Source: Chromobacterium haemolyticum DSM 19808 (lineage in GTDB: Bacteria; Pseudomonadota; Gammaproteobacteria; Burkholderiales; Chromobacteriaceae). From it: a stretch of 53,937 nt of DNA. How positions within the stretch are numbered: the stretch's first letter is position 1; each line of letters begins with the position of its first letter. A program made the translations under genes and the position numbers. Below, piece after piece: positions 1 to 53,937 of the stretch. Location: contig NZ_JONK01000034.1 in the NCBI RefSeq assembly GCF_000711885.1, positions 1-53,937 of the forward strand. Direction: 5' to 3'. Under the pieces are notes generated by a model. It saw nothing but the letters and a program-made list of their open reading frames with translations, was not told the DNA's origin and did no database searches.

Positions 1-274
1 AAAGCCTGCTGTGCGACAGCGGTTACGTGGGCCAGCCCTTCGCGCAGGGAGTGCGGGAGATTCTGGGCGGGTATGTGACGGTACAGATCGCGAAGAGAAG
101 CGAGCTGCATACGTTCAAGGTGATGCCAAAACGATGGATTGTGGAGCGCAGCTTCGCTTGGTTGGAAAAGAGCAGAAGGCTGTGGAAGAACTGTGAGCGG
201 AAACTCAATACCAGCTTGCAGTTCATCCACTTGGCTTTCCTGGCTCTATTGCTCCGGAGATCGTAAACAGGTTC
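1..274 (+). mobile_element. IS5-family insertion sequence, 3' end only
   Basis: The window opens inside an insertion sequence. The transposase reading frame runs to a stop at 264-266 that lies inside the right terminal inverted repeat, which reads GATCGTAAACAGGTTC and ends at 274. The next three bases, TAA (275-277), fit the TNA target duplication of IS5-type elements; the other end is outside the window, so the duplication cannot be confirmed. The terminal repeat is the same as that of the family-1 MITEs found throughout the window. Element class is well supported; the exact subgroup (IS1031-like) is inference. Confidence 0.85.
3..266 (+). CDS. IS5-family transposase, C-terminal fragment
   Basis: Partial DDE transposase; the frame is open from the first bases of the window and 87 residues remain. 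It begins SLLCDSGYVGQPF, where the Asp of CDSGY is the expected second catalytic aspartate, and it contains PKRWIVERSFAWLEKSRR, the Y/R-x(2)-R-x(3)-E-x(6)-K type signature with the catalytic Glu. The C-terminus (NTSLQFIHLAFLALLL) is typical of the IS1031/IS5 relatives. It cuts and joins the ends of its own element and could act on the family-1 MITEs that share its terminal repeat. The upstream part, including the first catalytic Asp, is outside the window. Confidence 0.9.
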   Translation, partial: SLLCDSGYVGQPFAQGVREILGGYVTVQIAKRSELHTFKVMPKRWIVERSFAWLEKSRRLWKNCERKLNTSLQFIHLAFLALLLRRS

Positions 275-499
275 TAAGCCCGCGCAAGCGGCGCCGTGTC
301 TTCGCGGCGCGGCCGCCGCAACGCCTCTTTGCCGACCCCGCGGCAATGGAAGCGCTTTACGCCGGACGCCAAACCTGCCTACGATTCAGCAATAGGCCCT
401 CGAGGCCCACAACAATATCGAGCGGAGACGCGGCGCACGCCGCGCTCCGTACGGGCAGCACGCATGCCGCGCGCACAGATTGAGCAAGGATTCGGGGAA

Positions 500-1300
500 A
501 TGATGAGACTTCGCAGCTGGCTGCTGGGCAGCCTGGCTGTAGTCCTGCTGGCGGCAGCTCAGCCGCAGGCCGCGCCACGTCTGAAAATCACCCTGTCCAA
601 CCAGGAGTGGCCGCCCTATATGGGCAAGGAACTGCCGTATGACGGCATTTTGTCGCGTCTGGTCAAAGAGGCGTTCGCCCGCGCCAACGTCGACGTCGCC
701 TTCCGTTACTACCCCAACAACCGCACGCTGCAATCGGCGCGCAACGGCACCGTGGACGGGAGCTTCGGCTGGGCGCCGACGCCGGAACGCAAGCAGGATC
801 TACTATTCACCCAACCCATGCTGCATGCGCGCATGGTATTTTTCCAGCGCCGCAACGCCACCTTCCCCTGGAACGACTTGTCCAATCTGCGCCACGCGCG
901 GGTGGGCGTCACAGTCGGCAATTTCTATTCAGACGAATTCAATCAGCAGGTCAAGTCCGGCCACTTAGTGCCGGATATGGCGCCGGACGACGTCACCAAT
1001 CTGCGCAAACTGCTGGCCGGCCGCATCGACTTGTTCCCCATCGACGCGGAAGTGGGTCAATACCTTATCGCCCGCAACTTCCCGCCCCGGCTGGCTCAGC
1101 AATTGGAGCCGCAAAGCAAATCGTTCTGGGTGGCGCCGCTGCATGTGGTGATCTGGCGCAAACACCGCCAGGGCCCGGAATTGGTGGAGCGTTTCAATCG
1201 CGGCTTGAAGGCCTTGCAGGACAGCGGGGAGTTTGATCGCATTGTGGCGGAGACCCGAGCCGCCAGCCTGGCCTACCACAAACCGATCAAGGCCCCGTGA
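500..1300 (+). CDS. Periplasmic solute-binding protein, amino-acid (family 3) type
   Basis: A 266-residue secreted protein. The N-terminus is a signal peptide (MMRLRSW, a hydrophobic stretch, then AAAQPQAAP as probable cleavage region). The body follows the family-3 substrate-binding fold: a start like LKITLSNQEWPPYMG, a central VGVTVGNFYSDEF segment and a final helix ending ...FDRIVAETRAA. Such proteins capture polar amino acids or related small solutes for ABC uptake or sensing; no permease or ATPase genes lie next to it, so it is an orphan. The start at 500 is preferred because AAGGA lies nine bases upstream; a second ATG follows at 503. Ligand unknown. Confidence 0.8.
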   Translation: MMRLRSWLLGSLAVVLLAAAQPQAAPRLKITLSNQEWPPYMGKELPYDGILSRLVKEAFARANVDVAFRYYPNNRTLQSARNGTVDGSFGWAPTPERKQDLLFTQPMLHARMVFFQRRNATFPWNDLSNLRHARVGVTVGNFYSDEFNQQVKSGHLVPDMAPDDVTNLRKLLAGRIDLFPIDAEVGQYLIARNFPPRLAQQLEPQSKSFWVAPLHVVIWRKHRQGPELVERFNRGLKALQDSGEFDRIVAETRAASLAYHKPIKAP

Positions 1301-1326
1301 ACAGGGCCGGTGGAGAGGATGTGGCG

Positions 1327-1938
1327 CTACGGCGCGTCCGTGCTGCTCAACACCACCGGCCGGCCGTGGAAATAGCCCTGGAACCAGCGGAAACCCAAAT
1401 CCCGGCAGCGTTCGAACTGTTCGCGGCTATCCACCTTTTCCGCCAGCAAAATGCCGTCGAAATCGCTCAACTGCGCCATCAGCGCCGGCAGGCGCTCTGT
1501 TTCCACCGCAGCCACGTCCACTTTGACAATGTCCACCAGCGGCAGCATCGCGGTCTGGTCCGGCCCCAAGTGGATCACATCGTCCAACGCCAGGCGGAAG
1601 CCGCGCTGGCGCAACAGCGCCATCCGTTGCAGCAAGGCCTCGGTGACGGTGACCGTTTCCAGTATTTCCAGCACCAGCCGTTCCGCCGGCAATTGGTCCA
1701 GGATGGCGTCTTGCAACAAATCCGCGCTAGCGTTGATGAAACCGGGAAACTGACCCAACACATCCACGTTGCCCAGTTCACCGAAGGCGTTGCGCAACAC
1801 CTCGGCGCTGGCGAGCAGATCGTCGCGCACCAAGGCGAAATTGGCCGGGCTGGAACGGAACAATAGTTCATAGGCCACCAGTTGCTGCTGGCGATCAACG
1901 ATTGCCTGCCGGCCAAGATAACGTGAAGAATTAGGCAT
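1327..1938 (-). CDS. Degenerate EAL-domain protein (YuxH-like, no HDOD domain)
   Basis: 203 residues that align by eye with cyclic-di-GMP phosphodiesterase EAL domains: YELLFR replaces the EAL motif, followed by FINAS, LEILETV, LALDDV, VKVDV, LLAEKVD and FQGYFHGRP. Several metal and substrate residues are retained, but the DDFGTG loop needed for efficient catalysis is replaced by DDVIHLG. The ELLFR form is typical of EAL-HDOD regulators, yet the C-terminal HDOD half is absent and the protein ends just after the EAL fold. It is therefore more likely a binding or scaffold protein than an active phosphodiesterase. A GTG start at 1965 would add nine residues; ATG at 1938 begins the family-like MPNSSRYLGRQ. 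Confidence 0.75.
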   Translation of the reverse strand: MPNSSRYLGRQAIVDRQQQLVAYELLFRSSPANFALVRDDLLASAEVLRNAFGELGNVDVLGQFPGFINASADLLQDAILDQLPAERLVLEILETVTVTEALLQRMALLRQRGFRLALDDVIHLGPDQTAMLPLVDIVKVDVAAVETERLPALMAQLSDFDGILLAEKVDSREQFERCRDLGFRWFQGYFHGRPVVLSSTDAP

Positions 1939-2076
1939 GCCGACGATACTACAGGATATTTCCACCGTTGTTGGGCATCTCCTGCTGGGACCGTCAAAAA
2001 ATATGACAGCTTATGCCTGACCACCGCCATTAAATGCGGTAAGGTTGCAAATTACCCTCAAGTCAGCGAGACCGCC

Positions 2077-2691
2077 ATGTTGCCAACCCGACAAATTCCT
2101 CGTGAGGAGATCAAAGCGCTGCCGCTGTTCGCCGGCTTGACCCCGGAGCAGGTGCGGCTGGCCGCCACGCCGGAACTGGCCGCCGCCGCGTTGCGGGAGC
2201 TGGGCGGCTGCGCGGTGCTGGGCTTCGACACCGAATCCCGCCCCACTTTCCACAAAGGCGAAAAACCAACCGGCCCTCACCTGATACAGTTGGCCTGCGA
2301 CGACGGCGCCTGGCTGTTCCCGGTGCAGGACGGCCAGTGCGCGCCGGAGTTGAAAACCCTGCTGGAAGACCCTCAGCGGCTCTTGGTGGGCTTCGAACTC
2401 AGTTCGGATCAGTCGCTGCTGAAGCAGCGCTTGGGCATACGTTGCGGCCGAGTGCTGGACTTGGTGTCTTGCTTCGACAGCGACGACCCGCGCATCACCG
2501 TCGGCGCGGTGCAGGCGGTGGCGCGGCTGTTCGGCCAGTACTTCCGCAAATCCAAGAAACTGTCCACCACCAACTGGTCCAAACTACCGCTGACGCCGGC
2601 GCAACAAGCTTACGCCGGCAACGACGCCTGGGTGGCGCTGCGGGTGTTCCGCGCGCTGGAAGCGCGCGGACGGCTGCCCCCAACGCCCTAA
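2077..2691 (+). CDS. 3'-5' exonuclease domain protein (DEDDy, RNase D-like)
   Basis: 204 residues. The DEDD exonuclease motifs are visible: LGFDTES near residue 48 (motif I, Asp and Glu), LVGFELSSDQSLL near 107 (motif II, here with Ser-Asp) and a Y-x(3)-D form in QQAYAGNDAWVALRVF near 180 (motif III, DEDDy class). There is no HRDC domain, so it is shorter than RNase D and resembles stand-alone 3'-5' exonuclease proteins. The substrate is probably RNA or DNA ends. It stands alone, and its stop is two bases from the stop of the convergent nucleotidase gene, so the two transcripts must overlap unless they share a terminator that is not evident. Confidence 0.8.
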   Translation: MLPTRQIPREEIKALPLFAGLTPEQVRLAATPELAAAALRELGGCAVLGFDTESRPTFHKGEKPTGPHLIQLACDDGAWLFPVQDGQCAPELKTLLEDPQRLLVGFELSSDQSLLKQRLGIRCGRVLDLVSCFDSDDPRITVGAVQAVARLFGQYFRKSKKLSTTNWSKLPLTPAQQAYAGNDAWVALRVFRALEARGRLPPTP

Positions 2692-2692
2692 C

Positions 2693-4384
2693 TCAAGGCA
2701 GACGCGTGATCCGGTTCAGCGCCGGCACCGCCACCGGCGACGCGCCGGCGAAATAACTCTCCAGCACGTCCACGTCCACGCCGCCGCCCACCCGGTTGCC
2801 GCCCTGAGTCAACACAGTGAAACCATCGCCGCCGCCGGCGATGAAGTTATTGACCTGCACCCGGTAGCTGGCCAAGGGATCAATGGCGATGCCGTTGATC
2901 TTGATGCTGGCGATGTCCACTTTGTTGCCCACCGGCGCCGCCTGGCTCCAGCTATAACTGAAGCCCTTGGATACTTGCAGAATCTTGACCTTTGACGGAT
3001 CGCTCCATTGCTGCTCCAGCAGCTGATCAATCTGCGCGCCGGTCAGAGTCAAGGTGGTCATCACGTTGCCGAACGGCTGAGTGGTGAACAATTGGCTGTA
3101 CGTCACATTGCCGCCGGCGCCGGGGATAATGTCGGCTCGCACTCCGCCCGGATTCATGAAAGCCACTACCGCGCCTTGAGCGGCGCCCGCCGCCAATTGC
3201 GCGTCGGCCACCACGTCGCCCAACGCGGTTTCGCCGGCCGCCGACGGGGTGCGATCCAAAATGCCCGCGGCCTGGCCCACTACTCGATTGGCCACCGGAG
3301 CCACCAGATCCTTATACAGCTTGACCAGATTGCTGACCGAGGCCAGCGGCGCGATTTCGCGGGCCACCACCCGGTTCTGCGCCTGAATCGAACCGGGCTT
3401 GACGTCACGGGTGGCCGGATCCAGCACAAAGTCGATTTCGGTGAACAACTGCCCGTAATTCTTGGCGCTGGTCACCCGGCGGCCATCGATCACGCAGTTG
3501 TAGGCCTGGTGGGTGTGGCCGGTGACCACGAGCTTCACAGCCGGATCCAGTTTTTTGACGATGTCGACGATGGGGCCGGACACGCCGTTGCACTCGTTGA
3601 AATTGCCGCTCTGATAGCCGCCCTCGTGCACCACCACCACCACGGCGGAGACGCCCTGTCGCTTCAGTTGCGGAATCAGTTGGTTCACCGTGGCCGCCTC
3701 GTCCTGGAAGCTCAGGCCCTTGATGCCGTCCGGCGACACGATTTCCGGCGTGCCTTTCAAAGTCATGCCGATGAAAGCCACCGGAATGCCGCCGAACTTC
3801 TTGATTTCATAGGCAGGGAACAAGGTGCCGCCATCGCTTTTCTTGACGTTGGCCGCCAGAAATTTGAACTTGGCGCCGGCGAATTTGCCGTTCAGACAGG
3901 AAGTCGTGGGCGCGTCCGTCTTGCAGCCGCCGTTCTGCATGCGCAGCAGTTCCTGCTGGCCGTCGTCGAACTCGTGGTTGCCCACGGCATTGAGGTCCAG
4001 GCCCAGTAAATTCATTGCCTCGATGGTGGGCTCGTCGTGGAACAAGCCGGACACCAGCGGGCTGGCGCCGATCAGATCGCCGGCCGACACCACCACGGTA
4101 TTGGGCGATTTGGCGCGCAGCGACTGCACCCAGGCCGCCAGATAGTCGACGCCGCCGGCGTTGATCTTGACAGTCTTGCTTGGATCGGCCGGATCCGGCA
4201 CCGTCAGTTGGCCCGGCATCTCCAGATTGCCGTGGAAATCGTTGAAGGCGATCATCTTCACCGCCACCGGCTGGCGCGAAACGCCGGTGGTCTGATCGCC
4301 CGGCCCCCAGCTGCCGGAGCCGGAGGAACAGCCGAACAACGCCAGGCTCGCCGCCAGACACAGGCTCATGGTTTTCAGTTTCAC
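2693..4384 (-). CDS. 5'-nucleotidase/UshA-type metallophosphoesterase lipoprotein
   Basis: About 563 residues. The N-terminus has a hydrophobic segment ending in LALFGC, a lipobox, so it is probably a lipoprotein. The N-terminal metallophosphatase domain shows AFNDFHGN, VVSAGDLIG, GNHEFDDG, VVVHEGG and VVTGHTHQ, the ligands of the two-metal site. The C-terminal 5'-nucleotidase domain has FMNPGGVRAD, TTQPFGN and NNFIAGGGDG for base stacking. It hydrolyses nucleotides outside the cytoplasm for nucleoside and phosphate salvage. I chose GTG at 4384 because AAGGA lies eight bases before it; ATG at 4393 is in frame but has its SD too close. Paralogous in fold to the CpdB-like protein at 45663-47570. 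Confidence 0.88.
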   Translation of the reverse strand: MKLKTMSLCLAASLALFGCSSGSGSWGPGDQTTGVSRQPVAVKMIAFNDFHGNLEMPGQLTVPDPADPSKTVKINAGGVDYLAAWVQSLRAKSPNTVVVSAGDLIGASPLVSGLFHDEPTIEAMNLLGLDLNAVGNHEFDDGQQELLRMQNGGCKTDAPTTSCLNGKFAGAKFKFLAANVKKSDGGTLFPAYEIKKFGGIPVAFIGMTLKGTPEIVSPDGIKGLSFQDEAATVNQLIPQLKRQGVSAVVVVVHEGGYQSGNFNECNGVSGPIVDIVKKLDPAVKLVVTGHTHQAYNCVIDGRRVTSAKNYGQLFTEIDFVLDPATRDVKPGSIQAQNRVVAREIAPLASVSNLVKLYKDLVAPVANRVVGQAAGILDRTPSAAGETALGDVVADAQLAAGAAQGAVVAFMNPGGVRADIIPGAGGNVTYSQLFTTQPFGNVMTTLTLTGAQIDQLLEQQWSDPSKVKILQVSKGFSYSWSQAAPVGNKVDIASIKINGIAIDPLASYRVQVNNFIAGGGDGFTVLTQGGNRVGGGVDVDVLESYFAGASPVAVPALNRITRLP

Positions 4385-4564
4385 GAAACGCATCCTTGTC
4401 TTGTTTGTTGTCGCTCGCGCCGACGCCGCCGGCCGCGACCGAAATGAGGAGACGCCCGTCCACTGCCATGGACCGCGATAGACGCTCCGATCGCGCGCAC
4501 TATAGCAAAACAAAATGACAAAGAGTTAAAACTTTCGTGATGCGAAACAAATCGCCATGCGGCC

Positions 4565-5149
4565 TCAGTTTTCGCCCGGCTTGGCCTCAAGCGCCGCCAG
4601 CGCGTCCGCGGTGTTGAGATTGGGGAAGAGATGGTCGAACGCGACTTCGACATGGTCCAGTCCGGCCAGCCAGCCGCGGATGGAACGGCCTCCGCCGGCC
4701 AGATAGGCGGTCAGACCGGCTCGCAGACCAGGCCCCAGGGCCAGCAGGCTGGGATGCCAGCCTTCGCGGTCCCTCGCGCTGGCCGCTTGGCGGCCAGCCG
4801 CCACTTCCGCCAGCAAACGACGCGAGAAATCCGCCGGCAGCCGCACCGCGTCGCAAGGCATCACCAACCAGACCGCGCCGTCGTCGCGCTCCAAGGCCGC
4901 CAGCACTCCGGCCAACGGTCCCGGGTAGTCCGGCAGGCTATCCGGCAGCAGTGGACAGCCGAAACCTGCGTACGCGTCCAGATTGCGGTTGGCCGAGATC
5001 CACACCCGTTGCGCCAGCGGCGTCTGCGCGGCCAGCGCCGCCAAGGCGTGCGCCAGCAGCGGCCGCCCGGACAACATCGCCAGGCCCTTGTCGACGCCGC
5101 CCATGCGCGTGGCGCGGCCGCCGGCCAGAATCAGCGCCTGGTGGCTCAT
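4565..5149 (-). CDS. mobA: Molybdenum cofactor guanylyltransferase
   Basis: 194 residues, usual length for MobA. It attaches GMP from GTP to Mo-molybdopterin, giving the guanine dinucleotide form used by DMSO-reductase-family enzymes in the cytoplasm. The nucleotide-binding signature LILAGGRATRMGGVDKGL is at residues 6-23, and the metal-binding WLVMPCD lies near residue 95. It is the last gene of a moaD-moaE-mobA operon: its ATG overlaps the moaE stop by four bases (ATGA arrangement), so translation is probably coupled. The clustering makes the assignment secure. Confidence 0.93.
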   Translation of the reverse strand: MSHQALILAGGRATRMGGVDKGLAMLSGRPLLAHALAALAAQTPLAQRVWISANRNLDAYAGFGCPLLPDSLPDYPGPLAGVLAALERDDGAVWLVMPCDAVRLPADFSRRLLAEVAAGRQAASARDREGWHPSLLALGPGLRAGLTAYLAGGGRSIRGWLAGLDHVEVAFDHLFPNLNTADALAALEAKPGEN

Positions 5150-5610
5150 TGCCAGCGTTCCGCCGCTTGAGCGTCGCTGTGTTTGGCCTCCACCCAGCGC
5201 GCGCTGCCATCGGCCAGAATTTCCTTTTTCCAGAACGGCGCGTCCTGCTTCAGGTAGTCCATCAGGAATTCCGCGGCGGCGAAAGCGTCGCGGCGGTGGC
5301 TGCTGGCCACCACCACCAGCACGATGGGCTCGCCCAGACTCAGCCGCCCAACGCGGTGGATGACGGTGGCCGCCTGCAACGGCCAGCGCCGGCGCGCCTC
5401 CGCCACAATGGCTTCCAACGCTTTTTCGGTCATGCCCGGATAGTGTTCCAGTTCAAGCGCTGTCACATCGCGACTGTCGCCGTAATCCCGCACCAGCCCG
5501 CTGAAGCTCACCACCGCGCCGCAAGCCGGGTTGCCGGACAGCGCGTCGATTTCCGCGCCGGCGCTGAAACGCTGCGGCTGCACCCGCACCGTGAACGGCC
5601 CCATGCTCAT
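5146..5610 (-). CDS. moaE: Molybdopterin synthase catalytic subunit
   Basis: 154 residues. MoaE is the large subunit of molybdopterin synthase and transfers sulfur from the MoaD thiocarboxylate to precursor Z (cPMP). Family features are clear: CGAVVSFSGLVRDYG near residue 29, LELEHYPGMTEKAL near 51, HRVGRL, and the active-site MDYLKQDAPFWKKE near 117 with the conserved lysines, followed by RWVEAKHSD. Its start overlaps the moaD stop by four bases and its end overlaps the mobA start, so the three genes form one compact transcriptional and translational unit. Confidence 0.95.
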   Translation of the reverse strand: MSMGPFTVRVQPQRFSAGAEIDALSGNPACGAVVSFSGLVRDYGDSRDVTALELEHYPGMTEKALEAIVAEARRRWPLQAATVIHRVGRLSLGEPIVLVVVASSHRRDAFAAAEFLMDYLKQDAPFWKKEILADGSARWVEAKHSDAQAAERWQ

Positions 5611-5858
5611 CCCCCGGTCACCGGCGGAAACACCGCCACCTCGTCGCCGTCGCTCAAAGCGGAGTCCAAGCGCGCCATCTGCTGGTTCACCGCCACGCGG
5701 AACACCCGGTCAGCGGCCAGCTCCCGCGCCCAGACCTCGCCGCGCAGCCGCAACTCCACCAGCAGCTCCTCCACCGTGGCCGCGTCGCTGTCCAAGTGTT
5801 CGCTCTCCAGACCGAACTCGTCCCGCAAGCGGGCAAAATACAAAAGATTCAGTTTCAT
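5607..5858 (-). CDS. moaD: Molybdopterin synthase sulfur carrier subunit
   Basis: 83 residues, a beta-grasp ubiquitin-like protein. It begins MKLNLLYFARLRDEFG and ends VAVFPPVTGG; the C-terminal Gly-Gly is the site that is adenylated and converted to a thiocarboxylate for sulfur donation to cPMP. It is the first gene of the moaD-moaE-mobA operon, with a four-base overlap to moaE. About 140 bases separate it from the fba gene downstream on the chromosome side, with no other gene between. Confidence 0.95.
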   Translation of the reverse strand: MKLNLLYFARLRDEFGLESEHLDSDAATVEELLVELRLRGEVWARELAADRVFRVAVNQQMARLDSALSDGDEVAVFPPVTGG

Positions 5859-5949
5859 CGCCTGCCTCTGTGCGCATTAAGCGGATACCGCAGTGTAAGC
5901 AATCCGGGCCGGGCCTCCAATACGTCAAGGTGGCTAGACGCCCGCCCGC

Positions 5950-5973
5950 AAAAAAGCCCGCTCGCGGCGGGCT
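5950..5973 (-). terminator. Rho-independent terminator of fba
   Basis: On the minus strand, AGCCCGC-cgcga-GCGGGCT is followed by a run of six T. It lies 24 bases beyond the fba stop codon and matches the direction of fba transcription. Confidence 0.85.
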
Positions 5974-5996
5974 GGTCCGGGCAAAAAGGCAGATCC

Positions 5997-7061
5997 TTAC
6001 TTGACGATCTGCGCCAGTTCGCCCTTCAGGTATTTATTGGCCATGGTGTCCAGGTTGATCGCCTTGATCTTGCTGGCCTGGCCGGCGGAGCCGAAGGCCT
6101 CGTAGCGGGCGATACAGATGTCGCGCATCGCATCCGTGGACACTTTCAGGTATTTGCGCGGATCGAACTCGGCCGGGTGCTGGGCCAGGAAGCGACGGAT
6201 GGCGCCGGTGGAGGCCAGGCGCAGGTCGGTGTCGATGTTGACCTTGCGCACGCCGTGCTTGATGCCTTCCACAATCTCTTCCACCGGCACGCCGTAGGTT
6301 TCGCCCAAATCGCCGCCAAACTCGTTGATGATCTGCAGCCATTCCTGCGGCACGCTGGAGGAACCGTGCATCACCAGGTGAGTGTTGGGGATGCGGGCGT
6401 GGATTTCCTTGATGCGGTCGATGCGCAGCACGTCGCCGGTGGGCTTCTTGCTGAACTTGTAAGCGCCGTGGCTGGTGCCGATGGCGATGGCCAATGCGTC
6501 CACGCCGGTATCCTTGACGAACTGGGCCGCTTCTTCCGGATCGGTCAGCAACTGGCTGTGATCCAGCACGCCCTCGGCGCCCACGCCGTCCTCTTCGCCG
6601 GCCATGCCGGTTTCCAGGCTGCCCAGGCAGCCGATCTCGCCCTCCACCGACACGCCGCAAGCGTGGGCGAAGTTGACCACGGTGCGGGTGACGTCGACGT
6701 TGTAGTCATAGTCGGCCGGGGTCTTGCCGTCGCTCTTCAGCGAACCGTCCATCATCACCGAGGAGAAACCAAGCTGGATCGAGCGTTGGCACACGTCCGG
6801 GCTGGTGCCGTGATCCTGATGCATCACGACCGGGATGTGCGGGAATTCTTCCACCGCGGCCAGGATCATGTGGCGCAGGAAGGGCGCGCCGGCGTATTTG
6901 CGCGCGCCGGCGGAGGCCTGCACGATCACCGGAGCGTTCACCTTGTCGGCGGCCTCCATGATGGCGCGCATCTGCTCCAGGTTGTTGACGTTGAAGGCCG
7001 GCAGGCCGTAGCCGAATTCCGCTGCGTGGTCCAGCAGCTGACGCATGGAAACGAGAGCCAT
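5997..7061 (-). CDS. fba: Fructose-bisphosphate aldolase, class II
   Basis: 354 residues. Reversibly cleaves fructose 1,6-bisphosphate to dihydroxyacetone phosphate and glyceraldehyde 3-phosphate in the cytoplasm, with a divalent metal. The zinc-binding HQDH is at residues 81-84, followed by [10 protein letters not shown]; further conserved segments are [20 protein letters not shown] and MHGSSSVP, then [12 protein letters not shown]. This is the class IIB type common in Gram-negative bacteria. The start [11 protein letters not shown] is preferred because GGAGA precedes it by nine bases. It clusters with pgk, gapA and tkt. A perfect hairpin lies in its leader just upstream of the ribosome-binding site. 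Confidence 0.95.
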
Positions 7062-7081
7062 GGTGTTCAATCTCCGCAAAC

Positions 7082-7101
7082 TGCTCCGCCTGAGCGGAGC
7101 A
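7082..7101 (-). promoter_or_regulatory. Hairpin in the fba leader
   Basis: TGCTCCGC-ctga-GCGGAGCA is a perfect 8-bp stem with a 4-base loop, ending about six bases before the fba Shine-Dalgarno sequence. It has no T run, so it is not a simple terminator. It may affect mRNA stability or ribosome access; function is inference. Confidence 0.4.
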
Positions 7102-7147
7102 TGGTTGGCGCCCGGACCGCGCCGCGGCCCGAGGCGAATTCATCAAT

Positions 7148-7777
7148 TCAGTGTCTGGACACGCTGGACAACAATACGCCGGCGCCGACAAAAGCGCCGC
7201 CGGATACCTTGTTGACCAGCTTGAGACGCCGCGCGCTATTCAGCCAGCCGGCCAAACGCGCGCCGCCGCCGGCGTAAGCCAGCTGCCAGGACGCCTCGAT
7301 CACGTAAAACGTCGCCGCCAGGATCGCCAGCTGCGGCCCCTGCGGCTGTTGCGCGTTCATAAACTGGGGGAACAACGCGGTAAAGAAAATAAAGGCCTTG
7401 GGATTGCTCATCGCCACCAGGAAGCCCGTGCGGAACATGCCCCAGGGCGTGTGCTTCCCGGTCGCCGCCTCCCGGATTTCCTCCACCGGCTGCGGCTGGC
7501 TGCGCCAAGTCTTGATTCCCAGATAGATCAGATAGGCGGCGCCGGCGTATTTTACCAAGGAAAACAGCAGTTCGGAGGTGGCCAGCACCGCGCCCAGGCC
7601 AGCGGCGGAGCCGAACATGATCAAACCCAGCGCCGTCATCAGGCCAAAACACGTCATCAGCGTGCGCCGCACCCCGTAGTGGATGCCGTGGGTCATCGCC
7701 AGCAGCATATTGGGCCCGGGCGTGGCCGAGACGAAAAACACGGTGGTGACGAACAGCAACCAAGTATTGAGCGACAT
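7148..7777 (-). CDS. LysE/RhtB-family amino-acid exporter
   Basis: 209 residues, an inner-membrane protein with about six hydrophobic segments. The family signature ATPGPNMLLAMTHGIHYG is at residues 18-35, followed by a second conserved stretch at FRTGFLVAMSNPKAFIFF near 115 and a terminal TM ending VSRH. These proteins export amino acids or homoserine-type compounds driven by the proton gradient; substrate cannot be read from the sequence. GGAGA five bases before ATG 7777 fixes the start. It sits between fba and pgk in the same direction but about 70-90 bases from each, so it may be an independent unit. Confidence 0.88.
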   Translation of the reverse strand: MSLNTWLLFVTTVFFVSATPGPNMLLAMTHGIHYGVRRTLMTCFGLMTALGLIMFGSAAGLGAVLATSELLFSLVKYAGAAYLIYLGIKTWRSQPQPVEEIREAATGKHTPWGMFRTGFLVAMSNPKAFIFFTALFPQFMNAQQPQGPQLAILAATFYVIEASWQLAYAGGGARLAGWLNSARRLKLVNKVSGGAFVGAGVLLSSVSRH

Positions 7778-7871
7778 GAGTATCTCCGGCGGGTGGGCCA
7801 TCAGAATGAAACGGCGAGGAATAAAACAGTGTAACGCAAGCCATTCATCCTGATAGCCTTTTTCCCTGGCC

Positions 7872-9047
7872 TCAGCTAGCGCGCTCGGCCAGGATAGCTA
7901 CCGCCGGCAGCTCCTTGCCTTCCAGGAACTCCAGGAAAGCGCCGCCGCCGGTGGAGATATAGCTGATGTCGTCGGTGATGCCGTACTTGGCGATCGCCGC
8001 CAGCGTATCGCCGCCGCCGGCGATGGAGAAGGCCGGCGAGGCCGCGATGGCCTGAGCCAGGGTCTTGGTGCCGCCGCCGAACTGTTCGAACTCGAACACG
8101 CCCACCGGGCCGTTCCATACCACGGTGCCGGCCTTGGCGATGATGGCGGCCAGTTCGCGCGCCGAATCCGGGCCGATGTCCAGAATCATGTCGTCGGCGC
8201 TCACCTCGGCCGCGCTCTTGGTCACGGCGGCGGCGGTTTCGGCGAACTCCTTGGCGCAGACCACGTCGGCCGGCAGCGGCACGTCGCCGCCGCGGGCGCG
8301 GATCTTGGCGATCACCTTTTTGGCTTCCTCCACCAGTTCGGCCTCGGCCAGCGATTTGCCGATGGCCTTGCCTTCGGCCAGCAAGAAGGTGTTGGCGATG
8401 CCGCCCCCCACGATCAGCTGGTCAACCTTGTCGGCCAGCGATTCCAGAATGGTCAGCTTGGTGGACACCTTGGAGCCGGCGACGATGGCCACCAGCGGCC
8501 GCGCCGGCGCTTGCAGCGCCTTGCCCAGCGCTTCCAGCTCAGCGGAGAGCAGCACGCCGGCGCAGGCGGCCGGCGCGAACTGGGCCACCGCGTGGGTGGA
8601 GGCTTCCGCGCGGTGAGCGGTGCCGAAGGCGTCGTTGACGAAAACGTCGCACAAGGCGGCGTAGGCGCGGCCCAGATCGGCGTTGTTCTTTTTTTCGCCC
8701 TTGTTCAGGCGCACGTTCTCCAGCATCGCCACTTCGCCCGGCGCCACGCTGAAGCCGGACTGCCAGTCCGCCACCAGGCGCACCGGCTTGCCCAAGAGGC
8801 CGGACAAGCGCTCCACCACCGGCGCCAGGCTGTCTTCCGGCTTGGGCTCGCCTTCAGTGGGGCGGCCCAAATGGGTCATCAGGATGACGCCGGCGCCGGC
8901 CTTCAGGCACAGCTCGATGGACGGCAGGCTGGCGCGGATGCGGGTATCGTCGCCGATGACGCCGTTTTTCACCGGCACGTTCATGTCCACGCGGATCAGC
9001 ACGCGCTTGCCGGCCAGGGCCTGTTCGGAAAGTTTATTGAATTTCAT
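7872..9047 (-). CDS. pgk: Phosphoglycerate kinase
   Basis: 391 residues, the usual size. Catalyses 1,3-bisphosphoglycerate + ADP to 3-phosphoglycerate + ATP. The N-terminal substrate-binding motif [13 protein letters not shown] is at residues 14-26; [11 protein letters not shown] and [12 protein letters not shown] follow, and the C-terminal nucleotide domain has [12 protein letters not shown] and the Gly-rich GGGDTLAA. Its ATG lies 14 bases inside the end of the upstream coiled-coil/zinc-ribbon gene, so the two are very probably co-transcribed and translationally coupled. Part of the tkt-gapA-pgk-fba cluster usual in betaproteobacteria. Confidence 0.96.
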
Positions 9048-10149
9048 CGTTCGCTCGCTCGGGTTTGGATTCGCTTGTCGATTGATTCATCGGCGCAGAC
9101 TCCGGCTTGGCGCCGGGGCGGCCGCATTTTTTGCAGTACGGAAAAAAGGCGAAATTGCGCGCGCCGCAGCCGCAGCTGCGGAACAGCTGCAGGCCGCAAT
9201 GCACGCAGTAGTCGGCGTCGTCGCCGGCAATATTGTATTGATGGTCGCAGGATGGGCAAGTTTTCTTCTGGTAGGCGCCCAAGGCCTGGGCGTAAGCCAC
9301 ATGGCGCGCGCGCTCGCTTTGGCTTTGCTGCAGCTCGGCGCGCTTCTTCTCCGCGTAGCGCTGGAAGGCCTGAATCATGCGCAGTCCTGCAAACACCGTC
9401 AGCGCAATGCCCACCGCCAGCCTCACGTAGCCGCCGAAATTAGGCAGATAGGGCAACAGCTCGACAAAGAAGGCGAACAAGGCGAACAGCCCAAAGCCAT
9501 AAACGAAGAACCAGTAGCGATGGGTCCGGTAACGGCTGAACAGCCATACCGCCAGCAATAGCAGCGGCAGAATAACCGCCAGCCGCAGCAGGAACACTTT
9601 CAACTCAAAACGCTGGTAGGCCTGCTGATAACGATCCTGGGCGACGGCCTCGGCCTTGTCGATCTGGCGCTGCAGGGCCTGCCGACTGTGCTCCAGCGCA
9701 CGCAGGCCGTCGCTCGCCCGGTCTTCCTTCTGCTGCCATTGCAGGATTTGCGCCTGAAGGGCGTCCAGTTCCCGAGTACGGCGGCTGACTTCGGCGCTTT
9801 GCCGCGGATCGGTGCTGGCGGCGCGGCTGGCCAGCCAATTGGCCAGGCCCTTGCGCTGGGTCTGGTAATTGCGCTCCAGCTGTTCTCGGGTGGCGCCGAG
9901 GTTTTCCAGCTGGACGCGCTGGGCGTCGTTCTGACGCTGCAGCGCCTGCTGCCGTTGCCGCAACGGCGCAACGCCGGCTTGCTGTTGCAGCGCTTCCAGC
10001 TGCGGCGGGCCGCCGTCCGGCACGTAGAAAAGGTCGCGGATCACCAGCTCGCCCAGGTTGGACAAAAAGCCGGCGAACACCAAAGCCACCAGCCAGGAGA
10101 CCAGCCGGACCCATTTCTCAGGGCGGGACAATGCTTGGTTCTGTCGCAT
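9034..10149 (-). CDS. Membrane protein with coiled coil and zinc ribbon, unknown function
   Basis: 371 residues that I cannot name. Visible layout: one hydrophobic segment near residues 15-35; a long Gln/Arg-rich coiled coil, about residues 50-175, probably outside the cytoplasm; two or three hydrophobic segments at about 182-262; a short charged linker; then a cytoplasmic C-terminus with four Cys pairs (CPSC, CVHC, CGC/C, CKKC) resembling a double zinc ribbon near residues 297-345; and a low-complexity polar tail. It overlaps pgk by 14 bases. It could be a membrane sensor or scaffold; the tight link to a glycolytic gene is the only clue to its role. Confidence 0.75.
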
Positions 10150-10280
10150 GCTGCTTTCCTGTGACGGCGAGTTCAGCGGAAGCGATATTCATGATCGCCA
10201 GGCAAGTGTATGCCAAAAAAACGGCCCTACCTTAACACCAATCAAATGCCGGTGGATGTAGCGCCGGCGCTAGCAGACGC

Positions 10281-10319
10281 AAAAAATCCGGGCCGGCATG
10301 GCGCGCCGGCCCGGATTTT
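10281..10319 (-). terminator. Terminator of gapA (possibly bidirectional)
   Basis: AAAAAATCCGGGCCGGC...GCCGGCCCGGATTTT: a long GC-rich stem with a T run on the minus strand just after the gapA stop and a shorter T run on the plus strand. It serves gapA; it could also stop plus-strand transcription. Confidence 0.85.
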
Positions 10320-10335
10320 CCGAATCACATCATCA

Positions 10336-11346
10336 TCAGCAAGCGAACATCGCACGCGCTGTGCGCAGCATCTGGCAGCTGAAACCCCATTCATTGTCGT
10401 ACCAGGCCAGCACTTTCACCATATTGCCGCCGGTGACTTTGGTCAGCGTGGAGTCAAAGGTGGAGGCTTCCTCGGTGTGGTTGAAGTCCCCGGACACCAG
10501 CGGCAAGGTGTTGTAGCCCAGAATGCCTTTCATCGCGCCGTTGGCGGCTTCCTTCAGGATGTCGTTGACTTCGTCCTTGGTGGTGTCGCGCGCGGCGCTG
10601 AAAGTCAGGTCCACCAGCGACACGTTGATGGTGGGCACGCGCACCGAGAAGCCGTCCAGCTTGCCTTTCAGCTCCGGCAGCACCAGGCCCACGGCCTTGG
10701 CCGCGCCGGTCTTGGTCGGGATCATATTGTCGGTGGCGGAGCGGGCGCGGCGCAGGTCCTTGTGCTTGACGTCGGTCAGCACCTGGTCGTTGGTGAAGGC
10801 GTGGATGGTGGTCATCAGGCCCTTCTTGATGCCGATGGCCTGGTGCAGCGCCTTGGCCACCGGAGCCAGACAGTTGGTGGTGCAGCTCGCGTTGGACACC
10901 ACGGTCATTTCCGGCTTCAACACGTCGTGGTTGACGCCGTAAACGATGGTGGCGTCGACATCATCGCCGCCCGGCGCGGAGATCAGCACCTTCTTGGCGC
11001 CGGCGTCCAGGTGGGCCTGGCACTTGTCTTTGCTGGTGAAGGCGCCGGTGCACTCCAGCACCAGATCCACATCCAGTTCCTTCCAAGGCAGTTCCGCCGG
11101 GTTGCGGGTGCTGAAAAACGGGATCTTGTCGCCGTTCAGGATCAGGTGCGCGTCGTCTTGCTCGACCTCGCCGGGGAAACGGCCGTGCACGGTGTCGAAC
11201 TTGGTCAGGTGGGCATTGATGTTGAGATCGCCGGTGGCGTTGACGGCCACTACTTTGAAATCGTCGTGCAGCTGGTTTTCGTAGATGGCGCGCAGTACCT
11301 GGCGGCCGATGCGGCCGTAACCATTGATGGCGATGCGGATAGTCAT
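10336..11346 (-). CDS. gapA: Glyceraldehyde-3-phosphate dehydrogenase, type I
   Basis: 336 residues. Oxidises glyceraldehyde 3-phosphate with NAD+ and phosphate to 1,3-bisphosphoglycerate. NAD-binding [16 protein letters not shown] is at residues 4-19; the catalytic [12 protein letters not shown] is near residue 150 (first Cys nucleophile), with His in the [10 protein letters not shown] segment. AGGAGA nine bases upstream of ATG 11346 fixes the start. It lies between tkt and pgk on the same strand, each with its own terminator region. A strong hairpin sits in its 5' leader. Confidence 0.96.
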
Positions 11347-11372
11347 GCTTCTAAATCTCCTGGGGGACGATC

Positions 11373-11403
11373 CGGAGCGCCCGGCTTCCCGGCCGGCGCT
11401 CCG
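11373..11403 (-). promoter_or_regulatory. Strong hairpin in the gapA leader
   Basis: CGGAGCGCC and GGCGCTCCG form a perfect 9-bp stem around an inner GC-rich loop, 10-15 bases before the gapA Shine-Dalgarno. No T run follows. It resembles the hairpin before fba in position and in its GGAGC/GCTCC content; a stabilising or regulatory leader is possible, but this is inference. Confidence 0.45.
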
Positions 11404-11440
11404 CGTGTTGTGTAGTGCGTCCACTACATGAAACGGCGAA

Positions 11441-11470
11441 CAAAAGGCCATTGCTTTCGCAATGGCCTGT
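11441..11470 (-). terminator. Rho-independent terminator of tkt
   Basis: On the minus strand AGGCCATTGC-gaaa-GCAATGGCCTTTTG: a 10-bp stem with a GAAA loop and T run, eight bases beyond the tkt stop codon. Confidence 0.9.
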
Positions 11471-11477
11471 CTTTACA

Positions 11478-13463
11478 TCACAGCAGGGCTTTGGTCTTGG
11501 CCACTACATTGTCGACGGTGAAACCGAAGGCCTGGAACAACTGCGGGGCCGGAGCGGATTCGCCGAAGTGGTCAATGCCGACCACATCGCCGTCCAGACC
11601 CACGTATTTGCGCCAGAAGTCCGGATGACCGGCTTCGATCGCCAGTCGCGGCAAACCGGCCGGCAGCACGCTATCGCGCCAGGCCTTGTCTTGCCGGTCG
11701 AACACATTGGTGCAGGGCATGGACACCACGCGCACGGGGATGCCTTCGGCCGCCAGCGCGTCCTGCGCTTTCAGCGCCAGTTCCACTTCGGAACCGGTGG
11801 CGATCAGCACCGCGCGGGCGCCGGCGGCGTCGCGCAGCACGTAGCCGCCCTTCTGGATGGCGGCCAGTTGCGCCGCGTCGCGGGCGACGAAGGGCAGGTT
11901 CTGACGGCTCAGCACCATGCTGCTCGGCGTGGTCTTCTGCTCGACGGCGTGGGCCCAGGCCGCCGCGGTTTCGACGGTGTCGCACGGACGCCAAGTATGA
12001 TGGTTGGGGATGTAGCGCAGCGTGGCCACTTGTTCCACCGGCTGGTGGGTGGGGCCGTCTTCGCCAAGGCCGATGGAATCGTGCGTGAACACGAAGATCG
12101 GGTTGATCTTCATCAGCGAAGCCATGCGCAGGGCATTGCGGGCGTATTCGCTGAACATCAGGAAGGTGCCGCCGTACGGGCGCAGGCCGCCGTGCAGGGT
12201 CATGCCGTTCATGATGGCGGCCATGCCGAACTCCCGCACGCCGTAGCTGATGTAGTTGCCCTGGCCGTCGTGGTCTATCCACTTGGAGCCGGACCAGTTG
12301 GTCAGGTTGGACCCCGTCAGGTCGGCGGAGCCGCCGACGAATTCCGGCAACGCCGGCGACAGCGCTTCCAGCGCGATCTGGCTGGCCTTGCGGGTGGCCA
12401 CGGTCTGCGCGGCGTCGGCGATCTTGGCCAAGGCGGCGGCCTTGGTCTCTTCCCAACCGGCCGGCAGCTCGCCCTGCATGCGGCGGCTGAATTCGGCGGC
12501 CAGTTCAGGATAAGCGGCGCGGTAGGCGTCGAAGCGCTTGTTCCATTCGATTTCGGCCAGCGCGCCCTTGTCGCGCGCGCTCCACTCGGCGTAGATCTCG
12601 GCCGGAATCTCGAACGGCGCGTGCGGCCAGTTCAAGCCTTCGCGCGCGGCGGCGATTTCGGCCGCGCCCAGCGGTGAGCCGTGGCAATCGTGGCTGCCCT
12701 GCTTGGTGGGCGCGCCGAAGCCGATGGTGGTCTTGCAGCAGATCAGCGTCGGACGCGCGCCTTCCTTCTTCGCGGTGGCGATGGCGGTAGCCACTTCCAC
12801 CGGATCGTGGCCATTGACGTTCTTGATTACCTGCCAACCGTAGGCTTCGAAGCGAGCCGGCGTGTCGTCGGTGAACCAGCCTTCCACGTGGCCGTCGATG
12901 GAGATGCCGTTGTCGTCCCAGAAGGCGATCAGCTTGTTGAGGCCCCAAGTGCCGGCCAGCGAGCAGGCTTCGTGGCTGATGCCTTCCATCAGGCAGCCGT
13001 CGCCCAGGAAAGCGTACGTGTGGTGGTCTACGATCTGATGGCCGTCGCGGTTGAACTGCGCCGCCAGCATTTTCTCGGCCAGCGCCATGCCCACCGCGTT
13101 GGTGATGCCCTGACCCAGCGGGCCGGTGGTGGTTTCAATGCCGGGAGCGTAGCCGTATTCGGGATGGCCGGGAGTTTTGGAGTGGAGCTGACGGAACTGC
13201 TTGAGGTCTTCGATGGAGAGGTCGTAACCGGAGAGGTGCAACAGGCTGTAGATCAACATGGAACCGTGACCGTTGGACAGCACAAAGCGGTCGCGGTCTG
13301 GCCAATTGGGGTTGGCCGGGTTGTGTTTCAGGTGATCGCGCCACAATACTTCCGCGATGTCTGCCATCCCCATCGGGGCGCCGGGGTGACCGGATTTGGC
13401 TTTTTCAACGGCATCCATGGACAGGAAACGGATGGCGTTGGCAAGCTCGGTACGGGTGACCAT
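11478..13463 (-). CDS. tkt: Transketolase
   Basis: 661 residues, full length. Moves two-carbon ketol units between sugar phosphates in the pentose phosphate and related pathways using thiamine diphosphate. Visible landmarks are [20 protein letters not shown] near residue 13, the TPP-binding [18 protein letters not shown] near 155 running into [10 protein letters not shown], and [14 protein letters not shown] near 465 with conserved catalytic Glu/His residues. It is the first gene of the minus-strand carbon cluster; a hairpin terminator follows it, so gapA probably has its own promoter. A weak sigma-70-like promoter is visible about 170 bases upstream. Confidence 0.96.
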
Positions 13464-13902
13464 TTCGGGAAAACCTCAAGACTTGTGTGGAAACCGGGAC
13501 GACGGCCGCGCCACCCGAACATGCCTCCGGCATGGACCAACCGTCGCAAAATCATGGAATTATCGCCGATTTTCACCATAGGCGGCAACCGCTGCGCCAC
13601 GCGGAATACCGCGGCGGCATGAAGGGATGCGAAAAATAGCCGGATGCGGCCGTTTTGCAAGATAATGCCGATGTAGCCGCAAAATGCATTTTGAATCAAA
13701 AGCCTGCGAATAATTCCGCTTTCGATTCCATCAATGACAAATGGGCATAATGCGGATAAAAGGCGCAAGCGGGGAAACCCGCGTCGCAAATCGCGGTCAG
13801 TCTGGCTCTGTCTTTTTGCCGCGCAAACGACGCAACGACGCGAGCAGGCAGGCGCCGCCAAGCGCCGCCGGCTTGTTTGGCACAACCTTTTTGGAGATTT
13901 AG
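13464..13902. other. Intergenic region between divergent tkt and the BPSS1780-type gene
   Basis: About 440 bases without a convincing gene; the open frames here give arginine-rich or unrelated peptides without start signals. It must contain promoters for both directions. One candidate for tkt is described separately (13633-13660). The sequence close to 13720-13770 is AT-richer than the surroundings and may hold the plus-strand promoter, but I see no clear boxes. Confidence 0.6.
13633..13660 (-). promoter_or_regulatory. Possible sigma-70 promoter for tkt
   Basis: On the minus strand TTGCAA (13660-13655), 16 bases, TATTTT (13638-13633). Position and direction suit tkt, giving a leader of about 160 bases. 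Matches are moderate, so this is only a candidate. Confidence 0.3.
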
Positions 13903-14658
13903 ATGCAATCATTCGATGCCCTACCCGCTCCGCGCAAAGTCGCTTTCGGGCGCGGCTGGCGCTGGATCGTGGAGGCCTTCTACATTGTCCGCCAGCAGCC
14001 GCTGACCTGGATTTTGCTGGCGCTGGCCTATTTGGTGATCAATTTCATCGTCAGCATGATCCCCTTGCTGGGCGGCCCGCTGTCCTTCTTCCTGGCGCCG
14101 GTGTTCGCCGCCGGCTTCATCCTGGCGGCGAAGAAATGCGAGCAGGGATCGGAGCTGGAGTTGGGTGATTTGTTCGCCGGCTTCAAGACCGCGCTGCGCC
14201 CGCTGATCAATGTGGGCATGCTGTACCTGGCCATCCTGATCGTCATCGGCATCGCGCTGGGCCTGTTGATGGGCGCGATGGGGGTAAGCGTGGCCAAGAG
14301 CGACCCCAACGCGATCCCGGTGATCGCCGGTCCTATCGCGCTGGCCGCCTTCATCGGCGGCGTGGCCGTGTTCCTGGTCAGCCTGGCTTACTGGTTCGCG
14401 CCGGCGCTGGTGACGCTGAACCAGGCCGGCCCGTGGCAGGCGATCCGCGCCAGCCTGCAAGCCGGCCTCGCCAACTGGGGCGCGGTATTAGTGAGCGGCC
14501 TGATGCTGGCGGTACTGGCCTTCATCGCGATGATTCCGCTGGGCCTTGGCCTCTTGCTGTGGTTCCCGGTGCTGTACGTGACCGCATACACCGGCTGGAA
14601 GGATATTTTCGGCCAGTCGGCGGCGCCGGCGCGGCCGGACGAGCCGGTGGTGTTTTAA
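13903..14658 (+). CDS. BPSS1780-family integral membrane protein
   Basis: 251 residues with about five to six hydrophobic segments and conserved N-terminal PAPRKVAFGRGWRWI, matching the BPSS1780 family of beta- and gammaproteobacterial membrane proteins whose function is not known. TTGGAGATTTAG before the ATG supplies a ribosome-binding site. The TAA stop (14656-14658) is also the left target duplication of a family-1 MITE, and the gene's terminator now lies about 170 bases further on. No operon partner is present. Confidence 0.8.
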   Translation: MQSFDALPAPRKVAFGRGWRWIVEAFYIVRQQPLTWILLALAYLVINFIVSMIPLLGGPLSFFLAPVFAAGFILAAKKCEQGSELELGDLFAGFKTALRPLINVGMLYLAILIVIGIALGLLMGAMGVSVAKSDPNAIPVIAGPIALAAFIGGVAVFLVSLAYWFAPALVTLNQAGPWQAIRASLQAGLANWGAVLVSGLMLAVLAFIAMIPLGLGLLLWFPVLYVTAYTGWKDIFGQSAAPARPDEPVVF

Positions 14659-14801
14659 GAACCTGTTCAAAGTCTGCTGCGCGTCGTGAGACGTGGCACG
14701 GTGAGCACAGCTTCGAAATGTTCATGTACCACTTGACCATTCCGCTTCCTCAGCCGTTTTCGCCTTGTCTCGCCCTAGCTCGCGGGACTTTGAGCTGGCT
14801 C
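14659..14801. mobile_element. Family-1 MITE, copy A, inserted in a stop codon
   Basis: 143 bp from GAACCTGTTC to GAGCTGGCTC (inverted ends), flanked by TAA at 14656-14658 and TAA at 14802-14804. The left TAA is the stop codon of the preceding membrane-protein gene. The internal sequence shares the family blocks TTCGAAATG, ATTCCGCTT and CGCCTTGTCTCG with the other copies. It has no coding capacity. Confidence 0.88.
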
Positions 14802-14826
14802 TAAACGCGGCTCGCCTCTTCAATCA

Positions 14827-14850
14827 AGCCCCGCTCAGCGGGGCTTTTTC
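14827..14850 (+). terminator. Rho-independent terminator downstream of copy A
   Basis: AAGCCCCGCT-ca-GCGGGGCTTTTTC on the plus strand. It was probably the terminator of the 13903-14658 gene before the MITE insertion moved it away from the stop codon. Confidence 0.8.
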
Positions 14851-15006
14851 ATGCCCTCACGGCAGTATCGCGGCGATCCAGCCAAAGCCCAGCAAAGGCG
14901 GGTTGAAGTACAGGAAAGTCGGCAGCGCCGGGCTCGCCCCGACACGCATCAGGGTCTGATGGCTCATGATTATCGGCATCGCCGCCGGCTTGCCGGAAGC
15001 AAGCGC

Positions 15007-15039
15007 GCCGGCCCAGGCAAAACCTGGAGCCGGCGTTTT
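15007..15039 (+). terminator. Possible plus-strand terminator
   Basis: GCCGGC-CCAGG-caaaa-CCTGG-a-GCCGGCGTTTTA forms a strong stem with a single bulge and a short T run. No plus-strand gene lies just before it; it may be left from a lost gene or serve as a second stop for the upstream unit. Confidence 0.5.
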
Positions 15040-15074
15040 ACAAGCTCCGCTTTCCGTTTACGCGGTTGGCGGCT

Positions 15075-15184
15075 GAACCTGTTCAAGGTCTACTGCGCAT
15101 CGGCGAGACGGCGTTGAAAACACTTCGCTTTCTCAGCTGTTTCCGCCTTGTCTCGTCCTTGCTCGCGAGACTGTGAACAAGTTA
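15075..15184. mobile_element. Family-1 MITE, copy B, shortened, next to the hutH stop
   Basis: 110 bp from GAACCTGTTC to GAACAAGTTA; shorter than the normal 139-143 bp and with a diverged right end, so it has suffered deletion. The right flanking TTA (15185-15187) is the hutH stop codon read on the minus strand. The left flank (GCT) no longer matches. Confidence 0.75.
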
Positions 15185-16714
15185 TTACAGCGACGGCAGC
15201 AGGCCGGGCTCGACGAAGCGGTTGTAGGAACCGCTGGCCACCAGCGCGGCGGCTTTCTCGATGTCAGGCGCGAAGTAGCGGTCCTTGTCGTAGAAGCTCA
15301 CTTGCTCGCGCAACTCCGCCTTGGCCGCTTCCAGCTTGGCCGAGGTCTTGTGCGGCGCGCGGAAGTCCACGCCCTGGCAAGCGGCCAGCAGTTCCACCGC
15401 CAGGATGCCGGCGGTGTTGCCGGCCATGTCGCGCAGACGGCGGCCGGCGAAAGTGGCCATGGACACGTGGTCCTCCTGGTTGGCCGAGGTAGGCAGGCTG
15501 TCCACCGAGGCAGGATGCGCCAGCGATTTGTTTTCCGAAGCCAAGGCCGCGCCGGTGACCTGGGCGATCATGAAGCCGGAGTTGACCCCGCCGTTGTTAA
15601 CCAGGAAGGGCGGCAGCTTGGACAGATTGCTGTCGATCAGCAGCGCCATCCGGCGTTCGGACAGCGAGCCGATTTCGGCCAGCGCCAAGGCCAGGTTGTC
15701 GGCGGCGAAGGCCACCGGCTCGGCGTGGAAGTTGCCGCCGGACAGGATGTCGTTGTCCGCGGCGAACACCAGCGGGTTATCGGACACCGAGTTGGCTTCC
15801 ACCGTCAGCACCGCGGCGGCTTGGCGAATCTGGGTCAGGCAGGCGCCCATCACTTGCGGCTGGCAGCGCAGTGAATACGGATCCTGCACCTTGCCGCAGT
15901 TCTCATGCGAACGCTCGATCTCGCTATGCTCCAGCAGGCTGCGGTAAATGCGGGCGGCGTCGATCTGGCCGGCGTGGCCGCGCACCGCGTGGATGCGCTC
16001 GTCGAACGGCGTGCGGCTGCCCAGCGCGGCTTCCACTGACAGCGCGCCGGCCACCGAGGCCGAGGCGTACAGGTCTTCCGCGGCGAACAGGCCTTCCAGC
16101 GCGAAGGCGGTGGATGCCTGAGTGCCGTTCAGCAAAGCCAGGCCTTCCTTGGGCGCCAGAGTAATCGGCTCCAGGCCGGCGGAACGCATTGCCACCGCGC
16201 CCGGCACGCGGGTGCCGTTGACGAAGGCTTCACCCTCGCCGATCAGCACCGCGCTCATATGCGACAGCGGCGCCAAATCGCCGGACGCGCCCACTGAACC
16301 CTTCTGCGGAATCACCGGGTAGATGCGTTGGTTAAACAGGGTGATCAGCGCTTCGATCACCAACCGGCGGATGCCGGAAAAGCCGCGCGCCAGCGAGTTG
16401 ATCTTCAAAGCCATCACCAGCCGCACGGTGGATTCGTCCATCGGCGCGCCGATGCCGGCGGCGTGGGAGAGCACGATGGAGCGCTGAAGCAACTCCAGCT
16501 CTTCCGGCGCGATGCGGGTGTTGGCCAGCAAACCGAAACCAGTGTTGATGCCGTAAGCGGTGCGGCCTTCGGACAGCACCCGCGCCACGGTGGCGGCGGA
16601 GGCGTCGATGGCGGCGTGGCTGGACGGATCCAGTTGCAGTTGCAAACCGGTTTCACGTGAAACGCGACGCAGCTCGGCCAGGCTGAGCGTGCCGGGAACA
16701 ATGTTCAATACCAT
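15185..16714 (-). CDS. hutH: Histidine ammonia-lyase
   Basis: 509 residues. First step of histidine breakdown: histidine to urocanate and ammonia. The Ala-Ser-Gly triad that cyclises into the MIO prosthetic group is at residues 143-145 within [23 protein letters not shown] is at 54-61 and the conserved [10 protein letters not shown] lies near 320. It is the last gene of the minus-strand hut cluster, downstream of the permease gene with about 140 bases between. GAAGGAGAATCTCAAG precedes the ATG. Its stop codon abuts a shortened family-1 MITE. Confidence 0.96.
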
Positions 16715-16854
16715 CTTGAGATTCTCCTTCTAAAACGTTTGCAGCGCCGCTCGCCGCGGTGAGCGCTGTTTTGGTGTTATCGCGCTCTGCCGGCAAGCGG
16801 CTTGAATGTTCCGGCGAGCCCGCGCCCGCCGGATAAAAACCTTGCGCCTAGCCT

Positions 16855-18240
16855 TTATGCGGCGTCGCGCTGAGCCTGCGCCTCCACGCCGGGCGCCAGC
16901 ACTCGGCTCCACAGGAAATGTCCAGCCACCACCAGCGCCACCCACACCATGCCCACCAACAGCGCGGAGCGGGTATCCTCGAAGTAACCAAGCACGCCGA
17001 TCACGAACAGCATGAAGCCAATCGCCGCCAGCGGGGCGTACGGCCAGAACGGCACCGGGAATTTCAGTTCCGCGGCCTGCTCCTTGCTCATCTGGCGGCG
17101 CATCGCCACCTGAGACAACAAGATCATCAGCCACACCCACACCGTGGCGAAGGTGGCGATGGAGGCGATCAACAAGAACACATCCTTGGGCATCAGGTAG
17201 TTGAGCACCACGCCTGCCAGCAAGGCGGCGGCCATGACCAGCACCGTCATCCACGGCACGCCGTTGGCCGACAGCTTGGCGAAGCTCTGCGGCGCCTGGC
17301 CCTGACGCGCCATGCCGTACAGCATGCGGCCAGCGCCGAAAATGTCGCTGTTGATCGCCGAAATCGCCGCCGAGATCACCACCGCGTTGAGAATGTGCGC
17401 GGCGGCGGGAATGCCCAGGCTTTCGAAAATCTGCACGAAGGGGCTGCCCTGGCTGCCGATCTGCGGCCATGGGAAGATGGACATCAGCACAGTCAGCGTC
17501 AGCACGTAGAACAACAGAATGCGGACCGGCACCGCATTGATCGCGCGCGGAATGGTGCGCTGCGGGTCCTGCGCCTCGCCGGCGGAAATGCCGATGATTT
17601 CGATGCCGCCAAAGGCGAACATCACCACCGCCAGCGAGGCGACCACCCCGCCCCAGCCATTGGGCATGAAGCCGCCGTGCGACCACAAATTGTGCAGACC
17701 GCTGGCCTCGGCGCTGCCAAAGCCAAACAGAATGATGGCCACGCCGCCGATGATCATCGCAACAATGGCCCCCACCTTGACGATGGACAGCCAGAACTCC
17801 ATTTCGCCGAACACCTTGACGCTGCATAGGTTCAATGCGCCAATGAAGAAGATGATGCTCAGCACCCAGATCCAACGGTCCACTTCCGGAAACCACAAAC
17901 TCATATAGATGCCGAAGGCGGTCACGTCGGCCAGGCAGACGATGATCATCTCGAAAGCGTAGGTCCAACCCGTGATCACCCCGGCCAAGGGGCCAAGGTA
18001 GCTAGTGGCGTAATGGCCGAAGGAGCCCGCCACCGGGTTATGCACCGCCATCTCGCCCAGCGCGCGCATCACCATGTAGACAGCCGCGCCGCCGATCAAA
18101 TAAGCCAGCAATACCGCCGGACCGGCCATCTGTATCGCCGCCGCCGAACCGTAGAACAAGCCGGTGCCGATGGCCGACCCCAGCGCCATGAAACGGATGT
18201 GACGGGCGGTCAGACCGCGCGTCAGTGTTTGTGTCTGCAT
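16855..18240 (-). CDS. APC-family amino-acid permease, probable histidine/urocanate transporter
   Basis: 461 residues, about twelve hydrophobic segments. The APC signature [20 protein letters not shown] begins near residue 13, followed by [12 protein letters not shown] and [16 protein letters not shown]. This is the amino-acid transporter group of ProY/HutT-type permeases. Position between hutU and hutH on the same strand suggests it imports histidine; that is inference from context. AGGAGGAGAGAG directly upstream of ATG 18240 fixes the start; the open frame extends 26 codons further but without signals. It could also carry proline or related amino acids. Confidence 0.88.
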
Positions 18241-18628
18241 CTCTCTCCTCCTGGGCATGGCTGCGCTTGCCGGCCGAACGCGGATGCGCCCGCTACGCCG
18301 CATTCCGCGGCCCGACATGTTTCGTTGCGCAACCCAGCGCCGGCAAACTGTAGAGCCAGCGTGGACGGATCACAAGACCAAGACGCGGAATCAGCGCCAG
18401 GGCATGACGAAACCATGTGGACTGCGGACGCGAGCGCGCCGGCGCGTCTCTAACGAACGCGCAAGAACAACATGACCGTTTTTTTCCTTTGCAAGACGAT
18501 TGCCTGCCCCGCCGCTTATTTGTACAAGCTTGTCGTGCGGAGCCACGGCTGCCGGGCCTTCCCGGCTGCCGTCAGCCGCCGCCTGCGTGAGCGCGGCGGC
18601 GGCATCCCTACCTTCAGAACATAAGTTC
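18241..18628. other. Intergenic region between hutU and the permease gene
   Basis: About 390 bases without a gene. Contains GC-rich inverted repeats after the hutU stop (GCCGCCGCC...GGCGGCGGC near 18571-18607) and a small palindrome TTGTACAA at 18520-18527 that resembles, but is shorter than, the HutC sites upstream of hutI. It may hold a second hut promoter for the permease and hutH; I see no convincing -35/-10 pair. Confidence 0.5.
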
Positions 18629-20302
18629 TCAGCGCTTCAGCATCGGCAGGTCCAATCCCTGCTCTCTCGCGCAGTTCTCGGCGATCTCATAGCCGGCGTC
18701 AGCGTGACGCATCACGCCGGTGCCCGGGTCGTTGCGCAGCACGCGGCCCACCCGCTTGGCGGCGGCGTCGCTGCCGTCGCAAACAATGACCACGCCGGAG
18801 TGCTGGGAGAAGCCCATGCCCACGCCGCCGCCGTGATGCAGCGACACCCAGGTGGCGCCGCCGGCGGTGTTGAGCAAGGCGTTCAGCAAAGGCCAATCCG
18901 ACACGGCGTCGGAACCGTCCTTCATGCTTTCGGTCTCGCGGTTGGGCGAGGCCACCGAACCGGAGTCAAGGTGGTCGCGGCCAATCACGATGGGCGCTTT
19001 GAGCTCGCCGTTCTTGACCATCTCGTTGAAGGCCAGGCCCAGGCGGGCGCGGTCCTTCAGGCCCACCCAGCAAATGCGCGCCGGCAAGCCCTGGAAGCTG
19101 ATGCGCTCCTTGGCCATATCCAGCCAGTTATGCAGGTGCGGATCGTCCGGAATCAATTCCTTGACCTTCTGGTCGGTCTTGTAGATGTCTTCCGGATCGC
19201 CGGACAGCGCCACCCAGCGGAAGGGGCCGATGCCTTCGCAGAACAGCGGGCGCACATAGGCCGGCACGAAGCCGGGGAAGTCGAACGCATTGGCCACGCC
19301 TTCTTCCAGCGCCATCTGGCGGATGTTGTTGCCGTAGTCCAGCGTGGCGGCGCCGCGTTGCTGCAGAGTCAGCATCGCGCGCACTTGCACCGCCATCGAC
19401 TGCTTGGCGGCGGCGGTGATTTCGGCGGCGGACGTTTTCTGCTTGGCGCGCCATTGCTCCACCGTCCAACCCTGCGGCAGATAGCCGTGCACCGGGTCGT
19501 GGGCCGAGGTCTGGTCGGTGACCACGTCCGGAGTGATGCCGCGTTCAACCAGCTCCGTGAACACGTCGGCGGCGTTGCCCAACAGGCCCACAGACACCGC
19601 CTTGCCGCTGTGCTTGGCCTCGTCAAGGATGGCCAGCGCCTCGTCCAGGGTCTTGGCCTTGCGGTCCACATAACGGGTTTTCAGACGGAAATCGATGCGG
19701 GTCTCGTCGCATTCGACGGCGATTATGCTGAAGCCGGCCATGGTGGCGGCCAGCGGCTGGGCGCCGCCCATGCCACCCAGGCCGCCGGTCAGGATCCAGC
19801 GGCCTTGCGGCTTGCCGTCGAAGTGCTGGTTAGCCACGGAGAAGAAGGTTTCGTAGGTCCCCTGCACAATGCCTTGCGAACCGATGTAGATCCACGAGCC
19901 GGCAGTCATCTGGCCGTACATCATCAGGCCCTTCTTATCCAGCTCGTTGAAGTGCTCCCAATTGGCCCAGTGCGGCACCAGATTGGAGTTGGCGATCAAA
20001 ACGCGCGGCGCGTCGGCGTGAGTCTTGAACACGCCCACCGGCTTGCCGGATTGCACCAGCAGGGTTTCGTCGTCCTCCAGACGCTTGAGCACGTCCAGGA
20101 TGGTGTCGTAGCACTTCCAGTCGCGGGCGGCGCGGCCAATGCCGCCGTACACCACCAGGCTTTGCGGGTGCTCGGCCACTTCCGCGTCCAGATTGTTCTG
20201 GATCATGCGGTAGGCGGCTTCGGTCAGCCAGCTCTTGCAAGTCAATTCGGCTCCGCGCGGCGCGCGGATGTGGCGGGTCGGATCAAAACGCGGGTCGGAC
20301 AT
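18629..20302 (-). CDS. hutU: Urocanate hydratase
   Basis: 557 residues, full length. Converts urocanate to imidazolone propionate using tightly bound NAD+. Conserved segments include [15 protein letters not shown] near residue 48, [17 protein letters not shown], the Gly-rich [15 protein letters not shown] near 172, LLGNAADVF and [14 protein letters not shown], and the C-terminal [20 protein letters not shown] eight bases before ATG fixes the start. It follows hutG with a 75-base gap in the same transcription direction. Confidence 0.97.
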
Positions 20303-20377
20303 CGGTATTCTCCTTTGTAAGCCCGCCGCCGGTTATGACCCGGCGGGCGGGGAATGACGCTATCGCTACTATCGGGT

Positions 20378-21313
20378 TCAGGCTTGTTTCAGATGCCGGC
20401 CTATGCTCCATGTCAACCGGGCGGCGGTCTTGGCGCCGTGGCTGTCGATGTCGAAGGCCGGGTTCAATTCCACCAGGTCGGCGGCCGCCAATTTGCCGCT
20501 TTCGGCCAGGCGCCGGACCAGGGCCTCAACCACTGGCAGCGCCACCCCCATGGCGGCGGGGGCGGAAACCGCCGGCATCACGCTGGCGGGCAATACATCC
20601 AGATCTATGGTCAGGTAGACGATGTCCACCTGATCGACGAAGGCCATCATCGCGCCGCGCACCGTGGACAAGGTATCCAGCGTCATGTCGCTGTCCAAGG
20701 TCCATTGCACGCCCAGCGCGCGGGCCCGGGCGAACAGCGCTTGGGTGTTGGACGGCTCGGCCACGCCCAGGCACAGATAGTGGAAAGGCCGGCCGGCTTG
20801 CGCGCAGTCGGCGGCGATTTGGGCGAACGGCGTGCCGGAAGTGGCTTCGGCCGCTTCGCGGAGGTCAAAATGGGCATCGAAATTGACAATGCCGATCACC
20901 TTGCCCGGATGCGCCGCCGCCAAGCCGCGCCAAGTGCCGTAGGCGGTTTCGTGACCGCCACCCAGCACCAGCGGAAAATGACCGTCGACGCGCAGCCGGC
21001 GCACTTGTTCGCCCAGCCGCGCCTGCGCGGCGTCCAGGTCGCCGTCGGCGCAGGCCACGTCGCCGGCGTCGCACAAAGGCAGCGCCTGGTGCCAGGCCAG
21101 ATTGGCCAGCGCCTTGCGGATCGCCGTCGGCCCGGCGGCCGCGCCGACGCGGCCCTGGTTGCGGCGCACGCCCTCGTCGCAGGCAAAGCCGACGATGCCG
21201 ACGCCCGGCTCCAGTCCGGCGGCGTAGGGCTGCGCCACTTGATGCCAGCGCCGCGCCAGATCGCCCTCGCCGGCGTCGATCCGGCCGCTCCAAACAGTCA
21301 TGTCCACGCTCAT
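20378..21313 (-). CDS. hutG: Formimidoylglutamase
   Basis: 311 residues of the arginase/ureohydrolase family. Hydrolyses N-formimidoyl-L-glutamate to glutamate and formamide, the last step of the short hut pathway. The binuclear Mn-site motifs are present: LGGGHETAYG near residue 116, VNFDAHFDLR near 142 and TIDLDVLPASVMP near 235. It starts three bases after the hutI stop, so the two genes are co-transcribed and probably coupled. Presence of hutG and absence of an HutF-type deiminase indicate the three-step route from urocanate to glutamate. Confidence 0.94.
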   Translation of the reverse strand: MSVDMTVWSGRIDAGEGDLARRWHQVAQPYAAGLEPGVGIVGFACDEGVRRNQGRVGAAAGPTAIRKALANLAWHQALPLCDAGDVACADGDLDAAQARLGEQVRRLRVDGHFPLVLGGGHETAYGTWRGLAAAHPGKVIGIVNFDAHFDLREAAEATSGTPFAQIAADCAQAGRPFHYLCLGVAEPSNTQALFARARALGVQWTLDSDMTLDTLSTVRGAMMAFVDQVDIVYLTIDLDVLPASVMPAVSAPAAMGVALPVVEALVRRLAESGKLAAADLVELNPAFDIDSHGAKTAARLTWSIGRHLKQA

Positions 21314-21316
21314 GCT

Positions 21317-22564
21317 TCAACAGCCTTTCATATGCTGCGCCACGCCGCGGAACACGCGCTGACGCAAAGGATTGTCGCCCAGGCCGTAAACGATCTCGGC
21401 CGGCGAATCGATGTCCCACACCAACAAGTCGGCTACATGGCCGGCGGCCAGCCGGCCGTGGCTGCCGCCGCGGCCCAGCGCCTGCGCCGCGTGACGGGTA
21501 ACGCCGGCCAGCGACTCTTCCGGCGTCAGGCCGAATAGGACGCAGGCCTGGTTCATCGCCAGCCGGATGGAGGCGAACGGGCTGGTGCCGGGATTGAGGT
21601 CGGTGGACACCGCCATCGGCACGCCGGCGGCGCGCAGCAGTTCCACCGGCGGTTTCCGGGTCTCGCGCAGGAAATAGAAGGCGCCCGGCAGCAGCACCGC
21701 CACGGTGCCGGCGGCCTTCAACGCGGCCACGCCGGCGGCGTCCAGGTATTCAACGTGATCGGCGGACCAGCCGCCGAACTCGGCCACCAGTTCGGCGCCG
21801 TGCAGATTGGACAGCTGCTCGACATGACCTTTGATCTTGAGGCCGTGGGCGCGCGCCGCCTCGAACACGCGGCGGGTCTGCGCCGGGCTGAATCCCACGC
21901 TTTCGCAGAAAGCGTCCACCGCCTCGGCCAAGCCGGCGCTGGCTGCGGCAGGCAGGATGGCGTCGACGATGTGGTCGATGTAGGCGTCAGCGCGGCCGGC
22001 GAACTCCGGCGGCAAGGCGTGGGCGGCCAGCAGGGTGGCGGACACCTCCACCGGCAGTTCGTCCCGCAAACGCCGCGCCGCGCGCAACTGCTTGAGTTCG
22101 TCTTCCAGACTCAAGCCGTAGCCGGACTTGATTTCCACCGTGGTCACGCCCTCGGCCATCAGCGCGCGCAGCCGCGGCTTGGCGGCGGCGGCCAGGCCGG
22201 CTTCGTCCAACGCCCGAGTGGCGCGCACGGTGGAGACAATGCCGCCGCCCTCGGCGGCGATCTGTTGGTAAGGCACGCCGTTGAGGCGCTTTTCCCATTC
22301 GGCGGCGCGGTTGCCGCCGTAAACCAAGTGGGTGTGACAATCGATGAAGCCTGGGGTGATCCAAGCGCCCTTGGCGTCGATCACCGCGCCGTCGAAGTCC
22401 GCGGGGTCAATGTCGGCGGCCGCCGGCAACGCGACGATGCGGCCGGCTTCCAGCAAAAGCGCATGGCCTTCCAACGCGCCGTAAGGCGCCGGGAGGCTGG
22501 GGTCCATCGTCGCCAGCCTGGCGTTGATCCACAGGCTGCGGCGATCCGTTTCGGCTTGACTCAT
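21317..22564 (-). CDS. hutI: Imidazolonepropionase
   Basis: 415 residues of the amidohydrolase superfamily. Hydrolyses imidazolone propionate to formiminoglutamate. Metal-site features: PGFIDCHTHLVYGG near residue 66, VEIKSGYGLSLEDEL near 140, KIKGHVEQLSNLHGAELV near 240 and STDLNPGTSP near 316. ATG at 22564 (MSQAETDRR) is chosen; the open frame extends to 22597 but that start lies inside the HutC operator. First gene after hutC, with its own promoter and operator upstream, then hutG at three bases. Confidence 0.95.
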   Translation of the reverse strand: MSQAETDRRSLWINARLATMDPSLPAPYGALEGHALLLEAGRIVALPAAADIDPADFDGAVIDAKGAWITPGFIDCHTHLVYGGNRAAEWEKRLNGVPYQQIAAEGGGIVSTVRATRALDEAGLAAAAKPRLRALMAEGVTTVEIKSGYGLSLEDELKQLRAARRLRDELPVEVSATLLAAHALPPEFAGRADAYIDHIVDAILPAAASAGLAEAVDAFCESVGFSPAQTRRVFEAARAHGLKIKGHVEQLSNLHGAELVAEFGGWSADHVEYLDAAGVAALKAAGTVAVLLPGAFYFLRETRKPPVELLRAAGVPMAVSTDLNPGTSPFASIRLAMNQACVLFGLTPEESLAGVTRHAAQALGRGGSHGRLAAGHVADLLVWDIDSPAEIVYGLGDNPLRQRVFRGVAQHMKGC

Positions 22565-22585
22565 GGTGGGCTCGCTGCGGGTTAT

Positions 22586-22623
22586 TTGTATATACAATTA
22601 ATCCTATCCAAACCCCCTGTCAA
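22586..22623 (-). promoter_or_regulatory. hutIG promoter with HutC operator
   Basis: On the minus strand a perfect TTGACA (-35) is at 22623-22618. At a 17-base spacing the -10 would be TAATTG (22600-22595), overlapping the perfect 12-bp palindrome TTGTATATACAA at 22586-22597. That palindrome matches the operator type of GntR-family HutC repressors, which release in the presence of urocanate. Overlap with the -10 region suits repression. Box assignment is by eye. Confidence 0.75.
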
Positions 22624-22701
22624 GTTTGGAGCCGTGATTTTTGTAAATAGCCAAATTGGCAGATTTTGCTTATAGGACAATCATTTGATGCTGCATGGCA
22701 A

Positions 22702-22727
22702 CAAAAAAGCCGCCCAAAGGCGGCTTG
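22702..22727 (-). terminator. Rho-independent terminator of hutC
   Basis: On the minus strand AAGCCGCC-tttg-GGCGGCTTTTTTG, a 8-bp GC stem with a six-T run, about 80 bases after the hutC stop. It isolates hutC transcription from the hutI promoter. Confidence 0.85.
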
Positions 22728-22754
22728 TACGAACGCGAAAACTCAACGCTTATT

Positions 22755-22764
22755 TGTATATACA
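22755..22764 (-). promoter_or_regulatory. Second HutC-like operator, downstream of hutC
   Basis: TGTATATACA, palindromic core identical to the hutI operator, flanked by TTT...TTG. It lies about 41 bases past the hutC stop and before the hutC terminator, an unusual place for an operator. It could be a second repressor site for looping to the hutI promoter, or a roadblock; inference only. Confidence 0.55.
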
Positions 22765-22804
22765 TTGCAACACGACGCGCCAGCAGGCGCTACGGCGCGA
22801 GCGC

Positions 22805-23521
22805 TTAGCGCTTGACCCGAGTTTGCGAACGCAGCTTGTAGCGCGAGCCAGGATGGGTCAGCCGCGCAAAGCTGACCAGCTTCTTGTGCGACCAGGTGCG
22901 GCGTAAAACCAACAGGCAGGGTTCGCGCGCCGTCATGTCCAGCATTGCCTGCTCCGCCGCGCTGGGCAGCACCGCTTCCACGCTGTGCTCGATATCGGTC
23001 AGCGGACAATTTTTCATCAGGTAGTCGTTGGGCGTGCGGCTGCTGAAATCCTGTTCCAGGTAATCCGGCGCGAAGGCCGGGTTGACGTAGCGGTCTTCCA
23101 ACTGAATGGCGACGTCGTCCTCTCGGTGCACGATCAAGGAGCGGAATACCGTGCTGCCTTCCTTCACTCCCAGGCGCAAAGCCACGTCCTCGGTGGCGAG
23201 CACGGCCTTGAGTTCGTAAACGTCGGCGCTGTGGCGGTGGCCGCGCGCCTCGATTTCCTCGGAGATATTATTGATGTCCAGCAAAGGCGATTCGGCTTTG
23301 CGCTCGGCCACATAAGTGCCGTCGCCGGCGAAGCGCAGCAGAATGCCGGCTTCGGCCAGATCGCGCACCGCCTTGTTGACGGTCATGCGCGACACTTGGA
23401 ACTGGCGCGCCAACTCCAGCTCGGGCGGAATCTTGCCGCCGGGCAGAAACTGGCGGGAACGGATGCCTTCAAGGATGTATTCCTTGATGCGCAGATAACG
23501 CGGTTGTGCTGTGGATGACAC
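22805..23521 (-). CDS. hutC: Histidine utilisation repressor, GntR/HutC family
   Basis: About 238 residues. N-terminal winged helix of the GntR type: PRYLRIKEYILEGIRSRQF, then GKIPPELELARQFQVSRMTV (recognition helix) and LLRFAGDGTYVAE. The C-terminal UTRA effector domain carries VFRSLIVHREDDVAIQLEDR and YVNPAFAPDYL. HutC blocks hut transcription until urocanate binds. I chose the GTG at 23521 (V-SSTAQPRY) because family members start there; upstream residues of the open frame do not look like protein of this family, though the ribosome-binding site is weak. First gene of the hut block. Confidence 0.92.
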   Translation of the reverse strand: MSSTAQPRYLRIKEYILEGIRSRQFLPGGKIPPELELARQFQVSRMTVNKAVRDLAEAGILLRFAGDGTYVAERKAESPLLDINNISEEIEARGHRHSADVYELKAVLATEDVALRLGVKEGSTVFRSLIVHREDDVAIQLEDRYVNPAFAPDYLEQDFSSRTPNDYLMKNCPLTDIEHSVEAVLPSAAEQAMLDMTAREPCLLVLRRTWSHKKLVSFARLTHPGSRYKLRSQTRVKR

Positions 23522-23678
23522 CTTGGGAACCCAGAAGATTGAACGGTTGGCAAAAGGATTGTAGCCCAAGGCGGCTCGCAAGCCCCTGATCCAGCGCAGA
23601 CAAAACCGGCCGCGAGCATTGCCGCCGTCCCGCGTCTGCGCCAAGATGGAAGTCCGTCGCCCGTTAGCGAGGCCTGAC

Positions 23679-24095
23679 ATGACGCTTGAGCAATGGTTGC
23701 AAGAGTATGATCTCAGTCACCGCCATCCCGTCAATATCCGCATCCACAAAATCTGCGTGCCCGCCATCGTGTTCGCACTGTTGGGTTTGCTCTCCAGCGT
23801 CCCGGCGCCGCTGAATCCGGCCTGGCTGGCGGTGGCCGCCGGCCTGGCCTTCTATTGGCGGCTGGGCCGAACCCCTGCGCTGGCCATGGCGGCGATGTGC
23901 CTGCCCATGCTGCTGGCGCTGGAAGCCGCGGCGCGCGCGGGCCTGCCGCTGGCCCTCCTCTCTCTGGCGCTGTTCGTCGTCGCCTGGATCGGCCAGTTCG
24001 TCGGCCACGCGATCGAAGGCAAGAAGCCCTCCTTCCTTCGCGACCTGCAATTCCTGCTGATAGGCCCGTTGTGGACGCTGCGCCGCTGGCTATAG
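23679..24095 (+). CDS. Mpo1-like (DUF962) membrane protein
   Basis: 138 residues with about four hydrophobic segments. It starts MTLEQWLQEYDLSHRHPVN and has the DUF962 features: a conserved N-terminal YxxxHxHPxN-like segment, IHKICVPAI, and the C-terminal GQFVGHAIEGKKPSFLRD with conserved His. The yeast relative Mpo1 is a dioxygenase of the fatty-acid alpha-oxidation pathway; whether the bacterial protein has that activity is unknown. A GCGAGG six bases upstream supports ATG 23679. It is divergent from hutC and 35 bases before the mutarotase gene, so both may share a transcript. Confidence 0.8.
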   Translation: MTLEQWLQEYDLSHRHPVNIRIHKICVPAIVFALLGLLSSVPAPLNPAWLAVAAGLAFYWRLGRTPALAMAAMCLPMLLALEAAARAGLPLALLSLALFVVAWIGQFVGHAIEGKKPSFLRDLQFLLIGPLWTLRRWL

Positions 24096-24130
24096 CGCGC
24101 TATCATCGGTTTTTTTGCCCGGAAACCCGT

Positions 24131-25000
24131 ATGTCCGTCGTCCTGCCTCCCGCCGCCTCGCTGTCCAACCGCGCGCCCGGCGTCGATATTCTCGTGATTG
24201 CCACAGCGGATTTCCACGCGGAAATATCCTTGCTGGGCGGCCAACTGCTCAGCTTCCGCGCCGCCGGCGAGCAGCCCTTGCTGTATTTGTCGCCGCAGGC
24301 GCGCTACCAGCCGGGCAAGGCCATACGCGGCGGCGTGCCGCTGTGCTGGCCCTGGTTCGGCCCGCATCCGGACGACCCGACGCAGCCGGCCCACGGCGTG
24401 GCGCGCACGCAAGCCTGGCGTCTGGACGAGGTGCGGGAAGACGCCGGCGCGTTCCACGTGAAACTCTCCGGCCCCGAACACGACGGCCTGACGGCGGAAA
24501 TAGAATACCGGCTGAGCACGGCGGTGGAGGCGGCGCTAAGCACCCGCAATCACGGGGATCGTCCCCTGCGGCTGAGCGCCGCGCTGCACAGCTATCTGGC
24601 GGTGGGCGACGCGCGTCTGGCCACATTGTCCGGCCTGGACGGCGCACGCTGTCACGACAAGGTGGCAGGCCGCGAAAGCCGCTGGCCAGACGGCGAATTC
24701 CGCTTTCACGGCGAAGTGGACAGCATTGTTTACAGCGAGCGGCCCGCCTTGCTCCGCGACCCGGTCTGGCAGCGTTGCATTCGCGTCACAGCGGAAGGCG
24801 CCGGCAGCGTGGTGGTATGGAACCCGGCAGCGGAGAAGACGGCCTTGCTGGGCGACTTGCCGACAACCGCCTGGCTTGATTTCGTCTGCGTGGAAACCGC
24901 CAACGCCGGCGACGATGCCCGAGAGCTGGCTCCCGGAGCCAGCCATCGCATGGCGTGCCGTTTGACGCTGGAGCCCTTCCATGCCGAGGCCGGGGTATAA
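24131..25000 (+). CDS. D-hexose-6-phosphate mutarotase (YeaD-like aldose 1-epimerase family)
   Basis: 289 residues. The aldose-epimerase fold is recognisable: GGQLLSFRAAGEQPLLYLSP near residue 37, the conserved GKAIRGGVPLCWPWFGPH near 62 and HGVARTQAW near 87, the catalytic-type ALHSYLAVGD with His near 156, and a C-terminal VVVWNPAAEK and DFVCVETANA carrying the catalytic Glu. It interconverts alpha and beta anomers of hexose 6-phosphates. Probably in one unit with the Mpo1-like gene upstream. Confidence 0.85.
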   Translation: MSVVLPPAASLSNRAPGVDILVIATADFHAEISLLGGQLLSFRAAGEQPLLYLSPQARYQPGKAIRGGVPLCWPWFGPHPDDPTQPAHGVARTQAWRLDEVREDAGAFHVKLSGPEHDGLTAEIEYRLSTAVEAALSTRNHGDRPLRLSAALHSYLAVGDARLATLSGLDGARCHDKVAGRESRWPDGEFRFHGEVDSIVYSERPALLRDPVWQRCIRVTAEGAGSVVVWNPAAEKTALLGDLPTTAWLDFVCVETANAGDDARELAPGASHRMACRLTLEPFHAEAGV

Positions 25001-25068
25001 TGAGGGCCGAAACCGCCGCGGCCGCCTAGCCCGGCGGACCGCGTTTTTCAGTTCCGGAACCCCTAGCG

Positions 25069-25629
25069 ATGGCCAGACCCGACAAGATTTCCCGTTTCCT
25101 GCCGATTTCCTTTGCCAACGGCAACAGCGTGCGCCGTTTCGGTAAACACTGCCCCAACTGCCGTGCGATGGTGAGCTCGGAGCATATGGAAGGCATCGCC
25201 AGCAAGCAGCAGGACAAGATCTTCCTCGCGGCCCAGGCGCGCTGCCCGTCCTGCGGCGCCGGCTTTCCGGTGCGTTGCGTGATTACCGACGACAAACGCG
25301 TTCACCGCGTGCTTCTCCCGCACTGGGCCTTCCGCATGTGGCTGCAAATGGCCACCCGCAACGATCCTCAACCGCCCGGCGACGACAACTGGGCGCTGGA
25401 AGACGCCCCGGCGGAAACCGCGCAGCAAGGCTTCGTGCTGCCCGACAACGCCTTCGTCACCCGTTCAGAGGAAGTGTTGGGCCGTTTTCAGGGCGAGCCG
25501 ATCAACGCCTGGATCGAATATCAGGGCCAGCGCTTCGTGTTCGAGCGCGCCGCGCCGCCCAGCGGCGACGCCCGGCTGGACGCCAGCGAACTACTGTTTG
25601 AGGGCCGGCTGATTTACCGCCAGGCTTGA
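25069..25629 (+). CDS. Zinc-ribbon protein of unknown function
   Basis: 186 residues. Two CxxC pairs, CPNC near residue 27 and CPSC near 64, can form one zinc ribbon. The segment KQQDKIFLAAQARCPSCGAGFPV and a following Arg/Val/Trp-rich region (VHRVLLPHWAFRMWL) are well-ordered sequence; the rest is acidic and probably forms a beta-rich C-terminal part. No membrane segment or signal peptide. I do not recognise the family. A clear terminator follows, so the gene ends a transcript. Confidence 0.7.
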   Translation: MARPDKISRFLPISFANGNSVRRFGKHCPNCRAMVSSEHMEGIASKQQDKIFLAAQARCPSCGAGFPVRCVITDDKRVHRVLLPHWAFRMWLQMATRNDPQPPGDDNWALEDAPAETAQQGFVLPDNAFVTRSEEVLGRFQGEPINAWIEYQGQRFVFERAAPPSGDARLDASELLFEGRLIYRQA

Positions 25630-25643
25630 GCGAAGACAAAGAC

Positions 25644-25670
25644 AACGGCAGCCCGCGGGCTGCCGTTTTT
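25644..25670 (+). terminator. Rho-independent terminator
   Basis: ACGGCAGCCC-gc-GGGCTGCCGTTTTT, a 9-10 bp stem with a T run, 15 bases past the stop of the zinc-ribbon gene. Confidence 0.9.
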
Positions 25671-25681
25671 GCGTTCTTATA

Positions 25682-25820
25682 GAGCCTGTTTACGATCTCG
25701 CCAGCTAAGGCGAGACAAGGCGAAAACTAGTGAAAAGCGGAATGCACATACAGTACATGAGCATTTCGAAGCGGGTTTCAACGCCGTACCGCCGCAGCGC
25801 AGCAGATTATGAACAGGCTC
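25682..25820. mobile_element. Family-1 MITE, copy C, at the stop codon of the M3 peptidase gene
   Basis: 139 bp, from GAGCCTGTTTACGATCTCG to GATTATGAACAGGCTC. The right flanking TTA (25821-25823) is the TAA stop of the minus-strand peptidase gene. The left flank is ATA, one base off a TTA duplication. Internal blocks GCGAGACAAGGCGAAAAC, AAGCGGAATG and TACATGAGCATTTCGAA are typical of the family. Confidence 0.88.
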
Positions 25821-27695
25821 TTAGTGCGCCGCGGCTGGGTAACGCTCCCCCACCCACGCCTCGAAACGACGGCACATTTCAGCCTCCCCCGCGGTGTTGT
25901 CGGCGATCAGCTCGGCGCCATGCACCAGCCGTATCGTCGCGTCCAGCCGCTCCGGGTAATCCCGCGCGTAGTTCCGTTCCGCGGCGGCGGCGATCAGCCG
26001 CTCCGCTTCGCGCCAGGCCTCGTCCACGCTGAGGTCGCAGGCCTCCGCCAGGTATCGAGCGTTGAAATGCTCGCCGGTCAGGCTCAGCAAAGTGGCGTCG
26101 TGATCCAGGCTGTTGCCCGGGGCCCAGTAATGTTCGGCCAGCAGCGGGCCGATCGCCGGGTTGTCGGTCAGGTAGCCGTATTCGCGCAGGAAGTAGGCTC
26201 GGGTCTGATACACCGCCATATGCGCCAGCAAATAGCCGTGATAAGACGCCGCCGACTCCTGGTTCAACAAATGCGGAATCGCCAACAGTGGCCGCGGGCC
26301 GCATTCGACGCCCAGGATCTCGCGCTCGCAGCGGCGCGCCAGCGCCAACACCGTCTCCGGCGTCAGTTCCGCTTCCGGCAGCCGGTACAGCTCGCGCTCG
26401 AAGTAAGCGACCACGGCGATGGACCGCTCGGAGAAGGCGAAGAAAGGCTGGGTCGCCTCGATGCGCGCGCGGATCAGCGCGTCCGGCATCGCCTCGCCCG
26501 CGGCGTTGCGGGCGTAGCGCTTCAGCCAATCGGCGTCGTTCAGCAGGCTGTCGCAGAACATGCTCTGAGTTTCGGCGTAAGCCATCGAGGTGGGCGCGAA
26601 CTCCTGTGAGAAGCACGGCGCGTTCTGGATCACATTGGCGAAGTGAGCGGCATGGCCGCCTTCGTGGAACAAGGTATTGATCGCCCGCGCGCCGCTGCCC
26701 ACCTGATCCGGCGTGGCGTCGGCGGTGAAATTGATCCGGCCCGGCACCCAGCGGCCGTCGTCGTAGTAGCTGGGCACCGGCCCGTGGCAGAAGCCGTTCT
26801 GATACTTGCCTTTGCGCTCCACCAGGTCCAGCTGCATGGTGGCCTGCCGATACTGCACGCCCAGCCGGCGAAAACTCAGCACCCAGCGTTCCACCGCCTT
26901 GGAGAACGGCAGATAGGGATCCATCTGCCGGGTCACGTCGCCGCTCATGTGAAAGCGCAGATTGTACGGCAGCAGCGCGTCCGCGCCTTTGTCGTCGGCC
27001 AAGCGCCGCAGCGCCCGCTGATTGGCATCGCGGGTGCGCGCTTCGAAATCGTCGAGCACGGCGAACAGCTCATCCGACGTCATCTGCTCGTTCTTGCGCA
27101 CCTTGTGCTCAAAATAATCGGCGCTGCCCAGGCTGCGCGCCAGCGCATTGCGCTGTTTGACGATGTCGAGAAAGCCGTTGTCCAGCACCCAGCGCTCCAG
27201 GTCGAGCAAGGCGTCGTGCGAGCTTTTACGTGCGGCGAGATCCGGGTTGGTGGCCATATTGATGGCCAGCATGGTGAGCGTCGCCTCTTCGCGCTCGCCA
27301 CGCTCGTTGATGTGGCTGAGCGCAAGGTCGCGGCGCTTGGCGAACAACCCGGCCTCCATCTCGATCAGCCGGCGCATCTGTTCCTGCGCCGCCGCGCTGT
27401 CGATGATGTTGCTTTCAAACAGCGCCAGCCAGCCCTGATAGCCGTGCAGCAAGGCGTCGCGCTCCGCGCCGGCCGGCTGCGCCTGCAAACGATCCAAGGC
27501 CGCGCGCACCGCCGCCAGCCGCTCCGGGCTGGAGATAAAGGCCTTGTAGTCGGCTTCGGCGCGGGCGAAACCGTCGTGGTCGTCGGACACCGCCATATAG
27601 GTGTCCCAGAACAGGTCTTCCTTGGTTTTGTGCACCGCCAGGTAATCGCGGTTGAGCTGGTCGAACTCCGCGCGCAGTTCGGCAATCGCTGTCAT
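25821..27695 (-). CDS. M3-family oligopeptidase (oligoendopeptidase-like)
   Basis: 624 residues, cytoplasmic, no signal peptide. The zinc motif HEGGH is at about residue 343 in NTLFHEGGHAAHF, matching HExxH of thimet-type peptidases, with PTSMAYAETQSMF downstream supplying the third ligand Glu region. It cleaves short peptides. AAGGAGAG before ATG 27695 fixes the start (the open frame extends nine codons further). Stop codon is coincident with the duplication of a family-1 MITE. No operon partner. Confidence 0.87.
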   Translation of the reverse strand: MTAIAELRAEFDQLNRDYLAVHKTKEDLFWDTYMAVSDDHDGFARAEADYKAFISSPERLAAVRAALDRLQAQPAGAERDALLHGYQGWLALFESNIIDSAAAQEQMRRLIEMEAGLFAKRRDLALSHINERGEREEATLTMLAINMATNPDLAARKSSHDALLDLERWVLDNGFLDIVKQRNALARSLGSADYFEHKVRKNEQMTSDELFAVLDDFEARTRDANQRALRRLADDKGADALLPYNLRFHMSGDVTRQMDPYLPFSKAVERWVLSFRRLGVQYRQATMQLDLVERKGKYQNGFCHGPVPSYYDDGRWVPGRINFTADATPDQVGSGARAINTLFHEGGHAAHFANVIQNAPCFSQEFAPTSMAYAETQSMFCDSLLNDADWLKRYARNAAGEAMPDALIRARIEATQPFFAFSERSIAVVAYFERELYRLPEAELTPETVLALARRCEREILGVECGPRPLLAIPHLLNQESAASYHGYLLAHMAVYQTRAYFLREYGYLTDNPAIGPLLAEHYWAPGNSLDHDATLLSLTGEHFNARYLAEACDLSVDEAWREAERLIAAAAERNYARDYPERLDATIRLVHGAELIADNTAGEAEMCRRFEAWVGERYPAAAH

Positions 27696-27822
27696 CTTAC
27701 TACTCTCCTTTGCGCTGTCCATCAGCCGCTTGCGGCAGGCCGGGACAGTCTGTTTATGAAATTTGCATTGAGTGTGCGCGAGCGTTCCACATGGGTCAAG
27801 CGCCGGCCGCGCCCATCGTTAA

Positions 27823-27965
27823 GGGCCTGTTCACGATCTGCTGCGCGTTGTGGAGTTTTACATGGCGAGTACCCCTTCGAAATGCTCATGTACCGAACGC
27901 ACACTCCGCCTTCTCAACGGTTTTCACCTTGTCTCGCCCTTGCTCGCGAGACTTTGAACAGGCTC
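27823..27965. mobile_element. Family-1 MITE, copy D
   Basis: 143 bp from GGGCCTGTTCACGATCTGC to CTTTGAACAGGCTC, with exact TAA duplications at 27820-27822 and 27966-27968. It directly abuts a family-2 MITE that uses the right TAA as its own left flank. Confidence 0.9.
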
Positions 27966-27968
27966 TAA

Positions 27969-28079
27969 AAGCCGCTTACAAAACTCAGTTTTATGGCTGA
28001 GGCCAGGCGCGCCGACGCAGACAGTACAATGAGTGCGACAAGTCGGCGCAACGCAGCGTCAGGGGTTTTTTAGCGGGCC
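27969..28079. mobile_element. Family-2 MITE, copy 1
   Basis: 111 bp from AAGCCGCTTACAAAAC to GGTTTTTTAGCGGGCC, flanked by TAA at 27966-27968 and 28080-28082. Shares AACTCAGTTTTAYGGCTGAGG, GGCGCGCCGACGCAG and CAGGGGTTTT with copy 2 at 34606. Its last base supplies the G of the TAG stop of the adjacent acetyltransferase gene. Confidence 0.87.
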
Positions 28080-28639
28080 TAACAACTGGCGGCGGCCCAT
28101 TGCAGCACTTCGCGCCGAGGACCCGAGAACGGAGGCGGCACCGCCGACAACAGCAAGCTCAGCCGCGGCTCCGCGCCCAGCGGCTGCACCACAAAACCCA
28201 GCCGTCGCGCCAATTGCAACATGGCGATGTTGCCCGGCGCGCAATCGGCCCAGATCCGGTGCCAGCCCAGCTGACGGTAGCCGAAGTCCAGCATCATCCG
28301 CGCCGCTTCCAGCGCGTAGCCCTGGCCCCAGGCCGATTCCGCCAGCTCGATGCCGAAGCTGGCTTCGCCGCCGCGCTCCAGCCCGCGCAAGCCCACCGAG
28401 CCCAGCAGCGCCTTGTCTTCGCCGCGCACAATGGCCAGCTGCCAGCCACGGCGGGGGGTGTCGCGCTGCTGTTCCAAAAAGCGCAACAACAATTGCCCGC
28501 TGCGCGCCGGCGTCACTTCTTCAGGCGGGTAATGACGAGCGAACTCGCGGCCGCTGCGCGCCATCGTGTAGGCCGAGTGATCGTCCGGGCGGAAATCGCG
28601 CAGCATCAGGCGCCGACTGTAGAGCAAGGGGCTCAACAT
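28079..28639 (-). CDS. GNAT-family N-acetyltransferase (RimJ-like)
   Basis: 186 residues. Begins MLSPLLYSRRLMLRDFRPDDHSAY, the RimJ/RimL type N-terminus, followed by GWQLAIVRGEDKALLGSVGL and the acetyl-CoA-binding ELAESAWGQGYALEAARMMLDF near residue 108, then RIWADCAPGNIAMLQLARRLGF. Transfers acetyl groups to an amine, possibly a protein N-terminus or small molecule; target unknown. The start overlaps the end of the small upstream gene by seven bases. The TAG stop uses the last base of a family-2 MITE. Confidence 0.87.
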   Translation of the reverse strand: MLSPLLYSRRLMLRDFRPDDHSAYTMARSGREFARHYPPEEVTPARSGQLLLRFLEQQRDTPRRGWQLAIVRGEDKALLGSVGLRGLERGGEASFGIELAESAWGQGYALEAARMMLDFGYRQLGWHRIWADCAPGNIAMLQLARRLGFVVQPLGAEPRLSLLLSAVPPPFSGPRREVLQWAAASC

Positions 28640-28824
28640 AAGCCGCCCTTCTCCAGCCTCAGCCGGTGAATGCGCTGTTCCAGCTCCTGGCGCTGGTGTT
28701 GCATTTGTTGATCTTGGTGCTGAGCCTGGCTTTCTTGCCATGCCTTATCGGCCGACGCCGCGTGGTCGTTGCCGAGGATGTTGCGCAGCAAGTGACGCGA
28801 CAGGGGAATAAAGAACAATGCCAT
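28633..28824 (-). CDS. Small hypothetical protein, coiled-coil-prone
   Basis: 63 residues: a hydrophobic start (MALFFIPLSRHLLRNIL) then a Gln/His/Arg-rich helix (AQHQDQQMQHQRQELEQRI) likely to be a coiled coil. No known family. It overlaps the acetyltransferase start by seven bases, and the two are probably coupled. Coding status rests on the overlap and on a plausible ribosome-binding region, so it is less certain than its neighbours. Confidence 0.55.
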   Translation of the reverse strand: MALFFIPLSRHLLRNILGNDHAASADKAWQESQAQHQDQQMQHQRQELEQRIHRLRLEKGGLC

Positions 28825-29047
28825 GATGGCGTAACCTGTAAAGAACGATAAAGATCATGGACGGCTGGCCCGCGGGGAGCGGAAAGACGTCCGGCATGCG
28901 CCGTCAAGCTTGTGGGGCCTGGCGACGCTGCGCAGTCTGCTACCGGGCCGGCATGACGTCAAGCATAATCTGCGTGAAACATTCTAATGGCATGACGCGA
29001 AAACAGCAGCGGCCACGCCCTCCGACGCGGCCGTCCAGCCTCGTCGC

Positions 29048-29323
29048 TCAGCGCCACCAGCCCAGATAACGGGCAAGGCTCGTGGAAATGGCCGCGTCGG
29101 TCAGCCCCAGTTGCAGGCCCACCAGCGCCGCGTAAATCTGCATGCCGTGCTCGTCCGGCATATAGGGCAAGGCCCAATCGCTCAGCATCGGATACAGCAT
29201 GCAAGCCAGCAACAAACCCGCCGCCAAGGCCGCGCCCACCCAGGCGCGGGAACGCGCGCGCAGGGCCAAGCGGATCAAAAGGTCCGAACCAAAGAAAACC
29301 ACGCTAACCAGATAGAGCGCCAT
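29048..29323 (-). CDS. Small integral membrane protein, unknown function
   Basis: 91 residues with two clear hydrophobic segments (about residues 3-20 and 30-47) and a third amphipathic stretch near 62-75. The ribosome-binding site AAGGAGG, seven bases before the ATG, is nearly perfect, which makes this a convincing gene. Sequence ends AARYLGWW-like (SLARYLGWWR). I do not recognise the family. A weak hairpin downstream on the minus strand (about 29005-29036) may end its transcript. Confidence 0.7.
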   Translation of the reverse strand: MALYLVSVVFFGSDLLIRLALRARSRAWVGAALAAGLLLACMLYPMLSDWALPYMPDEHGMQIYAALVGLQLGLTDAAISTSLARYLGWWR

Positions 29324-29624
29324 GACGCGCCTCCTTGCAAAATATTGACCATGTCACTCCGCCGCCGGCAGCACGAAGGCGGCTCGGAGCGAATGCTTGT
29401 TTTTGGGGCAATCAGGGCGGCAACGGCATCATAACGATGCATCGGCGGCGCGGTGCGGCCGCGCTCGGAGCTATGGAACTGCGGACACGGGCCGGATTCG
29501 GCTCGGCAATGGGCCGGAACCGGAAGTGCCCGGCGACGGCCCATTGAGTGGTTTATAGCAAACTCTCCTAATGAAAACAGCCCGCGTTTCTTGCGAAACG
29601 CGGGCTGCTCTGGCGGGGGAAAAC
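29324..29624. other. Intergenic region between the small membrane protein and rarD
   Basis: About 300 bases. Contains the rarD terminator (29574-29607) at its right end and presumably the promoter of the small membrane-protein gene. No open frame here has a credible ribosome-binding site. Nothing else recognised. Confidence 0.5.
29574..29607 (-). terminator. Rho-independent terminator of rarD
   Basis: On the minus strand CAGCCCGCGTTTC-gcaa-GAAACGCGGGCTGTTTTC: a 13-bp stem, four-base loop and T run, 18 bases after the rarD stop. Confidence 0.92.
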
Positions 29625-30539
29625 TCAGGCCGCTGCGGCGCGCCGCCCCTGCCACATTTGCAGTAATCCGGCGATGGAGTACAACAGCAATGCCGCCCAG
29701 ATCAGGCCGAAGCCGATGGCACGACCGCTGTCGAACGCTTCACCGAACAACAACACGCCCAACGCCAATTGGATGCTGGGGCCGATGTACTGAATCACTC
29801 CCACCGTAGCCAGCTTGAGCCGGCGCGCGCCGGCGGCGAACAGCAACAAAGGCACCGCGGTCACCACGCCTGCGCCGATCAGCAAGCTGGTCTGCACGGC
29901 GGAACCATGACCGAAAGCCCCCTGTCCCTGCCATTCGAACCAGACTAAGGCACCCGCCGCCAGCGGCGTCATCAGGAAGGTTTCCAACGCCAGCCCCTCC
30001 AGCGAAGCCAGCGGCGCTTTCTTACGCAATAGACCGTACAGGCCGAAGGTGGCCGCCAGCGACAGCGCGATCCACGGCAACGCCCCGGCGCTGTAGGTGA
30101 TCCAGGCCACGCCGCCCGCCGCCAGCAGCAAGGCGGTGTTCTGCAAACCGCTCAGACGCTCGGACAGAAAGAGCCTGCCCAGCAGCACGTTGAACAGCGG
30201 ATTAATGAAGTAACCCAGGCTGCCCTCCACCACGTGGCCGGCGTTCACCGCCCAGATGTAGATCAGCCAGTTCAACGACAGCAGCAAGGAAGACAGGCCG
30301 AAAATGCCCAGCTTGCGGGGTTCGCGCACCGCCGCCGGCAGCCAGCCCCAATGATTGCGCACGGTCAGCACCGCAGCGACGAACACCGCCGACCAAACAA
30401 TGCGGTGGCACAGAATTTGCAAAGCCGGGACATCGTGCAGCGGCTTCCAATACAGCGGAAACAGACCCCAACAGATGAAGGCGGCAACGGTGAAAACGAC
30501 GCCGCGGCCGCTTTCGGAAGTAGAAGAATTTGAACTCAT
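29625..30539 (-). CDS. rarD: RarD, EamA-family transporter
   Basis: 304 residues, ten hydrophobic segments of the drug/metabolite transporter superfamily. RarD hallmarks: FICWGLFPLYWKPLHDVPALQ near residue 18, HRIVWSAVF, SSLLLSLNWLIYIWAVN near 83, GYFINPLFNVLLGRLFL near 110 and VGVIQYIGPSIQLALGV near 240. Family members are annotated as chloramphenicol-sensitivity proteins; the physiological substrate is unknown. Its own terminator follows. Confidence 0.92.
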   Translation of the reverse strand: MSSNSSTSESGRGVVFTVAAFICWGLFPLYWKPLHDVPALQILCHRIVWSAVFVAAVLTVRNHWGWLPAAVREPRKLGIFGLSSLLLSLNWLIYIWAVNAGHVVEGSLGYFINPLFNVLLGRLFLSERLSGLQNTALLLAAGGVAWITYSAGALPWIALSLAATFGLYGLLRKKAPLASLEGLALETFLMTPLAAGALVWFEWQGQGAFGHGSAVQTSLLIGAGVVTAVPLLLFAAGARRLKLATVGVIQYIGPSIQLALGVLLFGEAFDSGRAIGFGLIWAALLLYSIAGLLQMWQGRRAAAA

Positions 30540-30713
30540 GGAATTTCACACAGCAAGGGAGGGGTCAGGATGACAGCTTAACCAAATTGCCACAGCGGAA
30601 AAACCGCTATTCAATCAACAGATTGTTCATTATTTAAAACAATGACTTTCCAGATGACAAGCATGCTGCGCTGGCACAATCGCCGCAGTCGACGTCCACA
30701 TCAGTCAATCTCT

Positions 30714-30742
30714 TTGACGTTGACGTAAACGTAACTTATAGT
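30714..30742 (+). promoter_or_regulatory. Promoter with ACGT-repeat operator upstream of the indolepyruvate oxidoreductase gene
   Basis: TTGACG (30714-30719), 17 bases, TATAGT (30737-30742). The spacer contains TTGACGTAAACGTAAC, an imperfect inverted repeat with two ACGT cores. This resembles sites of MerR-family LiuR-type regulators that control branched-chain amino-acid and related catabolic genes in proteobacteria, which bind between the promoter boxes. The regulator assignment is inference. Confidence 0.55.
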
Positions 30743-30937
30743 CCGATCAAATAGAGAAAAGACTCTAGAATCCAGCCCCGGACCTGGGACCGCGCCGACA
30801 TGCCAAGCAGCCGGCGATCAAAAACAACACCGGCTGGAGATAGAGCTCAACCGCTGACAACAAAGGAGAAGCCGTCGGCGCCGCATAGACCGCAACCATG
30901 CGGCGGGCGCAGACACACCGAGCCGCCGCCCTGGGTA

Positions 30938-30965
30938 GAGGCTGTTTACGATCGTAAATATGTTC
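30938..30965. mobile_element. Family-1 MITE remnant: two terminal repeats joined directly
   Basis: GAGGCTGTTTACGATC runs straight into GATCGTAAATATGTTC (sharing GATC), followed by TTA. Both halves match family-1 terminal repeats, and the ~110 internal bases are missing. Flanks GTA and TTA no longer agree. Confidence 0.7.
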
Positions 30966-31128
30966 TTAGGGGCGGTGGCGTCGGGCCAGCGGGTCTAAAA
31001 CTTAAGGAGAAGGCCGGCCGCACGCGCCCACAAGGCGCAGGCCGGCCCCATCGCCACAAGCGATGGGACGTCCACAGCGCGGCGCAAGCGCCCGCGGGAC
31101 GCGCCCGAGAATGACAGGAGGAGAAACC

Positions 31129-34100
31129 ATGTCGATCCGCCACGCAGACCTGGAAGAAAAATACACGGCCCCCACCGGCCAGGTGCTGATGACCGGGATT
31201 CAGGCGCTGGTGCGCCTGCCCATGCTGCAACAACAACTCGACCGCGCCGCCGGGCTCAATACCGCCGGCTACGTCACCGGCTACCGCGGCTCGCCGCTAG
31301 GCAACGTAGACCAAACCATGCAGAAGGCCGGCAAATACCTGCAGGAGCACAATGTCGTGTTCCATCCCGGCCTTAACGAGGACCTGGCCGCCACCGCGGT
31401 CTGGGGCACTCAGCAGGTGAATATGTTCGATGGCGCCAAATACGACGGCGTCTATTCCCTGTGGTACGGCAAGGGCCCGGGCGTGGACCGCTCCGGCGAC
31501 GTGCTCAAGCACGGCAACGCCGCCGGCACCAGCCGTTACGGCGGGGGGCTGCTGGTGGCCGGCGACGACCACGCGGCCAAATCCTCCACCTTTCCGCACC
31601 AATCCGACCACATCCTGGCCGCCAGCATGATTCCGGTGCTAAGCCCGTCCGGGGTGCAGGAAATCATAGATTACGGCCTGCACGGCTGGGCGATGAGCCG
31701 CTATTCCGGTTGCTGGGTCTCCATCAAGGCGATCTCGGACACCATTGAAAGCTCGGCCATCGTCGACATCTCGCCGGAACGGTTGCAGTTCAAGATTCCT
31801 CAAGACTTCCCCTTGCCCGAGGACGGCCTCAACATCCGTTGGCCGGACGCGCCGCTGGCGCAGGAAAAACGCGTGCTGCACCACCGTCTGTACGCGGCGC
31901 TGGCTTACGCGCGCGAAAACAATCTGAACCACATCACTCTGGATTCGCCCAAGCCGCGGCTGGGCATCATCACCTGTGGCAAGAGTTATCTGGACGTGAT
32001 GCAGGCGCTGGATGATCTGGGCATAGACGAGGCGTTGGCCGCCGACATCGGCCTGCGCATCTTCAAGGTGGGCATGGTGTGGCCGCTGGAACCGGAAGGC
32101 GTGCGCCAGTTCGCCGAAGGACTGGAAGAAATCCTGGTGGTGGAGGAAAAACGCCAGATCATCGAATACCAGCTGAAAGAGCAGCTGTACAACTGGCGCG
32201 ACGACGTGCGGCCGCGCGTGGTGGGCAAGTTCGCCGAAAAAGGCGAATGGGCGCTGCCCCACGGCGACTGGCTGCTGCCGGCCGCCGGCGAACTGACCCC
32301 GGCGATGATAGCGCGCGCCATCGCCGGCCGGCTGGCCTTGATCTTCGACAGCCCCATCATCCACGACCGGCTGAAGTTCTACGACGACAAGGAAGCCCAA
32401 CTGGTCAAACCGCGCGAATCCATCGCCCGCGTTCCGCACTACTGCTCCGGCTGTCCGCACAACACCAGCACCAAGGTGCCGGAAGGCAGCCGCGCCGTCG
32501 CCGGCATCGGCTGCCACTACATGGCGCACTGGATCCAGGCCGACAGCACCAAGACCTTCACCCAGATGGGCGGCGAAGGCATCACCTGGGTGGGCCAGGC
32601 GCCGTTCACTCACACCAAACACATCTTCACCAATCTGGGCGACGGCACCTATTTCCACTCCGGTCTGCTGGCCATACGCGCCGCCGTGGCCGCCAAGGTC
32701 AACATCACTTACAAGATCCTGTACAACGACGCGGTGGCGATGACCGGCGGCCAGCATGTGGACGGTTATCTGGACGTGCCGATGATCACCCGCCAACTGG
32801 CGGCGGAAGGCATCAAGCGCATCGTGATCACCAGCGACGATCCGGACAAATACCAGAACGTCCAGGGCTTGGCGGCCGGCGTGGAAGTATTCCACCGCCG
32901 CGAGCTGGACCGGCTGCAAAAAGAACTGCGCGAAGTCGAGGGCACCAGCATCCTGATCCACGATCAGACCTGCGCCGCCGAGAAGCGTCGCCGCCGCAAA
33001 CGCGGCGATTTCCCCGACCCCGCCAAGCGCGCCTTCATCAACCAGCAGGTATGCGAAGGCTGCGGCGACTGCGGCCAGAAATCCGGCTGTCTGTCGGTGC
33101 TGCCGGTGGAAACCCCGCTGGGCCGCAAGCGCAAGATCGACCAGTCCAGCTGCAATAAGGACTACTCCTGCGTAGAAGGCTTCTGTCCCAGCTTCGTCAC
33201 CGTGGAAGGCGGCCAGCTGAAGAAATCCGCCGGCAGCAGCGCCAGCCTGAGCGCGATGCCCACACTGCCGGAACCGACGATCCCGCAACTCCACGAACCG
33301 TTCAGCATCATGGTCACCGGCGTGGGCGGCACCGGCGTGGTCACCATAGGCCAGGTGCTGGGCATGGCGGCCTATCTGGACCGCAAAGGCGTCACCGTGC
33401 TGGACATGGCCGGCCTGGCGCAAAAAGGCGGCTCGGTGTGGTCGCATGTGCGCATCGCCGACAGCCAGGACAAGCTGCACGCCGTGCGCATCGCAGCCGG
33501 CGACGCCAACCTGGTGCTGGGCTGCGACCTGGTGGTGACCGCCGCCGAGGAGGCGCTGGCCAAAATGCGCGACGGCTTCAGCCACGCCATCGTCAACAAC
33601 TACGAATCGCCAACCAGCGCCTTCCTTAAGAACCCGGATGTGCGCTTCCCCAGCAAGGCGATGAAGGACGCCATCGTCGAATCTGTCGGCGCCGGCCGCT
33701 ATAGCGAGGTCAACGCCACCCGGCTGGCCACCTCCCTGCTGGGCGACGCCATCGCCAGCAATATGTTCATGCTTGGCTACGCTTGGCAAAAGGGCTTGGT
33801 GCCGGTGACGCTGGAAGCAATCATGGAAGCGGTGCGTCTGAACGGCGCCGCGGTCAAGTTCAACCAGGACGCCTTCAGCTGGGGCCGTCACGCCGCCCAC
33901 GATCCGGCGCGAATCGAAGCGCTAGTCAGCCCGTCGGCGGTGGTGGCCTTCGTTCCACGTGAAACCCCTGACGCCGTGCTGCACCATCGCGCCACCGCGC
34001 TGACCGCCTATCAGAACGCGGCGCTGGCCGAACGCTACAAGGCGCTGGTGGCGCGGGTGCGTCAGACCGAGGAAGCGTTGAACCCGGCAAGCAGCGCGCT

Positions 34101-34605
34101 GACGCTGGCGGTGGCCAAGAATTACTACCATGTGCTGGCGTACAAGGACGAGTACGAAGTGGCCCGGCTCTACACAGACGGCGGCTTCCAGCGCGAGCTG
34201 GCGCAGCAGTTTGACGGCGATTACCAGCTACGCTTCCACATCGGCGCCGGCTGGATTACCGGCGGGCAGCCGCGCAAAGTGGCATTCGGCCCCTGGCTGC
34301 TGACCGGCATGAAGTGGCTGGCCAAGCTGCGCTTCCTGCGCGGCACCCTGCTGGACCCGTTTGCCCGGCAGGCCGACCGCAAGCTGGAGCGTCGGCTGAT
34401 CGGCGAGTTTGAGCGGCAGGTGGAAGACTTGCTGAGCGGACTGACGCTGGATGCGCTGCCGCGCGCGGTGGAGCTGGTGAAAACCTGGGAAGGCGTGCGC
34501 GGCTTCGGCCACATCAAGGAGCGCAACTACCAGCAAGCCAAGAGCAAACAGGCGCAGTTGCTGAGCGAACTGAAGCCGGGAGGCAAGAACCGCCAGGTGG
34601 CCTAA
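31129..34605 (+). CDS. Indolepyruvate:ferredoxin oxidoreductase, fused alpha-gamma form
   Basis: 1158 residues. Oxidatively decarboxylates indolepyruvate and other aryl 2-oxoacids to aryl-CoA with thiamine diphosphate and ferredoxin, in aromatic amino-acid breakdown. Order: N-terminal core (YVTGYRGSPLGNVDQTM near residue 45), TPP-binding domain (HYCSGCPHNTS near 440, GIGCHYMAHWI), Cys cluster VCEGCGDCGQKSGC near 643 and SSCNKDYSCVEGFCPSF for an iron-sulfur centre, then the gamma domain (VTGVGGTGVVTIGQVLG near 727) and an unusual C-terminal extension. It is the single-chain form of betaproteobacteria. AGGAGGAGAAACC precedes ATG 31129. Its TAA stop is the left duplication of a family-2 MITE. 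Confidence 0.93.
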   Translation: MSIRHADLEEKYTAPTGQVLMTGIQALVRLPMLQQQLDRAAGLNTAGYVTGYRGSPLGNVDQTMQKAGKYLQEHNVVFHPGLNEDLAATAVWGTQQVNMFDGAKYDGVYSLWYGKGPGVDRSGDVLKHGNAAGTSRYGGGLLVAGDDHAAKSSTFPHQSDHILAASMIPVLSPSGVQEIIDYGLHGWAMSRYSGCWVSIKAISDTIESSAIVDISPERLQFKIPQDFPLPEDGLNIRWPDAPLAQEKRVLHHRLYAALAYARENNLNHITLDSPKPRLGIITCGKSYLDVMQALDDLGIDEALAADIGLRIFKVGMVWPLEPEGVRQFAEGLEEILVVEEKRQIIEYQLKEQLYNWRDDVRPRVVGKFAEKGEWALPHGDWLLPAAGELTPAMIARAIAGRLALIFDSPIIHDRLKFYDDKEAQLVKPRESIARVPHYCSGCPHNTSTKVPEGSRAVAGIGCHYMAHWIQADSTKTFTQMGGEGITWVGQAPFTHTKHIFTNLGDGTYFHSGLLAIRAAVAAKVNITYKILYNDAVAMTGGQHVDGYLDVPMITRQLAAEGIKRIVITSDDPDKYQNVQGLAAGVEVFHRRELDRLQKELREVEGTSILIHDQTCAAEKRRRRKRGDFPDPAKRAFINQQVCEGCGDCGQKSGCLSVLPVETPLGRKRKIDQSSCNKDYSCVEGFCPSFVTVEGGQLKKSAGSSASLSAMPTLPEPTIPQLHEPFSIMVTGVGGTGVVTIGQVLGMAAYLDRKGVTVLDMAGLAQKGGSVWSHVRIADSQDKLHAVRIAAGDANLVLGCDLVVTAAEEALAKMRDGFSHAIVNNYESPTSAFLKNPDVRFPSKAMKDAIVESVGAGRYSEVNATRLATSLLGDAIASNMFMLGYAWQKGLVPVTLEAIMEAVRLNGAAVKFNQDAFSWGRHAAHDPARIEALVSPSAVVAFVPRETPDAVLHHRATALTAYQNAALAERYKALVARVRQTEEALNPASSALTLAVAKNYYHVLAYKDEYEVARLYTDGGFQRELAQQFDGDYQLRFHIGAGWITGGQPRKVAFGPWLLTGMKWLAKLRFLRGTLLDPFARQADRKLERRLIGEFERQVEDLLSGLTLDALPRAVELVKTWEGVRGFGHIKERNYQQAKSKQAQLLSELKPGGKNRQVA

Positions 34606-34718
34606 GAGCCTCTAACAAAACTCAGTTTTACGGCTGAGGCAAGGCGCGCCGACGCAGGCAATACCAGTCGTACGGCAAGGGGGGCGCAATGCAGTATCAG
34701 GGGTTTTGTTAGCAGGTC
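34606..34718. mobile_element. Family-2 MITE, copy 2, inserted in a stop codon
   Basis: 113 bp from GAGCCTCTAACAAAAC to GTTTTGTTAGCAGGTC, flanked by TAA at 34603-34605 (the stop codon of the oxidoreductase) and TAA at 34719-34721. The ends match the left end of the IS at 53602. No coding capacity. Confidence 0.9.
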
Positions 34719-34776
34719 TAAGTTGAACGGATTGAAGTTGCTGTAAACGTAGTACCCGAGTGTTCCTACAGCTTGC

Positions 34777-34809
34777 GGGCGTCGACCATGGTCGACGCCC
34801 TCTTTTTTT
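34777..34809 (+). terminator. Rho-independent terminator of the oxidoreductase gene
   Basis: GGGCGTCGACC-at-GGTCGACGCCC is a perfect 24-base palindrome, followed by TCTTTTTTTC. It is about 170 bases past the stop, separated from it by the family-2 MITE. Confidence 0.92.
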
Positions 34810-34934
34810 CCTGCCCGTTCTTTCTGCCGGCTATGCCTGTTTCAAATTGAAAATGCCAATCGCATTTTCTAATATTAAAAATGGTGTTCTGCCGCCAACC
34901 CAAAAACTCGAACGATCCAATAAGGAGACCCTCC

Positions 34935-35486
34935 ATGCCCCTGACTCCTCGCCACTGGCTGCTCGCTTCCGCCTGCGCGCTCCTGCTCGGCTGCGCGGCC
35001 ACGCCCGGCAACGACCGCTGTGTCGGCCAGATCCAGCCGGCCTTGCCCGGCATGGCCGCGGTGGACAATCCCGATCTGCTGAACAGCGCATTGGGACAGC
35101 CCGGCAAAGGCGGCTTGTGCACCGGCCAAGTGCGACGCCAGGAGCCGGCGGATCAAACCGTGACGGTCTACCGCGTGTACGACAACAATAAGGTCAATTC
35201 GCGGCTGGGCCGCTGGTGGTCTTTCAGCCAGCCGCAAGGCTCGGTGGCCGCCTACCGCGCCGCCAACGCCATCTGCCCAAGCTGGAGCCAGCTCAATCGC
35301 ATGGTGCGCTGCCAACTCAAAGTGGGGGCGCAAGTGGCGGTGGGCACCGGCCAAAGCGCCGATTGCGCGCCGGACGCCAATTACCCGCCGTCGCCGGTCA
35401 ATCAGGTGTACATCCCCAACTCCGGACCAGACACCTTGTGGGTGGAGCAATGCCAGGATATGGGCGATTTCCCGCCGGCCTCCTGA
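34935..35486 (+). CDS. Lipoprotein of unknown function
   Basis: 183 residues. Signal peptide of lipoprotein type: MPLTPRHWLLASACALLLGC, with the lipobox Cys at residue 20. After it come a Cys-rich, Gln-rich sequence with six further Cys, which could form disulfides in the periplasm (CVGQIQP, CTGQVRR, ICPSWSQ, RCQLKVG, DCAPDANY, QCQDMGD). AAGGAG seven bases before ATG 34935 fixes the start. I do not recognise the family. The TGA stop is the left duplication of a family-1 MITE. Confidence 0.82.
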   Translation: MPLTPRHWLLASACALLLGCAATPGNDRCVGQIQPALPGMAAVDNPDLLNSALGQPGKGGLCTGQVRRQEPADQTVTVYRVYDNNKVNSRLGRWWSFSQPQGSVAAYRAANAICPSWSQLNRMVRCQLKVGAQVAVGTGQSADCAPDANYPPSPVNQVYIPNSGPDTLWVEQCQDMGDFPPAS

Positions 35487-35629
35487 AAACATGTTTAACA
35501 TCTCGCACGCTAGAGCGAGACAAGGCGAAAACGAGCGAAAAAGCGGAATGTACACGTGGTACATGAGCATTTTGAGCTTGTACTCACCGTGCAACGCTTC
35601 ACGCAGCGCAGCAGATCGTGAACAGGTTC
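35487..35629. mobile_element. Family-1 MITE, copy E, inserted in a stop codon
   Basis: 143 bp, from AAACATGTTTAACATCTCGC to GATCGTGAACAGGTTC, with exact TGA duplications at 35484-35486 and 35630-35632. The left TGA is the stop codon of the lipoprotein gene. The left end has diverged (AAACATG for GAGCCTG); the right end is intact. Confidence 0.9.
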
Positions 35630-35671
35630 TGAGACGAACCGCCCGGTTGACGCTGCTCACCCAAGCCATCA

Positions 35672-35709
35672 GCATGGCCGTTTCATCCAAGATGAGGAAA
35701 CGGCCATGC
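35672..35709 (+). promoter_or_regulatory. 13-bp hairpin enclosing the start codon of the DUF2059 gene
   Basis: GCATGGCCGTTTC at 35672-35684 and GAAACGGCCATGC at 35697-35709 are perfect inverted repeats around a 12-base loop (ATCCAAGATGAG). The ATG of the next gene (35706-35708) lies in the 3' arm and its Shine-Dalgarno GAGG straddles loop and stem. As RNA this would hide the start codon; as DNA it could be an operator. Confidence 0.6.
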
Positions 35710-36239
35710 GCCTTCGCCCCCTTCTCGCCGCCGGCCTGAGCGCCGTCCTGCTTCACTCCTCCCCCTTGCTCGCCGCCGAAGACAGTGTCGTCGCCGCCAA
35801 AGCATTGCTGCAAACCATGCGCTACGACGAGATGATCGTGCAGACGATGCAGCAGATGGAGGCCACCATGCAGCAGCAGATGGAGCAACAGCTGTGGCAA
35901 AACCTGCCGGACTGCGCGCAAACGCCTGGCTGCAAAAGCAAGGTCGGCGCCTTCCTGCAGCAGGTTCTGAAAATCCAGCAGGCCTATTTCCGCTCCCCAG
36001 AAACGCGCAAATTGATGAATGAAGTACAGGTCCAGGCCTTGAGCAGAAATTTCAACGTCGCTGAGATCCGCGAAATGAACGCCTTCTACCAAACCCCGAC
36101 CGGCAGCAAGATGTTACGGCTGATGCCCAAAATCCTGGCGGAGACCGGTCCCGTGCTGATGGAGGACATCAGCAAGCGCTTGCTGCCCGAACTGAAGCGG
36201 CAGACAGACGAATTCGCGCGCCAGAACGGCGCCGGCTAA
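35706..36239 (+). CDS. DUF2059-domain periplasmic protein
   Basis: 177 residues. Signal peptide MRLRPLLAAGLSAVLLHSSPLLAAED, then an all-helical domain with DEMIVQTMQQMEATMQQQME and the DUF2059 signature LNEVQ/LSRNFNVAEIREMNAFYQTPTGSKML near residues 105-135. The function of the family is unknown; it is exported. The start codon is inside a strong hairpin, which may limit translation. The TGA duplication of MITE copy E ends 73 bases upstream. Confidence 0.85.
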   Translation: MRLRPLLAAGLSAVLLHSSPLLAAEDSVVAAKALLQTMRYDEMIVQTMQQMEATMQQQMEQQLWQNLPDCAQTPGCKSKVGAFLQQVLKIQQAYFRSPETRKLMNEVQVQALSRNFNVAEIREMNAFYQTPTGSKMLRLMPKILAETGPVLMEDISKRLLPELKRQTDEFARQNGAG

Positions 36240-36300
36240 ACCGGCAAGCACGCAGCAAAACGGGGCCGTCGGCCCCGTTGTCGCATTACTCCCGCAGCGC

Positions 36301-37104
36301 TCAGCTCTGACGCACCACCATCGCCTGTTCCGGCGCCGGGAAACCGCCGGCGACCAGGGTTTCGCGAATCGCGCGATTGCTGTCGAAATACACCTGCCAA
36401 TAGTCCTGCGGCTTGCAATAAGGCCGCACCGCCAGCACTGGCCCCAAGGGAGTGAACTCCAGCAGGCCCACGTCCGGCGCCGGACTGGCCAGCACATTGG
36501 GCACCTTGGCCACCGTTTCCCGCAACAAGCTTATCGCCGCGGCGTGGTCCGCGCTGGCGGCCAACTGGGCTTTCAGATCTACCCGACGCTGCTCGGTGAC
36601 ACTGAAGTTCTGGATGGTATCGGAGAAGATTTTGTTGTTGCCGATCAAGGTCAGCACCCCGTCCGGCGTATCCACCGCGGTGGCGAACAGACCGATGTGC
36701 TTGACCGTGCCGACGACGCCGGCCACCCCCACCAAGTCGCCCACTTTGAACGGCCGCAATACCACCAGGAAGATGCCTGCGGCGAAGTTGGCCAGCAAGC
36801 CGCTCCAGGCCATGCCAACCGCCACGCCGGCGGCGGCGATCACTGCGGCGAAGGTCGTGGTCTGCACCCCGAAGAAACCGAGGATGCCGATCACCAGCAC
36901 AATGGTTAGCGTCACATCCAGGAAAGACTTCACATACTGACGAATAGTGTGGTCCAGCGACTTGCTGGCCAGCTTGGCGTCCAGCATCCGGGTAGCGAAA
37001 TTGATCAGCCAGCGGCCCACCAGCCACAGCAAGATGGCCGACAAAATGTTGAGGCCGATTTTCACCGCCAGATCGGCCCAGTGACTCCAGTTAATGGCAT
37101 CCAT
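36301..37104 (-). CDS. Small-conductance mechanosensitive channel (MscS family)
   Basis: 267 residues, about the length of the core MscS. N-terminal hydrophobic segments near residues 15-35 and 62-85, then the pore-lining Gly/Ala-rich helix AAVIAAAGVAVGMAWSGLLANFAAG near 86-110, and the conserved FLVVLRPFKVGDLV start of the beta domain, followed by IGNNKIFSDTIQNFS. It releases solutes on hypo-osmotic shock from the inner membrane. Stands alone, convergent with the DUF2059 gene. Confidence 0.92.
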   Translation of the reverse strand: MDAINWSHWADLAVKIGLNILSAILLWLVGRWLINFATRMLDAKLASKSLDHTIRQYVKSFLDVTLTIVLVIGILGFFGVQTTTFAAVIAAAGVAVGMAWSGLLANFAAGIFLVVLRPFKVGDLVGVAGVVGTVKHIGLFATAVDTPDGVLTLIGNNKIFSDTIQNFSVTEQRRVDLKAQLAASADHAAAISLLRETVAKVPNVLASPAPDVGLLEFTPLGPVLAVRPYCKPQDYWQVYFDSNRAIRETLVAGGFPAPEQAMVVRQS

Positions 37105-37266
37105 TTGTAAATTCCCCTTTTCAACGGTTTTGCAACATGTTTAAAGATAGGAGCTTGCCACAGAAATACCAAATGAATTTTAATGCGAAGATTCGCCGCC
37201 CTTATTCCGCCGCCCGCGCACTCCGCGTCTGGCCAAATCCCGCAAGCCGGAGCGAACAGCTCTTCA

Positions 37267-37409
37267 GAGCCAGTTCAACGCCTCGCGAGCAAGAGCGGGA
37301 CAAGGCGAAAACAGTTGAGAAAGCGGAATGGTCGAGCGGTACATGAGCATTTCGAAGGAGCGCTCACCGTGCGGCGTTCCACTCAGCGCAGCGGACTTTG
37401 AACAGATTC
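37267..37409. mobile_element. Family-1 MITE, copy F, inserted in a stop codon
   Basis: 143 bp, GAGCCAGTTCAACGCCTCGC to CTTTGAACAGATTC, with exact TCA duplications at 37264-37266 and 37410-37412. The right TCA is the TGA stop of the minus-strand sirtuin gene. Confidence 0.92.
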
Positions 37410-38138
37410 TCAGGCCCCGGCCAAGGCGCGGCAGGTCTCCCCAATGCCGCCCATGATGCGCAGGTCGAAAACGTGGTCCATGCGCGTGGGCGTGTAATTG
37501 ATCAAGGCGGTGGCCACGCCGGCCTGCGCGGCTTCCAAAGGAATCAAGTTGACCGGCGACACCTCCAGCGACGAACCCATCACCAACAGCAGGTCTGCCT
37601 TCAAGGCGGCGTCGAACGCTAATTCGATCAAGGGCACCGCCTCGCCGTAAAGCACCACGTCCGGCTTGAGCACATCGTGGCAGAACCGGCAGACCGGCAA
37701 AGGATGGTGCAACACGTAATCCAGCGCGTGGGTGGTGTCGCAACTGGGACAACTAGCGGTCAACAAGCTGCCGTGCAGCTCCAATACTTCGCCGCTGCCG
37801 GCGCGAGCGTGCAGACCGTCAATGTTCTGGGTCAGCACCGTCACCCGCTTGCCCTGTTGCTCCAGTTCCGCCAGAAATTGGTGCCCGGCGTTGGGCTGGT
37901 AATCGCCAATCAACTTGATGCGGAAGATTTCGCGGAAGGCCTGCCAGAACGACTCCGGATCGCGGCGGAAATAATCGATGGACACCACCTCGGCCAGGCT
38001 CATGCTGCGCGACCATAGGCCGTTGGCGGAACGGAAGTCGGGGATGCCGGACTCGGTGCTCATGCCGGCGCCTGTCAGCGCCACAATGGTTTCCGCCTGC
38101 TCCAGCATCTGGCGCAGGCGGTTGATTTGCTCGGACAT
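37410..38138 (-). CDS. Sir2-family NAD-dependent protein deacylase
   Basis: 242 residues. Removes acyl groups from lysine using NAD+. Motifs: ALTGAGMSTESGIPDFRS at residues 20-37, TQNIDGLHARAG near 102, the catalytic His in VLELHGS near 118, zinc Cys pairs CPSC near 129 and CRFC near 149, then KPDVVLYGEAVP and MGSSLEVSPVNLIP. The residues after the first motif do not show the Tyr/Arg pair expected for desuccinylases in an obvious way, so the acyl preference is uncertain (CobB-like). Stop codon is the duplication of MITE copy F. Confidence 0.92.
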   Translation of the reverse strand: MSEQINRLRQMLEQAETIVALTGAGMSTESGIPDFRSANGLWSRSMSLAEVVSIDYFRRDPESFWQAFREIFRIKLIGDYQPNAGHQFLAELEQQGKRVTVLTQNIDGLHARAGSGEVLELHGSLLTASCPSCDTTHALDYVLHHPLPVCRFCHDVLKPDVVLYGEAVPLIELAFDAALKADLLLVMGSSLEVSPVNLIPLEAAQAGVATALINYTPTRMDHVFDLRIMGGIGETCRALAGA

Positions 38139-38236
38139 TTATGCATTCCAGCTATTGATTGAATCCACTATAGAAGCTGGCCGCGTCGCGCACTCGCGTA
38201 CCGTGGCTTCAGCTTAGCCGTTTTCATCACCTAGAC

Positions 38237-38575
38237 TCAGCCGGCCGTTGGCACAGGGTATTTAATGGCGTTCTTGGCCATCTTGTCGCGGACCGCCGCG
38301 TCCAGATCCACGCCCGTCACCATCGCCAGCCGCGTCAGATAGAGCAACACATCGGCAATCTCCTCTTGCAGATGGGTGAAGCGCGCCGGGTCCTCGCGCA
38401 GCGAGGCGGCCTCCTCGTCGCTCAGCCACTGGAAGATTTCCGCCAGTTCGCCCACCTCTCCCACCAAGGCCAGCATCAGGCCGCGCGGCGTATGGTAGCG
38501 ATTCCAGTCGCGTTCATCGGCGAAACGCTGCAATGCGGCGGTGAGTTTTTCAGTAGAGATCAGGGTTTCGCTCAT
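38237..38575 (-). CDS. MazG-like nucleotide pyrophosphohydrolase (dCTPase type)
   Basis: 112 residues, single all-alpha NTP-PPase domain. Metal ligands lie in VGEVGELAEIFQW near residue 38 (ExxE) and EEIADVLLYLTRLA near 72 (ExxD), as in the RS21-C6/DCTPP1 group, with the dNTP-binding RDWNRYHTPRGLMLAL before them. It hydrolyses non-canonical or excess dNTPs to monophosphates, protecting the nucleotide pool. About 100 bases from the sirtuin gene in the same direction. Confidence 0.88.
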   Translation of the reverse strand: MSETLISTEKLTAALQRFADERDWNRYHTPRGLMLALVGEVGELAEIFQWLSDEEAASLREDPARFTHLQEEIADVLLYLTRLAMVTGVDLDAAVRDKMAKNAIKYPVPTAG

Positions 38576-38621
38576 CGTTCTATCCGGGTTTCACGTGGAA
38601 CATCAGGCGCTTGCAGCCTCA

Positions 38622-38763
38622 GAGCCGGTTCAAAGGACTCGCAAACAAGAGCGAGACGCGACCTTGCGGCTGAGAAAGCGGAATGATCAGTGGTATATGA
38701 GCATTTCGAATGCGGTTCCCGCCGTGTCACGTCTCTCGAAGCGCAGCTGCGTTGAACAGGCTC
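38622..38763. mobile_element. Family-1 MITE, copy G, inserted in a stop codon
   Basis: 142 bp, GAGCCGGTTCAAAGG to TTGAACAGGCTC, with exact TCA duplications at 38619-38621 and 38764-38766. The right TCA is the TGA stop of the minus-strand flavin amine oxidase gene. Confidence 0.92.
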
Positions 38764-40368
38764 TCATGCGCCAAGCACCTTCAAGGCCGCCTGCTCCCCC
38801 CACCACGCGGCTTCTTCGAACAGCGACAGGCCGCTGAGATCGGAATGGGCGAACAGCAACGGGCCGTCGGCCGCGCGCAAGGCTTGCAAGCCAGGGTTGG
38901 ACAAAAAACCCGGCGCCGGGCTGGCCATCGCATGACCTCGAGCGGTCAGCTCCACCTGCAGCAGCGACTGACGGAAACGCCAGCCGTAGACGGTCTGCAG
39001 ATCGGCGGCGGCGGTGGCAAACAAATCCTCGGCGCTGGCGGCTTCCAGCATTTTACGCGCATCCGCCGGCGCCAGGTCGGCGAAGGCGTGGTAGCTGGTG
39101 AACACGCTGCGCTCCGGCTTGGCGGCGCGGATCAGCTGGTGGGTGGATACCACATAGCCCAGCCCGCGGCTGCCGTACACCACATTGTCCCAGGCCAGCG
39201 GCGCGGCGGCCGGCTCCGCCGGAAAACGGTCGATCAGGAAATTGCCTATCAACCACGGCGCGCGCGGCGGCAGGTGGCGGCGCTCGAAGCCCAACTCCGG
39301 CAATTGACCGCTCAGGTGCAGGCTGACATGCAAGGGCGTCGCCAGGATGACCCGCTCGGCCAGCAGGCGCCGGCTGTCGCCGGCCGCGTCCAGATAATCC
39401 ACCGCCATGCCGGCCCCCGCCGGCGCCGTCCGCCAAGCCACGCCCGGCCATTGCCGCTCAGCGCCGATGCGGGCGCGCAGATGGCGTATCAGCGGATTCA
39501 GTCCGTCCGGCCAGGTCAGCACCGCCCCTTCTTCCGCATTGGCCCCCAGCCCGCCGCGGCTGCAGAAATAATGCAGGCCGGCCCAGGCCGAGGTGGCGGC
39601 CAGCGCGCTGCCGTAATCGTCGCGGCAGCAGTAATCCAGATACCAGAGCAGGCCCGGCGCGGTGTAGCCGTTGGCGCGCAGCCAGTCCGCGAAGCTCAGC
39701 CGGTCCAGCGCGGTCCAGGCCGGGTCTTGCGAGGACAAAGCCACCGGCACGCAGAACACGCGGCGGCCGTCGCGGCCGCGCTGTTCGCGCCAGGCGGCGG
39801 TTTGGGCGAGAAAACGCCGCTGCTGCGCCAGTTCGTCCGCGCCCATGCCCAGCCGCGGCAGCAGGCCTTCCTGCCAGTGGCCGTTTACCCACAGCCGCTC
39901 GTCCGGCGCGTGCACGGTCACGCGTTCGTCGAAACGCGGCCGCGCGCCGAAGGGATCGGACTCGATCACCCCCATCTCTGCCAGCAGCTCGCGCACATGG
40001 CGCGACTCCATCGAGGGCAGCGGCAAATAGTGGGCGCCGGTTGGGTAGCGATAGCCGCCGAAGGCGCCGGCGGCGGCGTTGCCGTCCGGCTCCGGTCCGT
40101 CCAGCACCACCACATCGTCGAAGCCCTCCTTGCGCAGCCGCCAGGCGGCGAACAGGCCGGCCACGCCGCTGCCGACGATGGCGACGCGGCAGCGGCGCTC
40201 GTCGCGGGGGGGCGGCGGCGTCATGCCGCCGCGCAGCCGGTGGCCGGCCGCCATGCCCGGCCAGTTCAAGCGCAAGGGCACGCCCAGCCACAACACGCGT
40301 TCGCAACCGGACAACAGGGGCAGGCCGGCCAGCGCCGCCGCCAGCCGCAAGACCTCGCGCCGCCGCAT
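38764..40368 (-). CDS. FAD-dependent amine oxidase-like lipoprotein in polyamine cluster
   Basis: 534 residues. N-terminus MRRREVLRLAAALAGLPLLSGC has an Arg-rich start and a lipobox Cys at residue 22, suggesting an exported, lipid-anchored protein, possibly by the Tat route since it would carry FAD. The dinucleotide-binding VAIVGSGVAGLFAAWRLRKEG is near residues 62-82, and a C-terminal FAD segment (LFAHSDLSGLSLFEEAAWWG) is near 505. Relatives are flavin monoamine/polyamine oxidases. Its ATG shares one base with the stop of the spermidine-synthase-like gene upstream (TGATG), so both are translated together. Substrate is inferred from context as an amine or aminopropylated molecule. Confidence 0.82.
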   Translation of the reverse strand: MRRREVLRLAAALAGLPLLSGCERVLWLGVPLRLNWPGMAAGHRLRGGMTPPPPRDERRCRVAIVGSGVAGLFAAWRLRKEGFDDVVVLDGPEPDGNAAAGAFGGYRYPTGAHYLPLPSMESRHVRELLAEMGVIESDPFGARPRFDERVTVHAPDERLWVNGHWQEGLLPRLGMGADELAQQRRFLAQTAAWREQRGRDGRRVFCVPVALSSQDPAWTALDRLSFADWLRANGYTAPGLLWYLDYCCRDDYGSALAATSAWAGLHYFCSRGGLGANAEEGAVLTWPDGLNPLIRHLRARIGAERQWPGVAWRTAPAGAGMAVDYLDAAGDSRRLLAERVILATPLHVSLHLSGQLPELGFERRHLPPRAPWLIGNFLIDRFPAEPAAAPLAWDNVVYGSRGLGYVVSTHQLIRAAKPERSVFTSYHAFADLAPADARKMLEAASAEDLFATAAADLQTVYGWRFRQSLLQVELTARGHAMASPAPGFLSNPGLQALRAADGPLLFAHSDLSGLSLFEEAAWWGEQAALKVLGA

Positions 40369-41879
40369 CAGCGCAGCACCTGCGACCAGTCCTGCTCGAA
40401 GTAGTGCACCAATTGCTGATTGTTCAGTTCATTGGGCAAGACTTTCCAGCGCGGCATGTCGGGCGGGAAGAAGAACATCTGGCGCGTGGCCTCCTTGTCC
40501 AGAAAGCGCAGCGGCACCGAGTAGCGCTCCGGCGGGGTATAGCCCGGCTTCTTGGCGGCGATAATGAAGCCCCATTCGCCGAAGGAAGGCACGTAGGCGT
40601 GGTAAGGCGTGGTATGCAGGCCGGCGGCGCGCAAGGTGGCGTCCACGCTCCAGAACGAACGCGGGGCGTGCATCGGGGAGGTGGACTGCACCACCGCCAG
40701 GCCGTTTTCCGCCAGGTGGCGCGCCAGCAGCCGGTACAGCGGCACCGAATACAGTTTGCCCAGCGCGAAATTGGACGGATCGGGGAAATCGACGATGACG
40801 GCGTCGAAGCTGCCGTGGTCCTGCTCCAGCCAGCGCGCGGCGTCGTCGTTGACCACGGTGACGCGTGGATCGGTCAAGGACCCCTGGTTCAGCGCGCGCA
40901 GCGGTTCGGAACGGCTGAACAGCCGGGTCATCGCCGGGTCCAGGTCCACCAGAGTGATGCGCTGGATATTGCGGTATTTCAGCATCTCGCGCACCGCCAG
41001 GCCATCGCCGCCGCCCAGCACCAGCACATTACGCGCCCATGGCAGCTTGGCCAGCACCGGATGCACCAGCGCCTCGTGGTAGCGGTGTTCGTCGCGGCTG
41101 GAGAATTGCAGATTGCCGTTGATGTAAAGCCGCAAATCGCTCTTCCACTTGGTGATCACTAAACGCTGGTAGGGCGTGGTCTCGGCGTGGATGATCTCGT
41201 CTCCGTACACGGCTTTCTCGCTCCAGCGCGTCAGGTGATCGGAGGCCAGGAAGCCGCCGGCCAGCAGCAGCAAAACCACGCCGCTGCGCGCCAGCTGCAG
41301 GCCGGGCTGACGCAACTCATGGCGGAAAGCGCGACAGGCCCACAGCGCCACGCCTGCGTTGAGCAAGCCAAACAACAGTGCGCTGCGCGACAGGCCCAGC
41401 TTGGGCGCCAGCACCAGCGGAAACAGCAGCGATACCGCCAGCGCGCCCAGGTAGTCGAAGGTCAAGACCTGGCTGACCAGTTCGGAAAAGCTCGCCTGGC
41501 GCTGGTTCATCGCCCGCATCACCAGCGGGATCTCCATGCCCACCAGCACCCCGATCACGAAGACCAGGCCGTAAAGCACCAGCCGGAACGGTTCGCCGGC
41601 CCAGGCGAACACCAAGAACAACACGGCGGCGGACATGCCGCCGATCAGGCCGACCAACAGCTCGATTTCAATGAAGGCATCCAGCACCCGCTCGTCCTTC
41701 ACATACTTGGACAAGTGGGAGCCCACGCCCATGGCGAACAGGTAACAACCTATGATGGAAGAGAACTGCAACACCGAGTCGCCCAGCAAGTAACTGGCCA
41801 GCGCGCCGGTGATCAGCTCGTAGGCCAAGCCGCAGGAGGCCACGATAAACACTGATACTATCAGCAAGCGATTTCGCAT
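40368..41879 (-). CDS. Membrane-bound spermidine synthase-like aminopropyltransferase
   Basis: 503 residues. The first ~215 residues hold about seven hydrophobic segments (FIVASCGLAYELITGALASY begins the first); the rest is a spermidine-synthase domain: VLVLGGGDGLAVREML near residue 308 for decarboxylated AdoMet, VDLDPAM, and FDAVIVDFPDPSN near 380, the motif with the catalytic Asp. Soluble SpeE lacks the membrane half, so this belongs to the membrane-fused class. It probably transfers aminopropyl groups at the membrane; with the AdoMet decarboxylase at 45109 the donor would be made in the same cluster. ATG 41879 is chosen; ribosome-binding signals are weak. First gene of the minus-strand operon. 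Confidence 0.88.
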   Translation of the reverse strand: MRNRLLIVSVFIVASCGLAYELITGALASYLLGDSVLQFSSIIGCYLFAMGVGSHLSKYVKDERVLDAFIEIELLVGLIGGMSAAVLFLVFAWAGEPFRLVLYGLVFVIGVLVGMEIPLVMRAMNQRQASFSELVSQVLTFDYLGALAVSLLFPLVLAPKLGLSRSALLFGLLNAGVALWACRAFRHELRQPGLQLARSGVVLLLLAGGFLASDHLTRWSEKAVYGDEIIHAETTPYQRLVITKWKSDLRLYINGNLQFSSRDEHRYHEALVHPVLAKLPWARNVLVLGGGDGLAVREMLKYRNIQRITLVDLDPAMTRLFSRSEPLRALNQGSLTDPRVTVVNDDAARWLEQDHGSFDAVIVDFPDPSNFALGKLYSVPLYRLLARHLAENGLAVVQSTSPMHAPRSFWSVDATLRAAGLHTTPYHAYVPSFGEWGFIIAAKKPGYTPPERYSVPLRFLDKEATRQMFFFPPDMPRWKVLPNELNNQQLVHYFEQDWSQVLR

Positions 41880-41971
41880 TGGATTGTCATTGTGGGTAAA
41901 ATAGCCGCCATTATGCCCCAGCCCGCGGCCAACCGCCGCCCGCACACCGCATCGACAAAGGACGCCTGACC

Positions 41972-42373
41972 ATGATTGCCGCCTTCCTGCCCGCCCTGCT
42001 CGCCTACCTGACCTATATGGGCAGCGGCCTCGCGCTGCTGGCGCTATTCGCGGTGCTCTATTGCTGGATCACGCCGATAGACGAATTGAAGCTGATCCGC
42101 GACAACGGCCACGCCGCCGCCGTCTCCTTCGCCGGCGCGCTGCTGGGTTTCTCGCTGACGCTGGCCTCCAGCGCCTGGCACCTGAACAACTGGAACAGCT
42201 TCATGCTGTGGGCGCTGCTGGCCATGCTGGTGCAGATCGTCGTCCACATGGTGGTGGCGCGCTGCCTGAAAGATCTGAGCCGCGCGCTGATAGACAACAA
42301 TCTGGCGATGGGCATCCTGGCCGGTTCCATCCACCTCGCCGTGGGCCTGATCAACGCCGGCAGCCTGTCCTGA
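41972..42373 (+). CDS. DUF350 integral membrane protein
   Basis: 133 residues with four hydrophobic segments in two internal repeats, each of the DUF350 kind (first repeat around TPIDELKLIRDNGHAAAVSF, second around KDLSRALIDNNLAMGILAGS). DUF350 proteins are found beside PspA-like, DUF4178 and polyamine-enzyme genes in many bacteria and have no assigned function. First gene of the plus-strand operon, divergent from the aminopropyltransferase with about 90 bases between; the next gene starts 35 bases downstream. Confidence 0.85.
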   Translation: MIAAFLPALLAYLTYMGSGLALLALFAVLYCWITPIDELKLIRDNGHAAAVSFAGALLGFSLTLASSAWHLNNWNSFMLWALLAMLVQIVVHMVVARCLKDLSRALIDNNLAMGILAGSIHLAVGLINAGSLS

Positions 42374-42407
42374 ACCCGGCCGCGCCTCTTCAACTGGAGC
42401 AAACACT

Positions 42408-43457
42408 ATGAGCCTGATGTCTTTCATCAAGAAGCAGTTCATCGACATTCTGGAATGGCAGGAGCAGGAAGACGGCGTGCTGGCCTGGCGTTATCCGATG
42501 CAGGACAACGAGATTCAGTACGGCGGCAGCCTGACGGTGCGCGAGTCGCAGGCGGCGGTGTTCATCAACGAAGGCAAGATCGCCGACGTGTTCGAACCCG
42601 GCATGTACAAGCTGACCACCCAGACCCTGCCGGTGCTGACGTATCTGAAGAACTGGGACAAGCTGTTCGAATCCCCCTTCAAATCCGACGTGCACTTCTT
42701 CAGCACCCGGCTGCAACTGGGCCGCAAATGGGGCACCGCCCAGCCGGTGACCATACGCGATCAGGACTTCGGCATGGTTCGGCTGCGCGCCTTCGGCGTT
42801 TATTCCTACCGCGTCGCGGATCCGCGCCTGTTCTTCACCGAGGTCAGCGGCACCCGCGACAGCTACACCCGCGATGATCTGGAGCTGCAGCTGCGCAATC
42901 AGGTGGTGGCCACCATGAGCAGCGTGCTGGGCGGCAGCGGCGTGCCCTTCCTCGACATGGCCGGCAATCAGGGCCTGATGGCGGACAAGATCCGCGAGGC
43001 GCTGGTCCCGGCCTTCCAGCGCCTGGGCCTGGCGCTGGACAGCTTCGCGGTGGAAAACATCTCCTTGCCGGAAGAGCTGCAAAAAGCCATAGACAAGCGC
43101 ATTGCCATGGGCATGGCCGGCGACCTCAATCAGTACACCCGCTACCAGGCGGCGGAAAGCATTCCGCTGGCGGCGCAGAACGAGGGCGGCATCGCCGGCC
43201 TTGGCGCCGGGCTGGCGGCCGGCGTAGGCGTCGGCCAGTTAATGGGTCAGGCCATGCAACAAGTTGTGCAGCCGGAGGCCACGCCCGCCGCGCAGACAGC
43301 CCAGGCCGCCGCGCCGCAGACTCCGGCCGCCGCCCCGGCGGCGGACAATCCGCAAGCCAAGCTGGCTCAGCTCAAGGGCCTGCTGGACCAGGGGCTGATT
43401 ACACAGGCGGATTACGACGCGGCCAAGGCCGACGTGCTGAAAAAACTGGTGGGTTAA
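42408..43457 (+). CDS. SPFH-domain protein with C-terminal SHOCT (YdjI-like)
   Basis: 349 residues. No signal peptide. Residues ~20-235 fit the SPFH/band-7 fold of the YdjI group (COG4260-like): QEDGVLAWRYPMQDNEIQYG, ESQAAVFINEGKIADVFEPG, and the conserved VRLRAFGVYSYRVADP. A Gly/Ala-rich segment with weak hydrophobic character follows (residues 250-280), then an Ala/Pro linker and a SHOCT motif, LAQLKGLLDQGLITQADYDA, near residue 320. In Bacillus, YdjI works with PspA at the membrane; no PspA gene is present here. It is probably a membrane scaffold of the polyamine cluster. Confidence 0.85.
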   Translation: MSLMSFIKKQFIDILEWQEQEDGVLAWRYPMQDNEIQYGGSLTVRESQAAVFINEGKIADVFEPGMYKLTTQTLPVLTYLKNWDKLFESPFKSDVHFFSTRLQLGRKWGTAQPVTIRDQDFGMVRLRAFGVYSYRVADPRLFFTEVSGTRDSYTRDDLELQLRNQVVATMSSVLGGSGVPFLDMAGNQGLMADKIREALVPAFQRLGLALDSFAVENISLPEELQKAIDKRIAMGMAGDLNQYTRYQAAESIPLAAQNEGGIAGLGAGLAAGVGVGQLMGQAMQQVVQPEATPAAQTAQAAAPQTPAAAPAADNPQAKLAQLKGLLDQGLITQADYDAAKADVLKKLVG

Positions 43458-43465
43458 GCTAGCGC

Positions 43466-44932
43466 ATGTACCGTATTGCCTGCCCCTCCTGCGGCGCCGA
43501 TGTCGAGTTCAAGTCCGAAGCCTCCGCCATGGCGGTGTGCGCTTACTGCCAAAGCACGCTGCTCCGCGACGCGGACAGCGTGCGCGACATCGGCAAGATG
43601 GCGGCGCTGCTCAATGATTATTCGCCGCTGCAAATCACCAGCTGCGGCCAGTACTTGGGCCGCGGCTTCAACGTCGTCGGCCGCATCCAGCTGCGCTACG
43701 ACGCCGGCCTGTGGAACGAATGGTATTTGCTGTTCGACGACGGCGGCGACGGCTGGCTGTCGGAAAGCGTCGGCCAATACACGCTGACGCTGGCCGGCGG
43801 CGCGACACAGGAAGCCGGCGGCTTCGATAGCCAGCGTCCCGGCGCCGTCTTCCGCCACGGCGACGCCGACTTCGTGATTTCCGATGTGCGCACCGCCGAA
43901 TGCACCGCCGGCGAAGGCGAACTGCCGTTCCAGGTGGGCGCCGGCTGGCAAGCCAAGGTGGTGGACGCGCGCCGCCAGGCGCAATTCCTGACGCTGGACT
44001 ACTCCGACGACCCGCAAAAGCCTCAGCTTTTCCTTGGCAACGCCGTTACGCTGCCGCAGCTGCACATGGAGCGGCTGCGCGACACGCGGATGATAGAAGA
44101 AGCCACCGGCAAGCTGAAAGGCAGCGTCGCCTCGCTGGAATGCCCCTCCTGCGCCGCGCCGCTGAGCTACCGCGCCGGCACCGCCACCCAACTGGTGTGC
44201 GGCCACTGCCACACCCAGGTGGACGCCAGCGGCGACCGCGCATTGGCGCTGGGCGCCGCACAACAGCAGTTGGACACGCCGCTGACGCTGGAACTGGGCA
44301 AAACCGCCACCATAGACAAGCTGCCATGGACGCTGACCGGCGCGCTGGTGTGGGCGGAGGAGGAAGACCCGGACAGCCGCTGGTGCGAATACCTGCTCTA
44401 CAACGTGGACAAGGGCTTCCGCTGGCTGGTGGAGAGCGGCGACGGCTGGTTTATCGGCGAGTTGATGGATGTGTGGGTGGACAGCCTGCGCGCCGATTAC
44501 GCGATGCTGGGCAACAAAGCCTATCAGCGCGCTTATCCCGACTACGCGGCCCGCATCGTCTACGCCGCCGGCGCCTTTCCCTGGCGCGCCAAGCTGGGCG
44601 ACAAGGTTGAGCTCAGCGAATACCAGATCTCCGGCGGCCAAAAGCGCTTGTCGCGCGAGCTGTCGGCGCACGAGCTGACCTGGAGCTGCAGCAGCCTGGC
44701 CACCTCGGTCGAGGTGGGCCGCTGGTTTGGCAGCGCGACGCCGATAGAATCGGGATTCTCCGCCACGGAGGGCGAGGGCGAAGACTTGAAGGCCATCGCC
44801 GTCAAGTTCGGCCTGGTGCTGTTATTGATCAACCTGCCGCTGGCCTTGCTGAGCCAGGATATCGGCGATGGACTGCTGATCTGCTTCTTCGCCTGCTGCG
44901 TGCTGGCGATCCCGCTCAAGCAGAAGGAATGA
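43466..44932 (+). CDS. DUF4178 protein with two zinc ribbons and C-terminal membrane segments
   Basis: 488 residues. Two similar halves, each starting with a zinc ribbon (C6/C9...C25/C28 and C226/C229...C245/C248) followed by a DUF4178 beta domain (GQYLGRGFNVVGRIQLRYD... with NEWYLLFDDGGDGWL in the first, and LTGALVWAEEEDPDSRWCEY with FRWLVESGDGWFIGEL in the second). Two hydrophobic segments end the protein at about 453-483. The family accompanies DUF350 and SpeD genes; function unknown. It starts eight bases after the SPFH gene, so it is in the same operon. Confidence 0.85.
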   Translation: MYRIACPSCGADVEFKSEASAMAVCAYCQSTLLRDADSVRDIGKMAALLNDYSPLQITSCGQYLGRGFNVVGRIQLRYDAGLWNEWYLLFDDGGDGWLSESVGQYTLTLAGGATQEAGGFDSQRPGAVFRHGDADFVISDVRTAECTAGEGELPFQVGAGWQAKVVDARRQAQFLTLDYSDDPQKPQLFLGNAVTLPQLHMERLRDTRMIEEATGKLKGSVASLECPSCAAPLSYRAGTATQLVCGHCHTQVDASGDRALALGAAQQQLDTPLTLELGKTATIDKLPWTLTGALVWAEEEDPDSRWCEYLLYNVDKGFRWLVESGDGWFIGELMDVWVDSLRADYAMLGNKAYQRAYPDYAARIVYAAGAFPWRAKLGDKVELSEYQISGGQKRLSRELSAHELTWSCSSLATSVEVGRWFGSATPIESGFSATEGEGEDLKAIAVKFGLVLLLINLPLALLSQDIGDGLLICFFACCVLAIPLKQKE

Positions 44933-44938
44933 AAGCCG

Positions 44939-45112
44939 ATGTCGCCAGGACTCTATAAAGCCTTTTGCCTGCTGGTGATCGCAATCACCACCATGATCAA
45001 TTTCTCCAATATGGACAACACTAACCGCGGCACCGGCTCGCGCAGCTGGAGCAGCGGTAGCGGCGGCGGCGGCTCCTCCGGCTGGGGCAGCGGCGGCGGC
45101 GGCCATAAATGA
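44939..45112 (+). CDS. 57-residue Gly/Ser-rich membrane peptide between DUF4178 and speD genes
   Basis: Begins MSPGLYKAFCLLVIAITTMI (one membrane segment, residues 6-20), then NFSNMDNTNRGTGS and a tail of Ser/Gly/Trp repeats (SWSSGSGGGGSSGWGSGGGG) ending HK. Starts six bases after the DUF4178 stop and overlaps speD by four bases (ATGA), a clear sign that it is translated. Similar short Gly-rich peptides occur at this position in related clusters, as far as I recall. It could be a membrane-anchored display or assembly factor; unknown. Confidence 0.75.
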   Translation: MSPGLYKAFCLLVIAITTMINFSNMDNTNRGTGSRSWSSGSGGGGSSGWGSGGGGHK

Positions 45113-45510
45113 AAGCGGCGATTGGCCGGCACCTGCTGGCGGATTTTCACGGCTGTCCGCCGCAGCGCCTCAGCGACCCGGCCCAGGTGGAGCACGCGCT
45201 GCGCCAGGCGGCGCAGGCCGCCGGCGCCACCGTGCTGGCCGGCCACGTCCACCACTTCGGCGAGGCTCAGGGCGTCACCGGCATCCTGTTGCTGATGGAG
45301 TCCCACCTCAGCATCCACACCTGGCCGGAACACGGCTACGCCGCGCTGGACCTGTTCATGTGCGGTCAAGCCCGCATCGACGCCGCGCTGGCGCGGCTGC
45401 GGGAGGCGCTGCAGCCGGCCGAGGTCCGCAGCCAGCTGCATCGACGCGGGGAACTGACGGTATCGCCCATTCCCGATATTGCCAACGGCACGACTCGGGA
45501 ACAGGCTTAG
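45109..45510 (+). CDS. speD: S-adenosylmethionine decarboxylase proenzyme
   Basis: 133 residues, prokaryotic class 1B size. Decarboxylates AdoMet to the aminopropyl donor for polyamine synthesis; the active pyruvoyl group comes from self-cleavage at Glu64-Ser65 in LLMESHLSIHTWPE, with His70 and Cys85 (DLFMCG) as the processing/proton residues. The cluster makes it partner of the membrane aminopropyltransferase at 40368-41879. Four-base overlap with the small peptide gene. Its TAG stop ends with the first base of a family-1 MITE; before insertion the codon was probably TAA. Confidence 0.94.
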   Translation: MKAAIGRHLLADFHGCPPQRLSDPAQVEHALRQAAQAAGATVLAGHVHHFGEAQGVTGILLLMESHLSIHTWPEHGYAALDLFMCGQARIDAALARLREALQPAEVRSQLHRRGELTVSPIPDIANGTTREQA

Positions 45511-45649
45511 AGCCTGTTCAAAGTCTCGCGATCCAAGGCGAGACCGGGCGAAAACGGCTGAGACAGCAGAGTGCGCATACGGTTGAGCATTTCGAAACCG
45601 CACTCGCCGTGTCGCGGCTCACGAAGCGCAGCAGACTAAGAACAGGTTC
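45510..45649. mobile_element. Family-1 MITE, copy H, supplying the last base of the speD stop
   Basis: 140 bp from GAGCCTGTTCAAAGTCTCGC to ACTAAGAACAGGTTC. The left flank TTA (45507-45509) and right flank TTG (45650-45652) are a one-mismatch duplication. The TA of TTA plus the element's first G forms the speD stop TAG. Confidence 0.88.
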
Positions 45650-45662
45650 TTGACCCTTTCTC

Positions 45663-47570
45663 TTATTCCACCAATTCTAGGCTAACCGAACCATCGCCAT
45701 GCTCCGCGGCCAGGCGGAACTGCGGCTGGCGCGCCAGATAGCGCAGCGCGCCTGCGCCGGTGTCAAAGCGCATCGCGACGCCGGCCACGGGCTGAATGCG
45801 CCAGGCAGGTTTGGCCGCCGGGTCCACCACTTTGCGCTCGGCCAGATAAGCCGCCACCGCCGCGCGGTTTTCGTCCGGCGAATCCACCACCACGCGGCTG
45901 GCGTCTATACCGGGGAAATGGCCGCCCCCGGAGGCGCGGTAATTGTTGGTGGCCACCAAAAAGCTGGCGTCCTCGTCTATCGGTTTGCCCTGATAGCTCA
46001 GCTTGACGATGCGGCGGCTGTTCGGCGCAACCAGCTTGCCGTCGGCGTCGTAGCGCGCCGGCTGGCTGACGTCGATCTCATAGCTGACACCGGCGATGCT
46101 GTCGAAGTTGTAGGAGCGGAATTCCGGATTCAACAGCGGCTGGGTCTTGGGGCCCTTGGGATCGATGCGCAGAAACTGCCCCGCCGACATTTCCAGCCAT
46201 TCGCGCACTTCGCGGCCGCTGACCTTCACCGCCTTCAGCGTGTTGGGGTAGATGTAGAGATCGGCCAGATTGCGGATCGCCAGCGGGCCGGCCGGGATAT
46301 CGGTGTAGTAATTCCAGCCCTGACGGCCGCCGGCCTTGAACGGCGCGGCCGCGGACAACACCGGCAAACCTTCGTACTCGGTGCCCTTGACCGCGTTCTT
46401 CACATACCAGGCCTGAGCTTCGGCCACGATCTGCACCGACGGGTCGTCCACCGCCTGGGCGAAGTAGCTGTAAATCGGCGCGCGGGTTTCCGCCACCTTG
46501 CCGCGCACATAGTCCAGCGTCTGGCGGTGTTCGGCGGCGATCAACTCGGCCACCTTGGGCTCGGCGGCCGCCAGCGGCCGCTTGGCTTTCTTGTCGTAGA
46601 TGGCCCGCAGGGCGGCCTGCTTGCCGCTCACCTTCCAGCCGGCGTCGCCACGCTCCAGCACCAGATCCACCACGCCGATATGGTCGCCCCAGCGTCCCGG
46701 CATCACCGCCGGCACGCCGTTGATGGTGCCGGCGGCCAGGTCCACCTTGGGGTAGCCGGCGAAGGCGGCGGACGGGAACTCCGCGTGGGCGTGGCCAAAC
46801 AGAATGGCGTCGATGCCGGCCACCTCGGCCAGACCAGCCACCGAGTTCTCGGCAAAGCGCGCGCTCTCGCCTTTTTCAAAACCGGAATGCGGCACCGCGA
46901 TCACGATGTCGGCGCCCTTGCGCTTGAGTTCAGGCAGATAGCGGCGCGCGGTGTCGACGATGTCCCGCACTTCCACCTTGCCCTGCAAATTGGCCTTGTC
47001 CCACTGCATGATCTGCGGCGGCACAAAGCCGATCACCCCGATGTTCAGCGTCTGCGGCTGGCCGTCCTCGTCCTTGAACTCCCGCTTGAGCAATACATAG
47101 GGCTGGAAATACGGCTGGCCGGTCTTGGCGTCCACCACATTCGCGTTAACGTAGGGGAAAGCCGCCGTCTTCAGCGCCTGACCCAGAAAGGGCAAACCGT
47201 AATTGAATTCGTGATTGCCGATATTGCCGGCGTCGTAGCGCAGCCAGTTGAGCACTTTATAGGCGGGATGAACCTCTCCGGCGCGCAGCGGCTGGATCTT
47301 GGCCACCAAGTCTCCCAACGGATTGCCCTGCAGCAGATCGCCGTTGTCTATCAGCAGACTGTTGGGCGCCTCTTGCCGCGCCGCGCGGATCAATGTCGCG
47401 GCGCGCGCCAGGCCGAAGTCCTGCGTCGGCTTGTCCTGGTAGTAGTCGTAATCCAGCAAGTTCATGTGCACGTCGGAGGTTTCCAGCACCCGCAGCTTCA
47501 GCGGAGCGGCCCAAACGTTGACGGCCGTCGCGGCCAGCAGGGAGGTGACGAGGAGAGGCGCAAGTTTCAC
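45663..47570 (-). CDS. cpdB: 2',3'-cyclic-nucleotide 2'-phosphodiesterase/3'-nucleotidase
   Basis: 635 residues, the usual CpdB length, with a signal peptide (MKLAPLLVTSLLAATAVNVWA). Periplasmic enzyme that opens 2',3'-cyclic nucleotides and removes 3'-phosphates. Metallophosphatase ligands are in LETSDVHMNL near residue 29, LIDNGDLLQGN near 73, GNIGNHEFNYG near 115, AVPHSG and LFGHAHAEF near 265; the C-terminal 5'-nucleotidase domain has YNFDSIAGVSYEIDVS and NNYRASGGGHFPG. Separate promoter region; convergent with speD across MITE copy H. Confidence 0.93.
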   Translation of the reverse strand: MKLAPLLVTSLLAATAVNVWAAPLKLRVLETSDVHMNLLDYDYYQDKPTQDFGLARAATLIRAARQEAPNSLLIDNGDLLQGNPLGDLVAKIQPLRAGEVHPAYKVLNWLRYDAGNIGNHEFNYGLPFLGQALKTAAFPYVNANVVDAKTGQPYFQPYVLLKREFKDEDGQPQTLNIGVIGFVPPQIMQWDKANLQGKVEVRDIVDTARRYLPELKRKGADIVIAVPHSGFEKGESARFAENSVAGLAEVAGIDAILFGHAHAEFPSAAFAGYPKVDLAAGTINGVPAVMPGRWGDHIGVVDLVLERGDAGWKVSGKQAALRAIYDKKAKRPLAAAEPKVAELIAAEHRQTLDYVRGKVAETRAPIYSYFAQAVDDPSVQIVAEAQAWYVKNAVKGTEYEGLPVLSAAAPFKAGGRQGWNYYTDIPAGPLAIRNLADLYIYPNTLKAVKVSGREVREWLEMSAGQFLRIDPKGPKTQPLLNPEFRSYNFDSIAGVSYEIDVSQPARYDADGKLVAPNSRRIVKLSYQGKPIDEDASFLVATNNYRASGGGHFPGIDASRVVVDSPDENRAAVAAYLAERKVVDPAAKPAWRIQPVAGVAMRFDTGAGALRYLARQPQFRLAAEHGDGSVSLELVE

Positions 47571-47604
47571 GGGACAGCCCTTTTCTGGTTTTATCGCGCC
47601 CGCA

Positions 47605-47928
47605 TTATACGCCCGCCGCCGGCCGCTCCAGGTAGAAAGCGCCCCAGGCGCACATCGCGTCTATCACTGGCCGCAGCGTGTCGCCCAGCTCGGTCAAGCG
47701 GTATTCCACCCGCGGCGGCACTTCCGCGTAAACCGTGCGCGCGATCAGGCCGTCGCGCTCCAGTTCGCGCAGCTGCTCGGTCAGCACCTTCTGCGACACT
47801 CCCCCCAGCAAACGGCGTAGTTCGCCGGTGCGCCGGCTGTCTTCGGACAAGTGGCACAGTATCGCGCACTTCCATTTGCCGCCCACCAGCCGCACGGTGG
47901 CGTCGATGGGAAAATTCAGTTCGCTCAT
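47605..47928 (-). CDS. HxlR-family transcriptional regulator
   Basis: 107 residues. Winged helix with the HxlR pattern: TVRLVGGKWKCAILCHLSED near residue 11, FRRLL-like GELRRLLGGVSQKVLTEQLRELERDGLIART and VPPRVEYRLTELGDTLRPVI near 68-90. Members often sense electrophiles or redox through a conserved N-terminal Cys; here Cys at about residue 21 (KCAILC) could serve. Divergently transcribed from the NAD(P)H oxidoreductase gene, which it very probably represses. Confidence 0.88.
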   Translation of the reverse strand: MSELNFPIDATVRLVGGKWKCAILCHLSEDSRRTGELRRLLGGVSQKVLTEQLRELERDGLIARTVYAEVPPRVEYRLTELGDTLRPVIDAMCAWGAFYLERPAAGV

Positions 47929-47965
47929 GCGGACACAGTTACCTTTTGGTGCTTATGAAACAAAA

Positions 47966-47977
47966 AAGTACATACTT
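47966..47977. promoter_or_regulatory. Candidate HxlR operator between the divergent genes
   Basis: AAGTA-ca-TACTT, a 12-base inverted repeat in the AT-rich gap of about 100 bases between the regulator and the oxidoreductase genes. HxlR-type regulators bind such short AT-rich dyads. Candidate only. Confidence 0.4.
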
Positions 47978-48031
47978 ATCAACAACTTGATCCATTGATA
48001 GCATGGCCGTTCCCATTTTACAGGAAGCTCC

Positions 48032-48571
48032 ATGAAAACCCTGATCATCGTTGCCCATCCCGATCTTGAGCAATCCCGAATCAACCGCCGCTGGATGGCC
48101 GCGCTGCGCCGGCATCCGGAACACTACACCGTGCATGCGCTATACCAGGCTTATCCGGACGGGAAGATCGACGTGGCGCGCGAACAGGCGCTGCTGAGCA
48201 GCCACCAACGCATCGTCTTGCAGTTTCCGCTGTACTGGTTCAGTTCGCCGCCGCTGTTGAAAACCTGGCAGGACCAGGTGCTGGACGAGGGCTTCGCCAT
48301 CGGCGCGCGGCCGGAAGATTGGCGCATGCGGGACAAGCGCATCAGCGTGGCGGTGTCCACCGGCATACGCGAGCGGGACTTCGCGGCGGACGGCCGCTAT
48401 CTGTACCGGATGGAGGAAGTGTTGCGGCCGTTCGAACTGACCTGCCGCTACATCCGCGCCGAATGGCTACCCGGCTTCGCGTTGCACGGCGCCGAGCACG
48501 ATCTGAGCGACGCCGAGATCGAGGCCAGCGCGGATGCTTATCTGCGGCACCTGCAGGCCGAGGCAGTATAA
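48032..48571 (+). CDS. NAD(P)H-dependent quinone oxidoreductase, flavodoxin-fold (KefF/MdaB-like)
   Basis: 179 residues. Flavodoxin-like fold: MKTLIIVAHPDLEQSRINR at the start, QFPLYWFSSPPLLKTWQDQVLDEGFA near residue 67 and an RDKRISVAVSTGI stretch near 98, typical of the NQO/KefF family that binds FMN or FAD. Two-electron reduction of quinones or azo/nitro compounds using NAD(P)H. The HxlR repressor gene next to it suggests induction by electrophilic or oxidative compounds. Confidence 0.88.
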   Translation: MKTLIIVAHPDLEQSRINRRWMAALRRHPEHYTVHALYQAYPDGKIDVAREQALLSSHQRIVLQFPLYWFSSPPLLKTWQDQVLDEGFAIGARPEDWRMRDKRISVAVSTGIRERDFAADGRYLYRMEEVLRPFELTCRYIRAEWLPGFALHGAEHDLSDAEIEASADAYLRHLQAEAV

Positions 48572-48584
48572 ATCCACTCGCCAT

Positions 48585-48611
48585 GAAAAATGCCCGGCCG
48601 GAGCCGGGCAT
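48585..48611 (-). terminator. Rho-independent terminator of the glutathione transferase gene
   Basis: On the minus strand ATGCCCGGC-tccg-GCCGGGCATTTTTC, 9-bp stem and T run, 43 bases after the stop. May also end the oxidoreductase transcript from the other side. Confidence 0.85.
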
Positions 48612-48653
48612 GATCTTGTCTGGAACGGAGAACGTATTCCCGTTCCAGTGGAA

Positions 48654-49265
48654 TTATTCCAGCAAGCCTTCCGCCTTCAGCGCTTGTTGCACGAAGGGCA
48701 AGGCCGCCACGCGTTTCTGGAAGTCGATCAACGCCGGGAAATCGCCCAGCGAACGCTGTACGAACTGCGCCCAGTTCAGGCAGGTGAACAGATAGGCGTC
48801 GGCCACGCTGAAACGCTCGCCCAGCAGATAGGGCGTTTTCGCCAGTTGCTCTTCCGCCAGCGCCAGCCGACGGGTCAGCTTGTCCCAAGTCTGCTGCTTG
48901 ACTTCGTCGCTATTGGGATAGAACAGCGGCGAGAAACCCTTGTGCACCTCGGTGGCGATATAGTTCAGCCATTCTTGCAGCCGGTAGCGCTCCAACGTGC
49001 CGTTGGCCGGCGCCAGTTGCTTGGCCGGCGCCTGATCCGCCAGGTATTGCACAATGGCCACGCCCTCGGTCAGCAGCTCGCCGTTATCCAGCTGCAAGGC
49101 CGGCACATAGCCGCGCGGATTGATGGTGGAGAAGTCCACCCCGCCCGCGGTCAGATGCGGCTGGACCTTGAGATTGACCTTCTCGGTGTCGAACGGCAAG
49201 CCGCTGGCGAACAGTACGATATGCGGGGACAGCGAGCAGGCGCCGGGGGAAAAATACAGTTTCAT
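48654..49265 (-). CDS. Glutathione S-transferase, beta class
   Basis: 203 residues. N-terminal thioredoxin-like domain starts MKLYFSPGACSLSPHIVLFAS, with Cys10 at the beta-class catalytic position, and NPRGYVPALQLDNGELLTEG near residue 50 for glutathione binding. The C-terminal helical domain has LNYIATEVHKGFSPLF and FSVADAYLFTCLNW near 152. Conjugates or reduces electrophiles. GGAG before ATG 49265; the open frame extends 11 codons further. Confidence 0.92.
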   Translation of the reverse strand: MKLYFSPGACSLSPHIVLFASGLPFDTEKVNLKVQPHLTAGGVDFSTINPRGYVPALQLDNGELLTEGVAIVQYLADQAPAKQLAPANGTLERYRLQEWLNYIATEVHKGFSPLFYPNSDEVKQQTWDKLTRRLALAEEQLAKTPYLLGERFSVADAYLFTCLNWAQFVQRSLGDFPALIDFQKRVAALPFVQQALKAEGLLE

Positions 49266-49385
49266 CGCTTTTCTCCAGTTCAGAATGTCTCGGGACAAAA
49301 CGCAGGAATGCGGAAAACCCGGACAGCCTGAGCCAAATCGATGACAGTTGCAACCCTGCCGCCGATAGGGCCGCTCCCGCGCCCC

Positions 49386-49955
49386 TCAGCCCAACAAAGA
49401 AACGATCCAGCCCGGATGAATATTCCAGCCGGCAAAACCCGCCAGCCAGAAAAACACGCCCACCGCGCCAAAAGCCCAAGCGCACAGCAAAGGAATGAAA
49501 TTGGCGGCCAGCGCCGCCACCGCGGCGCAGGCCACGGCGATGGACAGGCCGGCGTCGCTGACGTCGAACAGCTCATGGCGAGCGTTCAACTCTTCAAACC
49601 CCTGCTCCTTGGCCTTGGCCTTCAGCTGCAAAGCCTGCGCCTCCGCGGCGTAGCGAGCGATGTCGCGTTGGATCGCCGCCTGCTCCGGCCGCAAGGCCGC
49701 CGCCGCCGCAGGATTGGCCAACTCCAACAAGCGCGCCTGACGCTGGCTGCTTTCCGCCAGATGCTGCTTGATCTTCTTGGACTGGTATTCGGACCAACTG
49801 TCCACCGCGTCGGTCTTCAATAGCTGACGCGCCTGCACGATATTGTCGTCCTTCAGCTTGCCCAGGCCCATGAACACCGATAGCAGCACCACGGTCAGCG
49901 CCACCAGGCTGTTCAGGTACTTCTTCTCCGCTTCCACGCTGATTTCCAATTCCAT
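49386..49955 (-). CDS. DUF4337-family membrane protein
   Basis: 189 residues: a short N-terminal region (MELEISVEAEKKYLN), a hydrophobic segment near 17-33, a long charged helical coiled-coil-prone middle (QSKKIKQHLAESSQRQARLL...), and two C-terminal hydrophobic segments near 136-180. This layout fits DUF4337 proteins, which have no assigned function. GGAGCGGGAAT before ATG 49955 supports the start. Transcription runs toward the glutathione transferase gene with about 120 bases between. Confidence 0.75.
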   Translation of the reverse strand: MELEISVEAEKKYLNSLVALTVVLLSVFMGLGKLKDDNIVQARQLLKTDAVDSWSEYQSKKIKQHLAESSQRQARLLELANPAAAAALRPEQAAIQRDIARYAAEAQALQLKAKAKEQGFEELNARHELFDVSDAGLSIAVACAAVAALAANFIPLLCAWAFGAVGVFFWLAGFAGWNIHPGWIVSLLG

Positions 49956-50013
49956 ATTCCCGCTCCACAGTGAGAACATCATCGCCGCCGGCCCGGCGGA
50001 CGGGCAGGTTTTA

Positions 50014-50152
50014 AGGCCTGTTCAAAACCTAGCGAGCAGGAGCGAGACAAATCGAAAACCGCTGAGAAAGCGGAATGTACGAGCGGTACATGAGCATTTC
50101 GCAGGAATTTTCAACGCTGTATGCCGACGCGCAGCGGATCGTAAACAGGTGC
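50014..50152. mobile_element. Family-1 MITE, copy I, intergenic
   Basis: 139 bp from AGGCCTGTTCAAAACC to GATCGTAAACAGGTGC, with exact TTA duplications at 50011-50013 and 50153-50155. It is one of the few copies that is not at a stop codon: it lies between the starts/ends of the DUF4337 and VF530 genes. Confidence 0.88.
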
Positions 50153-50202
50153 TTAAGCCTTAACGCAAGGCTGCCTGCTTCCGTGGCCAATGGCAATGGC
50201 CA

Positions 50203-50487
50203 TCAGGATGACTTCTTGGCGAACAACCGCGGGCGGGAGTCCACTCCGGAACCAGCCGGCGTCTGCGGCCGGGTCTTCAACGCCACGAACAAGTCTTCCA
50301 CCTGCTGACGCGCCCACGGGGTGCGCCGCAAGAAAGCCAGGCTGGATTTGACGCTGGGGTCATGATTGAAGCAGCGAATCTGGATGCGCCGCCCCAGCTC
50401 GGGCCAGCCGTAATGGCCGACCAACTGGTTCAGCATCTGTTCCAGCGTGACGCCGTGGGTGGGATTCTTGGGTTGCGGTGCGCTCAT
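50203..50487 (-). CDS. VF530-family DNA-binding protein (DUF2132)
   Basis: 94 residues. The core, [20 protein letters not shown] followed by [23 protein letters not shown], is the VF530/DUF2132 signature; structures of the family show a helical fold suggested to bind DNA. Short basic C-terminal tail ([10 protein letters not shown]). Function unknown. Single gene, with MITE copy I about 50 bases downstream. Confidence 0.88.
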
Positions 50488-50551
50488 GGTCGTGTTTTCT
50501 GGCTTGGGCGGGCGCAGTGTACCTTGCGCCCGCCGCGCCGCAAAGCCGTGC

Positions 50552-52822
50552 TCACGCGGCCGGCTTGGGCTTGCGTTGCCGCGGCGCGCGTTTGGGCGCG
50601 GGCTTGACCGGCGCCGGAGCCTCCGGAGGCGAGCTGTTCCGCTGGGCCAAGCCCATCGCCAGCGCCAGCCGGCCCAGGCGCTGCTGCTTCTCGCCGCTGA
50701 TGGGCCCCGCCGCTTGCAGCAGCAGAATCGCCAGCTCCAGCGCGAACTGGCGCTGTTGCTCGGTGGGCAACAAATGTTCCAGCGTCGCCAGCGCGCGCTT
50801 CTCGTCGTTGCGCACCAGCCAAGTCTGGCGCCGCACCGCCTGCTTGAACTGCTCCAGCGTCAAATCCTCGCCCAAGGCGGTTTCCTGCATCACCCGGCGA
50901 ATAGCGTTGAACGGCCTCACGTCCACCACGCCGTTGCCGATGGCGACATAGATCAACAACCGCAAAAAGCCGTCCACCGGCCCGCCTTCGGCGTAATGGG
51001 CCTCCAGCTCCTGGCGCTTGAGCCGCAGCATCTCACTGCGCTCCCAACTGCCGTCCGCCTTGCGCACTCCGTATTCGCGCTGCGGTTTCAAACCAGTCAG
51101 CGCCGCGCTCCACGGCGATTCGAACAAAGTTCGGAAGCTCAGCTCCTGCCAGGCGTCGCGACCGTCGCGCCAACCGTTCAGCGCCGTCTCCATCCACTGC
51201 GCGTAGCTTTGCTGCCATTGCCAGAACGGATTGTCCTCCGCCGCCGGCCGCCGTTCGTCGCGTACCTTCTCCGCCCATTGCCGCAGCCCGGCCAGCCAGG
51301 GGTTGCGGCTGGAAAACCAGCGTCGCTCCAATCGCGACGGATGCATTTCGCGCCACCAGCGCGCGGTATGCTCGTTGCCGTATAAGCGCAGCCAGGGAGA
51401 GACGAAGGTATCGTACAGCTGCTGGTTGACCTCTCCCACCCGGCGCACCACTTCGAAGGCGGCCTCGCCCTGGCGGCCGTCGCCCAAAGCCAGAATATCG
51501 TCGATGTCGCGCGGCTCGAAGCGGATCACGTAGCGGCCTTGCAAGTATTCCAGCCCGGCCATTTCCGGGTGGGTATCGGTGATGATGGCTTCGTACAAGC
51601 CGGGCGGCAGCACATCGATCAAGTCCAGCGCGCTGGCCAGCTCGCTGTGTTCCTTGTTGGCCACGCCGGCGGACACGAAAATGCCCAGGTGGCCCACCTG
51701 CTCGTGCAGGCAATAGACGATGGTCTGCTCATTGACGCGGATGTCCTCCACGCTGTGGTACAGGTCCGCGATCCAGAACAGCGCCTGCTGTGGCGGGGTG
51801 ATGTTGTCGCCCCAGGAGGCGAACACCACGATGGGCGAGCGGATGTTGCGCAAGTCCACCGCCTGCCGTCCCTGCTCCAGCGTCACTTCGCCATGGCTCA
51901 GCCGGTTGCCGACGAACAGGTTTTGGGTAATCCATTCCATCTCGGCCTTGTTGAGCAGATAGTGGCCGCCCCACCAGCGCTCGAACTCCAGGAAGCGCTC
52001 ACGCTCGGTGTCCACCTTGGCGTACAAAGAGTAAGGCTTTTTCCAGTAGGTGTTGGCTGGGTCCAGCTGTTCGAAATTGCTGACCAGATGAGCCCCGTCG
52101 AACTGGCCGTGGCCCAGGTCGCCCACCAGCGAGGCCATCCAGGTGCCGCCGTACAAACCGCCGGAATAACGCATCGGATTCTTGCCGGCCACGCCGGCCC
52201 AGTAAGACAACGGCGAGCCGGCCAGCAGGATGGGGCCCACCAGCTCCGGCGCGGTGGCCGCCAGCATCGCCAGCGCCCAGCCGCCCTGGCAATTGCCGAT
52301 GACGAAGGGTTTGCCGGCGCTGTGCGGATGCAGCTGGTTCACCTTTTGCAGGAAGATCTTCTCGGCGCGCCACACGCATTCAATCGTCTGCTTGGGCTCC
52401 GGCACCGGGAAAAACATCACGAAATAACAAGGATGGCCTTGGCGCAGCGCGATGCCGATCTCGCTATCCATCTTGAAGCCGCCGATGCCGGGGCCGTGGC
52501 CGGCGCGCGGGTCTATCACCACGAAGGGCCGTTTGGCCGGGTCAGGTTTCGGACAACCGTCCGGCGGGCGGATCGCCGACAGCGCGTAATTGACCGGCTG
52601 CTCCAGTTCACGGCCATCCACGATGATGTCGTAGTCGAAAACCAACACCGGCGGATGGCCGGAGGCGGCGTGCTCCAGATAGGTGTCCCCGCGCTGGCGC
52701 AGAATGTCGCAATACAGCACCGAACGCTGCCAGGCGTCGATCCAATACTCCACCAAGGCGCCGTTCAAACCCCCGGCGCCCAGCGCGGAGAACCAAGGAA
52801 ATGAAGAATCAGGCAGGCTCAT
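50552..52822 (-). CDS. DUF3141 protein with alpha/beta-hydrolase (PhaC-like) core
   Basis: 756 residues, no signal peptide. The N-terminal half is an alpha/beta hydrolase: [17 protein letters not shown] near residue 100, and the nucleophile elbow [16 protein letters not shown] near 185 with Cys in place of Ser, as in polyhydroxyalkanoate synthases; [16 protein letters not shown] near 335 supplies the Asp and [12 protein letters not shown] near 375 the His. The second half is helical and ends in a basic Pro/Ala/Lys-rich tail ([14 protein letters not shown]). DUF3141 proteins are often called PHA-related but their reaction is not established. GGAG eight bases before ATG 52822 fixes the start. 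Confidence 0.85.
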
Positions 52823-53050
52823 GCGAAACGCTCCGGCGACGATAAGGGAATGCCGCAATTCACTCTAGTCCAAATCCCCGCCCCGGTCGGGAAAAAGCCC
52901 ATCGGCAAAACGCTTGCCGGCGGGCTTTACATTTGGTAACAATTGACCCCGGCCAACTCACACTTAATTGACAGTCGCCATCCAGAATAATGGAGTGATC
53001 CTGCCGATGTCGTCCGCCCGCATCACAGCCATCAATGGAATGGCCCGCCT

Positions 53051-53530
53051 ATGAAACCGCAGATACCCTTTATATTCGCCAGCCTCGCCGCCGGCGCCGC
53101 TCTGGCCGCGCCGCCGGAACCCGCATGCCCCCCGATGGGCAATTTCGCCGGCCGCCCGTGGAAGATAGACCCGGCCAAGCGCGACGCTTTCATCGCCCAA
53201 CATCAGAAAGCGCTGCACGACAAGCTCAAGATCCAGCCAGCCCAGGAAGCCGCGTGGCTCGCCTTTGCCAGCGCCACCCGCCCCGGTCCGATGCCGCCCT
53301 GCGAAAACGCGTCCACCGCGCCGGAACGCATGGAACAGCGCGTGCTGATGGCGCAGCGCCACCTGCTGAATCTGCAAAAGCGTTTGGAAGCGCTCAAATC
53401 CTTCTACGGCCAGCTCACGCCAGAGCAGCAAAAAATCATGGACCAGGACAGCCCGCCGCTGATGGGCGGCCGGGGCCAGGGGCCAATGCGCAAACTGCAG
53501 GCAGGCCAAGGCAACGAGCCTCACAACTAA
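53051..53530 (+). CDS. Periplasmic LTXXQ-motif protein, Spy/CpxP-like
   Basis: 159 residues. Signal peptide MKPQIPFIFASLAAGAALAAP, then a helical body with KLKIQPAQEAAWLAFASA near residue 59 and the LTPEQQKIMD motif near 123, the LTXXQ signature of Spy/CpxP chaperone-like proteins that bind unfolded envelope proteins. The Cys residues near 26 and 83 may form a disulfide. The TAA stop (53528-53530) is followed immediately by a decayed family-1 MITE. Confidence 0.82.
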   Translation: MKPQIPFIFASLAAGAALAAPPEPACPPMGNFAGRPWKIDPAKRDAFIAQHQKALHDKLKIQPAQEAAWLAFASATRPGPMPPCENASTAPERMEQRVLMAQRHLLNLQKRLEALKSFYGQLTPEQQKIMDQDSPPLMGGRGQGPMRKLQAGQGNEPHN

Positions 53531-53598
53531 AACCCGTTACGATCTGCGACGATTCGTGAGCCGTGGCGCGGCGAGCCCCGCGCATTGTTGCAAACTGC
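53531..53598. mobile_element. Family-1 MITE, copy J, decayed, at a stop codon
   Basis: 68 bp, from AACCCGTTACGATCTGC to GTTGCAAACTGC, flanked by TAA at 53528-53530 (stop of the Spy-like gene) and TAA at 53599-53601. Internal GTGAGCCGTGGCGCGGCGAG resembles the same region of copy A; about half the element is missing. Confidence 0.65.
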
Positions 53599-53601
53599 TA
53601 A

Positions 53602-53937
53602 GACCCGCTAACAAAACCTCTTGATGTCAGATGCGTATGCCCGCATTTGGCGAAGATGAAACGGAAAGTCGTCAGTCAGAAGCTCTGGAAGTCATTGCAA
53701 CCACTACTTCCTCCACCACCGCGTTCCCGCCGGGGTGGGCGGCCGCGGTTGGATGATTTTGCCGCCCTCAACGGCATCTTGTTTGTTCTCACTACCGGCA
53801 TTCCTTGGGAGGACCTCCCACAGGAACTCGGTTTTGGCAGCGGTATGACCTGCTGGCGAAGACTGCGCGATTGGCAAGCGCTAGGCATTTGGGACCGCCT
53901 ACACCTAGCCCTGCTGATACAACTGCGCCAACACGAT
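53602..53937 (+). mobile_element. IS5-family (IS427-like) insertion sequence, 5' end only
   Basis: Starts with the terminal repeat GACCCGCTAACAAAACC just after TAA (53599-53601) and continues to the window end. The terminal repeat matches the ends of the family-2 MITEs. The first transposase reading frame begins at 53656. The TAA that serves as its target is also the right flank of MITE copy J. Confidence 0.88.
53656..53937 (+). CDS. IS5-family transposase OrfA, N-terminal part, cut by window end
   Basis: 94 residues are visible: MKRKVVSQKLWKSLQPLLPP, then RGGRPRLDDFAALNGILFVL, TGIPWEDLPQELGFGSGMT and CWRRLRDWQALGIWDRLHLA. This is the N-terminal domain of IS427-type two-frame transposases (DUF4096-like), which is made either alone or, by a -1 frameshift in the missing part, fused to the DDE catalytic half. 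No stop codon is reached in the window. Confidence 0.92.
   Translation, partial: MKRKVVSQKLWKSLQPLLPPPPRSRRGGRPRLDDFAALNGILFVLTTGIPWEDLPQELGFGSGMTCWRRLRDWQALGIWDRLHLALLIQLRQHD

Follow-up and report, generated by a model that had tools for sequence, protein, structure and literature searches.

A short MITE-like repeat of Chromobacterium haemolyticum often sits precisely at the stop codon of a gene

Results

Copies of family 1 in stop codons

Family 1 is a short mobile repeat, present in hundreds of copies in Chromobacterium haemolyticum, and its copies coincide exactly with gene stop codons far more often than the available target sites would give. It was examined in a stretch of 53,937 nucleotides of C. 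haemolyticum DSM 19808 (the window), in 1.63 Mb of the 5.03-Mb genome (G000) and in parts of two sister species (G001 and G004). A copy was called strict when identical TNA duplications stood on both sides, and a stop was counted as hit when the duplication fell exactly on the stop of a called gene. The results showed that 65 of 101 strict copies were in stops (40/62 in G000, 10/10 in G004 and 15/29 in G001), with 8-10% expected, as were 109 of all 211 detected copies (67/141, 17/24 and 25/46, respectively). The original statement that insertions are found "almost only" in stops was therefore too strong. Among the non-coding, element-free TNA sites of the 1.63-Mb sample, 972 of 11,068 (about 9%) are stops, against which the 40/62 of G000 gave p = 1e-26; weighting the sites by target motif raised the expectation to 16-20% (p < 1e-13), and excluding the window left 36 of 56 strict G000 copies in stops. 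The predicted density of hits, far above that of available non-coding TNA sites, was thus upheld by a count over 1.63 Mb and two sister species. Of the 72 strict copies of G000 and G004, 3 were in divergent spacers; in G000 these spacers account for 2908 of the 10,735 spacer TNA sites. A called gene extended into 8 of the 211 copies.

It is very improbable that this excess is a product of counting, arising from nested arrays, from the gene caller or from the restriction to strict copies. The strict filter is itself biased toward stops because both duplications must be intact and the proximal copy of a stop is under selection, and within 80 nt it gave a crude odds ratio of 6.8, compared with 3.6 when it was not applied; 6 of 50 stop hits were flagged as nested beside another copy. 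However, about half of the unfiltered copies were still at stops, as were 23 of the 44 best-scoring copies (score of at least 120), the three species agreed, orthologous gene ends confirmed the stops, and removal of the nested hits left a stratified odds ratio of 3.9 in the comparison with nearby TNA sites given below.

Nature of the elements

Family 1 is about 149 bp long with both duplications and about 143 bp between them, has the ends GAACCTGTTC...GAACAGGCTC, which form terminal inverted repeats, and carries no transposase gene; 141 copies were found in the sampled 1.63 Mb of G000. Its ends and its TNA duplication are common to an autonomous IS that this genome also carries (window positions 259-277; L080). 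Mobility was seen in the 101 strict copies of the three species and in the 17 of 181 orthologous G000-G004 gene ends where just one of the two species has a full copy; at 2 of these the other species has a remnant or a truncated element. Family 1 thus looks like the MITE of a TNA-duplicating, IS5-type element, and its presence across the genus is patchy.

The right end of the partner IS lies at the contig edge in the window (1-277, plus strand), with a PF13586 match at C31:9-254 and the outer sequence TCGTAAACAGGTTC followed by TAA at 275-277. This IS was found at nine G000 contig edges, the window's included, with 99-100% identity, and encodes a DDE transposase with a DUF4096 part. The transposase matched NF033580 at 150.9 bits (cut-off 110), which places it in the IS5 family, and PF01609, PF13586 and PF13340 each above its own cut-off. 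The IS5-type element that had been proposed from the window was in this way supported. The IS5 family includes a TNA-duplicating subgroup, which we take to be the IS1031 group. Since its ends are shared with this IS, family 1 is probably moved in trans by an IS5-family transposase.

Copies in the window

Eight stop coincidences had been listed in the window, and all were found in the sequence, each at the stop of a called ORF. Copy A (14656-14804, plus strand) has TAA on both sides, the left TAA being the stop of 13903-14658; G001 and G004 have the same gene end without the element, an empty site that was read by eye, the automatic gap values (1202 and -318) being unusable owing to neighbouring differences. 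The shortened copy B (15072-15187, plus) ends in TTA 15185-15187, which on the minus strand is the TAA stop of the hutH gene (15185-16714), and has lost its other duplication (GCT versus TTA). Copy C (25679-25823, minus) has TTA 25821-25823, the TAA stop of 25821-27722, and an imperfect distal duplication (TAT). Copy E (35484-35632, minus), with TGA on both sides on the plus strand, has its left TGA in the stop of 34881-35486 and is antisense to that gene. Copies F (37264-37412, minus) and G (38619-38766, minus) have TCA 37410-37412 and TCA 38764-38766, the TGA stops of 37410-38138 and 38764-40368, respectively. Copy J (53528-53600, plus) is a truncated left half whose TAA 53528-53530 forms the stop of the gene at 53051-53530. 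The eighth case is a family-2 copy (34603-34721, plus), with TAA on both sides and the left TAA in the stop of 31063-34605. Four of the eight genes scored above a curated cut-off: a BPSS1780-family protein (A), hutH (B), a member of the indolepyruvate ferredoxin oxidoreductase family (34603) and an NAD-dependent deacylase (F); the genes at C and G had weak matches only, and those at E and J none.

The original list stood for these exact cases, but it took no account of the imperfect duplications of B and C or the truncation of J, and it omitted a lost copy in the stop of the minus-strand gene 18629-20302. There, a remnant (18614-18631, minus) consists of TGA, 12 bp of element tips and TGA; GAACTTATGTTC TGA follows the stop, the 12 bp being two 6-bp tips, and G004 has a full copy at the orthologous stop. 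Copy D (27820-27968, plus) and a copy at 50011-50155 (minus), both with TAA on either side (on its own strand in the latter), are not at a stop; a second family-2 copy (27966-28082, plus) adjoins D and at its far end reaches the TAG stop of the minus-strand gene 28079-28639. Copy I (45507-45652, minus), described as not at a stop, indeed has no exact match, but it touches the TAG stop 45508-45510 of gene 45109-45510, formed by TA from the duplication and the first G of the element. A plasmid search gave matches that cover part of the query only.

Target preference and neighbouring sites

The preferred target, read from occupied sites, is the palindrome C-TNA-G: in the strict G000 copies the base before TNA was C in 39 of 62 and the base after it was G in 40 of 62. 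Because of this preference, C-TAA-G stops were hit most often, 17 of 79 having a strict copy. Per CTAAG/CTTAG site, strict copies decreased from 17/79 in exact stops to 5/83 within 80 nt downstream and 6/224 farther away (100 of the 101 copies used). The ratio of TAA to TGA was 32:18 in stops with a copy and 412:759 in those without one. T-TAG stops had strict copies in 0 of 34 cases (2.5 expected), though the first G of the element would re-make TAG; a re-made TAG is thus not a favoured site of strict copies, and five non-strict family-1 copies were read as sitting at one.

Comparison of stops with other TNA sites within 80 nt downstream, stratified by pentamer, showed that the pentamer accounts for the stop excess only in part (50/1266 versus 16/2677; odds ratio 4.3, measured among surviving copies only). 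The excess was particularly marked in convergent spacers (14/334 versus 4/1638; stratified odds ratio 8.4), and odds ratios of 3.1 to 5.4 were left after control for pentamer, stop distance, next gene start and flank G+C. Neither flank G+C nor an extended motif abolished the effect; hit stops showed little motif beyond C-TAR-G except in the downstream bases, which we ascribe to neighbouring copies. Avoidance of terminators was rejected as too rare a cause of the empty neighbouring sites, 131 of 2212 of which lie in a predicted terminator. Avoidance of promoters was rejected as the whole cause because a similar excess was found in convergent spacers and where the next start is at least 300 nt away.

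Comparison with sister species

For the 17 gene ends with a full copy in just one species, the alignment crosses both stops in 10; in 5 it breaks off 1-5 nt before them with the same offset, and 2 have offset differences of 3 and 9 nt. These gene ends show that the stop predates the insertion, and for them it held, as had been claimed, that an insertion copies the stop without changing the protein.

Occupied stops coincided between species. For G000 and G004, both were occupied at 4 gene ends, one only at 10 and 7, and neither at 160 (odds ratio 9.1, p = 0.0055); the corresponding counts were 4, 6, 4 and 77 for G000 and G001 (p = 0.004) and 4, 1, 3 and 39 for G004 and G001 (p = 0.0009). Shared insertion is an unlikely cause for all four G000-G004 and all four G000-G001 pairs, two stops being common to both sets; of the G004-G001 pairs, two look shared (86% and 93% identity) and two do not. 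Several stops have apparently been hit independently in two species by different elements, as judged from a different family, opposite orientation, a different duplication or only 68-71% identity, and from identity alone at C5:175829 and L036:8889. The stop of copy C has a different element in G004 and G001, the stop at 34603, with family 2 in the window, has family 1 in both, and the stop of copy J has a full copy in opposite orientation in G004. As for the synteny anchors, C1 matched G006 over its length only, C6 only part of G008, and C5 one G004 region besides many matches from a repeated domain.

Orientation and divergence of the copies

Elements at stops were mostly in sense orientation, 45:20 for strict copies (p = 0.003) and 78 of 109 for all copies (p = 8e-6); in tandem spacers (G000 and G004) the sense:antisense ratio was 38:16 at stops versus 19:27 elsewhere. 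Divergence from the consensus was lower at stops (0.18 versus 0.225, p = 1e-4), partly from missed ends of decayed copies; longer persistence of copies locked in stops by selection has no support, the stop copies being the less diverged. Of three copies folded against shuffles, A (z -4.3) and C (z -4.6) were more stable, while F was not (z -0.3). The sense bias, the lower divergence and the two stable folds would agree with a sense RNA acting in the 3' untranslated region, by stability, processing or termination, copies in stops then being favoured after insertion. We find this doubtful: a 3' function would not require the exact stop, the difference in divergence is partly one of detection, and patchy presence in the genus argues against an essential role. 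Moreover, the consensus, which ends ...CTCGCGAGACTTTGAACAGGCTC, has no U-tract behind a hairpin, whereas a mobile intrinsic terminator would have a G+C-rich hairpin with a U-tract after it, no terminator-like site was found inside copies E, F and G, and an Rfam search of the window gave no match; one weak terminator-like site was seen inside the family-2 copy.

Insertion sites of the partner IS

Six copies of the partner IS were read as not nested beside a MITE; being near-identical, they are probably young. L166 and L102 lie exactly at stops and L105 and L172 at 15 and 46 nt from one, while the window's own copy and L096 are away from stops. Relatives of the IS in other taxa were at a called stop in 4 of 42 distinct sites and in or at coding sequence in 13, which gives no support to a stop bias as a general property of the IS family; the gene model used had been trained on the window's genome and is weaker there. 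Matching ends with identical TNA could be assigned in 45 of 80 relatives, in a search that itself demanded TNA; when the criterion was a raw open frame with a minimum of 100 codons, 9 of the 45 were at stops, four of these Pfam-recognised, on a background of 463 of 6864 flank TNA sites (7%).

These sites bear on active aiming, in which the complex would be steered to stops or gene ends, for example through a link with translation or with the termination of transcription, or through some extended feature of the sequence. The four IS copies at or near stops, the different elements in the same stops of sister species and the excess that survived all controls and held in convergent spacers argue for it. 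However, most sites in other taxa are not at stops, hit stops show little extended motif, and to our knowledge no DNA transposase reads a stop codon. We consider aiming unlikely, and it is likewise with low confidence that we would propose that an IS5-type complex uses C-TNA-G much better when it is the stop of a translated gene.

Discussion

The most likely explanation, and one we think probable, is that a preference for C-TNA-G is filtered by survival, since the duplication re-makes the stop. An IS5-family transposase would duplicate TNA at this palindrome and move family 1, and C-TAA-G and C-TGA-G stops would be among its targets. An insertion in such a stop would leave the protein unchanged, as seen at orthologous gene ends; coding insertions, of which few are seen, would be lost, and insertions between divergent genes are rare. 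Survivors would accumulate at gene 3' ends, above all in the stop itself, because coding sequence and 3' flank would both be unbroken there. The junction of a copy is again a C-TNA-G-like target, so that elements lie side by side and the same stop is open to insertion in another lineage, as the different elements in the same stops show. Several observations stand against this explanation: the excess at stops that is left after stratification by pentamer, also in convergent spacers, in which an insertion should endanger no promoter; the rarity of predicted terminators at the neighbouring sites; the lack of strict copies in T-TAG stops; the sense bias, which is not predicted by a palindromic target; the bias of the strict filter itself toward stops; and the few stop sites among IS relatives in other taxa. 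Among the causes first proposed, selection, in the form of survival at gene 3' ends, is supported and a canonical intrinsic terminator is not, with active aiming and another transcript role as less likely alternatives.

The usual view is that mobile elements spare their host by inserting in intergenic DNA. In the genomes studied here, about half of the copies examined occupy the three bases at which an insertion has no cost for the protein. This location and the different elements in the same stops of sister species make aiming versus survival directly testable. For annotation it matters that in these genomes a transposon stands at the start of many 3' untranslated regions. If steering to stops were true, the genus would host elements that couple their integration to gene ends, with built-in sparing of the host.

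Family 1 resembles IS5-family ISs and their MITEs in its terminal repeats, its 3-bp TNA duplication and the DDE transposase with a DUF4096 part of its partner, but unlike the IS5 relatives elsewhere (4/42 at stops) it piles up in stops in three species of one genus. The BOX, RUP and SPRITE repeats of Streptococcus pneumoniae are described as small non-autonomous repeats that insert into one another and are over-represented between convergent genes, which was attributed to tolerance downstream of genes, and 36 BOX copies are reported to encode the stop at the very 3' terminus of a gene, with strong evidence of truncation absent (PMC3049150). Family 1 shares with them small size, lack of autonomy, 3'-end location and mutual insertion; the identity of duplication and stop, the test against available targets and the different elements in orthologous stops set it apart from those repeats as described there (PMC3049150). 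QMITE2 of Coxiella burnetii is a MITE of similar kind, 150-190 bp long, located for the most part in intergenic DNA and 3' untranslated regions, with one copy at the 3' end of enhC and direct repeats of 7-11 nt and variable sequence; as described, it gives a C-terminal extension or a stop made by an indel, whereas family 1 gives a duplicated stop codon (PMC5896051).

Location of the MITE copies relative to stop codons

Family 1 was represented in the window by ten copies (A, B, C, D, E, F, G, I, one at 50011 and the truncated J) and family 2 by two. The original prediction that a trinucleotide flanking seven copies of family 1 and one of family 2 is exactly the stop codon of the neighbouring gene was confirmed with the called genes. 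Copy B retained a single duplication, the outer duplication of copy C was imperfect and only the left half of copy J was present. One case had escaped the prediction, a remnant at 18614-18631 made of 12 bp between two TGA and located in the stop of the gene at 18629-20302.

A search profile derived from eight of the window's copies was used for counting in stretches of the DSM 19808 genome (G000) totalling 1,625,476 bases, window included, in which a purpose-written hexamer-based caller trained on this genome gave 1436 genes. Some of these stretches were chosen for known matches, which biases the sample towards elements, apparently not towards stops. A first look at the 5.03-Mb genome, of which the window forms contig 31, gave 445 family-1 candidates (40 scored), and such candidates numbered 319-445 in three of 13 congeneric genomes (G000 and the sister species G001 and G004) and 6-33 in the other ten.

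The counts showed that 67 of the 141 copies of the G000 sample were exactly at a called stop. This was the case for 40 of 62 strict copies, those with an identical TNA duplication on both sides (36 of 56 when the window is excluded), when 9% was expected from the stops among the non-coding, element-free TNA sites (972 of 11,068; p = 1e-26) and 16-20% when this expectation was weighted by target motif. Stops were occupied by 10 of 10 strict copies and 17 of 24 copies overall in G004 (440 kb, 10% expected), and by 15 of 29 and 25 of 46, respectively, in G001 (367 kb, 8% expected). An excess over the available non-coding TNA sites, whose absence would have refuted the original prediction, was found in G000 and repeated in both sister species. 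Because the proximal duplication is maintained by selection, the strict filter favours stops; the filter-free figure of 109 of 211 copies in the three species is safer than the strict counts.

Target sequence, partner IS and nesting

The base preceding TNA was a cytosine in 39 and the base following it a guanine in 40 of the 62 strict G000 copies; the target is C-TNA-G. The TAA:TGA ratio was 32:18 among hit stops versus 412:759 among unhit stops, and a strict copy was present at 17 of the 79 C-TAA-G stops of the three species (this count and the orientation analysis used 100 of 101 strict copies, one flank being too short). An element end and its duplication form a new C-TNA-G site, and therefore copies adjoin one another. 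In family 2, for which the count rests on 25 copies only, 6 of 16 strict copies were at stops and 9 of 16 adjoined a family-1 end when the flanks were read by eye. More than half of the inspected IS ends likewise adjoined a family-1 end.

At T-TAG stops, insertion into TTA re-makes TAG from the TA of the duplication and the first G of the element. Insertions of this type were located at 45507-45510 and 28079-28082 of the window, in L026 and C7 of the sampled sequences and in two G004 copies; re-made stops of this type were not enriched among the strict copies of the three species.

The window begins with the right end (277 bases) of an IS that shares its terminal sequence with family 1, and this end was found at nine G000 contig edges, the window's included, with 99-100% identity. 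A relative (locus L080), read as complete at ~850 bp, follows the stop of a gene that is probably xseA, from which a 10-bp end fragment separates it. Two overlapping frames encode its DUF4096 part and its DDE domain, and it is a member of the IS5 family. Six young IS copies were read as non-nested: two were exactly at stops, two were 15 and 46 nt off and two were not close to a stop. In G004, probing with the IS right end yielded only short end matches among the 40 candidates scored of 174. Near the edges of G000 contigs C12, C24, C33, C39, C45 and C51, a further group of transposases with PF13586, all scoring 32.9 bits, may be the partner of family 2.

Among the best 80 of 542 confirmed loci of transposase relatives in other bacteria, 45 had assignable matching ends and an identical TNA, giving 42 distinct sites, of which 4 were at a called stop, 13 in or at coding sequence and 25 intergenic. 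The four stops belong to genes for a GntP-type permease, metK, uvrC and a PD-(D/E)XK protein; the insertions in the metK stop (L188, Xenophilus) and the uvrC stop (L204, a Burkholderiaceae MAG) were both exact. No clear stop excess was found at these 42 sites, which lie in other genomes where the gene model is weaker. The 4 of 42 argues against a strong built-in stop preference across the IS family, and hence for survival.

Excess at the stop itself and orientation

Sites were stratified by pentamer for the 72 strict copies of G000 and G004. The odds ratio of stops was 13.7 against all other non-coding TNA, 4.3 against TNA up to 80 nt downstream (3.9 when nested matches were removed) and 3.8 against TNA within 30 nt downstream. 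It was 5.4, 4.8, 4.0 and 4.9 when the next gene start was at least 100, 150, 200 and 300 nt away, respectively, 8.4 in convergent spacers and 3.5 (2.0-6.4) in a logistic model with flank composition. The crude, unstratified odds ratio within 80 nt was 3.6 when the duplication filter was dropped versus 6.8 with it. A residual excess of perhaps two- to fourfold was thus left once motif and location had been accounted for. Predicted terminators covered too few sites to matter as its cause. Survival via intact 3' flanks and active aiming at stops are both possible causes.

Of the copies at stops, 45 of 65 strict ones (p = 0.003) and 78 of 109 overall (p = 8e-6) had their left end towards the gene; in tandem spacers this bias was present at stops (38:16) and absent elsewhere (19:27). 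A palindromic target does not predict it, and an effect on the transcript might explain it; a transcript role is likewise possible for the residual excess. When 24 strict copies were folded as a consensus, the terminal repeats dominated the structure, the consensus sequence had no U-tract and an Rfam search of the window gave no match.

Orthologous gene ends

Gene order was conserved in congeners for the probed parts of the window. The gene end at copy A is the same in G001 and G004. In G001, it carries a single TAA and no element, and the sequence directly behind this TAA resembles, by eye, that behind the element in G000; in G004, the downstream sequence is different.

Comparison of 181 orthologous gene ends of G000 and G004 (mean identity 92%) showed that 4 were occupied in both, 10 in G000 only, 7 in G004 only and 160 in neither (odds ratio 9.1, p = 0.0055). 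Among the 17 gene ends with an element in one species only, 10 had an alignment that passed both stops, 5 had one that ended 1-5 nt short with equal offset and the remaining 2 had offsets of 3 and 9 nt; at 2 of the 17, G000 has a remnant or the truncated J. The elements differed at all four doubly occupied stops: the first pair was 71% identical with duplications TAA/TAT versus TGA/TGA, the second was family 2 versus family 1, the third was in opposite orientation and the fourth was 68% identical. Inclusion of the stop at 53528, also doubly occupied in opposite orientation, gave p = 0.0007. Between G000 and G001, 4 ends were occupied in both, 6 and 4 in one only and 77 in neither (p = 0.004), with different elements at all four doubly occupied stops, two of which also belong to the G000-G004 set. 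Between G004 and G001 these numbers were 4, 1 and 3, and 39; two double stops look shared (elements 86% and 93% identical) and two differ. Some stops have thus been struck repeatedly, or the element there exchanged, independent insertions being the simpler reading where duplications, families or orientations differ.

One G004 element (C1, ~5217100-5217240) combines the left flank of copy I with the right flank of copy G (window 38619-45652). This is what would be seen if the intervening 6.7 kb had been lost via MITE-MITE recombination, or gained in G000.

Discussion

A C-TNA-G-preferring IS5 transposase combined with survival would account for most of the pattern, stops in the right context being harmless targets that would be open to repeated insertion. 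In line with this, coding insertions are scarce (a called gene extends into 8 of 211 copies) and divergent spacers nearly empty (3 of 72 strict copies in G000 and G004). These measurements explain neither the residual excess nor the orientation bias.

Searches of mostly open-access literature revealed no description of a bacterial MITE or IS with its target duplication on stop codons. The nearest precedent found is the pneumococcal BOX repeat, which provides the stop codon of 36 genes, with no strong evidence that these were truncated (PMC3049150).
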